Under the pieces are notes generated by a model. It was not told the origin of the DNA, did not search any database, and saw only the letters and a program-made list of their open reading frames with translations. From Dillenia suffruticosa (taxonomy: Eukaryota; Streptophyta; Magnoliopsida; Dilleniales; Dilleniaceae), in the NCBI GenBank assembly GCA_033439265.1, contig JAVTVX010000031.1:19450001-19514000 (forward strand): a stretch of 64,000 bases of DNA, in the 5' to 3' direction. The position numbers were made by a program, and so were the translations under genes. Positions 1-64,000 of the stretch are shown here, one piece after another (position 1 is the stretch's first letter; each line of letters opens with the position of its first letter).

Positions 1-639
1 ATTTTTGCAAAGCCTATTGCACCTACCACAATTTCTAGGATCAATCATAGTATTCACGCATTGCCCATTGCAACAAAATTCTGGGTATTTACATTTGTGC
101 CCACATGATCCACAATTGCAAATATCTTTCATTACATGGACACACTTCCCTCCACAACAAACTTTTGAGTGTTTGCACTTGTGCCCACATGAGCCACAAT
201 GTAACACATCCTCCATAGCATTAACACACTTTGCATTGCAACAAATTTTTGGGTATTTACACTTGAACCCGCATGCCCCACAATTTAAACTGTCCTTCAT
301 CACATTGGTGCACTTCCCTTTGCAACAAATTTCTCTGCATTTGCACTTGCGCCCACATAATCCACAATTTAAATAATCATTCATTATATTGACACACTTA
401 CTTTGGCAACAATCAGGCCCTTCACTACTCTTTGCTCGACAAATTTGAGGAAAATTGTCACAAGTCGCATTGGCTCTCTGATTCATTTGCTCGCAAAGGA
501 AACGACCTGGCCCTTTCGAATGTGATCCGTATAGCTTAATGTCACTAGACATCTCTAGATCTACACAATTCAATGCTTGTGTGGTGGGTAATAATAGTGT
601 TGAAAGTAAGAACAAGTTGATGAATTTTAGAGATTTCAT
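1..639 (-). CDS. STIG1-like cysteine-rich secreted protein, copy A (3' end outside window)
   Basis: Single open frame of 213 codons from the ATG at 639 to the window edge with no stop, so the C-terminus lies to the left of the window. It opens with a hydrophobic signal peptide (MKSLKFINLFLLSTLLL), then a short leader and Cys-rich modules built on NCG.CG.KCK....CC..KC, repeated every 84 bp (28 codons). Five modules begin inside the window. This is the Stigma-specific STIG1 family: small extracellular proteins of pistil and other tissues. Tomato STIG1 acts on pollen tubes through receptor kinases and the Arabidopsis member GRI yields a signalling peptide. Copy B at 8957-9559 is clearly the same gene duplicated but has fewer modules. 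No intron is seen, as usual for the family. The identity is firm; the function in this plant is inferred. Confidence 0.9.
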   Translation of the reverse strand, partial: MKSLKFINLFLLSTLLLPTTQALNCVDLEMSSDIKLYGSHSKGPGRFLCEQMNQRANATCDNFPQICRAKSSEGPDCCQSKCVNIMNDYLNCGLCGRKCKCREICCKGKCTNVMKDSLNCGACGFKCKYPKICCNAKCVNAMEDVLHCGSCGHKCKHSKVCCGGKCVHVMKDICNCGSCGHKCKYPEFCCNGQCVNTMIDPRNCGRCNRLCKN

Positions 640-677
640 GGCTATGAGTTCGGTGCTTTGGTGCAATCTTTTTTTTT

Positions 678-693
678 GGGGGGGGGGGGGGGG
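678..693. repeat. Poly-G run in the STIG1 copy A leader
   Basis: Sixteen G on the plus strand directly after nine T. It falls between the TATA box and the start codon, so the transcript leader would carry a C16 tract. Copy B lacks it. Long G homopolymers are also error-prone in assembly. Confidence 0.7.
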
Positions 694-782
694 TTTCAGT
701 ACGGTAGGAGAAGGAATTTAGAGGATTTTTTTTAAATAATATATATAAAACCGTTCACAAGTTTAGGTATCTAATTTGATAG

Positions 783-791
783 CTTTTTATA
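783..791 (-). promoter_or_regulatory. TATA box of STIG1 copy A
   Basis: TATAAAAAG on the minus strand about 145 bp before the start codon. The flank (TATA box, then ACTTGTGGGTCC further upstream) is conserved at the same place in front of copy B, which supports a real core promoter carried along in the duplication. Confidence 0.55.
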
Positions 792-932
792 CAGAGATAT
801 TGATGACTTGTGGGTCCAAATTTTTTCAAATAATTTATTTTACCCCTAAACTCTTATAAAGATGCAATTTTAACACTTCGTGATTAATGTAATGAGAGCA
901 TGAGTAAGGCCAAATGAAAATCTTATTATTTA

Positions 933-1124
933 ACCAACAAACAGTTAACCTAATAGGATGTAACATTAAGTCTCTTAATCAAATTTTTGAATTCGACTCG
1001 CGACTCGAGTATGAAAAAAACTGTATTGAGAGGATAGTCCCCTTAAATGGACCACCGTAAGTCTCGAACGTAATTAATTAAAGTATGAATTCCGATATCG
1101 TTTTGTATAATATTAAAAAAAAAA
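933..1124 (+). mobile_element. SINE with 17-bp target-site duplication
   Basis: The segment ends in a run of A and is flanked by the identical 17-mer GAAAATCTTATTATTTA at 916-932 and 1125-1141. A poly(A) end plus a long perfect target duplication is the mark of LINE-mobilised retroposition. The body has no coding capacity. Related sequence occurs in reverse at 5676-5870 and probably at 34995-35170. Confidence 0.75.
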
Positions 1125-1144
1125 GAAAATCTTATTATTTATCA

Positions 1145-1310
1145 ATACAGGTTTCGGTGGTTCTACACCTGTACCCATTAAGTAAAGTCTCAAATTAGAT
1201 TATTCTGTATGGAGAAAACATCTATCGAGAGATTTTTCCTATTAAAAAATTAACTCAATTCGAATCAAATTTAATCAAATTTAATATAATTATAAAATAT
1301 AAATGGTTAA
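1145..1310 (+). mobile_element. Dispersed SINE-like repeat, family B
   Basis: About 150 bp ending in a poly(A) tail, with a recognisable 3' half: ...CTCAATTCGAATCAAATTTA then AATATAATTAT and AAAAAA. The same sequence recurs in both orientations across the window, for example near 5985-6130, 9885-10070, 28545-28700, 57850-58010, 59690-59850, 60435-60615 and 62815-62995. All copies differ, so the family is old. Assignment to SINEs rests on the A tail, the size and the copy number; a polymerase III promoter was not convincingly seen. Confidence 0.5.
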
Positions 1311-1323
1311 AAAAAAAAGAAAG

Positions 1324-2768
1324 AAAATCTTATTTTTGTGCTAAGAAAGCATGAGTAGGGCCTAACTGTGACCCATTATCTTTTTTCAAATTAGATATGT
1401 ATTTGATGACTAAAATATATTATTAGGAGCTACAGCCCAACTCTTGATGATAATCATGAAGAAATCTTAGATTCATTAAATTATTATTAATTTAATTTGT
1501 CTCGAAGCCCATAAATAGCTGAAATGGAGTCGCTGTGATCTCAATGAATACGGAGCAAAGGGGGTGACCCACGGGAGGCTCTTAATTTCTTAATATTACG
1601 TCTTAAATAAATATTAATTTCACTCTTCTTTTTCATAAATAATTATAAATAATTCTAAACTCTTATTATTTTTATTTTTTATTATTATAATTTTGATAAC
1701 ATAATATTTGTATAATATTTATATAATATATGATAATACAATATTTACCGTCTATTGAGATAATATTGAGAGCATTTTTATTATATATCCTAAAATATAT
1801 TAACCACTAACAGGTTAAATATATTTTCTGTCTATTTTTATGTGGAAATACACAACGTTTGTCATTTCTCCTATTTTCTCTTAATTTTTAACCAATGGTT
1901 ACACTTTTAAAAAATTTAAATCTTAATAAAATATTTAATTATTGGGCCATACCTTTTTTGTTTCCAATAACATACATAATTTTGAATTTTTAAAACTTTT
2001 ATTACTTATTTACTTTCTTTTTTCACAAATTTCTTTCTTTTTCTTATCAAAAAAACTTTCAATCGAAAAAAATGAAAATTCTAGTTATTAAGTTTTCAAT
2101 TTTAATATTTTACATTTTAGATTATTATGTTTTTTTTTTCTTACTATACATTCAATTTATAAATAGGGTGATAAACCTAAAGAAGATACGATTAAAAATG
2201 AAAAGATATATGCTAAATTAGAAGTGATTTCAGTTGCGGATGATATAAGAAAATATCGTATAAAGTGATTTACACATGTGTAATGGAAACCGAAAAACAC
2301 ACCAATTAGAAGGGGCAAAACTTTAAATATAGAAAATTTAGTGAAATATTAAGACAAACTGTTAAAAATTTAGATGCAAATTATTTATAAAGATATAGTG
2401 TCAAGATTTTAGTTGAAAAAAATGAATTTAGATAGAAATGAATAACGTATGAAAATCAGAATCAGTTAAAATAATGTACTTTTATTATTATTATCATTAT
2501 AAATTTCTATATATAATTTATTTTTAGTTCTTTCTTTTTATTATATTTATTTCTAGTTTATCCTCTTTATTTTAGTTTTCAATTTTCAATTTTGTATTAT
2601 TTTGTTTATTTATTTGTTTATTCAAAATCCAAATCCGAAAATTTAGGATTAAGGTCAATTTGTTATATTATACATTCAATTAATATATATAAATATATAT
2701 ATTTGTATAATTATAAACCAATATATATACCTTGTTTCTTTAATTAAATCATATGTTGAGATTTTACA

Positions 2769-2799
<31 letters not shown>

Positions 2800-3273
2800 G
2801 TAAACTATCGATAATCATGTTCGATTTGACAAAATTTTGTTTGAGATGGGTTGAACTTTTAAGAGATAAAATTCTCTTAATACTTATTTACCAATGTTCA
2901 ATTACTAAATCAATTAAGTATTGATAAATTATATATATATATATATATATTGATACATACTGAAATTCGAATCCGAATTTATTATAATTATATATATATA
3001 TTTACTTATATATACAATGTGGGAATTAACTACTAAAATAGGAAGAAATACAAGTTTATTGAGTTATAAAATTAACCATTGTTGTCCTTATTTCTTTTTC
3101 ATTCATCTTAGAAAATAATACACCATTAAGAATGAGGAAAATGAGAAACTCTTTAGTCTAGTTGAAGTAAGTCGAAATGGAACAAAATGAGATTAGCTTA
3201 CTCAAATGGAAAGCCCATAACTAGGCTGACATGATACAAATGGACCTTTGAATCCTTCTGAATTATGTATAGA
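1324..3273. repeat. Direct duplication, unit A
   Basis: Non-coding block of about 1.95 kb that aligns end to end with unit B (3368-5912). Strong matches include GAGTAGGGCCTAA near 1350 and 3398, GGTGACCCACGGGAGGC near 1562 and 3610, and the stretch around 3020-3250 against 5375-5660. It contains a decayed LINE 3' piece and a TG microsatellite at 2769-2800. No gene is visible inside. Confidence 0.85.
2165..2455 (+). mobile_element. Decayed RTE-type LINE, reverse-transcriptase 3' end (in unit A)
   Basis: Broken frames translate to a degenerate version of the C-terminal tail of plant RTE-clade LINE polyproteins: a KDxIxNE-like start, a hydrophobic WFxHV-like region, PIRR, and an ending of the LDRNEWR type. 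Several stops interrupt it. It is a fossil with no coding ability. The same region is present in unit B (4185-4490) and in two copies near 29.2-31.0 kb. Confidence 0.6.
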
Positions 3274-4184
3274 TTATTTTTATAATTATCAAACACGATC
3301 GATTTTTAGATTATTTTTAATCAGATTCAATATAATTATCATATACAGATTATTTATATATATTAAAAAAATCTTATTTTTGTGCTAAGAAAGCATGAGT
3401 AGGGCCTAATTGTGACCCATTATCCTTTTTTCCCTATTATTTGTGTTTTTTATGACAAAAATATATTATAAGGAGGTATAGCCCAAGTCCTGATGATGGC
3501 CACCAAGAAATCATAAGTTCATTAAACTATCATAAATTTAATTTGTTTTGATGCCCATAAATACCCGAAATGGTATCGATATGATCCCAATGAATGCATA
3601 GCAAAGGTGGTGACCCACGGGAGGCCCTTAATTTCTTAATATTACCTCTTCATTAAAAGATAATATTAATTTCGCTCTTCTTTTTCATAAATAATTTTTA
3701 ACTCTTATTATTTTTATTCTTTTATTAATATAATTTTGATAACATAATATTTAAATAATATATATACAATATTCACTATTAAAATAACACAATATTCATT
3801 CTCTATGGAGACAATATTTAGAGCATTTTTATTATATATACTAAAACATATTACGTGAATAATACACAACATTTGTCATTGCTCCCATTTTCTCTTTATT
3901 TTTAAACAATGGTCACACTTTTTAAAAATTTAAATCTTAATAAATTATTTAATTACTAGGTCATACCCTTTATGTTTCCAATAACATACATAATTTTAAA
4001 TTTTTAAAACATTTATCGCTTATTTACTTTCTTCATTCACAAATTTCCTTATTTTTCTCATTAAAAAAACTTTCGATCAAAAAAAATGAAACATTCTAAT
4101 TATTAAGTTTTCAATTTTAATATTTACATTTTAAATAATTATGTTTTTTTATTTACTATACATTCAATTTACAGATCAGAATGA

Positions 4185-4490
4185 GTGATGTAAGAGAATT
4201 ATGATTAATCTGGAAAAAAAAATAATTAAAAATAAAGAAATATGTACTAAATTAGTAGTGAATTTAATTATAGGTAATATAAAAGAATATCGACTAAAAT
4301 GATTTAAACATATGTAATGAAAATCTAAAAACACACCAGTTAGGAGGAGCAAAACTTTAAATATAGAATATTTAAAGAAACGTTAAAATAAATCGTTAAA
4401 TATTTGGATACAAATTATCTGTAACGATATAAATATCTATAATTTAATTGATAAAATGATTTTAATAAAAATGAGTAACGTGGGAGAGTT
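4185..4490 (+). mobile_element. Decayed RTE-type LINE, reverse-transcriptase 3' end (in unit B)
   Basis: Counterpart of 2165-2455 within the duplicated block, with the same order of degenerate motifs (isolated NEWR-like end, PIRR-like core) and its own stops and frameshifts. Confidence 0.55.
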
Positions 4491-4614
4491 CCTACCAATT
4501 GAAGTAATCCAAATCAATTGAAGTGATAGTAGAGCTAGATTCCACAATAGTGGTTAAGGCGTCGAAATCTCATAGCTTTAGTTTCCATCCCAATTCTCAC
4601 TTATTGATTGTCAG

Positions 4615-4812
4615 ACTTTAATTCAGAAGCTCTCAATTCTGAAAGTTCAATATATCCCTCGAGAAGAAAATTTGTATGCCGATACTCTTGCAAAGTTGGG
4701 TCATAAGGTCACCCCAGGGGTTCACTTATTCCATTTGCGTCCCAGTGAGATTCTGCATCTCTTGAAGAGAGATTTGAGGGGCATGGCCTCCGGAGAGGTT
4801 GATTTTGTTTTT
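4615..4812 (+). pseudogene. RNase H-like (RVT_3) fragment of a retroelement
   Basis: A frame of about 65 codons reads like the C-terminal part of the plant RVT_3/RNase H domain, including YIPREENLYADTLAKLGH, a hallmark segment with the acidic D in the AD.LAKL motif. It has neither start nor upstream catalytic part and ends in a T-rich run. It lies in the stretch that distinguishes unit B from unit A. Confidence 0.7.
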
Positions 4813-5675
4813 TTTTTTTTTTTTTCCCTTCTGTAACCAGAAAAAATATTGTTATTATTATTTTTATTATTTTAAATTTTGATATAAAGTTTATTTTTAT
4901 TTTTTAGTTTATATTCTCTATTTTTGTTTTGAAATTTTAATTTATATTATTTTATTTTTTTTTTTCCTCTCTCTCATATCTCCTATATTAGTCTATCAAA
5001 TGTCAAATTATAAAATTTGGGATTAAGGTCAGTTTGTTGTATTATACATTCAATTTACAAATACATATATATAAAAATTTATATATTTATAAACCAATAT
5101 ATATACCTTGTTTCTTTAGTTAAATCATATATTGAAACTATATAGATATGTATGTATGTATGTATATATATGTATAAACTATTTATATATGGTAATCATG
5201 TTGGATCCATTTAAATCTTATTTAAAACGAGTTGGACTCTTATAAAATAAAACTCTCCATACACTTATTTTTTTCGTACATAAACTCGAACGTAAAATCT
5301 TGTTTAAAGTGTAACAGTATTAGATTACTGAACCAATTAAACGTTAATAGATTTTATATATATTTATATATATGAAGTGGGAATTAACTACTAAAATAGG
5401 AATTTTATAATTAACAAATACAAATTTTTTGAGTTACATAATTAACCATTGTTGTCCTTATTTCTTTTTCATTCATCTTAGTTCTGGTTAATTTACCTAC
5501 TTTTAGGCCAAATCATAAACTACAACAATGAGAAAATAATACGCCATTAAGAATGGGGAAAATGAGAAACTCTTTAGTTTAGTTGGAGTGAGTCGAAATG
5601 GAACAAAATGAGATTAGCTTAATCAAATGGAAAACCCATAACTAGGCCGACATCGTACAAATGGACCTTTTACAT

Positions 5676-5870
5676 TTTTTTTTATGGTACTATACTAATT
5701 GATATCTGAAATCATATTCTAATTAATCTGATTCAGAACTTACAGTAATCCATTTAAGTGAACTATCCTCCCAATATAATTTTTTCTATATCTAAGTCAC
5801 GAGTCAAACTTCAAAATTTAATTAAACGATTTAGCGTCATATCCCACTATACTAACTATCCGTTGACAAA
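5676..5870 (-). mobile_element. SINE present only in duplication unit B
   Basis: Reverse-oriented relative of the SINE at 933-1124, with its A tail appearing as T's at the left. Flanked by imperfect target duplications GGACCTTTTACAT (5663-5675) and GGACCTTCTGCAT (5871-5883). Unit A has the corresponding site without an insert near 3241-3253. Confidence 0.7.
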
Positions 5871-7522
5871 GGACCTTCTGCATGTGGTAAGCCCTTTGGA
5901 TTATGTATAGACAGGTAAATTAAACCATGAAAACACAATCAATTGGTGGATTTTTTTTTCTTAATAAATTATCGGTATTTAGTGATTGTATTGGATTTGA
6001 CTAAATCTGATTTGAATCAAGTTGGATTCTTAAAAAATAATAAAATTCTTTTGAAATATATTTTTTCTGTATATAAGAGTTGAATGTGAAATATTACTCG
6101 ATAGTAATAGTATCGGGCCAATGACCGACTAAACGTTGTTACAATTTGTGGATATGCTCCTAAAGAAGAGTTTCTTCAGCTGATATTTGTTTTAACATTA
6201 GATTACTATAATCGAGCCAACCCAATCCGCCAACTTATTAATGGGATTTGGATAATTTAATGCATAATTTAAGAGTATAATTTGGGTTTTCTAATTACCA
6301 TGCAATTTTATATAATCTCCCTTCCAGAAAACAAATATATGTGGGTTCATCATGAAATTAGTTGATAATACTCCAAAATACTTTTCTATTGTTTTCTAAA
6401 GGAACATGTTTGGAAAAGTTGAGTATTTTCAATATAATAATTTATCGATACAATAAGAATTTTAATATTTTCTACGAAAATATTAGATTTCTAATAAAAT
6501 TTTCTATTTCAAATATTTTTTTATTTTAGTTAAAAATTATGAATAAAATAAATATAAATTAAGATATACGAAGCTTACTAAACTAGGAGAGATTGGCCAT
6601 TTTTGTGTTTGCCATTGAAATGTATAGGAACCTAGGACTTCAATTATTACAGCATTAATGCCGCTTTAGAAGTCGGACTACTTAAATTTTTTACTGCCTT
6701 TGAAAAAGTTCAGATTTTGAAAAAAGAGGTATAGATTATAGCCAAATAATTATGCTTATATGCTCCAAATCCCTCTGCTGTTTCTCCACGAGAAGTTTGA
6801 GCTAAATTTAAGTATTTGGTGGCCTAAAACCAGCAAGCTTTCATGGTAGATGGGAATTAGGTGGCACGAGAATAATTATAATTACCCCTTCTATATATTA
6901 TTACCTCCTTCCCCTTTTAATAATCATAATTATCCCTTGAGGGTTTAACTCGAGTTAAAACGAATTTAGTTGGATTTAACCAATGGCGAACCTAAGACCC
7001 CAGAGCCAAAAAATTAAAAGGGAATGCAAACATAGTGTATACACACTACTATCATTAAAATTTTGTGCAAAAAATATAGTCTATCACCAAGAGAATTATA
7101 TTTTTTTAATTAAATTTTAGAAAATAAAAAAATTGAGGGGTACAATTGTCCACCCTTATATATATGTAGGTCTTTCATTACACTGAACATAATTATTGAA
7201 TACCCGTGGTTTATTAAAAAAATAGACTATCATTAATGATGATGATGGTGTTAATAATGACAATATTAATGATAAGTTAATTTTAAGATGAGTTGATATA
7301 GTTTACACAAAAATTTTGCATGTGTATTATATTCTTTTAATAACATCAGATGAGTTAAAACTCGAGTGAGTAATTGCGCTGGTTATCCCTTATGAGTAGG
7401 ACCGGCAACTGGGCAAGGGCCGAGCTTGGCCCAATATTTTAATCTGTTTTAATTTTGGATCGAGTTCAGACACCAATGAGTTTGATTCTTTTAAAACAAA
7501 TATTATGGTGTTTGGATGTTAC

Positions 7523-7705
7523 CAACAAAAATTGGCGCAAATGATAAGGGCTCTGTTGTCCCTTAACCATGCGAGAGTTTGACTCCCCATGAGAATGAAG
7601 AGACATTTGTTGGGAGGACCCCACAATATGTAGGCCCCACAATAGTCGGTTCAGATTAATTGGAATGAAATTTCAAATATTGAGCGATATAGTACAAAAA
7701 AAAAA
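7523..7705 (+). mobile_element. SINE, family C, with target-site duplication
   Basis: Body of about 180 bp ending in a run of A, flanked by ATGGTGTTTGGATGTTAC (7505-7522) and ATGGTGCTTGGATGGTTAC (7706-7724). It contains a box-B-like segment (GAGAGTTTGACTCCCC) and the family C signature AGTCGGTTCAGATTA, also present in the copy at 7933-8151. Confidence 0.75.
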
Positions 7706-7932
7706 ATGGTGCTTGGATGGTTACTTTAATAACTTTAATGTATTCCTCTTGATCTAAATTTTTTATTTTTCATAATATTATTATTGTTAATTTTCATAAT
7801 GGTGTATAATACTTAGTTTGGTATGATAATATTTGCTTTATATTTTATTTTGAATGATTAATGTGTTTTTATTTTCTGTTTGTTATGCTATAAAATAAGT
7901 TAAAAATATAATAAATAAAATTTATGATTTAG

Positions 7933-8151
7933 ACCAATATGGGTTGACTCAACTGGATGTGAGGTTGAGTACCCTTAAATATGACCGAGATTCGACTCCT
8001 ACTAGGAGTATCGGATCCTCATGTGTATAGAGCATTCCCCATTGGGAGACTTGCACTCCAAAAGGAGTCACTGCAACAGTCGGTTCAGATTAGTCGAGAC
8101 AAAACCCTAAATACCAGACGGTATTCAAGACGTGATACAAAAAAAAAAAAA
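7933..8151 (+). mobile_element. SINE, family C, second copy
   Basis: Shares AGTCGGTTCAGATTA and a GATACAAAAAA end with the copy at 7523-7705. Flanked by TTATGATTTAG at 7922-7932 and 8152-8162. GAGATTCGACTCCT is a good match to a polymerase III box B, so a tRNA-derived origin is likely. Confidence 0.75.
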
Positions 8152-8245
8152 TTATGATTTAGGTTCAAGTGTGGCCCGAAACGGACTCAAGGCCCTTTTA
8201 ATTTTTTCCAACCAAGTTCAAGCCTTGATTCTTTGAGATTTCTTG

Positions 8246-8247
8246 AA

Positions 8248-8283
<36 letters not shown>

Positions 8284-8286
8284 TCA
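8246..8286. repeat. GGCTCA/GGCTCG hexamer repeat
   Basis: About six to seven tandem hexamers, GGCTCA grading into GGCTCG, in otherwise AT-rich DNA. No gene is attached to it. Confidence 0.85.
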
Positions 8287-8956
8287 AACCTAGCCTGGAC
8301 TTTATAAAGTTTGGCTTAAAAAACTCCATTGCCATCCCTAAGTAGTGCTATATAAATTAAATAAATTAAAATCTAAATAAATCGAATTTTATATGGCAAT
8401 TCATGTTAACTTTGAATTAAAATTTTTTTAAACTTGAGAAATTTGAATTGATCAATATATTTTTCAGATAAAAGAATTTTAAATAAAAAATTTTAAGATA
8501 TGCTGAAATATTGTGGTATACAGGATCCAATATATTTTTGCGATTGTGAAATTAGTCTTCTCCCTCTCTCACTAGGCATAAGAAAAAAATGCAAATCATT
8601 ATAAAAGTAGACAAGCAAGTTTAACTTTATAATACTATATTTTTCCAATGTACTATGATTAATCTCTTTTAAGCCTCAATATGACTCCAAACACAAGTAC
8701 ATAAAGATATACATATTGTATATACTACACAACAATCACATCAATTCCCCCTTCTTGCACCTACAATGTGCTAGCAGGCTGCCCCAAATACAATCACCAA
8801 TTTGTTTGTGCCTAAATGCGAATCCAAACCCAGAAAGGGAACAAAAATAAAATAATAATATAAAAAAATAAAGAGACACACACCATGTATAGGGTAGTTT
8901 CAGGGAGGGCTACCATTTCTCATAGGACTAGACTGATATATTATCCATACCTCCTT

Positions 8957-9559
8957 TTATGCATAGTCACTGCACATGCCTTTGATACAAATTTTCCCTT
9001 TTTTGCATTGCTTATTGCACTCACCACAATTTTGAGGATCAATCATAATATTCACGCATTTCCCTTTGCAACAAACCTCTGGGTATTTACACTTGTGTCC
9101 ACATGATCCACAATTAAAAATATCTTTCATCTCGTTGACACACTTTTTTTTGCAGCAAACTTCAGGGTGTTTGCATTTGTGCGGGCATGATCCATAATTT
9201 GAAGTGCCACTCGTCACATTGATACACTTCCCTTCGTGACAAATTTCTGGGTGTTTACACTTGCGCCCGCAGGATCCACAGTTTAAATAATCCTTCATTA
9301 TATTGACACACTTCTTTTGGCAACAATCAGGCCCTTCACTATTCTTTGCTCGACAAATCTGAGGAAAATTGTCGCAAGTCACATTGGTTCTCTGATTTGT
9401 TTGCTGGCAAAGGATACGGCCTGGCCCTTTCGCATGCGATCCGTATAGCTTAATGTCACTAGGCATCTCTAGATCTACACAATTCAATTCTTGTGTAGTT
9501 GCTAACAATAGTGTTGAAAGTATGAACAGGATGATGAACTTTAGAGATTTCATGGCCAT
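8957..9559 (-). CDS. STIG1-like cysteine-rich secreted protein, copy B
   Basis: Intronless frame of 200 codons plus stop, starting MAMKSLKF (the ATG at 9553 is an alternative and is the position conserved with copy A). A signal peptide of about 22 residues is followed by a leader almost identical to copy A (NCVDLEM, DIKLYGSH, CDNFPQICRAK) and four Cys-rich modules of 28 codons. The second module has lost its first Cys (NYGSCPHKC) and the last ends ICIKGMCSDYA. The family consists of small secreted proteins with roles in stigma exudate, pollen tube growth and extracellular peptide signalling. Copy B is complete; fewer modules than copy A point to loss or gain by unequal exchange within the 84-bp repeat. 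The promoter is shared by descent with copy A. Confidence 0.92.
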   Translation of the reverse strand: MAMKSLKFIILFILSTLLLATTQELNCVDLEMPSDIKLYGSHAKGPGRILCQQTNQRTNVTCDNFPQICRAKNSEGPDCCQKKCVNIMKDYLNCGSCGRKCKHPEICHEGKCINVTSGTSNYGSCPHKCKHPEVCCKKKCVNEMKDIFNCGSCGHKCKYPEVCCKGKCVNIMIDPQNCGECNKQCKKGKICIKGMCSDYA

Positions 9560-9657
9560 GTGTTTGGTGCCTTGGTGCAATGGGGTTAAGTGTAGGAGAA
9601 GGAATTTAGGAGTTGTTTTATTAAACCATGCACGAGTCTGGGTGTCTCATGTGATGG

Positions 9658-9666
9658 CGTTTTATA
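9658..9666 (-). promoter_or_regulatory. TATA box of STIG1 copy B
   Basis: TATAAAACG on the minus strand about 100 bp before the start codon, followed upstream by ACTTGTGGGTCCAAATT, which copy A also has next to its TATA box. Confidence 0.55.
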
Positions 9667-9884
9667 GAGGGATATTGGTGACAACTTGTGGGTCCAAATT
9701 ATATGAATTTATTTACCACACTCACGTGCATGGTTTAATAAAACAACAAAATTATATGAATTTATTTACCACAGCTTCTTATTAAAATTTATTTACACTA
9801 AGTTACTTTTTTTCCACAATCGTCTCTCTCCATAAAATTTGCAAACAAAGGTTATATGTCCTCTTTTAAAAAAAAGAATCATTG

Positions 9885-9975
9885 ATATTCGATAATTATT
9901 ATTAAATCTGATTAAATCTAATTCAAGTTGAATTGAATCCTTAAAAAAAAAAAAATCTCCCGATATCTATTTTCT

Positions 9976-10010
<35 letters not shown>

Positions 10011-10070
10011 AGTTGAATCCAAAATTTTGCTTAAGTGGAACCATGCCGAGTCACCAGACGAGTTGTTTAT
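9885..10070 (-). mobile_element. Dispersed SINE-like repeat, family B, interrupted by a TA microsatellite
   Basis: Reverse-oriented family B copy (see 1145-1310). Its middle is expanded by about 16 TA units at 9978-10008. Confidence 0.5.
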
Positions 10071-12140
10071 ATGTCCTCTTTGTTATGATTGTGAAAACGC
10101 CATGGTGATGGTAACAATTCTGCAAAAATTCAAAACAAGTTCAAGCATAATGCATCAAGACAAGAAAGCAAATGTGTCGTGTTATAATTATTTTCCCTCT
10201 CTATAATTATAAGCTTGGCACTGTATTGAATTTTGTAGGATTAAGCGTCCTAAATTCCAAACCCTAATAAACCCACATTCAAAAAACCTGAAATTTTTTT
10301 TTTTTTCAAGCTATACATTCATTGTTTATGAAGGTCTAGCTACATGTAAACCACAATCTTGTATTTAACATTACAATCATATTCTTGTGAGACATTATCT
10401 AATAAATATTTATGGCTTGCATAGAATCATAGTGAAGAGTGTTTGGTAAGAAAACAATGATCAATGCAAATGATTGCCCATGCAGCTGGCAAAGGTGCAG
10501 CTCCCTCATGCAACGTCTATAGTACAGCATAATCCATGGATTTCACACTTGGTGAAGATTGAACAGATTTTATCTTTCTTAACTTCTCAACATATGTATA
10601 TTCTCCTTGTAACTATCCATTGTAAAATTTTATTTTTAATGAAACATAGAGGCAAAATTTTATTTATTTTTTTTTTTAACATAATAATAATTTAATATAT
10701 ATAATACTGAGATATAAAACAAGAAGCCGAAACGTTCTAGTATCGTAGCAAGAAGAAAATCAGAACGAGAAACGGAATTGAATTAACAACGTAGGATCGG
10801 TCTACTCAATACCCCTCTATTGTACCAGGTCCATCTACAAGAAAAACACAGGGCAGCCCCAGAGGGAAACCATTAGATCAGAGAATTCGAAAAGGGGGAT
10901 GGCGATTTTGAGTTTATGAGAATTCAAAAAGGCCATTGCTTCAAAAATCTGATGTGAAAAAAGACCCTTTACTGTAGATATACCATGACAGCCTCTAATC
11001 ATAGTAGCATAGGAGGCCCTTCTTCCTCAAAATAAAGTTTCTCACTCCTTGCTTGTGTCTGATAGCATCATTAGCGCTTTGAGAGGAGACAAGTGGTAGA
11101 GGTTTTGATGAGACCATGCAATGATATGGACAGATTTTGTAAGAAGAGTGGTCTCGATTCAATGAAGAGCTGACTTAATAGAATAAAGTGTTAAATTCTT
11201 TGACCAAGTATCGGATTCAAACTTAACAACAACTACGCTACTTGTAAAACACTAAATGCATTACTATGCAAATTGATAATAGGAAAAGGAAAGTTGGATA
11301 CCCTTTCACTGTCTTTCCCAACCGTCCAAAGTCATGGATCCATGGATGATTTTGCAAGCAACTTCCAAACCAAATCTCTTGAGATAGAGTGGTAGACTCA
11401 ATGCCCTTTTCTTCAATCATTTGCAGCTGATTTACTTAGAAATTTGGACATTTCTTTTTCTTCTTTTATATGGTGTGGTCAAATACTAAAGGAGATAAAT
11501 TATAAGGAATAGCCCATCTCACAATATTTAAATATTTTTTATTTAAAATTATTTTTATTAATTCAAAATTATTTAACTTCATCATATTTTACCTATTGCT
11601 TATAGGAAAGTGTTCAACCTTTCGCTTCAATTTCTTTGCATAGCATGGGTAAAGGACCATTGTTTGGGTAAATCTAGCTACAACTTCAAAGTATACAAAA
11701 CTAATTTGATACATTTTGCTTGGACCCAAATGTATGAAATTTGATTTCGACTCTCTTTATATTTAAAAAAAAAAAATTAGACCCACTCATAGCTTTACAT
11801 ATAGTCAAATTTGACGCAACATGAAAAATGGTTTAAATAAAATATATAGAATCGATAAAACACTAAATCTTTGAAAATAGCTACGTTACATAAATTAAAT
11901 TTATAACGTTAGAACTATAGAGATTTTTATAATTTATTTTAAGGTACGGTAACTATAATTTAAATTAAATATTTAACTGTTATTACATATTCGACGATCT
12001 CTAAAAAGGGTGTTGCCCTGGTCATCCCAACCACCCTTTTCCTTAATAAAAATGGAAAAAGAAAAAAAAAATAGTATTTTTGTTGAGCTCAACCTTGGAT
12101 CAACGTAGGCCTTTGCCTTGGACCTGGCCTGGCCATATTG
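10071..12140. other. Intergenic stretch without recognised genes
   Basis: Short open frames only (the longest is about 60-75 codons, for example 11238-11420 minus), none with recognisable motifs, splice structure or conserved neighbours. The base composition is AT-rich with isolated A runs. I see nothing firm in it. Confidence 0.5.
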
Positions 12141-12143
12141 GCA

Positions 12144-12214
12144 CAAACTCAAAATTGACTTGGCCCAACCCAGCCCGTTTATGGCCCAATAAGGAGTATA
12201 GGCCCAACCCAACA
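12144..12214. promoter_or_regulatory. Cluster of site II-type GGCCCA/TGGGCC motifs
   Basis: Several GGCCCAA or GGCCCAAT motifs in about 70 bp. In plants such clusters (TCP-factor sites) are typical of promoters of housekeeping, mitochondrial and translation genes. Without the element at 12238-13108 they would lie about 130 bp before the PLPHP start codon, so they are probably that gene's original proximal promoter. Confidence 0.45.
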
Positions 12215-12237
12215 CATATTACCGGAAAAGTAGAGAA

Positions 12238-13108
12238 ATGTACACATTTGAACCCAAAAGAAAAAAAAAAATTTAAATGCCCTTTGAACCAAATAATTTT
12301 AGAAGCAACTCACATTTATCGTGGGTGGAAGCCACGACAGGTTATGTAGTGTCTTGAACCCACGACATGGGTTCCCCCGTTGCCCGTGGCGCTCCTCCGC
12401 CCGCGGCTGTCTCCCTCCCTCCCACACATGGCTCTCTCTCTCCCTCCCCCACCCGTGGCTCTCTCTCTCTATCTCCTCCCCCGCCGCCGCCAGCCGTCCT
12501 CTCTCCCTCCCTCCCCCAGCCACGGCGCTCTCACTCCCTCCTCTGCCCACAACAGTCCTCCCTCCCCACGGCAGCCTTCCCTCTCTCCCCCTACAGCTGT
12601 CCCTTTCTATCTCCTCCCCCACCGCCCGCGACGGTCCTTTCTCCCTCCCTCCCCCGACCGCAACACTCTCTCTCCCTCCCCCACCCACGGCAGTCCTCCC
12701 TCCCTCGCGGCAATCTTCCTTCTCTCCCCCCGCGACTGTCCCTCTCTCTCCTCACGGCTCTCCCTCCCCCCGCCCGGCTCCCGCGACACTCCTTCCCCTG
12801 CGTGGCTCTTGCGGCAATCCTCCCTCCCTCTCTCCCCCTCCGCAGTGGAGTGCAGCGGGAGTGAGAGGAGCGCCGATGTCACATATTGGAGATGCGAAAC
12901 TGTGTCGTGTTTTCAAGACGCGACACGTCTCTACTATCGACACATCTCTACTGTCAACACATCACCATGTCACGGGTTGAAGGTTGAAACCGCGACATAG
13001 CATGTCGCGACTTTCACCCGCAATAAATGTGGATAACTTTTGAAATTATTTTGATTCAAAAATCATTTTAATTTTTTTTATTTTATTTTTTGATTCAGAT
13101 GCGTACAT
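12238..13108. mobile_element. Non-autonomous DNA transposon with ~100-bp inverted termini (MULE or foldback type)
   Basis: The left end (12238-~12341) and the reverse complement of the right end (~13005-13108) match over about 100 bp: ATGTACACATTTGAA against ATGTACGCATCTGAA at the tips, then AATAATTT and ACATTTATCGTGGGTGGAAG against ACATTTATTGCGGGTGAAAG. CCGGAAAAGTA (12222-12232) on the left and CCGAAAAGTA (13113-13122) on the right look like a target duplication of about 10 bp, close to the 9-11 bp of Mutator-like elements. The interior (12400-12850) is almost pure C/T on the plus strand, built of imperfect ~140-bp units of CCCTCC and CTCTCT. Long open frames there (Pro/Ser- or Gly/Arg-rich) are low-complexity artefacts. 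No transposase is present. Confidence 0.7.
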
Positions 13109-13164
13109 GACTCCGAAAAGTAATCACTTTCAATCAAATGAATCCAACGGTGGAAACTTAAACG

Positions 13165-15493
13165 ATGAAAATTCTGGAAGCCCAAGAGGGAGACGACGAC
13201 AAACTCACAGAGAAGCTTAGTGAAGAAGCAGCAGAATCCGGAATGGCAGCCTCCTCCGCCATGGACGGCGTGGCTGCGACGGCTCTCCGTTCGGTTCTCT
13301 CTCGAGTCCAACAAGCCGCCGAGCGAACTGGTCGTTGCGCCGATCAGATTCGAGTCGTCGCCGTCAGCAAAACCAAACCCGTTTCTCTCCTCCACCATGT
13401 CTACGATTGCGGTCATCGTTGCTTTGGTGAAAATTATGTTCAGGAATTGGTCGAAAAAGCCCCTCAGGTCTCTCTCTCTCTCTCTCTACAAATTTAAAAT
13501 TTTTGCGATGTTTGAGACTTGCAGTTTTCAGGATTCAGATTCAACTAACAAATCTATGCTCTCTCTCTCTCTCTCTCTCTCAGCTTCCGGAGGATATACA
13601 GTGGCATTTTATTGGGAATTTGCAGAGCAATAAAGTGAAGCCTCTTTTATGTAAGATTCTCCATTTGCAGTGTCTGTGTGTGTATGGGGTTGTTTATATT
13701 TAATTAGATTATTTTAATTTTAGGATATGGTCGATTAATAATGTTATATTCAGATGGAATTTATTTTTGGATTTTGCAGCGGGTGTGCCAAATCTTGCCA
13801 TGGTAGAGACTGTGGATGATGAGAAGGTAAGGAAAATCTCTGCTTTGATATTTGTATGAGCTCAAAAATTAAAATTCTAAGACAATGATTTGATAACTCA
13901 AACAAATTGGCCTTTTGCTTTTGAAGATTTAATTTAGAATTGATACTATTAGATTGTGGGACGTGCTATGTCATGGAGTGTATATTTACCCAAAGAACAT
14001 GCGAACCAGGGGCAAAGCCAGAAATTTATCTTTGGGGGAATTCAACATGCATTTGATTGTGCCTACTAGGTTTAGCTCTATGTTTCACTGGCACTTTTGG
14101 ACATGAGCATGTAACTTGCAATAGTTCATAAACTTTTGCAACTTGTTGACACTGTGTTGTGCCTATATTATGACCCGTGTCTTTGCTTCAGAGGCTTAAT
14201 AATATGTAAAAAAAGAATGCCTGGTGTAGTGTCTCTTGGTGACAAAATTATGTTGCTGGTGTCAAATGATAATATAGTTGATTGCCTTATCAATTTTCTT
14301 TTCATTTACATATGGTGTCTGTATTATTCCACGTGTTTCCTTACATTCTCCACCCTTATACTTCAAAAAAAGAACAACCATGTAACTGGATTGTGTTACC
14401 AGCAAAGAACTCTTCCTCTTTCTTGTTTATTTTAATAGCTTGATTGGCATGCTTTATTGAGGCTTCTACCCACACAGATTGCAAATCTTTTGAACAAAGC
14501 AATTGAAAGCATTGGAAGAAAGCCCTTGAAGGTCTTTGTGCAAGTAAACACAAGTGGGGAAGAATGTAAGTTTAATAAGTATAATGTGATTGTTTATCTG
14601 CATCAAATTTTGGATGTGCTAAGTAGAAATTTGTACGCGCTAAATGTAATGAGCCATTCCGTTCGGTGTACAAGAGTTGTGATAGATTTGGAACTGAATG
14701 AAATGCCTCTCACAATGAAAGTAAAAAGTAGCAGCTGGCTCTAAAATTGCATGTCTAACCTTACAACATAATGTTGACCTAGACATTCCTTTACTGTTCC
14801 TGTCTTTCAAAATTGAGGACTCTTTATTCAGTGTGGATCATGGAAATTTTCGTTTTTTATTTCATGTTTCTTGAAACTTGTGCAGCGAAATCGGGTATTG
14901 AACCATCAGGTTGTGTCGAACTTGCAAAACACGTTCATCTTGGATGTCCAAACCTTGAGTTCTGTGGTCTCATGACAATTGGGATGCCAGACTACACCTC
15001 GACTCCAGAAAACTTCAAGGTGGTCTACATGTTTGTAATTTATTTTGTGTCCTGCTCACACTGACTCATGACATGTTGTCCACCAGACATTGGCAAACTG
15101 CAGAACTGAGGTCTGTAAAGCACTTGGAATCCCAGAAGGGCAATGTGAGCTGTCAATGGGCATGTCGAGTGATTTTGAGCTAGCGGTGAGAATGTCCCGA
15201 TAATACCATTTTAGACTAATATCTTGTGATGAACTAATAGATGGGATATATTTTATGTCACTCAAAAGTATTGAACTGTTGATTCTGGATGGATGAAGTA
15301 TTTCTGGTAATCTCATGATGATAATTAAGAATCAAGTGTTTGTTTGTAATATGCTTCTCATTGGGGGGACAAAATTTGAAGCAAGACTAACCACCAAATA
15401 CTCTTTCTGATTGTGCAGATTGAAATGGGAAGCACCAATGTAAGAGTTGGATCAACCATATTTGGACCAAGAGAGTACCCCAAGAAGAATTAA
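13165..15493 (+). CDS. PLPHP: Pyridoxal phosphate homeostasis protein (YggS/PROSC family)
   Basis: Seven exons: 13165-13467, 13584-13650, 13780-13826, 14478-14565, 14886-15019, 15087-15185, 15419-15493; 813 nt, 270 aa. All junctions are GT..AG and keep frame. The protein binds PLP on a fold-type III barrel and buffers the free cofactor; it has no known catalytic turnover. Seen motifs: VVAVSKTKP with the PLP lysine at K69, [11 protein letters not shown] (~84-94), [18 protein letters not shown](S)[43 protein letters not shown] at the C-terminus, which covers the phosphate-binding region. The conserved family start is the in-frame Met27 ([20 protein letters not shown] at 13243). The upstream 26 residues are acidic and may be a lineage extension or leader. 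Both ends of intron 1 are hemmed in by CT repeats. A transposon ends 57 bp before the first ATG. Confidence 0.95.
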
Positions 15494-15757
15494 GATCAGA
15501 AGTCCTCAAGCTAGCCCGACTCTAATAGCACATTTCATTCATCTCTTAATGCATGGACTGAAGCTAAGTATCGGTCATATCAGACTGCATTTTTCCCCAG
15601 GATTTCTCTTTCTTGTAGAGCTAGTCCTGGAAAATGTCTATCTAAAATGGTGCACAACCAAAATGGCCTCTTGAACAAAAACAGTGGCTAACTTGTGTAT
15701 GACTATATGTTCCATAATAAGCGAAAATGGAGAGAGGGAGAGGGAGAGGGAGAGGGA

Positions 15758-15793
<36 letters not shown>

Positions 15794-16102
15794 TAGATGT
15801 TGCCACAACACGAGGAGTTTGTTGATGGGTGTTTGGTTGGTTGTTTATGACTCGTCCTTTATGTTGGCACTTTGCCGAAGTCCTCTCTTCTTTTTTTAGC
15901 CCTCCTTGCTTTTGTGATTGCAATTCTGAACCCCTTTTCTTCATTCCTCCCTCTCTCTGTGTCTCTCTCCCTCCTTCCCTCCCTCCCTCTATTAATTGCT
16001 ATTGTGCATAAATCTTGATTAGGAGTGATGTGGTATAGATTCATGGACCCTGCAAATTTTCATTCTATTATTACTTTTTGGTTAAAGTATGGAAATAGAA
16101 TT
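15494..16102 (+). other. PLPHP 3' region with GA repeat
   Basis: Downstream of the stop codon lies presumptive 3' UTR, then a (GGGAGA)n/(GA)n microsatellite at about 15732-15790 and a CT-rich patch at 15950-15990. No further gene is visible. Confidence 0.5.
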
Positions 16103-16205
16103 TTTTTTTTTTTTTTTGGTATCATGGTTTGGTTACCACCCAATATCTGGAATTTCGTCCTGACTAATCTGGATCAACTGTTGTCGAATTTTCGATCTGA
16201 TTAAG
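16103..16205 (-). mobile_element. Truncated SINE, family C
   Basis: Reading on the minus strand, GATTAGTCAGGACGAAATTC leads to a GATACC end followed by A's, matching the 3' part of the SINEs at 7523-7705 and 7933-8151. The 5' half is missing. Confidence 0.55.
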
Positions 16206-16960
16206 GGACAAAGGTGTTTGTTTCACCTACGCTAACAAATGTTGATAGCATGGAAATGGATTAAGATCAACTAACAGCGCAGTTTGGAAATAAAAAGAGC
16301 CAATTTCTACCTACCGTTATGGATTTTTGCATTCGATATCATAATATTCTAATATAATAACTACTTTAGGCTCGTGCGTAAAGAAATTTAATGAGCTTTT
16401 GAAAATCCCCTCTATTTTTGGATTATTTTTTTTCCCTTAATTAAAAAATGCTACAGGTAAAGGAAATAGAGGGAAATCGTGGGAAAGAGAAGGTATCCAA
16501 TTGTAAAAGAATTTTGGATTATTTTTGGATTATTTGTTTTATAAATGATAATTATATATTTAATTAATATTTATATAAAAATCTTTATATTTTTTATATA
16601 TACATATTTCTTCATGATTTTGTTTCTGATATTTTTATAAATTATCATTTTTCTATATGGTATCGTATCTGTATCCATTTTCCATTTCCATTTCCATTTC
16701 CACATAATCTAGTTGTAAAGTACATGCTCTCGACTAACCAATGAATGTATATCATGTGATATTCTCAACATTTGCAATGGTCGACTTTTGTATAGCTTCA
16801 TTCTAAAATGGTTGAGATACAAAAAAATGGGTCGTTTATCTTCTCAAGTTTAAGGGTCAAGGACTACGCTGATCGTCTCATTTTTTCTTGCAGGATCGAT
16901 CAACACTTTTAGAGGAAAAGTCATTTTTTTCACATATTGTTAATCCAGGTTCACTTGTTC
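16206..16960. other. Intergenic, no gene seen
   Basis: AT-rich DNA with a short run of TTTCCA repeats near 16678-16700. No open frame of substance, no RNA gene and no clear transposon ends. Confidence 0.45.
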
Positions 16961-16971
16961 TTTTCATCAGG

Positions 16972-17953
16972 TGTAAATCTTTTGCAGATCGGATGAGGCG
17001 TGATCCTGATGTGATTGACAATGAGACAAAAAGTTTCATAGAACTTGATGGAACATAACCAAAGCCTCATTATCGATATCAAGGGATTTAGAACTTTTTC
17101 GAACCGTGACCCATTGGACACAACATAATCGTCATCAATACGATATTTATCCCCGCACGGGTAAACACGGCTCATCTCTTTCTCGGTAACTACTTGATCA
17201 ACTCTTAAATCTACTTAGTGTTCCATGACCCCATTCAATTACCCCTTAAAAGTACAGAGTCCACATCCTGTAAGGGAAAGAAAAGTTTTGGTTACCGCTG
17301 ATAAAAAAAAAAGAATCTTTTGTGATTCGAATTTTCTCAAATAATAGCATTTCAGATCTTTAAAAATCTCTTACTATGATCAATGTAATCTCGAGACATC
17401 TCCATAAGCAAACTAGGATTTTCACATTCTGAAAGCATACTGAACTCATGCAAGCAGACTTTATATACTTCAGTCCTGCCGACCAGGTAAGTCCTTTTAC
17501 TCTTTGAATTTATGCAAAACACACAAGACATATAGATCTTTCTTTCATACTGTTTTCTCTATTCCAAAAACCGTTCTCTGATTTGAGCATTGAGTCTCCC
17601 GTGTTGAAGCGTTCTCTGGCGGTTCTTTGTAGGCCTTACTCATCAAGATCGACAAATGGCTGGTCAGCCTATTCGAGTGAACAGGGTCATTATCTGCGGA
17701 GCTAAACCCATCTCTGATAGAACTTTTACCTGATGAACTGAAACAAAATGAAGCAGAAGCCGAAGAAAATCTGCCACGGGCTGACATGGCATTGCTTGAG
17801 GCAAAGAAAACAACATCCCAATATCAGAAGGAAGCAGACAAGTGCAATTCAGGCATGGAGTACTGCGAAGAAGTGAAGGAGAAGGCAGAAGCAATTTTAG
17901 TAGCACAAAAGAGGCTTACTGCCATGTGGGAACTTAGATCTCGCCAGAGATGA
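16972..17953 (+). pseudogene. DUF1068 family protein pseudogene
   Basis: Two fragments resemble the plant DUF1068 family (small proteins with one N-terminal membrane segment and a coiled C-terminus, function unknown). Fragment 2 (17699-17953) is unmistakable: LIELLPDELKQNEAEAEEN, RADMALLEAKK, SQYQKEADKCNSGMEYCEE, LTAMWELRSRQR, then TGA where the family has GGA (Gly) before WKE. Fragment 1 (16972-17047) reads SFADRMRRDPDV....KSFIEL, aligning with SFADCAKHDPEV....KNFAEL of the family, but runs into a stop two codons later and is 650 bp away without a usable donor. The membrane exon, the Cys-rich CPPC region and a start codon are absent. A short functional product cannot be ruled out, but a dead gene is far likelier. 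Confidence 0.75.
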
Positions 17954-18722
17954 TGGAAAGAGAGTGACACTTTAAGTCTCATGTTTAAGAAATCTTCGAA
18001 TAAATTGTTGCACATAGTGAGGAAGATTCGATAGGCTCCTCATCTTTGCCTAGTCACTGTCTAGTCACATGATTGCAAGTCTAGATACAAAGAGATTTTC
18101 CCTGTAATAGAAACCATAATTTTTACCTTGGGTATGCAGTCTTTCCTTACCTTACACTGGATCGTAGGCAGCAATGGCTGACCGGTCGAAAGTTATATCA
18201 ATTGTTTGAACCTTATTTCTTGGTGTTCTCTCTGACAGAAAGGATAATTTTAAATGCCGCAATTTTCTGTCACTTGATCAAGCATTTTCTTGGTCTGTGC
18301 TTTCATGACCTGAACCAGCTATTATGGCTACCAGGTACTTCAGTATTTCAGAATTTCCTAAACTTATTCTTTTCTGCGGAGGGAAATCGCCCCGGACATT
18401 GTCATCTCCAAATCGGCAATGAAGAGTTGCTCTCTTCATTTAACGGCAGGCCTTGGCTTTGGAATTTTGATGTCTCGAGTGATTCCCAATTTTGCACCTC
18501 ATAGGGTGCTCTTGTTATGACTTAAAACCATACCTTGTGAGTTGAAAATGACTTCGTGATATTAAAGCCATCATGCAGGAGTTGAAATTTGAATGAGCCA
18601 AGCAAGTTAGTTGAGGTCTGTTTGTGGACCATCATTTTATTAAATGTGAGTAGTCCGAACCATGATAAAATAAATGTTACTTCTGGTAATATGAGAACTC
18701 TACTTTCACAATGTCATGCAAC
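17954..18722. other. Between DUF1068 relic and peroxidase
   Basis: No recognisable gene. One 100-codon frame at 18202-18504 has no motif I know. The last part is the presumptive peroxidase promoter. Confidence 0.45.
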
Positions 18723-18732
18723 TATATATATA
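18723..18732 (+). promoter_or_regulatory. TATA box of the peroxidase gene
   Basis: TATATATATA 65 to 75 bp before the start codon, giving an expected leader of about 35-45 nt that would consist mostly of the following GA repeat. Confidence 0.5.
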
Positions 18733-18765
18733 TGCACTTACCTTTCTGTCTTTCTTGACTTTGTT

Positions 18766-18769
<4 letters not shown>

Positions 18770-18796
<27 letters not shown>
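18770..18796 (+). repeat. (GA)n directly abutting the peroxidase start codon
   Basis: An uninterrupted GA run of about 13 units ends at the base before ATG, so it forms the 5' leader and start context. Confidence 0.85.
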
Positions 18797-18799
<3 letters not shown>

Positions 18800-20107
18800 G
18801 AAATTTCAGTGCTGCTTCTGGTCTTGCTGGCTGTGCTAATGGGAGGTGGTTCAGCGATGGTAAGTAAAGAAAACCTTGCATACGACTACTACATGCGCAC
18901 ATGTCCAAATTTGGAAGCCATTGTGAGGAAAGAGATAATAGATTTTTCCTTGACTGATCCAACTTCAGCTGCTGCTTTTCTCAGGCTCTTCTTCCATGAT
19001 TGCCAAGTTCAGGTACTTCCTCTACTCCTATACCATACCATATGATGTTTACAGTTGCACAAGTTTCTCATTTTTTGGCGGTGTGTACACCATATTGAGT
19101 CACATTTTTTATGAACTGTCTTTATGAACATTAATAACCAAACTGTGCTTGTCATGCTTGCTTCAGAAAGACAAGGACTTGTCCCACCTCCTAATAGTAA
19201 AATTAAATGTGCCAATACAAGTTTGTGACTCTACTTATTGGAAAGACCCACTGCTCTAAGCTTCAAATTTTGTTGCAGGGATGTGATGCATCCATATTGC
19301 TAGATCATGGTCACCATGGTGAGGGGTCCGAAATGGCTTCCTCGAGAAACTTTGCTATCAAAAAGCGAGAACTCATTGAGCATATCAAGTTCATTTTGGA
19401 ATTGGAATGTCCCGGACAAGTATCTTGTGCAGATATCATTGCTTTGGCTGCCAAAGAAGCTGTCTCAATATCGGGAGGGCCTCAAATTCGTATCCCTTTA
19501 GGCAGGAAAGACTCCACCACTTGCAGCAACAGACAGGCTGATGCTCAAATTCCTTCGCCAAAAATAAGTGCCAGCGAGTTCCTGCACACGTTTGCTAGCA
19601 AAGGAATGAACATCGAAGAATCTGTGGCCATCTTAGGTACCAAGAAAGTGAAACCCTAGTAGCAGTTTCTACCGTATAATGATACTAATTTTGCAGTTGG
19701 ATTTTTCAGGTGCGCATACACTAGGTGTTGGACACTGCATAAACATTGTGGACAGATTATATGATTCAAAGCCTAATAACAAGATAGATTTCAGCTTCAA
19801 AGCGCTGCTGAAACTCCAATGCCCCACCCTAATACCCTTTACAAACCTTACATCCATTCCCATTGATGCAACTCCTCTGGTTTTCGATAATCAGTATTAC
19901 AGAGATGCTGTGATGAGTAAAGGCTTATTGAGTATTGATTCAAGGATTGCCTTTAATCCTCAGACCGCTCCCACTTTTAGAAGGTTTGCAAATGATCAGA
20001 GCTATTTCTTTCAGGTTTTCTCTTCCGCGTTTGCCAAGCTTTCTTCAACAAACGTTCTCACTGGAACAAAGGGAGAAATTAGGAGGTATTGCAACAGAGC
20101 GAACTAG
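18797..20107 (+). CDS. Class III secretory peroxidase, PRX29-like
   Basis: Three exons: 18797-19012, 19279-19636, 19710-20107; 972 nt, 323 aa. A signal peptide (about residues 1-20) sends it to the apoplast or vacuole. Haem peroxidases of this class oxidise phenolics and other donors with H2O2 during wall cross-linking, lignification and defence. Distal site: Arg63 and His67 in FLRLFFHDC. Proximal haem His194 in GAHTLGVGHC. Ca site: GCDASILLD. Also seen: CPGQVSCADII and IPLGRKDS. The usual DCFV is DCQV here, a variant I associate with Arabidopsis peroxidase 29, which also matches in SGGP and EESVAI(L/M)GAHT. The family commonly has three introns; the two present are the conserved first and third, and the middle one is missing. 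It is convergent with the GT14 gene; the stop codons are 436 bp apart. Confidence 0.95.
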
Positions 20108-20543
20108 AAAACGTAGATTTATGTCAACGGATCACAAAAAGGTTCATGGAAAAGCAATTCTTCTTATGCAGTGTTATCAACAATCATACTTCTTCATGGG
20201 CCAAAATATTGGCTATAGTACTTATATACATTCTGATATTTGGACAATGTTGGATTGCACACTTACACTACACTGAGAAGAAAAAAATAATCTTGGTAGG
20301 CAAAATGCAGGGAGATGTGATAACCCATCTCCATTCTTCTAATCTAACATATGAACATCAATTGTTATGCTGTCTTCAATGTCTCGGGCCAAAACTGTTG
20401 TGTACTGCGATGTCAAGAAAATTTTCTGTAGAACTCCGGGGTTGGCTTTCAATGCCAACCAGGTTGTATATTTGTTAGTTCCGATGTTTTAAGGGGATGA
20501 TATGCAGGTAGATCAGGCGGTTATCTCTAATAATGAACTGGCA

Positions 20544-23500
20544 TCAAAGAAACCAAAAACTGTCACTCAGAAGGCGCATGGCTGCCCCCTCAGAGAACTT
20601 CCTTGCAAACAAGAAACAGGGAGCAGATGTAGAATTTAAACGGCACCATTCTGTCCGAAACTCGGTTTCATAGTATACATGAGATATACCCTGCTAGATT
20701 ATAAAAACCAGGATAGTTATAAGGAAACACAAATATAAATGGACCTATATATCATTATTTGATAATTGCCCAGGTCCAAGATTTAGGGAAATAATGAGAA
20801 CCAATCACCTTTATTCCTTCAATGTGTTGAGGACCTGCACTTGCATAGGTAAATGTAACAGGATGCCAAGATCTCCTCTGCATTTTTGTTGCAGATTGGT
20901 TCCATTCTGTGTAGGTCAATGTTCTCCGCTCAAGTTCACCTTCAACATTGCTCATCTGCGACAATAGATATTAATGGTTACTAAGTTTAACCATCTTGAG
21001 TGGGGCAAAGTACACAAGAAGCGGGGAAAAAGATTATGCTGCTGCATTTGTAATTATCATGATAATGAAGTCATTCCATGTTACACCTTTTTTCTGTTGG
21101 GTTCCCCCCTGGGGGGGCAATTGATTTGTTGCGGAAGAGCAAAGCATGCACAGTAGGATATCATGAATATCCTAATAACAGATTAATGGTAAATTATCCT
21201 CATGACTCTGTAAAGGAGCAGAATTGACCAAACATAGAGTCAACTCTTTAAGTCCCTAACAAGACGAAAATAAAAACCCAGCTAAACTAGATTAAAGTAC
21301 AACTTCACCAAAGTAAGAGTGGGTGAACATTTGAAAGCAAAAAACCAAACAACTTTAAACAGAGATTAAACCATTGCAATATGGAATATGGGCAGAACAA
21401 CACCAAAATTTCAACCTTGACATGGAAAGAAATTTCACCATTTCCAACATTCTGTGTTTCTCAAAACAAGTAAAAGAAATGCAGGAAGCAACATCTTACA
21501 GCAAGTAATGTCTGCACGTAATGTTCGTCTGAGATGCAATCATGCCGCTTCAGTTTCTGCAATGACATTTAATGATCGAATTAGATTTTAATCAACACTT
21601 AACTGGAAAGATTTCTCAATGTACCATAGAAAAGCAATCCAAGGAACATGATAGGAAGAGTAAAGGAAAGATCTGGAATGATTCCAACTTCGTTATTGGT
21701 CATTACAACAGATGTAACTGAATGCACACTCGTGGCCTCCATATAAGAACAATTCCTAAGCATTTCCTTTCATCTTCCTTTTGTCTATTGTTTTAGAGAA
21801 CATGACGCCCTACCCAAAGTTGCATCTGCAGAAGATTCATGACTTCCTCCAATCCACTCAATCAAAGTAGTGAAATAAACAAGGCCAAGCAATACCACAA
21901 GCTCTCCTCATGCGGTAGACCTCATTCATTGTTAGCTAACCTTGCCTTCCTACGGTACACTTTGGTTGATGTACCCTTGTGAATTTAGTCAAATGTCACG
22001 TTTATTACTTGGATTAAGCTCAAGCTCCCAAACTAAACATGGCCAGTCAGCTGCCAGCCAAACATAAAATCCAGAGTAGCTTCAGCAAAGTGGAGAAACA
22101 ACTGCACTTTTTGAATTCACAGAGGAGCTCATTTTACCGAGGTAAAGAGTATTTTCTGTTGCAAAAATGCCATGAGAAACACAAGAATCAACGATAGTTA
22201 TCCACCATGAAGATGGTCCAAATCCCAATCACGATGTCAAACCTAAACTCAAAGGCCCGATTTTCCTTTTGTAAATAGAAAAGAAAATTTCATGATACAC
22301 ATCCAGCCAGAGCACCATGAACAACCTAAAAGAAATGCATAGAATCCACAAAAAGACAGGACATCCTCCTGAATTCTAAAAGTTTATGAAGTGAAACTAA
22401 AATGAAGGGCTCACCCGGTGCACAAAATGCTCCCTGACTTAGTGCGGGAGTAGGGGGAGGGTAGGTGTATATATACACAGCCTTCCCCTTGCATTTTTTT
22501 TCTTTTTTTTTTACAAAGAGACTATCTCCACGCCTAAAACTAAAATGAAGGGATTTAAACAAAATATCCACAAAAGTAGCTAAGGTCTCTCAAAACACTT
22601 AAAACTTCTTAAATTTCTCTCCCACCATAACAAGCCAAAATATAGTTAGGGGAATTAAACTAGGAATCCTCCTCTTTGTTATACTACATCCCACCCACTC
22701 CAAACCCAAAAATTGTAATGATTTTCTTTTCTTTTCCAAAATCGCCTTCAGTCCCGATACCACTACAAAATAGATCACAATGCATATAAGACACAGAAGC
22801 TGTCAAATTTCTGTCACAGAAAAACATTGTGTTCCCCACAAATAATATGTGCTTGATCTCCACTCCTGTCATCTGCCATAAAACTCTCAATCCTCCAACC
22901 CACTGAAGCTCTAGTACTATTTTTCTCAAAGGCCCAATTTAAATTATTGATTAGAAAAGGCAGAGATAGACAACGTGAATAGCTTCAGAATATGGGAAAG
23001 AATTTCGCTAGTAATAAACAGAGTTCAGAAGATCTTCTAACAAAATAAAAAGTTTCAAGGAAAATAACTTCAAGGAGCATTAGCCACTTTTTGCGAGGTA
23101 AGCTACATAAATAAACAGAACATAGAAGGTTGGGTAAAGATCACTTACCAAATTTTGCTTCATCAATCTGATATCAACTGCTGATAGCCGCTGCAACATT
23201 ATAACATATCAACCATCTAGGAGAGCTGCAATTCTTATAAACTGTAAGATATTTATAATGTCTGCTATTTTTTTACCCTCTTCTAAAGTTAAAGCTATCT
23301 CAACATGAAAGAGCCTTTTGTGCAACACTCTTGAGATGACAAGCTCAATGTCATTGGTTCAAGTTGAACCACGGTCAAACTGACCTTTACAAAACTCTGT
23401 TTAAGAACTACATGCCTAGGCAGTGAAGAAACAATTTAAGGGAATTAAGATTTCTCATACGTACCTTGCAGACTTTTTTGAAGACCGGGAAAATAACCTC

Positions 23501-26500
23501 ATCATCAACAATGACTTCTGCATGTTTCCGAATTAGGGTGACCCACTGAAATTATCATTGTAGTAGTATTCAGAGTTTTTATAAGGAATGTCGATTTACA
23601 AGAAAATTGCATAATGTTACCTCCACATATTCATTGTTGACAGAAAGAGCAACAGTGACAATCAAAATCAAAACAAAAGCGGTGATGCAAATAAGAAATA
23701 ATAAAATGAGAGAAAAAAAGAGAGATGATAAAACATAAAGACATTCAGTATTATCAAGACATTAGAAGTAAAGACATTCATACATTTCTTGCAGAAAATC
23801 CATCATTTCAATAGGTAAAATTCTTATGGTAACAATCATCAGCTAATGGAAACTTTATGTTCATGCTATTGCATAATCTAAACAAGACATTGTCTATATT
23901 TAAGAAGATAGATAACCTGGGACCCCTTTCGCCAATTTTCCTTTGGTATAACAGGTGACATCTTCGGGTTATAGCGTTTCTCTTTGGCATCAAGGAAGCT
24001 GTAAGAAAAAGCGAAGAACGAGTACTGTGATTATTAAAGCTAAATTTAATTTCTTATTATCAATAACCCTCCATGAAAGAATCCAGATTCCTGATATACC
24101 TGTCCACAAAACTCCTTGGAGAAGCCATCACGTAGTTGTATATGTAGCTAAAGTTGTACAAAGGAACACAGCTGCAAGATAAACAGCATCAAAAAACAAA
24201 ATATTTAGCTCAGGATGTAATATACAACTACACGTCTGGCAATACATATTGCACAACTCAGAACATATTTATTTATAGTTTTTGCAGCCAATCTACCTAT
24301 CTCAACTGTGTCAATGGAGTCGATATCAACCAGCAAGATACACTAATGCAACAATTACTAGAATTATTAGCAAATCTCATAAGTCATTTACCTTAAATAT
24401 CTCCCCCAAAAAAAATACAAAAAAAGAGCTCTATTGGGCTATATTAGAATGCCATAATGTAGATAAAATCAGATAACAAAAAAAATGTAATCCAACCATG
24501 TGTCTAATATGACCTCTTGAATATGAAGATCAAATGGGTCAGTAAGTTGGAAGTTGAAATCCCAGCCAGAATTTCATTAATTTTGCAAACGTAGAAATTG
24601 CTGCAAAATATTCCAAAGTCATTCTGGGACAGAGTGCATTTGCTTCTTTAAAATAAAAGAGGGAGAAAATATATATGTTTCAATAGTAAAGGGCCTGGAA
24701 AATCAGGGCAATCAGAACCAGGCAAGAGAACTGGATTTCAACACCACAAGTTTCTGTATTCAGAATTAATTGCCTGGATCCTCCATTTTGTATTCCATTC
24801 AGTCAAGAAGCAGCCTTGCTTTATACACACACACATACATATAGAGAGAAAGAGAGAGAAAGGGAGGAGAGAGGAGGCTGCTTGAGGATAACTTGTGAAA
24901 GAGGAGGGAGAATGGAAGACAGAGATTCCATAATGTACATGAAATCTTTTGGGCAATGCGCAAATTCACCCCAGTTCTCATCACTGGATGGGCAAAAAAG
25001 GTAATGAATGAACTGCAGAACTCAGAAATTAGACTAAAAAAGTTAAAGAGGGGGAGAAGATTCCATCTTCTAGGGCTTTTAGTGACCAATAATAAGGTGG
25101 GTTGTTATTAGCTGGTTTGCATTCAGAGGATGTATTATCATTCTCTTAAAAATTATTCCATATCTGCCCTCATAATGAATTTCCTCTTCTATAGAAAAAA
25201 AAAAAAATATATATATATATATATAAACCCTAAACAAGAGTAAATTAATTATTTTGAGATTTCAAAATGAACCTGTCTGAGAGAAGAATAAATCGCTGGT
25301 TTGCAGGATCCTCAAGAGCCACTTCAAGTAGCAACCTCTCGGCCTCAATCATACTTGATTCTCCCCATTCTACCTAAAATCAACAATACAAACGACAACA
25401 ATAACAAATAAATCATCAAAACTACCAACTAATAAAAATTGCAAAAAATATCTACATTGAACAAGATAAAATCTTCAATAACACAATCTATCAAAGCAAC
25501 AACTTGATTCACAAACCATCAATTCTTATTTTCAATGAGATAAGATTGTATTTTATACTTCTTTGCAGGCTCATGCCTCCGGAGTTTATAAAGATTATAT
25601 CTTGGAAGAGTTGATGAGGGATTGGAGAGCAGTTCTCCATTAGTTTTGTATCATTCTTTTTCTGTCACCGAGGGTTTCTCATCTTTGGGGTTTTTATACA
25701 TTCTTTAATACATCTAAAACAATTGCTTTTTCTATTAAAAAACAATTAGATTCACGAAAATCAAAGGAAAAACCTAGAAAAGCCAAAAAAAAAAAAAAAA
25801 AAAAAGAGCAAATTTTTTTAACAAAACTACCCATTAATGAATCTGGCAATAAAAAACCCCTAGTCCCAAATAAAGTACATGCTGTAATAACATGCAATTA
25901 AATAGCAAGAACCATATTAGCAACAACTCGGATTGACAAACATATACCATATCAAACAAAAACCTATGAAAACCAGAAATTTCAAATTTAGAGCTAAAGA
26001 TCATACCTTTATACTATTGCTCAACTGATGACCATAAAAGAAAGAAGACCTACATGTTGATTCATCAAACACAAAACCAGGCTCCGAGTGAATATATATC
26101 GAGAAATTAGCTGAATCCGCATTCTGCAATCTCCAAATACCAAATATCACCACAAATAAAAAAATTAAAAAAAAAAAATTGAGAGCGAGGAAGAGAGGAA
26201 TTAGCTGAATCCATTTTCTGCAATCCCCAAATACCACATATCACCCAAAAAAAAAGTGAATTAGAGAGAGAAATTAGCTGAATCTGCATTCTGTAAACTC
26301 CTAATTCCAAATATCAGAAAGTTTCAAATCAAAATCTCAGAGAGAGGGAAGTAAAAATACAGAGATAAATTAGCTGATTTTGCATTATTCAAACGACAAA
26401 TTCAAAATATCACAAACAATTTCGGAATCTCTACGCCAAGTTCAATTACAGACACAGGGGGAGAGAGAGACAGAGCAGCTAAATCTGCAATCTCCAAATC

Positions 26501-26534
26501 CCCAGCATTTCAAAGTAATCGAACCCAAATCAAA

Positions 26535-26573
<39 letters not shown>

Positions 26574-26856
26574 CAACCTCGAAGAAGCTACCCCAGAGAA
26601 AATCAAGAGGGAGGTTGCGACGAACAAGAAACAAAAACGCTATCTTGGGAGGACCTTCGAAGTCTTGAACCAAAGGGCGAGATCTACGAGACCGAGAAGG
26701 CACAATCGACGAACCACCCAAAGTCTCTTGAGCATAATGAAGTCTGTAAAGCGCATAAACACAGAGACCAATCGTCACCAAAATCACCAGCTTCAATCCA
26801 AACAAGAAGGCTATTCTCAATGTCAGCAATTGCGCTTGCTGTGTCTTCTTCGTCAT
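20544..26856 (-). CDS. GT14 (core-2/I-branching type, DUF266) glycosyltransferase
   Basis: Ten exons, in transcript order 26578-26856, 26007-26123, 25273-25373, 24100-24171, 23917-23998, 23465-23545, 23149-23190, 21500-21556, 20809-20955, 20544-20690; 1125 nt, 374 aa, frame kept throughout. A type II membrane anchor (about residues 14-36) suggests the Golgi, with the catalytic part in the lumen. Family segments in order: PPKIAFLFLVRRNLPLDFLW (69-88), FSIYIHSEPGFVFDE, VEWGESSMIEAERLLLEVAL, FILLSDSCVPLYNF, YVMASPRSFVDSF, RYNPKMSPVIPKENWRKGSQW, DDEVIFPVFKK, CISDEHYVQTLLA, ERRTLTYTEWNQS, EFRTEWC, PCFLFARKFS. Plant GT14 members are linked to arabinogalactan and wall glycans; the exact sugar transfer is unknown here. 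Introns total about 5.2 kb. Intron 1 carries five copies of its own 3' splice region. Two GA runs flank exon 1. Confidence 0.95.
26101..26515 (-). repeat. Five-fold repeat of the exon 2 splice-acceptor region in GT14 intron 1
   Basis: Five diverged ~50-bp units on the minus strand each read GATATTTGG...GGAGATTGCAG then AATGCGGATTCAGCTAATTT or a variant. The real acceptor borders exon 2 at 26123. Units with a surviving AG end near 26217, 26290 and 26484; a unit near 26361-26412 has lost it. Each surviving unit is a potential alternative 3' splice site upstream of the true one. Confidence 0.8.
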
Positions 26857-26898
26857 AGCTCCTGTAAATTTTGTAGAAAGAGAAATTTCAGAATTTGA

Positions 26899-26900
<2 letters not shown>

Positions 26901-26939
<39 letters not shown>
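26901..26939 (+). repeat. (GA)n in the GT14 5' leader
   Basis: About 19 GA units 45 to 83 bp upstream of the GT14 start codon (read as CT on the transcript strand). A second run at 26540-26569 starts just inside intron 1, right after the exon 1 donor. Confidence 0.85.
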
Positions 26940-26941
<2 letters not shown>

Positions 26942-27199
26942 CACAAATACATTGAATTTGAGAGAAGCGTTTAAAGCAAATTCATTTCCAGGAAAAAAAA
27001 AATCTGAAAATCCTCCTCCGTTGTTCTGTATTTACTTTGCTTTTTCAGTAGAGAGAGAGAGAGAGTTGTATTTGTATTTTGCGTGATTAGAGGCAAAAGG
27101 AGAAGGAAATGAAATCCCTGGGAAAGGTTTTTGATTTCTAGGAGTTTCCCTGTGAAGTCATTCCGTGTGAAAGTGAAATCCACATTTGGCATTTCCCTG

Positions 27200-29190
27200 C
27201 CGAAATCGAATACCGCTTGAGTTGAATGATTTAAAAAAACAAAAAAAAAAAGGTAAATACCAAAATGGCAAATTTAATTAAAATTAGTATATATTTTCTC
27301 TAATTTCTTATTTTTAAAATAATTATAGAAAATTATGTTAAATCATATAATCTTTTATTACGTAATAAGATTTATATAAAATTGTAGAATTAAATAAAAT
27401 TTAATTAGATACAGAGTAATTGATACTATTTTCGGTCTCGAGTTTAAATCTATTTGTGTATCAAAAAAATAGAATTAAATAAAAAGTAAATTTATTTCTT
27501 TTTAATTATATTCAGTAAATCAGAAAGCATACAATTGATTTGAATTTTATTACTTAAAATAACTGCATAATGTTGGATTTCAATAATAAAATCGTTATGT
27601 AATAGAAATTATTAAAAGAAATTACGGAAAATCCCCAAATTCTAATTGAGCTTATTTTGAAATTACTTTTTTTTTGTTTTTCTAATTTATAATTTGTCAT
27701 TTTTTATAGGAATAAAATTGAATTCTATATTTTTTGTCACATTCAAGCAATAAAAATCAAAATTCCCCACAATTTTAATAAAATTTAATTGATTCAAATC
27801 TTACCCTTAATAAATTTTTTCATTCCTACATTCTTTAAATTTCTCAAAAATCATTTCACACCAATCGAGATTATTATATCTTAAACAGATTAAATATTCT
27901 CAATTTTTATTTATTATTTAATCCTGAAATGACTTTCAAGATTATTCTAATTTTGAGATTAAAATGAATAATATTATGCGTCACAAACCCATGATAAACA
28001 TTTAATCTGAAAAATATTTTAACTAAAAAATAATTTTAAAATATATATATATGGGCAAAACAATAAACCCTAGTTGAAACCCCATTTAATTTCCAGGAAA
28101 TATAATTTAAGTCACACCCCATTATAAAAATTTCAAGATATCAAAATTTTTGTAATCTTGTTTCCAATTATATGCAAAAAGATAAAAATCATAATTACTG
28201 TCCTGCACAACATAGAAGTAGTGAAATTCTCTGTTCCGTTAGTTTTAAGAATTGTCAACCAGTGTGATCTACCGACCTTGTACTTATATTATAATATACT
28301 TTGGAATTGACAATAATAATTTATCCAAAGAATTTCACACAACTTGTGGGTACAAATGGACCACAGAGACTTAATCAGATTTGGTTTTAAGCCGCCCAAT
28401 GATTTTGAATTTAATAATTGTTTGATTTGGGTTTGAATTCATTAATTTATATATTTGACTCCTAAGGTGGAGGACAAAATTGCATCGAGATCTCATTATA
28501 TAAGTTAAGATATGCTATACCACTTTATATATATATATATATAAGTTTTATTCAATAATTATATCGACTCTGACTAAATCTGGTACAATCTGAATTGGGC
28601 CTTTAAACGATAAAACTTTTTTAATACCTATTTTTTTCATATACAAAACTCAATTTAAAACTTTATTTAAGAAAAATCAGTATTTAGTTACTTAAAAAAA
28701 ATGGTCACGACTCAAATTTAATATTTCAAGATGATAAACGCAATATAAAGTATAATTTAAGATATGTCGCACCGCCACCCAGGTGAATATAACATATTTT
28801 GTAATTTTAGATCTTAAATTCAAATATAATTAATAAAAATGATTATAAAAAGCATACGCAAAATATCCTTATTATCTAGGCATTTATGATTATATGATAT
28901 TTTAATAAAATTGCAGTAATGGATTAATAAAAAAAAATTATTATGACTCAAATTAAATATTTTATGATGGAGGTAAAGTTTTGATAATTATTGTCAATGA
29001 GTATAACGGGGTTAGTTAACGACATGCGACATTGTTAGGATTGATACATTCATTTCTATGAGGTCTCATTCTAATAGATTTTTGTCCCTTAGGTTGCAAG
29101 ACAAATAAAAATTTTTGAGATAATTGCTTCTCAAATATAAATATTAATACAGCTGCACGTAACCAAACTTTATAACTTACCTCCACGATT
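27200..29190. other. AT-rich intergenic DNA, no gene
   Basis: No coding frame of substance. A worn family B SINE-like repeat lies at about 28545-28700. The rest is AT-rich sequence without recognisable ends. Confidence 0.5.
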
Positions 29191-29194
29191 AGAA

Positions 29195-30187
29195 AAATAT
29201 ATCATATTTTAATATCTACAAACATGATATTTTAATTTTTGAAGATATTAATGGTAAATTAGAATTATGGAGTATCAAGTTAGAATCGAGAGGATTTAAA
29301 TTAAGCAAGTTGAAAGCTGAATACATGATATATAGGTTTAGTAGTAATCATTAAGATGATAAATAAATGATTAGATTAGAAAAAAAATGTATAAAAAAAT
29401 GAACGCTTTAGATATGTTGATTCCATCATTCAAAATGATATTAATATAAATAGAAATATGAATTATAGGATTCAAGCGGGTTGGATGAAATAGAAAATGA
29501 TATATGGAGTTTTTTGTGATTGTACGATACCTGTTAAAGGAAAAGTTCTATAAAATAGTAGTAAAACTTACATTATTATATAACACTAAATGTTGGACCA
29601 TTGAATAACAATAAAAACAAAAAATGACTGTGTGAATGTGTGACAAAATTAAAAGAGACATAATTAGAAATGAGAAAATTTGTAATAAATTAAGAATTCA
29701 TTCAATTGTGGATAAAATACGAAAATGTCAGATGATTTAGATATGTGTAACGAAAATTCAATAACACATCGGTTAGGATGACAAAAAGCTTAAATATATG
29801 AGTTTTAATAAAACGTAATGGTGAACCATTGAAAATTTGAATGTAAGTTATCCGTAAATATATAATAATTAAGAATTTAGATAAAAAAGATGACTTTTGA
29901 TAAAAATAAAAGACGTAGGAGAATCCGCACGAATGAAATCAATACTCTTTTTTTTTCTTCTCTATGTTTATCTTTTAAATAGTCAACTCTAATTATTGGG
30001 ATTAAATTTCATATTGCTGTTATTGTTATTATAATAATATTCAATAATAACTAAAGCAAAATAATCATAATATATATATATATATATATATTAAAAAAAG
30101 TAAGATTTCCATATATAAAAGGATGTAAACTTGCCATTATCTAAATAATTTAGGACAACCTTTTCCCCAAAAGTTTTTTATTTGCCA
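29195..30187 (+). mobile_element. Tandem unit 1: decayed RTE-type LINE 3' end plus tail
   Basis: The broken translation follows the C-terminal half of plant RTE reverse transcriptases: a LESRGFKLSKLKAEYM segment (canonically SKTEYM), GIQAGWM-like, later IRNE and LRWFGHV-like pieces, and a NEWR-like end, with many stops. A TTATTGTTATTATAATAATA tail follows. The whole stretch is repeated immediately to the right at 30188-31175. Confidence 0.65.
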
Positions 30188-31175
30188 TTATCATATTTTA
30201 ATATCTATAAACATGATATTTTATTTTTTTAAGGTATTAATACTAAATTAGACTTATAGAATGTTATGCTAAAATCTAAAGAATTTAGATTGAACAGATC
30301 GAAAATTATGTACACGAAATGTATATTTATCGGCAATCATTAGGATGATAAATAAATTATTAGATTAAAAGAAAAGGATATACAAAAAAATAAATGTTTT
30401 GGATATCTTAGTTCCATTATTCAAAATGATATTAATATAGATGAAAATATAAATTATAGAATTCAAGCGGATTGGATGAAATAGAGACGGGTATCCAGAG
30501 TTTTTTACGATCGCACGATGCATTGCATTTGAAGGAAAATTTCTATAGAATAGTAGTAAAACATACACTATTGTATAGTACCGAGTGTTAGGCCGTTAAA
30601 TAATAACAAGAATAGAAAATTGTTGTAATATAAATGAAAATATTTAAATAGATGTGTAACAAAATTAGAAAAAATAAAATTAGAAAAGACAAAATTCGTA
30701 ATAAGTTGAAAATTTATTCAATTGTGGATAAAATACGAAAATGTCATTTGAAGTGGTTTGGGCATATATAATGAAAACCTAATGACATATAGGTTAGGAG
30801 GATAAAAAACTTAAATATATGAGATTTAGTAAAATATAATTGTGGATTATTGAAAACTTGGATACAATTTATACGTAAAGATATAATAGTTAAGAATGTA
30901 AATGAAAAGATAATTTTGGATAAAAATGAAAAGCGTAAGAGAATACATACAAATTAAACCAACGCTTTTTTTTTATATTCCTTATATTTGTTTATCAAAT
31001 AATCGATTTCAATTATTATGATTAAAATTTAAATTGTTATGGTTGTTATCGTAATAATATTAAATAATAACTAAAGCAAAATAATCATAATATATATATT
31101 AAAAAAAGTAAGGATGTAAAGTTGCCATAATCTTAATAATTTAAGACAACCTTTTCCCCATAAATTTTTATTTGG
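30188..31175 (+). mobile_element. Tandem unit 2: decayed RTE-type LINE 3' end plus tail
   Basis: Aligns along its full length with 29195-30187, from ATCATATTTTAATATCTA at the start to CAACCTTTTCCCCA at the end. It includes DINIDENINYRIQADWMK, the canonical tract preceding the RT tail, with different stops and indels from unit 1. Both copies are dead. Confidence 0.65.
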
Positions 31176-32247
31176 CAAACACTGTTTTACATCCCTAAAA
31201 ACCCTTAGAAGGAGGCTGCCTGCCTAAGATTGGGAAAGGAAAAAAAATGAGAGCCGCTCCTCTAGATAAGACCCTTACGGACTCCAAATATGAGTGATGG
31301 AAGCCAAAGAAAGGAGGCTGCATGATGAATAAATCAAAATCAACTCCTTGAACTCATGTTGCAAAGAAAATTTGCAGCCATCCCTTCATAATTGACAAAG
31401 AAGTACCAGCAATGCTTATGCAAATTGAGATTTTGATCTTTAAACCCTATTTTGGTAGTTACATGATGGGAGTTTGTACATTTTAACTCCCAACTCTACC
31501 CATTTCGGTGCGGAATCTGAAATTATAATATGAAATGTATGTTATACTTTACCCTTAATATAAATTTTTTAGTTTTGCGCTCATTTAACATGTGCACTCA
31601 TCTACTAGATTTTAGTTTGACTTAGGAATTTGTATAATTCTCATGTATGGTTCTTAGTTCTGTCTTCCTGTTCTTGTTCATTTCCTAGTCCTGGATGTCT
31701 CATTGTGCAAGTCAATATTGGAGCTCCCTTGGCCATGGCAGATGGGTATTATTTGTATACTACTAGTATCAAGCACATATTTGGAATTCCATGCCTCCAT
31801 GTTTTCTGCTTGGAAAATACTTAAAAGAGTACAGAATATAAAATGCAAACCACCAAACCTTTCAAGCTCTCGAATTTTCCAAGCAAACATAGGCTATCCA
31901 GGAACAAGACTAGACCACATAGGCTTTCTAGTTTTGGTTAATGAAATAATTGTTTGATTTTCTACAAAATTTACAGTATATGAGCCAATTGTAACTTGGT
32001 CCCTCAGATTGCAAAATTGTCATTTTAGTTGCATAGAATAATTTTCAAACCTCCCAATAGTACACTGAAGAAGATTATTGATGAAAGAATCAAAATCAGC
32101 CTCTTCCTTCCATGTACAGGACTAATAAAATCTGCTGCCATCTCTTCATACTTCACAAAGCAGCACCAACAATGTTTATGGAGAGAATGATATTAGCCTC
32201 ATTGAATTGACCAGTAAATCTGCACCCATCTCCAATGGACATTTGGA
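31176..32247. other. Region downstream of the LeuRS relic with a worn direct repeat
   Basis: 31325-31435 and 32075-32195 are diverged copies of one another (GCCATCCCTTCATAATTGAC against GCCATCTCTTCATACTTCAC, then ACAAAG.AG.ACCA.CAATG). No recognised gene. The second copy adjoins the LeuRS relic, so these may be fragments of its former 3' region. Confidence 0.5.
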
Positions 32248-34009
32248 CTATCGGCAACCAACTTTGACCTTCTGAGCTTCCAAGATAATGTTCAAGATCT
32301 TACCCGGGACATAGATTCTCTGTTGATGTTTTTCCCATCCAAAAATCTTGAAGAGTTTTTCATCTAGTGAGGCCAACTTAACAGCATCCTGCTCTGTGCA
32401 TGCTGCTTCTACTTAGATGGCACCACGTCCTCGTTTGCCAAGACAGTACCAAGTGCAGGGCACCAGTTTACCGGTACTTCGGCCTAAAAAAATGAATCAC
32501 AATTGAATGCTCTTAACAATAACGCAAATGGGATCATCAAGGACTGAAACATTACTAGACCTGATATGTCAGTCCTCTCTTCAACAGCTGAAGAAATATC
32601 CATTGAGTCCACTTATAATATTCTGGTTCTGTTGTAGAAATTTCACGATCCCAATCATATGAGAAGCCTAATGACTTAAGCTGTAAAAGAAGCAAACAGA
32701 CCGAATAAGAACACAACTAACAGGCAAAAGTACAATAGAACACAACTACAGAAATGGCCAAGTATAATTTAAACTGAATCACAATCGGAGACAACATTCC
32801 ATTCAACCCTCAAGTGGACATGCCGCAAACAATGATCATAGTTTACTATTTAAAGCAGGTGTAAGCATGGAAAGGCAATTGAAAATCAAAGTGAAAATCC
32901 CATAAGTTTGAAGGGTAGGCACTAAGAATGAATTCTTCACCTAATTAACACAAGAAAGAGACTTTAGAAGACCTGGGAGCGAAAATGGTCGATGTTTCCT
33001 CTAGTCGTGATTTTCAGGTGGGTTCCTGTCTGTTAAACACATTCCACAATTAAAATGACTACCAAAATGAAAACTAACCAAAAAAAAAATGCACCCATAG
33101 GATGCAAAACATTATACCCCTGCATTCTTTTCAATCTAGCAAGAATATCAGTGGCCGTGTATCCCAGTGAATGACCAACATGCAGACCAGCTCCACGCAA
33201 CCAAGAAAAAAAAGGAGAAAAAGTATGTGTGTAAATGAGACAGAAAGAGAGAGAGCGAGAGTAACCGAGACAAAGAAACCCAATTTAAAACAAGCCAAAT
33301 TGACATATACAAACAAACGCTCAAAGGAAAGGAACATATTTTATGGGATTAATATAAGGTTTCTGTCATTGGCAAGTTATACAACATGGAAATTTCTACT
33401 TGCACTTTCAGAATAAGCCGAAATGTAAGTCCTGAACGCCTTCAACACACAAATAACCTAATTTATGTAAATCATCCACAAATAACAAAGTGAAGAAAAA
33501 GTAAAACTTTTTGCAGCTCAACCCCCCTTCCACTCTCTATCTCTCCGGCAAGCGCCTACCTTAAACAGCTAAATTCAATTGCTCAAATCCTAGCATGGCT
33601 GGAACAATGCAATAGAAATAATAATAATAACCCAGTTATCCCACCAGTGGGGAAGAGAGAGGAAGAGACAGAGTGATTGGGCTTACAATTGTAAAATCAA
33701 GATCATGCATTTAATGAATTTTCATAAAATAGAAAAGCGCCCAGTAAAACTTCGATTGCTTAAATCCTAGCATAGTTTATCCTAAAAATTTACAACAACC
33801 CATTTATCCATCAGGTCCCAAAAGATGAGGGAAAGAGAGGTTAGGCTTAGAATTGTAAACTCAAGACAATGCAAGGAATGAATTATTATAAAGTAGAAAA
33901 AAAAAAACCCAATAAAAATCCAAACTTTAATAGTACGGTTATAATTTTAATTTCTTAAATCCTAGCACAGTTTATAAAATAACAACAACCCATCTTTTGT
34001 GACAAAAGA

Positions 34010-34052
<43 letters not shown>

Positions 34053-34325
34053 CTGGGATAAGGAAACATGTCAAGAACATAGTACTTAGGCTTGGAAGTA
34101 TCAATTTCGTCAGGAGTATGAAAAGTGCGATTTTCGTCCCAGAAAAGTTGCCATTTAGGCTCAATTTCATGAAAAGGGTATGCTCTGACCCTACTCGTTT
34201 TTTGCTTCTCTGCATCTTCTTCTAATACTTCACTCACCGTTCCAGGACTATTGTTGTTACTAACGTTAACGCAATTGAAGAGTTTAGCGAATTTGAAAGA
34301 GGTTTTCAGTGATGGGTTTGCTTTA
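32248..34325 (-). pseudogene. Organellar leucyl-tRNA synthetase pseudogene, body deleted
   Basis: Recognisable pieces in transcript order: 34053-~34325 (N-terminal, [33 protein letters not shown]), 33093-33195 ([20 protein letters not shown], containing the HxGH ATP-binding signature), 32973-33029 (TGTHLKITT..NI), 32561-32680 ([35 protein letters not shown]), 32412-32483 ([20 protein letters not shown]), then directly the extreme C-terminus 32248-32408 (RIYVPGKILNIIL). A working enzyme has about 900 residues; the editing domain, KMSKS loop and anticodon-binding body are gone. More damage: no ATG in frame (stop upstream, frame broken near 34320), the acceptor of the second piece reads CG instead of AG at 33196-33197, the WDAFGLP segment is replaced by a T run, and an in-frame TAG sits at 32409-32411. 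Confidence 0.9.
34018..34050 (+). repeat. (GA)n beside the first LeuRS splice donor
   Basis: About 16 GA units (CT on the gene strand) begin right after the donor of the first LeuRS piece, a placement also seen in PLPHP and GT14. Confidence 0.85.
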
Positions 34326-35680
34326 AGAGTGTCTTTTCTGAGAACTTAACGTTTTTGGTTTAGAGTGAAAGTGAGGCGGTGGGAGAAAATGAAGTTGCAG
34401 AGGTGTGGGAGTGTGTAATTATGCGTTCATGGTCTCTGGGAAGGCCAGTGGAGGGAGAAAGAGGAGGACAGAAAGATTGGAGAGAGAACCTTTTGGTTTG
34501 ACAAGATTTGAGTGCGGAACACGGGTTGGGAGAGGGGATTACCTGGACAAAATTTCTGAAACGATACGTCTTCCAATAAGTATGCGAAAGAAAAAGAACC
34601 CCGCGCAACCAAGCTGCGCCACACCCCTTTTAATTATTTTAAAATGACATCGTAGACAAAAATATATATAATAATATAAATTATAATTATAATTTATATA
34701 TTATATATGTAGATATATTATAAATTATTATTATAATTTATATTATATAAACGTAGATATATTATAATTTATATATTAACATTCAATTTATATTCCTAAA
34801 TAGTCACCTTTTTTAATTACTCAACCATTTCATTTGGGCTGTACTTGGGGACGCGGATAACCTTTCCTTTCGGTTTCAACATGGATATTTTTTTTTTGGG
34901 TTGGGGGGGGGGGGGAGTGTGGGGAGCACTGTATGAGATAGAAAGAACCCTACTACCAAAAAAAAAAAAAATAGAAAGAACTCTACACCAATAGATAATT
35001 GATTCAGTGGGATATGATAGTAAGTTTCTTAATCGAGTTCCTGAATTTAACTCATGATTTAGTATGAAAAAAATTAAGTTGGGAGGGTAACTCCTTTAAA
35101 TGGTTCACTATAAGTTTTGAATCGGATTAGTGAGAGTATAATTTCGAATATCGGTTGAAACCGTAAAAAAAAATAAATAAATAAAAAAGACAAAACCCTA
35201 TGTGGGCCGATCTCAACCGGCCCGGCCCAATGTTTCTTTTATCTAACAGGCCGACTTGATCCCTTCCGACTTAGACCCAAACTAACGTCACCCATACAGG
35301 TATCAGCCGAATAGCCATTTTTTTCCTACTTAATTTTTTCTTTCCTTGCTGGCGAAAAGAATATAGCAGGGGCGACCAATTTTGTTACCTCTTTGGATTA
35401 TTTAATTTAACATTAGGCTAACATATAAAAATAATTATATATTTAAACTATTATTTAAAATTTGAATTCATATAAAAGTGATTTACTAAAATTTTAGAAG
35501 ATTTGAATTCAAAAATATACGATAGATTGTGATCGTTTAATACGTAAAAATATAAGGGGTAAGATGGGTAAAGATAAGAATAAACAGATAAAAATTATCT
35601 ATATATAGTGGTCAATTCCTAGATCACACATAACTTCCATTCCATCCCATCATCGAAAACTGAGAGAGAGTTGGCTCTCA
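34326..35680. other. Intergenic with poly-G run and SINE-like sequence
   Basis: The first ~300 bp would be the former LeuRS promoter. AT-rich palindromic DNA follows at 34660-34790, a G run at about 34904-34916, and a SINE-like segment at 34995-35170 related to the copy at 933-1124 (TTCTTAATCGAGTTCCTGAA) ending in A's. GGCCC-rich sequence at 35202-35230 (site II type) precedes nothing obvious. Confidence 0.5.
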
Positions 35681-35685
35681 GGGAA

Positions 35686-35802
35686 GACGTAAACAATAGC
35701 CTCACGGTGCTTCTTAGCTTCCCGTCTTCTCTCCAAGATTATTACGTGTGCCCACAAATGGCTACGATGATAAAACAACAAAACCGTTGATGGGGTAAAA
35801 TG
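35686..35802. repeat. Direct repeat, outer copy
   Basis: About 117 bp matching 35990-36106 at roughly 80 percent: AATAGCCTCACGGTGCT, CTCTCCAAGATTATTACG, TAAAACAACAAAACCGTTGA, TGGGGTAAAATG. Confidence 0.85.
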
Positions 35803-35989
35803 TCATGCCATTTTTGGGACAAATTTAAATTTTAAATCCAAGATTTTATTAAAAGATTTATCATCTTTGCTCACCGGCCAAACCGGCCAACTGTCCATTG
35901 GTCTCAAGACTTGGTATCATTCATCATCAGCAAACACCATTTTCTACTGAAAGAATAAAGTTTTTTTTTTTTTTTTATTGCTTTTCTTT

Positions 35990-36106
35990 GACGTATACAA
36001 TAGCCTCAAGGTGCTCCTTACCTTCCCTTGTCCTCTCCAAGATTATTACGGGTACCCGCAAATGACTATGCTGATAAAACAACAAAACTGTTGATGGGGT
36101 AAAATG
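35990..36106. repeat. Direct repeat, inner copy (JmjC gene 3' flank)
   Basis: Second copy of 35686-35802. It lies 90 to 206 bp beyond the stop codon of the JmjC gene, so it is probably part of its 3' UTR, the other copy being a displaced duplicate. Confidence 0.85.
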
Positions 36107-36195
36107 CAAGGTGCTTGCTTTGCTGAGCAGCCAAAAAGAAAAGGGGTCATTGTACATGGAGCTCAAGGCATCTTTCTTGAGGAGATGCGGAACCA

Positions 36196-39100
36196 TCAGC
36201 TTTTGGTGCATATCAACTTCTCTAAATCTTTGATAGTTTGGTTAACAGCATGAACTAGCATCTTCTTAATCTGTTTTACCAAAAGAACACGAAAAGAAGA
36301 ATTAGCATGAAGAATTAGCATGAAGAATTATCATCATTTACAAAATTCAAGCATCAAAAGAATGTTACCTCGAGTTTGTCCTCTCTTGCACGGTGGTTCT
36401 TAGGGAGCTTACGGAACTCTTCAGTCAACCGAAAGCACTCGTGGACATTTTCTGGAGATACAAAATCTACAGCAACCTTGGTACATGACTGCAATCACGG
36501 AAATATATGAATGCATCAATGTTTAAGGATGATAACAGGCAGAACAAACAATAAAAAGGTCAAACCGGGATTATATACCTTAAGATTTCTGACTTGGTGA
36601 GGGCATCCGGCAGGAATAAAAACTGCTTCCCCAAGTCTTTGCTCAAAAGTCCATGGCTCAACCCCTAGCATAAAAGAAAAAAAAGGGTTCTTGCTGAGAT
36701 ATGTTTTTTCTCCCCCCCCCCCCCGGTGAATAAGTTTGAATGTGATTTTCTAGACTTACCATATTCTTCCTTGAGCTTTCTTTTGTGCTCTACGGTCAAA
36801 TAGAATGACTGGTCATGAATCGGATGTATTACCTAATCGAGAGAAAACCAGGAAGGTATCAGAACAGCTGAGCAAATCCAATATGGGTGAAATAAAGCTT
36901 TAGTTGTAAGAGGGTTACCTGCTCAACTGGAGAACAATAGGTGTGCCTGAATTCGGTTGAATGTTTTTTAAGATAGTCTTCCAATTTAGGTACATCTTCC
37001 CTCCTAAAAATGTCCCATAGAGCACTGCCCTTTTCCTCTGTTGTCCCCTCAGGGGGAAAGCCGGGGAACATATAACCTGTTAAGTCGTCACCCATCGACT
37101 CTTCAACTGCTCTGTCTATCTCAGTCATATGCTTGCCCATACTGATCTTGTCAAAGTTTCTCTCTTCATGTAGAAGAAGATAATCAGATTGTTCCGTAAG
37201 ATGATTATAAGTCTGTCTTCTTTGTAATAGCTCCCTTTTATCCTGTTCTCTATGCTTCTTATTTAACCTTCGAATTGCAGATTGCTGCTCATTGCTTAAC
37301 TCGACCTCTGCAGTGTGTGTCAAGATATTAACCTACAGTAATGAAAATTTTAGTTAGTAAAGAGTCATCATATGTGCATTTTATACAATGTAGAGAACAG
37401 CATATCAAGGATGTGGAGAAATAATAACTCTGCCTTAAGGTTGATTAAATCCAACCCAGGCTTTAAATTTGCATATCTTTCTTGCATATTCTGTACATAC
37501 CCAAATGTCTTGAAAGGCTTATGACTCGTTGTGAACACAATTAAAAGCCACAAGAACAAACATGATCTTGAACTTTGAGGCAAAGCTCAAACAAGAAGTG
37601 GAAGTTGTTTTTAACATGGAAGTAGTAAAATTTTTGCACCTAACTGGGTATTGCAAATATTTCAATGCAGTGAATGACAAGAAGACAGCATGTCAAATCT
37701 CGAGAGCATACCGCGTCTGACATATCACAATGAAGCTTAGTCACTGAATCTCCTCGTCCCAGCTCCTTAGCAACTCCATATGCAACATACGTCTTTGGAC
37801 CCAAGTCTGGTTTTAGGATATTTGGTGGCAACTTCACAGCAAGATTCATCAAGCCAGCCCTAGGATCTGTGTATTCTTGAAAGGGGAGTGCACAGATAAA
37901 CTCATCACAATGACGTGGCAAGAGATCTTCAAATTTATCAGATGGTGGCCAGTCCTTTAACTTGAGCATCTCAGGCCAGAAATTGTTGTATGTTCTCCCT
38001 TCGGTGTATCCTTTGAAGAATTGCTTAGTGCTTATTTCGACCTGCATATGGGATAGCAATCAGAGCTGAGAATACACTCAAAAAGTAATGATTTGGAGAG
38101 AAGATAAATCAAAACTGCATCTCGGTACATTAAACTGAAACATGACGTCAAATCAGGGATGAACATGTAAAGCAGCATTACTCCAGTGCAGGTGTAGGAA
38201 GAATTAAATGCAACTCAGAGAACTTGAATTATCCAAAAAGTGAAAAGTATCGAAGCAAACTATTCACAGTGATTTACAGTAGAATATTTTACTAAAAAGA
38301 AGATAAGGAGAGACAAAAGAACTAACCTCACAACCCGCGAGGCAATCAATGGCCTTAACTAATGACATTTTTGAACTGATATTTGGATCAATGTTGTCAC
38401 ATAATGCACGTAACATGACCATTGGCTCCCAGCTCAAACCAGCAGCTTGCTCAAGAGCATGTCTAACTATGACAGGTTCACCCTTCGCCCAATGCTTTTG
38501 GAAGTGCAGAAGATGTTCCTTGTTCCGCACATCCAATGAAGAAGGGCAATACAAGAAATTATCATCAGACTCATTTCTGGATGATGCTGCTCTAATCTTC
38601 TTATCACCAGCTTCTGAAACATTGCCCTCAGAAGTTTGTTCTTTACTCTCACAAAGTTTTAACATTTCTTTCGCTTTCACCTCTAAATTGGCAAGCCAAT
38701 CTTCTGGAAGAATATGTTTGAGCACTAATTGATGATCACCACATCCACCCATTTCTTTTGGGGCACAAGGAATGCTTCCGTTGTCATTTGGAAGCCAATG
38801 AGTTACTATCTTCATGTGATCCATAGAGGCATCTGAAAAGGAGAATACAGGATCACCATCTTCACCGTGAACATATTCAGGACCTCTGTCCACATAACTG
38901 AAAACCACTTCATCACGACTTGAGAGTTTTCTGTGACGAATCTCTCTGCAGCAAGCTAGACAAACTTCATACGAACATTTTGGACAGCTTCTGTGAAGGT
39001 CAAAAATGGAAGTTGCACAATGGTTGCTGCAAAACGAGATAAAAATTCAGAAAAAGAAATAACACAAAATTATAATGACTCATTGAGCACAAAGAGACAC

Positions 39101-40522
39101 ATACCAGTAAATACGCTCATCACCGGAACAAATGGACTGGGGTATTTTGAGTTCAGACAATGAAATTCCTAGGCATCCATCAAACATTTGTCAGCATCTC
39201 AAAATTCTACATACTAGAAATGCATGAAAAAACTGAATCCGAATGCGCATACCTTTAATGAAAGCCTCAGCATCCATCTCTTGGCTTTGTTCCTGATTAA
39301 CTTGTTTTACATATGGAAGAAGCAACTTTAGCATGTATATGAGATGCTGAACCTTTTCTTGATTTGTGATATCCTTCTTCGCATTCTGCACAGTGGAAGT
39401 ATTCAGTGATTTGTAAATGGAAATTTAAAAATGTGGCTTTTGAATGGTGTGATAAAAATTAAACCTTAAGACATCCACTTGAGTGCAAGCAAATGTTACA
39501 GTTGCAAATCCCACGACAGAATGGGCATAATCTTGCAATTTCCTCTTCTGGTATAGCAGAGTACCTGATTACAAGGAAGAATAGACATACAAATTACATC
39601 AAACGAGCCTATCATCTCACAAAAGTACCAGCTGGCAAAGAATTAGAAAAAGCTTTCCAAGTGAAAAATAGTAGTCAATGCATTCATGCAAGCATATACA
39701 ATAAGAGAAAGACTTACCACTGCTTGAGGCATTGGATGCAATATAATTTGTCTTTACAGTTGTTGCATGGAACAACGACCAATCTGTCATTCCTTCTACA
39801 TTGATGGCACCTTGGGCGTTCCTTTTTCAACTGCTTTCAACATGAATTCTATTATCTTTTTGTAGTAGATAAACTGGATGAAGGCATGGCAATATAATTT
39901 ATACTAAAACTGAAAACTAATTCTTGAGACATTCTCTTACCTGCAGATTTCTTTTTGAGCATCTAATAGATCCATCACTATGTGAAGCTGAAACAGAAGA
40001 ACATGACGAAGAAGAAGAAGAAGATGATGTAGAGGTTCGAGCCTCTCGCTTTCTCCTCGCAATATTTTCTGATGTCCCTCCCGTCCACACACCATCTGAA
40101 GATCTATTTCTGGATCTTCTTTTGAGATTCATCAAACTGATCTCTTCCAAATAATCTTCCTCTCCCATACTTAAATCATCCTCGGATATTCTTTTCTTTT
40201 TCAACTGGTTCCTGCACTTTGTTGAAATCCTCTTACCGCTTGAACTTGAACTTTCCTTCCTTCTTCTTTTCGTTGCAGCCTTTGTCCTTCTTCTAGGGAA
40301 TCTCAAAACCTCCTCTTCATCATCATCTTCATTGTGGTTGCCATCTTTTCTTCCTACTCTTAATTCTTCTTCCGATGCAACCTTCTCATCTTCATACTGC
40401 AAAATATCACTTAGCTTTCTCTTCATCGGAGGCTTTGGAATGGATGAGGCATTTGAAACACTCCGCACTTCACCAAGATGACGATGACTCATCTGTGATT
40501 GCTTGATAATCAAAGTCGCCAT
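36196..40522 (-). CDS. JmjC histone lysine demethylase, JMJ25/KDM3 group
   Basis: Twelve exons, in transcript order 39941-40522, 39718-39830, 39465-39564, 39253-39385, 39105-39168, 38327-39026, 37712-38041, 36919-37332, 36760-36832, 36579-36664, 36369-36488, 36196-36270; 2790 nt, 929 aa, all frames joining. The N-terminus (1-190) is basic, acidic and Ser-rich with likely nuclear signals (KRRRKE, KKKR). Residues ~200-265 form a RING-like zinc cluster ([29 protein letters not shown]); a second Cys/His cluster follows at ~325-365. The JmjC domain holds Fe(II) ligands His668 and Asp670 ([10 protein letters not shown]) and His859 ([12 protein letters not shown]). Such enzymes remove methyl groups from H3K9 with 2-oxoglutarate and O2; Arabidopsis IBM1 protects genes from silencing. 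The ATG follows an in-frame TAG. By position I take it as the counterpart of At1g11950. Confidence 0.95.
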
Positions 40523-43190
40523 CTAATCACCGCCAAAAGGACAGGAGAGATTTACATCCAACAGTCAGTGTACCCAATAACAATTTCCAACCTTCACATG
40601 ACGCTCTAGGAAGACCATCACACTGCACAGCACAACCGATCACGAGAAGTCAACAAATGCCAAGAGGGCATAGCAAAGTTTAATGAAACCCTAAATTAAC
40701 CTAAATTTAGAACGGCATATTACAAAATCAAAAAATTTGTATGTCAGAACTCAGAAATCCCAATTGCAATTAATCATTATTTTTTCATAAAAAAAAAGAG
40801 AGAGAGAAAACCTAGAAGACTCCTTGAAGAACATTCAGGCACCTTTGACTGATAAGCAAAAAGAAATTTCCACATTGTGGTCCAATCAGAAAAACCATAC
40901 ACTGAAAACCAAGTCCATACGAGAAACAACAAAAACCAATCATGAACAAAGTTTGTAAGATTATATCAAAAAGACCTAGATTCAACAACCTAATCAAAAT
41001 CATTAATCCAAAAATGAAAATCCCAATTTTTAACACAAACAATTCAACAAACATTATAGATTCCAATCTGCATAGCAACATTGACTTAAGTCAACTTAAT
41101 TAAAAAATCCGAACCGGATCCCTTGAACATAAAAATCACAATCGAAAAACCTCACGCCTACAAATAAATATTTAAGAAACCCCACAAATTCGATCAAAGC
41201 ACTGAATCAGAATTTCAAGTTTCCAATCAAATCACTCTTCGGAATTTAAATATCAAACAGACCCACATGCAAAACATTCCGAGAGAGAGCTGGAGAGAGT
41301 TACCAGGTCATCGGATTGATTTCCAAATCCTAATATCCAATGGGGTTACGTAAAAAATCACTAGCAATACTATGGGCGAGGAAAGAGGAGAAGAAACGGA
41401 AGCAAACAGAGAAGTAATTTTATTTTATTTTTTTTTTCCTTTGGGGAATGAAAAATAAGGAAAGAAGATCGAGAATATAAATGGAGAAAGAGAATCAAAA
41501 ATAGAAACAAATCACTGAATTTCGTTATTGAGAATATACATTAGAGAGAGGGAGGGAGAGAATAAAAAATGGAAATAAATCAGAATATAGGAATGGAAGA
41601 CCGCAGGCGTTTTGTAAGCATTTCCGGCAAAGGATTTAGTGTTTCTATTTTTTTCTTTTTTTGGGTTAGACAAAAGGATTTGAATTGGGTTATTTTCCTT
41701 TTTCCTTTTTTTTTTTGGGAAAGTCGAGATTGGTTAGGACTAGGAGAGCGAGCGACGTCAGGTTTTTGAGGAAAATTAGTTATCCCTAAACTGTTTAGTC
41801 GAAAGCTTAGGTTTGCAGATTTGGGTATTTTGGGAAACCGGAGATACCATGTCAAATATAAATGACCAACTCTGTCCTATGTTTCCTTTTTCTTCCTTGA
41901 TATTCAAAATTATATCAATTAAATTCATATTTTTAATATAAAATTAAAAACTTAATTAAAATATTTAATATCGATCCTACCCTCTTCTTCTCCTGCGGCT
42001 TTCATCCCTACCAGAGTTTTTTCATGTGAATAGTTTTTCTAGGAAACATTTATTAAATATCAGAGCCATGCACACTGTACTATTTATATCATTGCACTTG
42101 CTTGCTTGATAAGAAACAAATTTCTTTCAAAATTTAATTTTTAAATTTCACTCATTTCTTACTCGATTAAAATTCTCATAACCATATCTATTTACAAAAT
42201 TTTGATAAACAAGAAATAGTGTCCCATTCCTACTGAATTTCTTCTTCTTTTTTTTTTTTTTTATCTGTAATTGGTAATTTAAAGTTTACTTTTCAACTCT
42301 CCCAGCCTCTTTCATATTTTTATATATTGGCATATTGATATGGAAAAATAAATAAAAGGGAAATATTAATCATACTTCTCCTTCTTTAAGAGTATAATTG
42401 GTGTGGATAATGATAAAGATATCATAAACATTATTATGAATGATTTAATTATCTTTTATCATATGGTCTTATTTTTGTTAAGAAAACATATTAGTGTAAA
42501 AAATACACCGATAATATTTTTCATTTTTTATAATTAAAATCAGACAATAATAAAATATCAATCGGGTAAATCAACTATAAATCAATACATCAAAGGTTTA
42601 CATAAATACCTTTTCGAACAAATTAAATTTTTTAAACATTCGACTCATTCTAATATTATTTTTATCACTCAATAAATAAATAAAATTGGATAATGGTACA
42701 AACTCTAACATATATGATAAAATTTTTAATGCTTTCAAGTTTCAACTTACCATATCATCTGCGGTTTGAACAATAAATTTTTATTTATAAAAAGGGCTCA
42801 ACTCCAATTATCTGCTCCTATCCTTCGATACTTCTTTTTTTTTTTCTGAATAACTTTTTTTTCAAATATAGTTTTTGGTTATATGGTTAAATGATTTTTT
42901 TTTACTTGACCACCGATATTTAAAAACCCAACTAATTCGGTTTGAGCAGATGTGAAGCCTAATTTAGGGGGACTGACTCTTTCGATGTCTATTTTTTTAT
43001 TTTTAAAACTCAAATCTTTTCTATTTCTAAAATTTAAACTTGAGATATTAATTAAGTGAGTCTAATATCTTATTACCGGATCGATGGTAATTAAACAAAT
43101 TTAACACAATGGGAGTACAATTATATGCAAACATGTGAAAGCAAAATAAATAAATAAAATAAAAGGGCCCTTATTTTTCAATTGAATTAC
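40523..43190. other. JmjC upstream region and AT-rich intergenic DNA
   Basis: 40523-41400 is the likely 5' leader and promoter of the JmjC gene. No gene is seen after that; 42895-43105 looks like another worn copy of a dispersed repeat also seen at 45385-45545. Confidence 0.45.
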
Positions 43191-43193
43191 TCT

Positions 43194-43466
43194 CACTGAT
43201 AGAAAATAAGGTATCAACGACGGAAATATCTGTCATTAATAATAAATTTTCCGTCGCTGATAAGTATTAGTGACGGAAATTTTCCGTCACCGATAGTTTA
43301 ATCTTTGAAATCAGTGACGGAAAATTTTTGTCGCTAAAATTCCTTCGTTAATCTTTCGATGATATTTATTTTTTTTATTTTATAACGTCTAACTTAATTC
43401 ATCGCTGATCTCTCGTTATTTCTGACGGATATTTTTCTGTCGTCGATACCCTATTTTCTTGTAATG
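43194..43466. mobile_element. Small CACTA-type MITE
   Basis: Left end CACTGATAGAAAATAAGG and reverse-complemented right end CATTACAAGAAAATAGGG share AGAAAATA.GGTATC.ACGAC. Flanked by TCT at 43191-43193 and 43467-43469, the 3-bp target duplication of CACTA elements. Inside, GACGGAAAATTT and its complement recur in both orientations, like the subterminal transposase-binding repeats of this superfamily. No coding capacity. Confidence 0.8.
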
Positions 43467-43469
43467 TCT

Positions 43470-44687
43470 CTCCCTCCTAGATGAAAAGATCGGATCTTTT
43501 AGCATTAGATTGACATCTCTCCAAAGGTGGTGTTTAAGAGTCCTTGCCATTGCCATGCCTCCAAAGTTTGCATTATGACATTAATTTGAACAACAGCAAA
43601 TTTCAGGTCAAATATGATTAAGACGAAAAACAACTATGTTAAAAATTGCAACTATTTAAAATTTTCAATTTTCAATCATATGTTTTAATGTTTAATTAGA
43701 TACTTAAATATTTCGATTTTTTTTTAAAAAAAAAAAGAAATTTTGGATGATGGGGTCGATAATTGAAATGGGTGCTACCAAAAATGGCAACAATGAGTGA
43801 TTTAAAAGGTTCAAATAACATGATATTTTGGTTCAAATACCACACTTTTTTGGGGAGAAAAAATACTTTTCTCAAAAGAAATGAAAAACGCGAGGCTTGA
43901 GGATCGTACCAAAACTCTTCAAAAGCTACCCCAGTCCCAGGCCATCCACCTCATGCCAGTAACTTCAATAGTGATTTAGTGAAAATGCATGCTCAGCAAA
44001 AACACAATGCAATGGAAATTAAAACCCTAATGAAGAAAGGGAAAGTCGAGATGAAAGGATAGTTTACCTGAGTTGTCAAGCATCCATTAAGCTAGATCGA
44101 CGAGATAGAGAGAAGAAGAAGCAGTGAACAAGATGCCTTTTTGCTCAGCATGCAATTGAGAATCCAAATGGATAATTGAGAATAATCTAAATGGGAAATC
44201 TTAAAATATTATGTGGGTGAATTAAGTCCTAATGAATTCGAACTTATCTGCAATCCCAAGTATAAATTTGTACAAATTCAACGGATAATCATTCTGGGCT
44301 TGTCCAAGAATTTCCCTAGTCCGATACTTTGCAATATGGCATTATGGTATTTCTCATTTAAGAATATTTCGTACATGTTCTATGCTAATTCCTCATTTGA
44401 TTAAGATTCCAATGTTTCCTCTCATAATTAAGGTAAGCTAATTCATACTTGAAAGTTCAGTTGAAAATTATTTCATTAGATTTTGGTGAGAGTCACAAGA
44501 AAATCTACATTGTCTTTTTGGTATATAATATACACATAACCAACAAACAATCGACTTAGATGCTTTAATCTATTCTTAGATTCGAAATTTTAAAAAAAAA
44601 AATTATGTTAGAAGAATTTCTCCTAAAATTGAATCTTATAACGATCTAATCGGATTAATCTGAATACAACTTTGTATACCGATTAAT

Positions 44688-44719
<32 letters not shown>

Positions 44720-46267
44720 ACCCATACATAGATCATCAACCCTTGTTAACCCTTGTGTTGATTTGTTTGAAGAGTTCTTCATTTCTTGATTTAACAAAGA
44801 AATGGTACCATTTTAGAAGATGTTAATTTTAGTTTCAAAACTTTTTCTACTTATTAGTCCAAATCTCTTGTATTTCTTTTTTAACCTATGACTCGGAAAA
44901 AAAAATAAATTATTGATAATATGCTTGATAGTTTTATATGATTTTGCATAATTATTTTTAAAAAAAAAATTAATTTACACAACTTAGCTATAAATTAAGT
45001 AAAAAGATTTGCACAGAACATTTTTTTCCGAAGCAGATAAATATCAAAAAAATAGATCGGAGAAAATAAATACATTTATTTGGGGAATATATAAATGTGA
45101 TGTAAATGAATTCAATTGCATGAATAAAATCTTGAGCTTTAGCATATATTTAGAGGCTTTTATTAGCTTTCATCAATGTAAAAACTTAATTATAAAGGGA
45201 GTTCCAGATTTTAACATCATTTTCATTAAAATTGTAAAATTAATTTTTTCCTTTTTTAAGGAAAAAAGAAAAGGTCCAACTGCCTTTATGTTTATCATCA
45301 ATGATTTTTTTAAGGTATTTTCTGTAATTTGGGTACGTATTGACATTGAATAAATAGTGACACTCATGAAATTAAAAGATATTGATTTTTTTTTAATCAA
45401 TCCGGTGTTCGATTATCCTACTAATCTGGTTTGAATACTATATAAAGTCTAATTTAAGTGTTGTCTCTCCCGATATCTATTTTTTTTTATTTCTAAAATT
45501 CGAATTTAAAATTTTGATTAAACGTGTTTAGTGTTCTACTACTATATTCACATAATAGTAAAATAATCTATGGACATAATTTTATAGATATCAATATTAT
45601 TGAGATAATTGAAGGGGGTATTGATACCTAAAGAATTAATTAATAAATAAATATCAGATGGTATCGATATTCACTGAAATTTTCACCATTATTATTTGTT
45701 AGATAATTTATCCACTCAAACTTACTTATAAGACTAAAATATTGATAGACGTAGTCATAAAGTAACTCTGTCCCAATATTTTCCCCAATTTGCATAGGCA
45801 TGAGAAATGGGAACGATTGATTGTCGGTGAGTTTTAAGCAGAGGTTAGAAGGAGACTTGATAGGACCCACTTGTTCAACCAATTGTTAATGGGGTTATTG
45901 TAGGATTTATTGTGATTAAAAAAAATAAATTAAAAGACGGAAATGAGCATTATTGATAATATTTAACCTTGAGTTATAATTGGATTGATTGATGTTATCT
46001 CTTATTGACATTATCTTTTTTTTTCTTGATGATCTTCAATTCGAGTATTTTTCATATACCTTGAAAAAACCCACCGGTAATTTCCATCTCTGTTGTCGAT
46101 AAAACCAAAAAATTTATTTTGGGCCAAGATATACTGCGCCAAAATCATCTCCAAGATAGGAAAGTCCTCATTGAAGGCGATCATGTGGGGTGGAGCCACG
46201 TGTCTCCCATGCTCCTCGCCAGATTTAGGACTTGGTAAAAAGGATATGGAGTCAAATCCTCTCCCAT
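43470..46267. other. Intergenic, no gene recognised
   Basis: AT-rich, with a TA microsatellite at 44694-44719 and a dispersed repeat at about 45385-45545. A less AT-rich patch at 43880-44170 contains a possible minus-strand splice donor but no coding frame I can recognise. Confidence 0.4.
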
Positions 46268-46541
46268 TTCTCTCTCTCTCTCTCTCCCCCTCTACATAAT
46301 ATAACTACTTGATAATATCTGTCCTGGGAAAACCAGCTCTTTTGCTTTACACATTCAAGGTAAAAATCCATCTTCCAATTTGTCTAGTTGATCATCCTCT
46401 TTTCAAAGCTTTAAAACAATTTGTGGTCTTATCTAAATGTTGGTTGTGGAATGTCATGAATTTATTTCTTCAAATCTTGGATTATTTATGTGGTGGGTGG
46501 TTTCTCTTGATCTCTCCCACTTTTTGGTTGCACAGGTTGCC
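46268..46541 (+). promoter_or_regulatory. VHA-G leader with CT repeat and probable 5' UTR intron
   Basis: A CT run at 46268-46292 lies in the presumptive leader. ATTCAAG/GTAAAA near 46359 and TTGCACAG/GTTGCC just before the ATG make a good intron of about 175 bp in the untranslated leader. Confidence 0.45.
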
Positions 46542-47554
46542 ATGGATTCCGTGAAAGCAGCAGGAGGCATCCAAATGCTTCTGACTGCAGAAAAGGATGC
46601 TCAACAAGTTATCTCGAACGCTAGAAATTGTAAGAACTAATTGAAGTGTCATCTCGTTTTCTTATATTCTCTCTTCAAATCAAATCAACATCAACCTGTT
46701 CACACTTAACAGAAATGTTTATATTAACAAAATTTTCTATAATTTTGACCTATCGTTCCGGATACCCCCATTTTTGTAAAAAAAAAATTAATTGTATTTT
46801 TTGTCTTAACCAATCTACGTCTGGATTCATATTCCGATTGATTCTATTTGAGGTATGGTCAGACTCTTTATGAGGGGATCTCTTCCTGCATAATTTTTTT
46901 CATTCACAAGATTCAAACATAAATTCTTGATTAAAGAGTCTAAATACCTTTCTCATAAACCGACCGTCCATCGGTGTAAGAAATAATTGTATGCTCCCAT
47001 TTTTTGTTTTTGTTCTATTTTTTGGGTTTTAATTTCTTCTGATGATATCAATTTGTACCGATTCTTTTAAAAATAATTTGTTTTAATATTGGACAATGCA
47101 ATACTTTGTAATTTTTATAAAAATTTTAATAATATTATTGTCATTTTGTTTATATCATGTTGTGTCCTATTTTTATGCGCTTCATGGGATAAGACTCGTA
47201 ACCATTGGTTCTTGCATGATTCAGTCAAGATGACAAGGTTGAGGCAAGCAAAAGAAGAAGCTGACAGAGAAGTTGCCCAGCATCGCTCCAATTTGGAATC
47301 TGAATACCAGAACAAAATTTCCGAGGTACAGAATTATAGTTTAAATAGAATAAAAACCAAAACCATTGTGTCCTTATGTTGGGTTCTTTGTTTGACATTG
47401 TATGGAATAGACAAGTGGAAGTTCTGGGTCAACTGTAAAAAGGCTTGATGAGGAAACGGAAGAGAAAATCAACAGCTTGAAGCAGACATCCTCTAGGGTA
47501 TCTAAAGATGTCGTTGCCATGCTCATCAAGCATGTCACCACAGTGAGATCTTGA
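46542..47554 (+). CDS. VHA-G: V-type proton ATPase subunit G
   Basis: Three exons: 46542-46629, 47225-47325, 47411-47554; 333 nt, 110 aa, the usual length for plant subunit G. It is part of the peripheral stalk (with subunit E) linking the V1 head to the membrane sector of the proton pump on vacuole and endomembranes. Seen: N-terminal [20 protein letters not shown], the family hallmark; [13 protein letters not shown] in a long charged helix; and the C-terminal [17 protein letters not shown]. The usual NLKM is NFKM across the first exon junction, a conservative change. The gene stands between JmjC and OSCA on the opposite strand and is not in the Arabidopsis neighbourhood I recall, so it may be a lineage insertion. 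Confidence 0.95.
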
Positions 47555-47608
47555 GTTGCAGAAGGAAAAATATTCCCTGTTTTACATCTTTCTATTTATT
47601 TATTATTT

Positions 47609-47620
47609 GGGGGGGGGGGG
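47609..47620. repeat. Poly-G run downstream of VHA-G
   Basis: Twelve G within the likely 3' UTR, about 55 bp after the stop codon. One of several long G/C homopolymers in the window. Confidence 0.7.
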
Positions 47621-48166
47621 ACTTGCATCATCTTTCAGTTTGAAGCCTTGGCAAGATCTTCAAAAACATGTTCGTGACCTATGCATGGATGCTTTAGTGT
47701 TGCCAAGTATTTGTCTTGCTCATATCTACATCCTCAAATCATACTTATTGATACGACCTCCCCTTTGGGCAGTATTATCCACTGACATTAAGACCTCATG
47801 GTTTTGTCCCACAAAGGGTGACACAAAAGTTGAACATGGGATCACTCTAGTGCATAACCAATGCGGAATTAAGGCATCTCTATTTATTCTGAAAAAAAAT
47901 TAGTTATTTTACTTACCTAACATACGAGAGCAAAGAAGATTAAAGAACTGAGCAATAATGGAGTGGAGACAGCAAAAACATTGCCTTTGATATCTGTATT
48001 CCAATCTTGTTCATGGAACTAATTAACAACTTTCTACTCTATAGACCTATCTCTCCACCTAAAATTTAAGTTTGGTTCCTCTTTCTAATTTACAATGTCA
48101 ACCTCCATGTCTTTATATGCACACGGGCCTGAGTGTACGTGAAAATGCTAGTCCTTTGCCTGGATT

Positions 48167-51100
48167 TTAGGGTTGTTGAGAATCTTCAACTACCTCAGGC
48201 ACAGAAGGAGAGGAGCCGCCACTTATTTTGCTGGGTAATGGTGTGTTTCTCCGAGACTGACGTTTCGTGGGGACTAAGACCATTTCAGGCTCGCCCTTCA
48301 GAATCAGATCGTCATCATCTCCATCTTCACTGGCTTTGAAAATAGGATGAATATACGCATATTGGAGGTAGGCTTTCAGGTTGAAGTTTGGTTCTCTTGC
48401 TTTTTCCAGAGTATCCTTCATCATTGCTTCCTGAAAGGCCATAGCATAATGACCCTCAGTTCATATAAGTAGCTTTTTAAGATGAAAACACTAAAAGGAG
48501 GAATTTGACCATATTTGAGTAACTTTTTATTAATTCGACTGATAATGAAACTCAGGTTGCAATTAAGTTCCAACAAACCTGTAAAGGATATTTGGTGAAT
48601 GCAGGTTCATAACGACCCTTGCAAAACATATGGAACCAAATGGTTATCACGAGAAGCACAATGAGAAATGGTGTTGACTGAGCAGCTTGCTTGGTGCTCA
48701 ATAATCCCATTAGAAGTAGCTGTGAGATAACCAAGGCAGTTATTATACGTCCATGGACTGCTGGCCAAAATGCAGCACCACTCTCATACTCCTGGTTGTA
48801 AACATTTATGATCTGCAAGATGATAGAAAATTGAGTCAAATAAATGACAAGCAGCTATTTTGTAAGTGCAATACCATGTCTAGTAAATTCTACTCAACCC
48901 AATAGTCTTTGTCTTTCTCTAACCACTCTTCACCTGAAGCATCTTAAAATCAACTTATACTTCAGTACCTAATCTCGGTAGTGCTGTAAGTTTCCCATAA
49001 CTTCGCTTAAAGTTTTCCTTTTTTTCTTTCTTGGATGCAAAAATGCAGTAGATGATATCTACAAGTAACTCTATCCCCCCTTAGTTTGTTCTTCAACTGA
49101 TTACTTTGACATCAGGGTTGTTAAATTGAGGATCCTACCAAGGATCATACCCCATGCGTCCTCTAAATCTACAGCTTTCAAGCCATTAGAAAACAATGCC
49201 ATTTCTTTGGCAGGAACATCACATGACTATTGGTATATTTTACCACCAAAGCCGAAAGAGTTTAGTTTTACCTGGTGGCGAAACACAACATATGCCAAGG
49301 CAAAGAACACAATGATAAAAGGAAGTAAGATTGGGGTCACCACAGCATATACAAGGCCCAGCAAAAAATAAAACTGAATTTGAGGTTCTCCGGTGTTAAA
49401 ACCGAGACTTCCTGGTTCCATTGCGTCGTCTCTATCCTTTTCCGTCTTCACCAAGAAGAAATTCTTCAAGTGAAAGATTATCAATGGTTTCAACCTTAGA
49501 ATCTCTCCAGCAATTCCAGCCCAGCCATCAACCATAATATAAGTTATGAAGAAAGTAGCCTTCATTGGAATTGCTACTCCAATTGTTTTTGGGATGCTGC
49601 AAAAGAAAGCTTTCATTTTACTTCTCACTCTCTAAACTTGAGGCAAAGCTCTTAAAATGATTCAAATAACATGATACACTAGTATAGCATAAGTAAAAAC
49701 TTGTTTCCTACTTAACTGTGTCCTATTTAAAAGATTTTTTATATTGCTGTTTTCTTATTATGTCGTGTCCACTATAGAGTCCATTCTTCATAAGCTGGTA
49801 ATGTTTCATTCTTTCAGCCAGAACCTTTACAATTACTTCTACAAACTAGGCAATAGTAATCTCTTCAATAGCATATTTTTCCATGTAAATTATGAATTAT
49901 TCATATACATGAACTATTTGTGCTTTGCTGAGCAAGTGCTACCATTGCCAAAAGGCCATATTGCATCCAGTATTGGCTAAGCTCGACGACATGTACATAA
50001 TTGCTCCATGTAGAACACCATTGCAATAATCACACTTAAACATACCAAACTCCTTTGGGTTGAGTGGTCAGACATTCTACCCTCTTAACTAGGAGTCTCG
50101 AGTTCGAGTTCTGGGAATGGAGAAAAAGGATTTGGGAGAGCCAACCCCTCAATGGGCCCCACAGTGCTTGAACTGGATTACTTAGGCAAAGCCCGGATAC
50201 TGGTTGGTGAAAACCAAAAAATAATAATAATAATAATAATAGTAATAATAATAATCACACTTAAACATGGATTTACGCAAGCAATGAGTGTCTCAACACC
50301 TATTCTTGCAAGATTTACTGATGAGTGATCAGGATGATACCATCAGGTTAGGTTAGAAAGATGGTAACTAGACAGTACTCAAGCCTCCAGAAGGAGCCTC
50401 CTGGACAGGAACTATGCAACTATTCCATTACAAGCAGATAAACTAAACAATCCCACAATATAGAACCCTGATGAAGACACATATGCAAGAATACTTACTC
50501 ATTTGCTGACTGATTTATAAATGCTTGTAGCTGTTCAAATGCAGTACCAGTGATTATGCTGCCGAGGAATACATTGACAAAGTTAAAAAGATAATATCTA
50601 GATGCAGCTCTCCTTTCCAAAGATGATAGGGATATAAAGCCTTCAACTTTAGACATCATCATGAGAATTGCTGGCAGAAAAATGAGAAAAAGCTTCAAAG
50701 CAATGCCGGGTAGAAAGCCTTGGATAACTGACTTGATAAATTTACTGCAATCCAAAGTGATCTCCACCGATGTTAGTAACAGACCTTAACAGAGAGATGT
50801 TATTTGACCAGAAATTGTTATCTTTCAAAATGTATAGCGCAAAAAAATTATAGATCTTACTAACTGCCCAATAGACTTTTCCTCACAGGTGCTAAGATAC
50901 AAGTGTACTTTCTCCGTATGAGGGAAAATAACACATGAAACAATTGAGTTCACCTAGACCACCCCAAACAACAAATGGGCTTTTCAATGACAGAATAAAA
51001 ATGCACTTTCTCAGTAGCGACCATATGCAATGTTCCTTTCACCATAGCCACGTGGTACAACATAACACAAGTAGAGAACAATCACATGCCAGGAGTGCAT

Positions 51101-54100
51101 TTCAAAGAGTTTGATTCATTATTATTTTCTTTCTTGGTATGGTACTCTGTGTATGCCTGTGTATGTGTGGGGGAAGGTGACAGGATTTGTTTGTTCCACA
51201 GAAACTATTGACTAAAGCAGATGAGAAAGAGGTAAAACTCACATATCAATGATTGGCTTTAAGAAGGGTGCCTTCTTCTCAATCCCCTCGATATTTGCAA
51301 GGGATTGAACAAATGCAATTGGGATCATGAAGAAGAAGGTGAGGAAAAAGAAAGCAACAGCAATTATTAGCCTTCTGACTGTCAGAGAAACATATGGAAT
51401 GGCCAAGTTCTGCCAATACACATCACGTGGCTCCGGAGCCCACTCAGTTAACCATATGGTTGGATTTCTTGATTGCTGAGTCTGTGCACAGACAGCAGCT
51501 CCCCAACGAGTTTTGAAAGACACAAATGCTGCAGGCATGATATACTTGGAATCATTTGTTACCATTTCTTTCTCTGCAGCTATCTGAAAAATGAATTATA
51601 CAAGAAAATCAGAGCAGACCATAATACATGATTCCATTCGTGCATATCAGAAATTGAAATCCACGCATATTAACAACAAATTCTTTCACGCCGAAGCAAA
51701 GAAAAATCCAAGAATCTGAAAATAAAAAAATAAAAAAAATAATCAAGAAAGCAGGTAGATTGATCATTTGGTGTATGCTTGGATAATCTAGCCAAGCAAG
51801 AAAATAGCGAAGCAGCACTACCATGTGCAGTTAGCATCTAGATAATCACGATGCTAATCTGGAGCTAAAAGTAAGAAGGCATTCACTTTGCACATTACAT
51901 GAGATAGTGTAGGCGGACAACTACCACCTTAACATCCATTTAATAAATCACAACAGCAAAGAACCAGATTTTAAGGATGGGCTACTCTGACACAAGATCA
52001 AAAGAAATCCAAATATTTTCTGAAATTACATTACAATATAAATTGCAATAAAAATGAATGAATAGAATATAGACCATCAGTGACACGGAAAAAAGATTGC
52101 TAATAAACTCTTAAAAGATGAACAATGTAATAAAAGATCATTTTGGGGGTGCTTACTTCTTTTGACAGCCTCCCAATTTCAGACTTTTGATGATCAATTG
52201 CATCCACCTTTTCTCCCCAGCAGCCAAGAAAACCAGTCTAAAAAGGGAAAGTGAAATCATTCAGAAGACATTTAGATCAGTGTAAACATTACCGACAAAT
52301 TCTAACCACAACACAATAAACCTTGACATCTTACTGCAGTACCTTCATTATGGGTCTCCTTGACTGATTTCTAGAATATTTAAGCTCATAGTAATCATGC
52401 CAGTTCTGTGCTTTTTCCTTCTCCTTGACCAATGATGCAAGTTTGTTGGCATTGTATACAACCTGCTCGGAGTTTTTTACATGATCAAAATATGAATTAA
52501 GGTAAAATGTCTGCTAATGAGTGACACTAGGTACAGTCTACACCTTACGTTTCAATAGAAAATCTATGAACAAAATAATCATTTGGACACACAAAACAAG
52601 CCTATCCCATCTTCTTTCTGTCTAAAAGTAATGATTTTATCATAAACGTAATGAACCATAACAAAAACAGTTAATCAAGATCTGCTCCGCGAACTGCAGC
52701 AATTCAGCAGCTAGCTATCAAAAACAAAATACAATCTGTACAACACGCAACTCCAAAAAACCACAGAAAATCAAGATGGACAACACAAAAAAACTCTGAA
52801 AATAAGTATGCCGAAACTTCAAAATAGCCTGACTAGAAGAAATGAGATTGACCCAGTAACGTTGATGTCAACAGATCGTTAGTAAACCAAATGTGTGTGG
52901 TTGGAATACCTTGTAGCCATTTAAGTTGACAAATTACTTCCATAACCTTGCTGCAACAGCCATGATAACGATCCACAAGAAATTAATGTCTAACCATCAT
53001 ACCAAAAGTTCAAATAAACCTCCTCACTATTAAACACTCATTATTAATCAAGAGACACCATACAAGGTTCAGTACAATCAGACAACAGAATAGGAAAACT
53101 CCTAAAGATATATTAACCACAGGATTCCCACAAATTTCCTGCTGGAAGCAGAAGTACTAGAGTTTCTCTACCTACAGCACTTATCAACAATATTATATTC
53201 CCAGCGTATTTGCTTTTACTTAATACAAGATTCTAGCCCGCCCACCCTCCCACACCCCTCTTTCCACCTGGCCAACACCCAACTCTCTCCACCACCTCTC
53301 CTTTGCCACCAAAATTCATATATTTACATATATTTCATTAAAGGTGATACCTAAAGAAGTGATCAATTTGGCTAGAACAAATATATCTGAAAAATACAAT
53401 CATAGAATTGAATTTCATAAACCTAGTGCTTGAATTGAACTCAACTTCCCCACAAAAGATTGTTTAATATATGAAGATAACTTACCTCATGAGTAAGATA
53501 GTGATCCGGATGGTTAACAAGGAAAAAATGCTCCACAAGCTCACTAATGGATTCATCAGGGTCTGGTGGCACATTTCTCACAAGAACCTGCAATAATCAG
53601 AATTTGCTAGTTGAGTAGGGAGCATAAGCATAGCATAATGCAATCAAATCTGCTGCAAAACAACAAACATCTCAATCTCAAATACGCTTTCAGAAAGTGT
53701 GCACACTAAATTAGTCACGCAGTGAACTCAAAGCCCAGCCCTCTTACCTATGCTCAAACTCGTTAGTGCTGGACTCCCACACCCATACTCCCACTCCAAC
53801 AAGAAAAAAAGACTCAAAAGAACAGAAAAAAAATAAAATAAAAATTACTTCAGACTGGAGGTTTAAACGCTTGCTGTTCTGTTCCCTAAATATTTGATCC
53901 ATCTTGATCTTTCAGTATTATTTTTTGAATGCTTAATCCATTAAGGTCATTTGTTTTCATCAAAGTAAAATAAGAATAAACAGGGAAATCAAATTGAATG
54001 ATTAAAGAGAATGTTCTCGCAGATCCCTCCAGAAGAGAGGCACAAAATTAAAATATGTGATGAGGTGGAGGGTCAACCAGCCAATGGAGCTAGTCATGGT

Positions 54101-55704
54101 ACAGAAATTGCAATTTTCTATTTTTATAGAACTTTGCTCCCTTGTGTAGCTCTCATAAAGCTCTTCCCATAAAACAAATGAATGCAGAAAAGAATGGAAA
54201 GAAAGAAAAACATTCCAAAGATAGGATGACGTCCAAAAGATGAAGATATGAACCAATTATGGTCCCTACCGTAAATTGATCTGGACGACGCCTCTCTGAT
54301 GCAAGAAAATGCAACCTCATCGATGCAACCACCTCATACTCCTTCAGCAACACATAGCATGTCCAAAAAGTGAAGATATAGGCCATCACTATATGAGCTG
54401 AGAACCTGTAAAGTAAAATCTTCAGTATTGAGATTGAAACATATCAAATCGTATAGCAGACTAATTTAACTGGAAACAAGGTTTTCATATAACTCACCTA
54501 GGTGATCCGAGAGGAATATTTGATATAGAAAGTGTGTCAATATCACTGTAAGTTACTTTGGCCAACTTTAAGGTGCTATTTGTCACATTAACTGGCACTA
54601 GAATAGTCAATGCAAGAAATGCTATAGGAACGAAAATTTTAAGCCTGAAAAAGTAAACAGTTACCGAGAGTGAGTATATTAATTAAAAAAATAAAAATTA
54701 ACAAGAGAACATACTGTTATCAACCACAAACCAATAATGAAAGGCATTTGACAAATACAACGGGCGGAACACTCCGAACAATCTATTGGCGTATTATCTG
54801 AATCCTTCAGCACAAAACATAAATGACATTAAAATTTTCACCAAAAAATAGAGAAGAGCCATGCTTTATTATCTGTGTGAACTTACAGTAATAGCATGTG
54901 TGTTAAGTTAGCTAGTTAGTCTTATGCAATTTCATGCTACTCTCTTCCAATTGTCTTCAATTCATTAGTCACCTAAAATGCCTCTATAGCAGAACAATAT
55001 CAGTAGATTTGAGGGACAAATGCTAGCCAAGCACTTATCTCGGCACTTCCTGGGGTGATTTCATCCCTGACCAACTTACCATTCCTTCCAAAAATTGGGC
55101 TATGGGTGATCACCAACAAAATAAGCACAATTTCTCAGCAAAAAACAAAAAATGCTGGTACAAATTTTTCATTGGATAGCTACAAAAGGAAAAGGAAAAC
55201 TACACAGACAACTTCAGGCTGCATTAGGCTAACTACCAAACCAATGTTAGAGATCACAACATCAGCTCAGCAAAGCCACTCAAATCACAATGTAAAGGCA
55301 GCATCCATGTAGCAAAATAGTTGATTGAGATATAATCTGCAATGGAAACAAAACCAGAAAATAGGAAAGAAATAAATAGTTGTTGCATACCCTATTAGGT
55401 AAATCCGCAAATAAATTGCAGAATCTAATCCTGCGTGCTCAATAAGCTCAGGCTCTGGCATTTGCAGTGCAGCTGGCATCCAATTCAGAAACCTCACATA
55501 TGACCGATAGTCCAAATTGACAAATCTGCTGACGAACGCTCCTGAATGCGTTGGGCTGCTTCTTAACCCCTTTATATACCATTTTGGAAAATATACCCTA
55601 TCATTAAATGGTTGAAGGCGTAATATAGCAAATGCCACAAGAAAGATAATTGCACTGAGGATATTAATAGCTGCTGCAACTCCTATATCAGCAAGTGTCG
55701 CCAT
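48167..55704 (-). CDS. OSCA1-type hyperosmolality-gated calcium-permeable channel (CSC1-like)
   Basis: Eleven exons, in transcript order 55391-55704, 54498-54644, 54270-54405, 53486-53587, 52343-52462, 52157-52237, 51243-51583, 50499-50744, 49272-49596, 48579-48812, 48167-48430; 2310 nt, 769 aa, close to the ~770 of Arabidopsis OSCA1 proteins. These are plasma-membrane, mechanically gated cation channels that raise cytosolic Ca under osmotic or immune stress. Seen: N-terminal helix and LRLQPFNDRVYFPKWY; long cytosolic loop (about 185-355) with VRNVPPDPDES and NWHDYYELKYSR; the DUF221/RSN1_7TM pore part from about 355 to 670 with MIPIAFVQSLANI, IKSVIQGFLPGIAL, FNFVNVFLGSIITGTAF, MKATFFITYIMVDGWAG, GLVYAVVTPILLPFI; hydrophilic C-tail from 683. 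Ser54 matches in position the BIK1 phosphosite I recall for AtOSCA1.3. Intron 8 holds a SINE. The exon 1 boundary may be off by one base. Confidence 0.95.
50044..50249 (+). mobile_element. tRNA-derived SINE in OSCA intron 8
   Basis: Flanked by a perfect 19-bp duplication, AATAATCACACTTAAACAT, at 50025-50043 and 50250-50268. Near the 5' end, GGGTTGAGTGGTCAGAC resembles a polymerase III box A and TCGAGTTCGAGTTCTG a box B; the 3' end is an AATAAT-repeat tail. Perfect duplications indicate a fairly recent insertion. It lies antisense to the host gene, well away from the splice sites. Confidence 0.88.
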
Positions 55705-57386
55705 CTAGAATCAGGCAAATTTTCCTGCAACACAAACAACCTTTGATCTTAAGTTAGATAAATATAACACTATACATATGAGAGCTTGAGGAAGGTTATC
55801 ATGGCTGTTAATTTCTATCCATATCCAGATATCTATCCATTTGTAGCAACCAATAAAGAGGAAAATGGATATAAATCACCCATTTAACTACCTTCAGTAA
55901 CATGTCATATTTCTCTCAGTGTCACCAGTCATTAAGTCTCATGAGATAAGATAAGTTAATCACAGGACAGCCATCATGAGTGCATTGCATAACCTGTAGT
56001 TCTGATACCAGTCAACTGAGTTAGGGCCTGCATCCTAAAACCCAATGGAGAGCTACATGAATCTTTCTTCAAACTTCTAGAAGGATATTGCAAACATCTT
56101 CCTGTTTCTCATTTCCTCGATATTCTAGAAAATGTTACTCAAAGAAAAATCTTATCCACCCTTAAATTTTCAGTAATTTTATTTTTGACAAAAAATTCAA
56201 AGGGGCTGTTCCTAAAGAGATGACATTGAATAACACACACAGATTTGATTTTTATGGTATCTGAGTGTTGTTTCAATAAAAAAAAAAAAAAAGAGTATCT
56301 CACTGTTGTTGATTAAGCCCCAACCTCAACAATCCAAAATCTGCCCCACCCAGACACAACGGCAATTCAATGTAGTTAAACCCGCGCCCAAGAAAAGTAA
56401 TCTCAGACCTCTTTCCATAGTTAACGACCTTATAGAACTGGGATAGCAGTAGAAGCAAACCAAAACTAGATGCAAACTTGATCGAGTCTCAATAACCCCA
56501 TTGAACTATTCTCATAAGAGGAAAATTCCACATTGAACATAGTAACCTCAAATTTTATGGGCAGTTGACCAAGTAAAATTATTACATAGTGTGCAACATA
56601 GGCAACTCAGTCAAACCATGCATCTATAAAGATTATATATTTTGGCTTAGATGACAAACTTATAACCTCCTTCACACAAAGCTATGGCCTATTCCATCAG
56701 GACCATATAACATAAATTTGCTATCTTTTTCTTAAAACATCTCCTATTCCAAGCTCTTCAATAAAGACAAATACCTAAAAAGCTCAGCATAAATTTTCTT
56801 TTAATAAACATCATATCATCCATTCATAAATCTATAGCTTGTTTCAAGGGTTCAAACTAATATATTCTACTTCAGGCTGGCCACCGAATCGTTTATAATT
56901 TTAAAAATCATAACCCCGAATATTATTTGCCCCCCTAAAAAGTCTTACCCTGCTCCCTGAAATTATAACTCGAAATATATGCTGTAATTCGCTCTGGCAT
57001 GGCCGGCCCATGTTCTACTTCAAGCTGTCTGGTTAATACAAAGGCCTAATATAAGCATGATCTTCCCCCCCCCCCCCAAAAAAAAATCTAAATTTAAGTT
57101 CCATAACATAAAATGCTAATATATGCTATTTCATCAAGACCATACATTCATAAAATTTATGTCTTTCCTTAGATTTCAAACTAACATCTTCTATTTCAAG
57201 CTATGCAATACAAATAAATTACCTAAAACTAAGCATGGAAAATATTAACAAAAGAAGCCATTTGGGTACAACCCAAGTAGAGAGAAAGAGAGACATACAC
57301 TTGTCAAGAAGCTTTATTCTGTTGACAATGCTAAACCATCCATTGAACAAGTAACTAAGGATGGAAAAGTTGTAGATCTGAAAGCA

Positions 57387-57417
<31 letters not shown>

Positions 57418-57600
57418 ATAAGCGTTATAATTGCTTCAGCATGAATCAAAACGAAAAGAACATTCTTAAAGCTTCTTCCTTAGACAGATTGAAAAAGCAA
57501 TCCCTATTCCAATCCTTAATCCTCATGTAACCCTTCACCAAACCAAACACGGTTCATAAAAGAATCGGATACCTTTTTCTGACTCTACCCCACTTCACTC
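55705..57600 (-). other. OSCA upstream region
   Basis: Presumptive leader, perhaps with an untranslated intron, and promoter. A GA repeat at 57389-57418 and a C run at about 57065-57078 are present. No other coding gene is visible. Confidence 0.4.
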
Positions 57601-58254
57601 CACCATCGAATGAATGACCGCGACAACGTTAAACAGCGTTTGACGGTAGGCGCGTGCACTCGTACATTGGTTTCGTCTCTTTGGTTCGAAAGCCAAGTTG
57701 TAGCCCAGCTTAAAAGGGGGAAGTGAAAGGGATTGGAAAATCTATTAAAGTAATTTTAATATTTTATTATTTTGGATTTGGAGGCTTGATAGGTTAGGTG
57801 TGAGGTTAGTTATTTAAGGAGGAGTAGATGGTTTAAGTCGAATATTTTGATACGTTGTCCAATGATCGGGATCTTTTACAAAAGTATATTTTAAATTTAA
57901 ATTTTATATAAAAACGATTTTATCTTTTAAAAAATCAATTCAATTCGAATCAAATTTATTTAAATTTAATATAATTAATAAATATTTATTATTTATTCTT
58001 AAAAAAAAAGATGAAAATTATATAGAAAGTTTGGTAATTTTTTAATATTTTGATAGTATTATAATTATGAATTTGTTAAAAAAATAATAATTTTAAATCA
58101 GACAATATATTTCTTGAAGTTTTGTCGCTTCTTTTTTATTTTATTTAACTTGTTATAATTATAGAGGTTGTAAATAAGAGTTAAAATTTTACTTAATCTT
58201 TAATTAATTTTAAGCTTAACTTTAGTCGGCATGCTTAGTCCTTTAATCAGATGC

Positions 58255-58520
58255 CTTTGACCACGCTTCGTTTTTATGATGTCGGCAAGAAACGACATGT
58301 GGCGCAACGGTAACATTTTTTGGACGGATTTGAGTTGTGAAGACGGTTGTTTGGCCGGCGCGCGTCTCGACCGCGTGCGATCCACCGTCCAAGCAATTTT
58401 TGAGTCGGTCTCGTGATTGATGTGTGCTCCAGACCGTTCGGTCGGGTGACGTGGCGTGATGTGGGAACCGGCTGAGATGGAATTACACGGGTCTTGGCTG
58501 ATTCCCACTCTGCCGGTCCA
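58255..58520. other. GC-rich island of unknown nature
   Basis: About 265 bp with many CpG (GGCCGGCGCGCGTCTCGACC, GTTCGGTCGGGTGACGTGGC) inside DNA of very low GC. It includes ACGTGGC, a G-box/ABRE core. Minus-strand frames of about 100 codons cross it but show no motif or splice structure. It could be a detached promoter or a transposon interior. Confidence 0.4.
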
Positions 58521-59492
58521 AGTATGAATGATGGAGCTCTATTAATAATTTCGCTTAGAAAATAATAATAATAATTTAAAATTAAATATTTTATTTTTCC
58601 CATGAATGGAAGGAAAAAAAAAGGTCTTCATCTACTATTATGATTTTTAACTAAATATGATATTTAGGTTAAATTATAGTTACCGGTCTTAGTGACTTTG
58701 TTATCACGATCCATCAAATTTTCGAATAATTTACATAATTTTTTAAAATTTGAAAAAAATTGAATAAATGCTTTTTTTTAATTGAGTCTAAACTAATTAT
58801 ATCAAAATTTGAAATTTTTGTCCCCAACATTTGTGAAAAAACTATTTTAATACTAAAATTACAAATTGATAATATGATTCATAAAAAAATAAATATACTA
58901 TTAATGCCTAATTGGTTCAATAAATAAGTATTACTATCTAAATAAGGTATCAAATTCAAATTTTGTGTATAATAAAAATAAATACTAAATTTTATTCTTT
59001 AAGATCCTAACCTGGTTCAAGTCAGATTTAATTGAATTTAATATGATTATCGAATATAAATGATATGATATATATAATTAATTCATAGTATTAAAGCACA
59101 ATTTAGAGGTAGCCTCCACCGAAGATTATATTTAATTAACCATTTATCGTTTAAATTAAAGAGATTTATTTTAAAAAATTATTTAATTTTGTATGAGTTA
59201 AAAAATGTTACAAATAAAAAGGGGTGGTCTTTATATCAATATATTTAAATTAATTTTTGTTTAAATCGATTAAAATATATTAAATTTATTAAAATTTAAT
59301 AAGCAGATCTTGATGGAAGATATTATATAAGATTAGCAACAAGTCAACTAGTTGGACAAAAAGAATTTTAAAACAATGGTAATACAATCCGAAGGTCAAG
59401 GCAAAGAAAATGGACAAAAAGAGAATAGCAATAAGTCAATTAAGAGAATACAACAAGCTCGGTTGCAACAACAAAATTTATTCTTATTTTTA

Positions 59493-59494
<2 letters not shown>

Positions 59495-59525
<31 letters not shown>
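59495..59525. repeat. (ATT)n microsatellite
   Basis: About ten uninterrupted ATT units in intergenic DNA. Confidence 0.85.
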
Positions 59526-60667
59526 TTAATTTAGGTCGACTACCGACATGGCATGGAAAGGTGATGAGACCATAGCCTACTTGGACTAGACCTTGGGAAT
59601 CAGCTGAATCTTCAACCCACCAAAGTAGGATCTTTCTTGGTTTGGGCTGTAAAAGGCAACTTTTTTTTACGGCCTACGCTCTTCCTTTTTCGATCAAAGA
59701 TAAATTATTATAATTAATCATTTTATATCTAATTAAATTTAATTTAAACCAAATCGATTTTTTTTAAAATAAAATTATCTTAATATCTGTTTTTTCATAT
59801 ACAAATTTAAATCTAATATAATATATTATTTAAGGATATCAACGATCAATCGATGATGATCACAATACATCATCACATTACTAAAAATAATTATTTTCTA
59901 TTTAGATGGTGAATTGGAGTATATCTGAATAGAATAGACTTTATCTTCCATCATCAGTCATTTATCCGATGATGTATCTCTTTGATTTTGTGAGAATAGT
60001 TTCATTTTATTACTAAAAATAATTATTATTATTCTCTCTCTCTCTTCTACTTTACTTATGGTATTTTTAGTCAAACATAAAATTTTATAAAAATATGTAA
60101 ATTATTTTATAGAAAATTTGAATTTTTACTTGTAATTTTTATGTTTTTTGTGAAAATTTTTTATCTTAATTAAAAGTTCTATAGAAAATAATGTAAATAA
60201 ACTGAGGTTTCATAATTAGACCGGCACCCACCTCATATTTTGTGGTAATCAAAACATTATAACAATAAAACAAATGATGGTAAATCGAAAATATTCAAAC
60301 TTCATATCTCCAAACAAAAGAAAATAATATAAATTGAGTTATAATTCATTGACACTATATTAATATCTTTTCTTTCTACTTATTTGTATCATTGAATTTA
60401 TGAGTCAATTATTTTACAAACAAATAATAGTTTTACTAACGTTTTTTTGATCCGGTGATTGAATATTGATATGTTTAAGTAAAGTTTCGGGTTCTAATAT
60501 TGTGTGTGTGGAGAAAACATGCATCAAAAGAATTTTGTCCCTTAATGACCCAACACGACTCGAATCTAATTTAATGAGACCAAACATGATTATCGAATAC
60601 ATATGATTTATAAAAAAAATAATAGTTTTCATTTTTAATGTCATAATAAAAAAGTGTGCAAACTAAA

Positions 60668-61393
60668 GGTCAGTTTGATTGGGGTGAACGGTGGAAGAAA
60701 AATGGAAGGGAAAATAAAAGCGGAGAGAAATGACATTTTTTGGTCATTTGGTAAGGGAAGAAATGTGGAAGGGAATAATACGTGGGATGTAATTCCTTCC
60801 CCTCTTTATTAAAAAATCATTTTCGTCCCAAAGTGGATGGAAATGGAAGGAAATAAAATTTTTGAACTTTGTTATTGTCCATCTTTCATTATTACAAAAT
60901 TGATCGTTATTTTTTTGTTTCAATTTTATTTAATATAAATTAATAAAATTTAATTTTTTTCATCAATTTTATTAGACAAATTATTTTTTCTAATTTTACT
61001 TTTTTACTTTTTCATATTAATATTCTAATTTTATTTAATATAAAATAATAATGAAATCATTTGTAAAAAATTAGAAAAATATATTAAATAACTATTTTTT
61101 GAAAAAATTATATTTTTAGAAAAATATTTTAAATTAAAAAATAAAAAAATTATGTGATGAGAAATATTTAAAATATTATTTTACAAGAATATAATAGTAA
61201 ATAAGGTGGCATTTCATTTCAATTTTCATTCCAACTAAATAAAAAAAAAAAAGTAGAAATCATTTTCTTCCATTCTATCCCTACCAAACAAAAATAAAGA
61301 ACATACATTTACTTCACCTATGCATTTACTTCCATCAGGTGAAGTAAATCTCTCCCTTCCCCTCCCTCTCCCCTTCTGCGAACCAAACTTACC
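60668..61393. mobile_element. PIF/Harbinger-like MITE, unit 1
   Basis: Starts GGTCAGTTTGATTGGGGTG and ends CGAACCAAACTTACC, an imperfect inverted pair of the GG...GTTTGG type. The interior is GGAAGG- and AAATG-rich then AT-rich. It shares both ends and flanking interior with unit 2, which follows without a gap. No transposase. Confidence 0.55.
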
Positions 61394-62212
61394 AACTTTG
61401 ATTGGAGTGTAAAGTGGAAGGAAAATGAGAGGAGAAATAAAAATAGAGTGAAATGACTTTTCATTTGTTTGGTAACGAAGGAAATGTGGAGGGGAAGTAA
61501 AAGTGAAATGTAATCTCAATCCCTCCCACTTAAAATTTTATTTCCATCCCAAAGTGGACGGATCGGAAAGAAAATGAAATTTTTGGATAAAATTCTCCCA
61601 CATTTTTTTTTTAATTTTACATGTTTGTCTTAATATCACTCGTATCGATATAATCTCACTTGTGTTGATACAATCTCAATTATGTCAATACAATCCTCTT
61701 TTATGTACATTGGATGGGCACAGACCAAAACATTTCCGTGTCGACACAATCTCACTTATGTTACATTGGATGAACACATATATTGATCAAAGCATTCCTA
61801 TGTCGAAGCAACCTCACTTGTGTTGATACAACCACACTTGTGTTCATATAATTTCACTTGTATTGACACAACCTCATTTATGTCAACACAATCTTTTTTG
61901 ATGTCAATACAATCATCTCTTATGTCAACACGCTTATACCAGATGAGCCCATATGTCGACCAAAGCATTCCTGTGCCGATCAAAGTGAACCACGCATCAT
62001 TATGGCGACCAAGGGCATAATAATCAAATTGGTGATATTTCTTTCCACTTTTCATTCAAACAAAAAAAAAGTATCATCTATTTTCTTACCTTTCATCGGC
62101 AAACAAAAAAGAAGAAAATATATTTACTTCTATCAGGTGAAATAAATCTTCCACTTTCCCTCCCCCTCCCTCTCTCTCTCTCTCCCTCCACTCCCTCCAC
62201 GAACCAAACTTA
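61394..62212. mobile_element. PIF/Harbinger-like MITE, unit 2 with internal minisatellite
   Basis: Starts AACTTTGATTGGAGTG and ends CGAACCAAACTTACC like unit 1, and shares CATCCCAAAGTGGA on the left and CATCAGGTGAAGTAAAT (ATCAGGTGAAATAAAT here) on the right. CTAAA at the far left (60663-60667) and just after 62212 may be the target duplication for the pair. The middle is replaced by a tandem ~20-bp repeat. Confidence 0.55.
61630..61935. repeat. ~20-bp minisatellite
   Basis: At least ten imperfect copies of TGTTGATACAATCTCACTTG, some separated by short unique segments such as CATTGGATG. It occupies the centre of MITE unit 2. Confidence 0.8.
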
Positions 62213-64000
62213 CCCTAAATATTTACAATAAGCGGAGATCCTTGTAACAAAGTTGATCTTTTATTTAGGTAAATAAATAAGATTATATTAAATGTATACA
62301 TAGAAAAACATTTTTATTACTTTTTTAACGAATAATTTTATTTTAAGTAACTTTGATAAAACGACATTAAGATTTTATAATAACATATAGTGGTGTGGTT
62401 GGCTAATTACCAAGCAAAGTCAAGATTGAAGGCTAGGACCTTGGCATTTACATCAACTAACAACAATGTTTAGACAAATAATACTATTAGACAAAGAGTG
62501 GATAAGCTTCGGCCATTCATTTGTCGCATGTATGAATACTAAAACATAAAGACTCACTCTCAGCTGCTGCACCCAAACAATATGTGACGACAAACACAAA
62601 ATAATAAACCCCACTTGTTTTAATAGATCCTCCAAACATGCATTATCTGCGTAGGTTAAAAACTGTCTTATAATATTTGCAACTTCTTGATATTTTAATA
62701 CAACAGTAATGATAGATCATTCAATAGATAATAGATATTATTCGAATTGTATATTCACTAACAAGATAAATCCCTATAATAATATCTAGAAAAATAAAAA
62801 TATCTTTTTTATATAAATAATCGATATCTAATAATCATGTTGAATTTAATTAAATTCGATTCGAGTCAAATTATACCTTTGAAGAATAAAGTTTTCTCTA
62901 ATTCTGTTTTCGTTATATACAAGATTCAAATCCAATAATTTATTTAAAAATTATCGATATTCGATTATTTGACTAATTAGATATTAGTTTAAACAGCAAT
63001 ATTAGTTACCCATATCTCTTATTTTACCGAGCAAAATGAAAAGTTTAATAAAACTCTTTCTGTCGGACCAACTCTAAGAATGACAAGTAAAAAAGTTATG
63101 ACTGATTTGAATATATATTAATTTTTTTTATAAAATAGTATAATTTTACAAATAATGACTTTCCATCACAGGACAGCAATGGCCAACATAAGAAGGTGTA
63201 ATTAAAAGGGCGAAACGATGCTAACCTAATGGGAAAAAGGGGTCAATATTGGGATTCCAAATGTGGCAAAGATGTAATGGTTCATTTGTCCTTTCCATAA
63301 AGCTCAAAAGTCTCCTCATGTCATCTGGCCCACATTGGGCTTTCTATATTAAAATACTTTTCCGCAATTTGAACATAAAAATTAATTATTTTTATGCACA
63401 CGTGATGAGACCTCTCCAATTTTGCTGTTAACATCACGTTAGACTTTTTTTTTTTCTTTTTTTTCTTTCATTCTAACCTTCGGATATTTGAATTTATTTT
63501 TCAATTAAATCAATTTAAATATTTTTCAAAAAACAATTATTTTAATATAATTTTTTTTTAATTTTAATTCAGAATGATTTAATATTTTTATTCAAGGTAG
63601 ACAGATGAGAGATTATGTTAAACACTTAGTCGCCCCACATCACATAAGCTCAAATACTTAGATCGATTTGTTTATATCAGTGTTATTAAAACTGAATGGA
63701 CTTGTTGATCGAATCGGTTCAACCCCTCTTTCAAAAATTTCACGGATGGATCCTATTAAAACACCGTTTACATGTTAAATCGGAACAAACCCGCGGGTCA
63801 ATTGCGGTCTTGCTCTCGTCGCTCTCGGGTTGATTGAGAGAGAGAGATATTGAGGAGAGAGGGTGACGGACCTCAGGTTGATTTTCTGCTTCACTTACAG
63901 ACCTCAGGTTTAGGATTGAGTGCTCTTTCGACCCCACAAGATCAAAGATCAAAGATCGACAAAGGGCATTGCCCGAGGAGGGAAGTGAAATGGTGGCAGA
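62213..64000. other. Right-hand intergenic DNA
   Basis: A dispersed family B repeat lies at 62815-62995. From 63780 the base composition becomes more balanced and an ATG at 63990 might open a gene beyond the edge, but ten bases cannot support a call. Confidence 0.4.

Follow-up and report, generated by a model that had tools for sequence, protein, structure and literature searches.

Polyploidy is known to be followed by reciprocal gene loss, or fractionation (PMC9157103). Organelle-targeted genes have been reported to return to single copy after whole-genome duplication (De Smet et al. 2013, cited in PMC9040051); a contrary study with more maintained duplicates is cited in the same paper. In Arabidopsis, At1g11930, At1g11940, At1g11950 (JMJ26) and At1g11960 are grouped together as lying no more than 15 kb from a single SNP (PMC9491579). 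Among these, At1g11930 is PLP-BP (PMC11602438) and At1g11960 is OSCA1.3, OSCA1 being At4g04340 (PMC8617523). LeuRS1 is At4g04350 (PMC8067559), recorded as chloroplast-only (PMC13308715), and At4g04360 is ELMO3 (PMC10631678), the term DUF1068 not being found in the main text of the latter paper. At4g04340, At4g04350 and At4g04360 are consecutive by locus number, the numbers being the whole basis for their adjacency here. We take At1g11925 to be a STIG1 gene, At1g11940 a GT14 gene and ELMO3 a DUF1068 protein.

The gene sets of the loci At1g11930-At1g11960 and At4g04340-At4g04360, as given by locus numbers and names, resemble that of the window analyzed here, a 64-kb stretch at positions 19,450,001-19,514,000 of contig C31. 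The host assembly searched contains 596,357,000 bases in 37 contigs. Genes with introns in the window are in keeping with the character of plant DNA, and the window carries a row of nine genes or gene relics (Table 1).

Table 1. Features of the window in left-to-right order, as read from reading frames and Pfam matches (positions are those of the window).
Feature	Position	Strand	Basis
STIG1-like gene	8957-9646	-	Open frame; Pfam Stig1, E 5e-38 (8957-9643)
PLPHP (YggS-like pyridoxal phosphate homeostasis protein)	13165-15493	+	7 coding pieces, open; E. coli YggS tblastn; Ala_racemase_N, E 6e-16
DUF1068 pseudogene (pieces)	15826-17975	+	Alignment to open C12 copy; Pfam DUF1068
Dispersed repeat, ~670 bp, inside DUF1068 exon 3	17047-17716	none	Without C12 counterpart; 9-bp direct-repeat flanks
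Class III peroxidase	18797-20107	+	3 coding pieces; open in window, broken on C12; Pfam peroxidase, E 1e-66
GT14 (Core-2/I-branching)	20547-26856	-	9 coding pieces, open; Pfam Branch, E 8e-72; joins
Organellar LeuRS pseudogene (pieces)	32248-34430	-	E. coli LeuRS match and alignment to C12
JmjC gene (zf-4CXXC_R1 and JmjC)	36357-40522	-	Open across 844 codons compared; Pfam JmjC
V-ATPase subunit G	46542-47554	+	3 exons, open in window; exon 3 gone on C12; Pfam V-ATPase_G, E 4e-30; joins
OSCA1-type channel gene	48167-55704	-	11 coding pieces, open; phmmer vs PDB OSCA/CSC1 chains, 1323 bits; joins

The original prediction, made from the DNA sequence, held that the STIG1-like, PLPHP, GT14, JmjC and OSCA genes are intact in this order and that DUF1068 and organellar LeuRS are dead. 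The open frames of the five genes, with support from Pfam, phmmer and tblastn, agree with the former, and the lesions of the two relics, read against open copies on contig C12, agree with the latter. The order and places in its gene list stand; the STIG1-like gene lies outside the predicted interval 13165-55704, which runs from the PLPHP start to the OSCA start, and the peroxidase and V-ATPase G genes, both open, had been omitted. A frame-keeping GT-AG join was found by a permissive test in 34 of the 36 junctions of the six open multi-exon genes of the window; both junctions without a join belong to the JmjC gene, in which two exon pieces were omitted and the end of exon 1 was placed too late. 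The GT-AG joins of PLPHP are in frame and at matching places in the window and on C12. OSCA Pfam domains were located at 51242-51595, and Rfam and tRNA scans of the 64-kb window gave no match. Another STIG1-like frame, seen by eye at positions 1-717, is cut by the window start.

The segment 36,610,001-36,720,000 of contig C12 was aligned to the whole window using blastn. Among 81 aligned pieces, those longer than 600 bases were collinear with 76-89% identity across exons, introns and spacers, and the collinear stretch amounts to approximately 45 kb (window positions 13145-57718). All nine gene positions on C12 match the window in order and orientation. At an E value of 0.01, 48 of 49 window exon cores were matched in order on C12, the exception being exon 3 of V-ATPase G. 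Chance resemblance of the window genes is ruled out, since the nucleotide sequence of the entire block can be aligned with C12. Genome searches yielded 65 OSCA matches and 16 DUF1068 matches, and matches of DUF1068, LeuRS and OSCA come together on C12, arranged and oriented as in the window (36,642,335-36,643,645 (+), 36,670,768-36,675,242 (-) and 36,689,967-36,692,638 (-), respectively). The first exon of PLPHP was found in only three genome copies, namely, in the window, on C12 and at C2:3.376 Mb. Two tandem STIG1 copies on C12 match the window gene.

The gene loss is reciprocal: the window has lost LeuRS and DUF1068, and C12 has lost peroxidase and V-ATPase G. The peroxidase on C12 is broken by gaps and by six in-frame stops, counted in addition to the 225 codons compared, and the V-ATPase G there is without exon 3, apparently by deletion. 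Both segments keep open frames at five of the nine positions, STIG1 being represented by tandem genes that do not pair one-to-one; of the remaining four positions, two are open in the window alone and two on C12 alone. The losses on the C12 side had not formed part of the original prediction. What it had anticipated is that working LeuRS and DUF1068 genes would be situated beside another OSCA gene; apparently open copies of both are present on C12, where DUF1068 is followed by LeuRS and then OSCA with orientations as in the window, in a context matching that of the window and not in the unrelated one named as the contrary case. These two C12 genes are presumably expressed and functional. The proposal of a single ancestral segment carrying all the genes is borne out, as C12 carries the remaining members of the row too. 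The idea of two interleaved neighbourhoods had to be abandoned, since the nine positions form a single row on C12; the window is one ancestral row minus two members.

The best explanation, with a probability of about 95%, is that the window and the C12 segment are homoeologous copies of an ancestral nine-gene row, produced by a fairly recent whole-genome duplication and followed by single-gene deaths in either copy. After the doubling of the neighbourhood, the window would have lost LeuRS and DUF1068, C12 would have lost peroxidase and V-ATPase G, and PLPHP, GT14, JmjC and OSCA would have stayed open in both copies, as would STIG1 in the form of tandem copies. Death in place would have proceeded by ordinary mutation, namely, small indels, stop codons and splice-site loss, the lesions also including a LeuRS deletion of approximately 5.26 kb with 3-4 shared junction bases and a transposable-element-like insertion in DUF1068; any order of these lesions is one that we infer.

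The dS values between the window and C12 were 0.157 for PLPHP, 0.157 for GT14, 0.183 for OSCA, 0.217 for JmjC, 0.234 for DUF1068 and 0.236 for LeuRS. The values were higher for peroxidase (0.346), V-ATPase G (0.37) and STIG1 (0.76), where the comparison involved a broken gene, only 63 codons or copies without one-to-one correspondence. Three gene pairs outside the window and C12 have dS of 0.14-0.16, namely, C30/C19 OSCA (0.159) and the DUF1068 pairs C30/C19 (0.14) and C13/C35 (0.15), which are alike in age; the DUF1068 members on C18 and C4 have no partner of similar age among the eight compared. This divergence (dS near 0.2) exceeds what alleles within a species would show and points to whole-genome duplication. 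Judging by several pairs of equal divergence, the doubling was probably genome-wide. The DNA-level alignment covers only the window/C12 and C30/C19 segment pairs, and C31 and C12 might instead stem from one segmental duplication or represent two haplotypes of the same chromosome. This alternative is very unlikely, given a divergence above the allelic range, the pairs of the same age between other contigs (C30/C19 and C13/C35) and the further, unaligned OSCA loci that C12 and C31 hold at 29.6-29.7 and 10.8 Mb. Regarding the whole-genome duplication, it was the recent one (dS ~0.2), and not the older split between C31/C12 and C30/C19, that freed the window LeuRS and DUF1068 to die. The predicted gene loss after a whole-genome duplication is supported by a paired C12 segment of like divergence, with the doubling now assigned to the recent event.

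The dN/dS ratio was 0.29 for LeuRS and 0.305 for DUF1068, and 0.184-0.285 for the open single-copy OSCA, PLPHP, GT14 and JmjC genes, with no clear excess in the two relics relative to these four genes. Since the ratios of the relics are hardly above those of the open genes, either death was recent or the counts are too few for dating. With C30 as the outgroup, the DUF1068 branch of the window carries seven amino-acid and three silent codon changes and that of C12 two and two, with five ambiguous; these small numbers lean in the direction expected of a dead window copy.

As for the LeuRS relic, a class I tRNA synthetase Pfam match was detected at 32558-32716 (E 5e-6). E. coli LeuRS matches five window pieces, corresponding to residues 5-44, 48-78, 111-151, 156-172 and then directly 811-859; the last piece shows E 0.11 against the E. 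coli protein but E 4e-20 against the last exon of the C12 gene. Residues 173-810 (E. coli numbering) are absent, and a deletion of approximately 5.26 kb at window positions 32421-32424 fuses exon 5 to the last exon; on C12, the junction is a jump from 36,674,353 to 36,669,100, with 3-4 bases common to both ends. Compared with C12, codon 4 is a TAA stop (34421-34419), 2 bp are deleted from exon 1, the acceptor AG preceding exon 2 is lost, and the end of exon 2 is deleted together with its donor. A further stop is located at 32415-32413.

The C12 LeuRS is open piece by piece, with part of its splice junctions resolved, and contains the HVGH and KMSKS motifs; the E. coli protein matches it in 11 pieces at E < 0.02, spanning residues 5-859. 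A search of the genome with the LeuRS family model gave at least 11 matches (8 of 33 candidates scored), and the C12 LeuRS protein gave 33 matches, of which 18 fall on the C12 gene itself, 5 on the window relic and 10 elsewhere. Because the other ten are scattered fragments or distant proteins (~30% identical), the C12 gene is the only full-length copy found in the genome. The match at C4:13.728 Mb consists of consecutive exons with no introns between them, so LeuRS retrocopies exist in this genome. Short LeuRS fragments were also observed on C18, C31:4.67 Mb, C29 and C15.

In the DUF1068 relic, the Pfam match at 17681-17950 (E 8e-34) covers profile positions 74-160 of 165. Compared with C12, 5 bp are deleted from exon 1 (~15842), which shows no donor at the position matching that of C12, and the 24-nt exon 2 (~16894-16913), as inferred from C12, has a 2-bp deletion and has lost its donor. 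Exon 3 is split by an insertion of approximately 670 bp, from which exon 3 of C12 is free, and a TGA stop is present near the end (17951-17953). Direct repeats of 9 bp border the insertion (17038-17046 on the left, 17717-17725 on the right), and it has no terminal inverted repeats beyond 5-6 bases. It belongs to a dispersed family of at least 42 matches, the insertion among them, with 40 of the 227 candidates scored; three of the family members scored are 66-70% identical to it over more than 93% of its length. A 9-bp target duplication may point to a Mutator-like element. Two stops were also found in the DUF1068 copy on C19.

The intron sequence of both relics aligns with the C12 introns, and their disabling lesions are not present in the C12 copies. 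With introns kept, with neighbours, order and strand as on C12 and with lesions confined to the window, the two relics are best read as in-place, non-processed pseudogenes. Both retain long, well-conserved stretches, as might be expected if they were still genes with changed structure (a shortened LeuRS and a split DUF1068). We consider this highly improbable in view of the early stop and the missing residues of LeuRS, the frameshifts and lost splice sites in both relics, and the insertion and stop in DUF1068. There is hardly any chance that both wrecks are inserted copies (retrocopies or transposon-carried fragments) and not original residents: such LeuRS copies do exist, as the intronless C4 match and the short pieces show, but both window relics, LeuRS included, keep introns that align with those of C12 and have the neighbours and orientation of the C12 genes, which rules out a retrocopy origin.

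The fractionation resembles that described in PMC9157103 in that one or the other of two homoeologous segments lost its copy of a duplicated ancestral gene; here, of nine genes, each segment lost two. Unlike the losses reported there, which were counted between species, both segments are present in one genome and the corpses are readable. The single full-length organellar LeuRS found fits the trend of De Smet et al. (2013), one gene being no test of that trend. The case is textbook fractionation and alters no established view. It provides a compact example, with both homoeologues present, four losses, two each way, and lesions visible, and the place of the working copies could be predicted by a reader from the raw sequence alone.

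It is plausible that the Arabidopsis loci are thinned derivatives of one ancestral row. The genes that remained in both copies here number five, and these same five have stayed together in Arabidopsis if At1g11925 is taken as STIG1 and At1g11940 as GT14. The run At1g11930-At1g11960, as given in PMC9491579, is without the four genes sorted here (DUF1068, peroxidase, LeuRS and V-ATPase G). If all nine genes are ancestral, an exact four-of-nine match by chance is expected once in 126. Repeatable sorting, in which the same neighbourhood loses and keeps the same members after independent doublings, is a tentative reading that we regard as rather doubtful, as it is drawn from one comparison noticed post hoc. 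Two of the four sorted genes, peroxidase and V-ATPase G, may be later arrivals in the row, specific to the lineage of this plant.

A second pair of segments is formed by C30:20.80-20.89 Mb and C19:1.29-1.35 Mb. When these stretches (90 kb and 60 kb, respectively) were compared with the nine genes, only DUF1068 and OSCA were matched, in the same relative order and orientation as in the window (C19 inverted). Because both pairs keep them in this arrangement, DUF1068 and OSCA adjoined each other before the older split. Relics of the other seven genes were not detected at E 0.01 in the 90 kb of C30 and the 60 kb of C19, the latter barely covering the PLPHP/STIG1 side: it ends approximately 5 kb past DUF1068 and begins inside OSCA, without a match to OSCA exons 1-4. 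Linkage of LeuRS in this genome is seen only back to before the recent doubling. The OSCA dS between C30/C19 and the window/C12 pair was 1.72-1.80, and the age of the older split would fit the old eudicot triplication.

In addition, an OSCA tree was constructed for six proteins, including one from Arabidopsis, presumably OSCA1.2 by the name of its PDB entry. The C31/C12 proteins formed clade A and the C30/C19 proteins clade B. The Arabidopsis protein was nearest to C31/C12 (AU 0.825, split bootstrap 79); its placement on the C30/C19 side was not rejected (AU 0.215), and a position outside both clades was rejected by the AU test (0.030) but not by the KH or SH tests. The bit-score differences to the rice OSCA PDB chain were equal for both clades (75 vs 74 bits).

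In the older segment pair on contigs C30 and C19, the DUF1068 copy at C19:1341050-1341280 contains two in-frame stops; thus, one of the two DUF1068 copies has probably been lost from this pair as well. The DUF1068 pseudogene of the window carries an inserted repeat, without clear terminal inverted repeats, that has at least 41 other matches in the genome (identity 66–77%; 40 of the 227 candidates scored).

Other LeuRS-related sequences were found using the C12 protein as the query. At C4:13727823-13728492, LeuRS exons form one run that lacks introns and contains stops, apparently representing a partial retrocopy.

Features listed by position
Feature	Location	Detail
LeuRS fragment	C18:8.54 Mb	within query residues 657-755, whole or part
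LeuRS fragment	C31:4.67 Mb	same
LeuRS fragment	C29:22.16 Mb	same
LeuRS fragment	C15:20.99 Mb	same
Dispersed repeat, ~670 bp	17047-17716	9-bp target duplication
STIG1-like frames, tandem	1-717 and 8957-9646	

Downstream of the window LeuRS relic, two similar stretches (31343-32192), with frames containing LHKHCWYFFVNYEGMAANF and LHKHCWCCFVKYEEMAADF, look by eye like a local duplication. Plus-strand frames at 30356-30768 resemble, also by eye only, a decayed LINE reverse transcriptase; the stretch containing them has no C12 match among the alignments listed.

The dS between the STIG1-like copies of the window and C12 was 0.76, compared with ~0.2 in the genes around them, which suggests that the arrays of the two homoeologues evolve independently.
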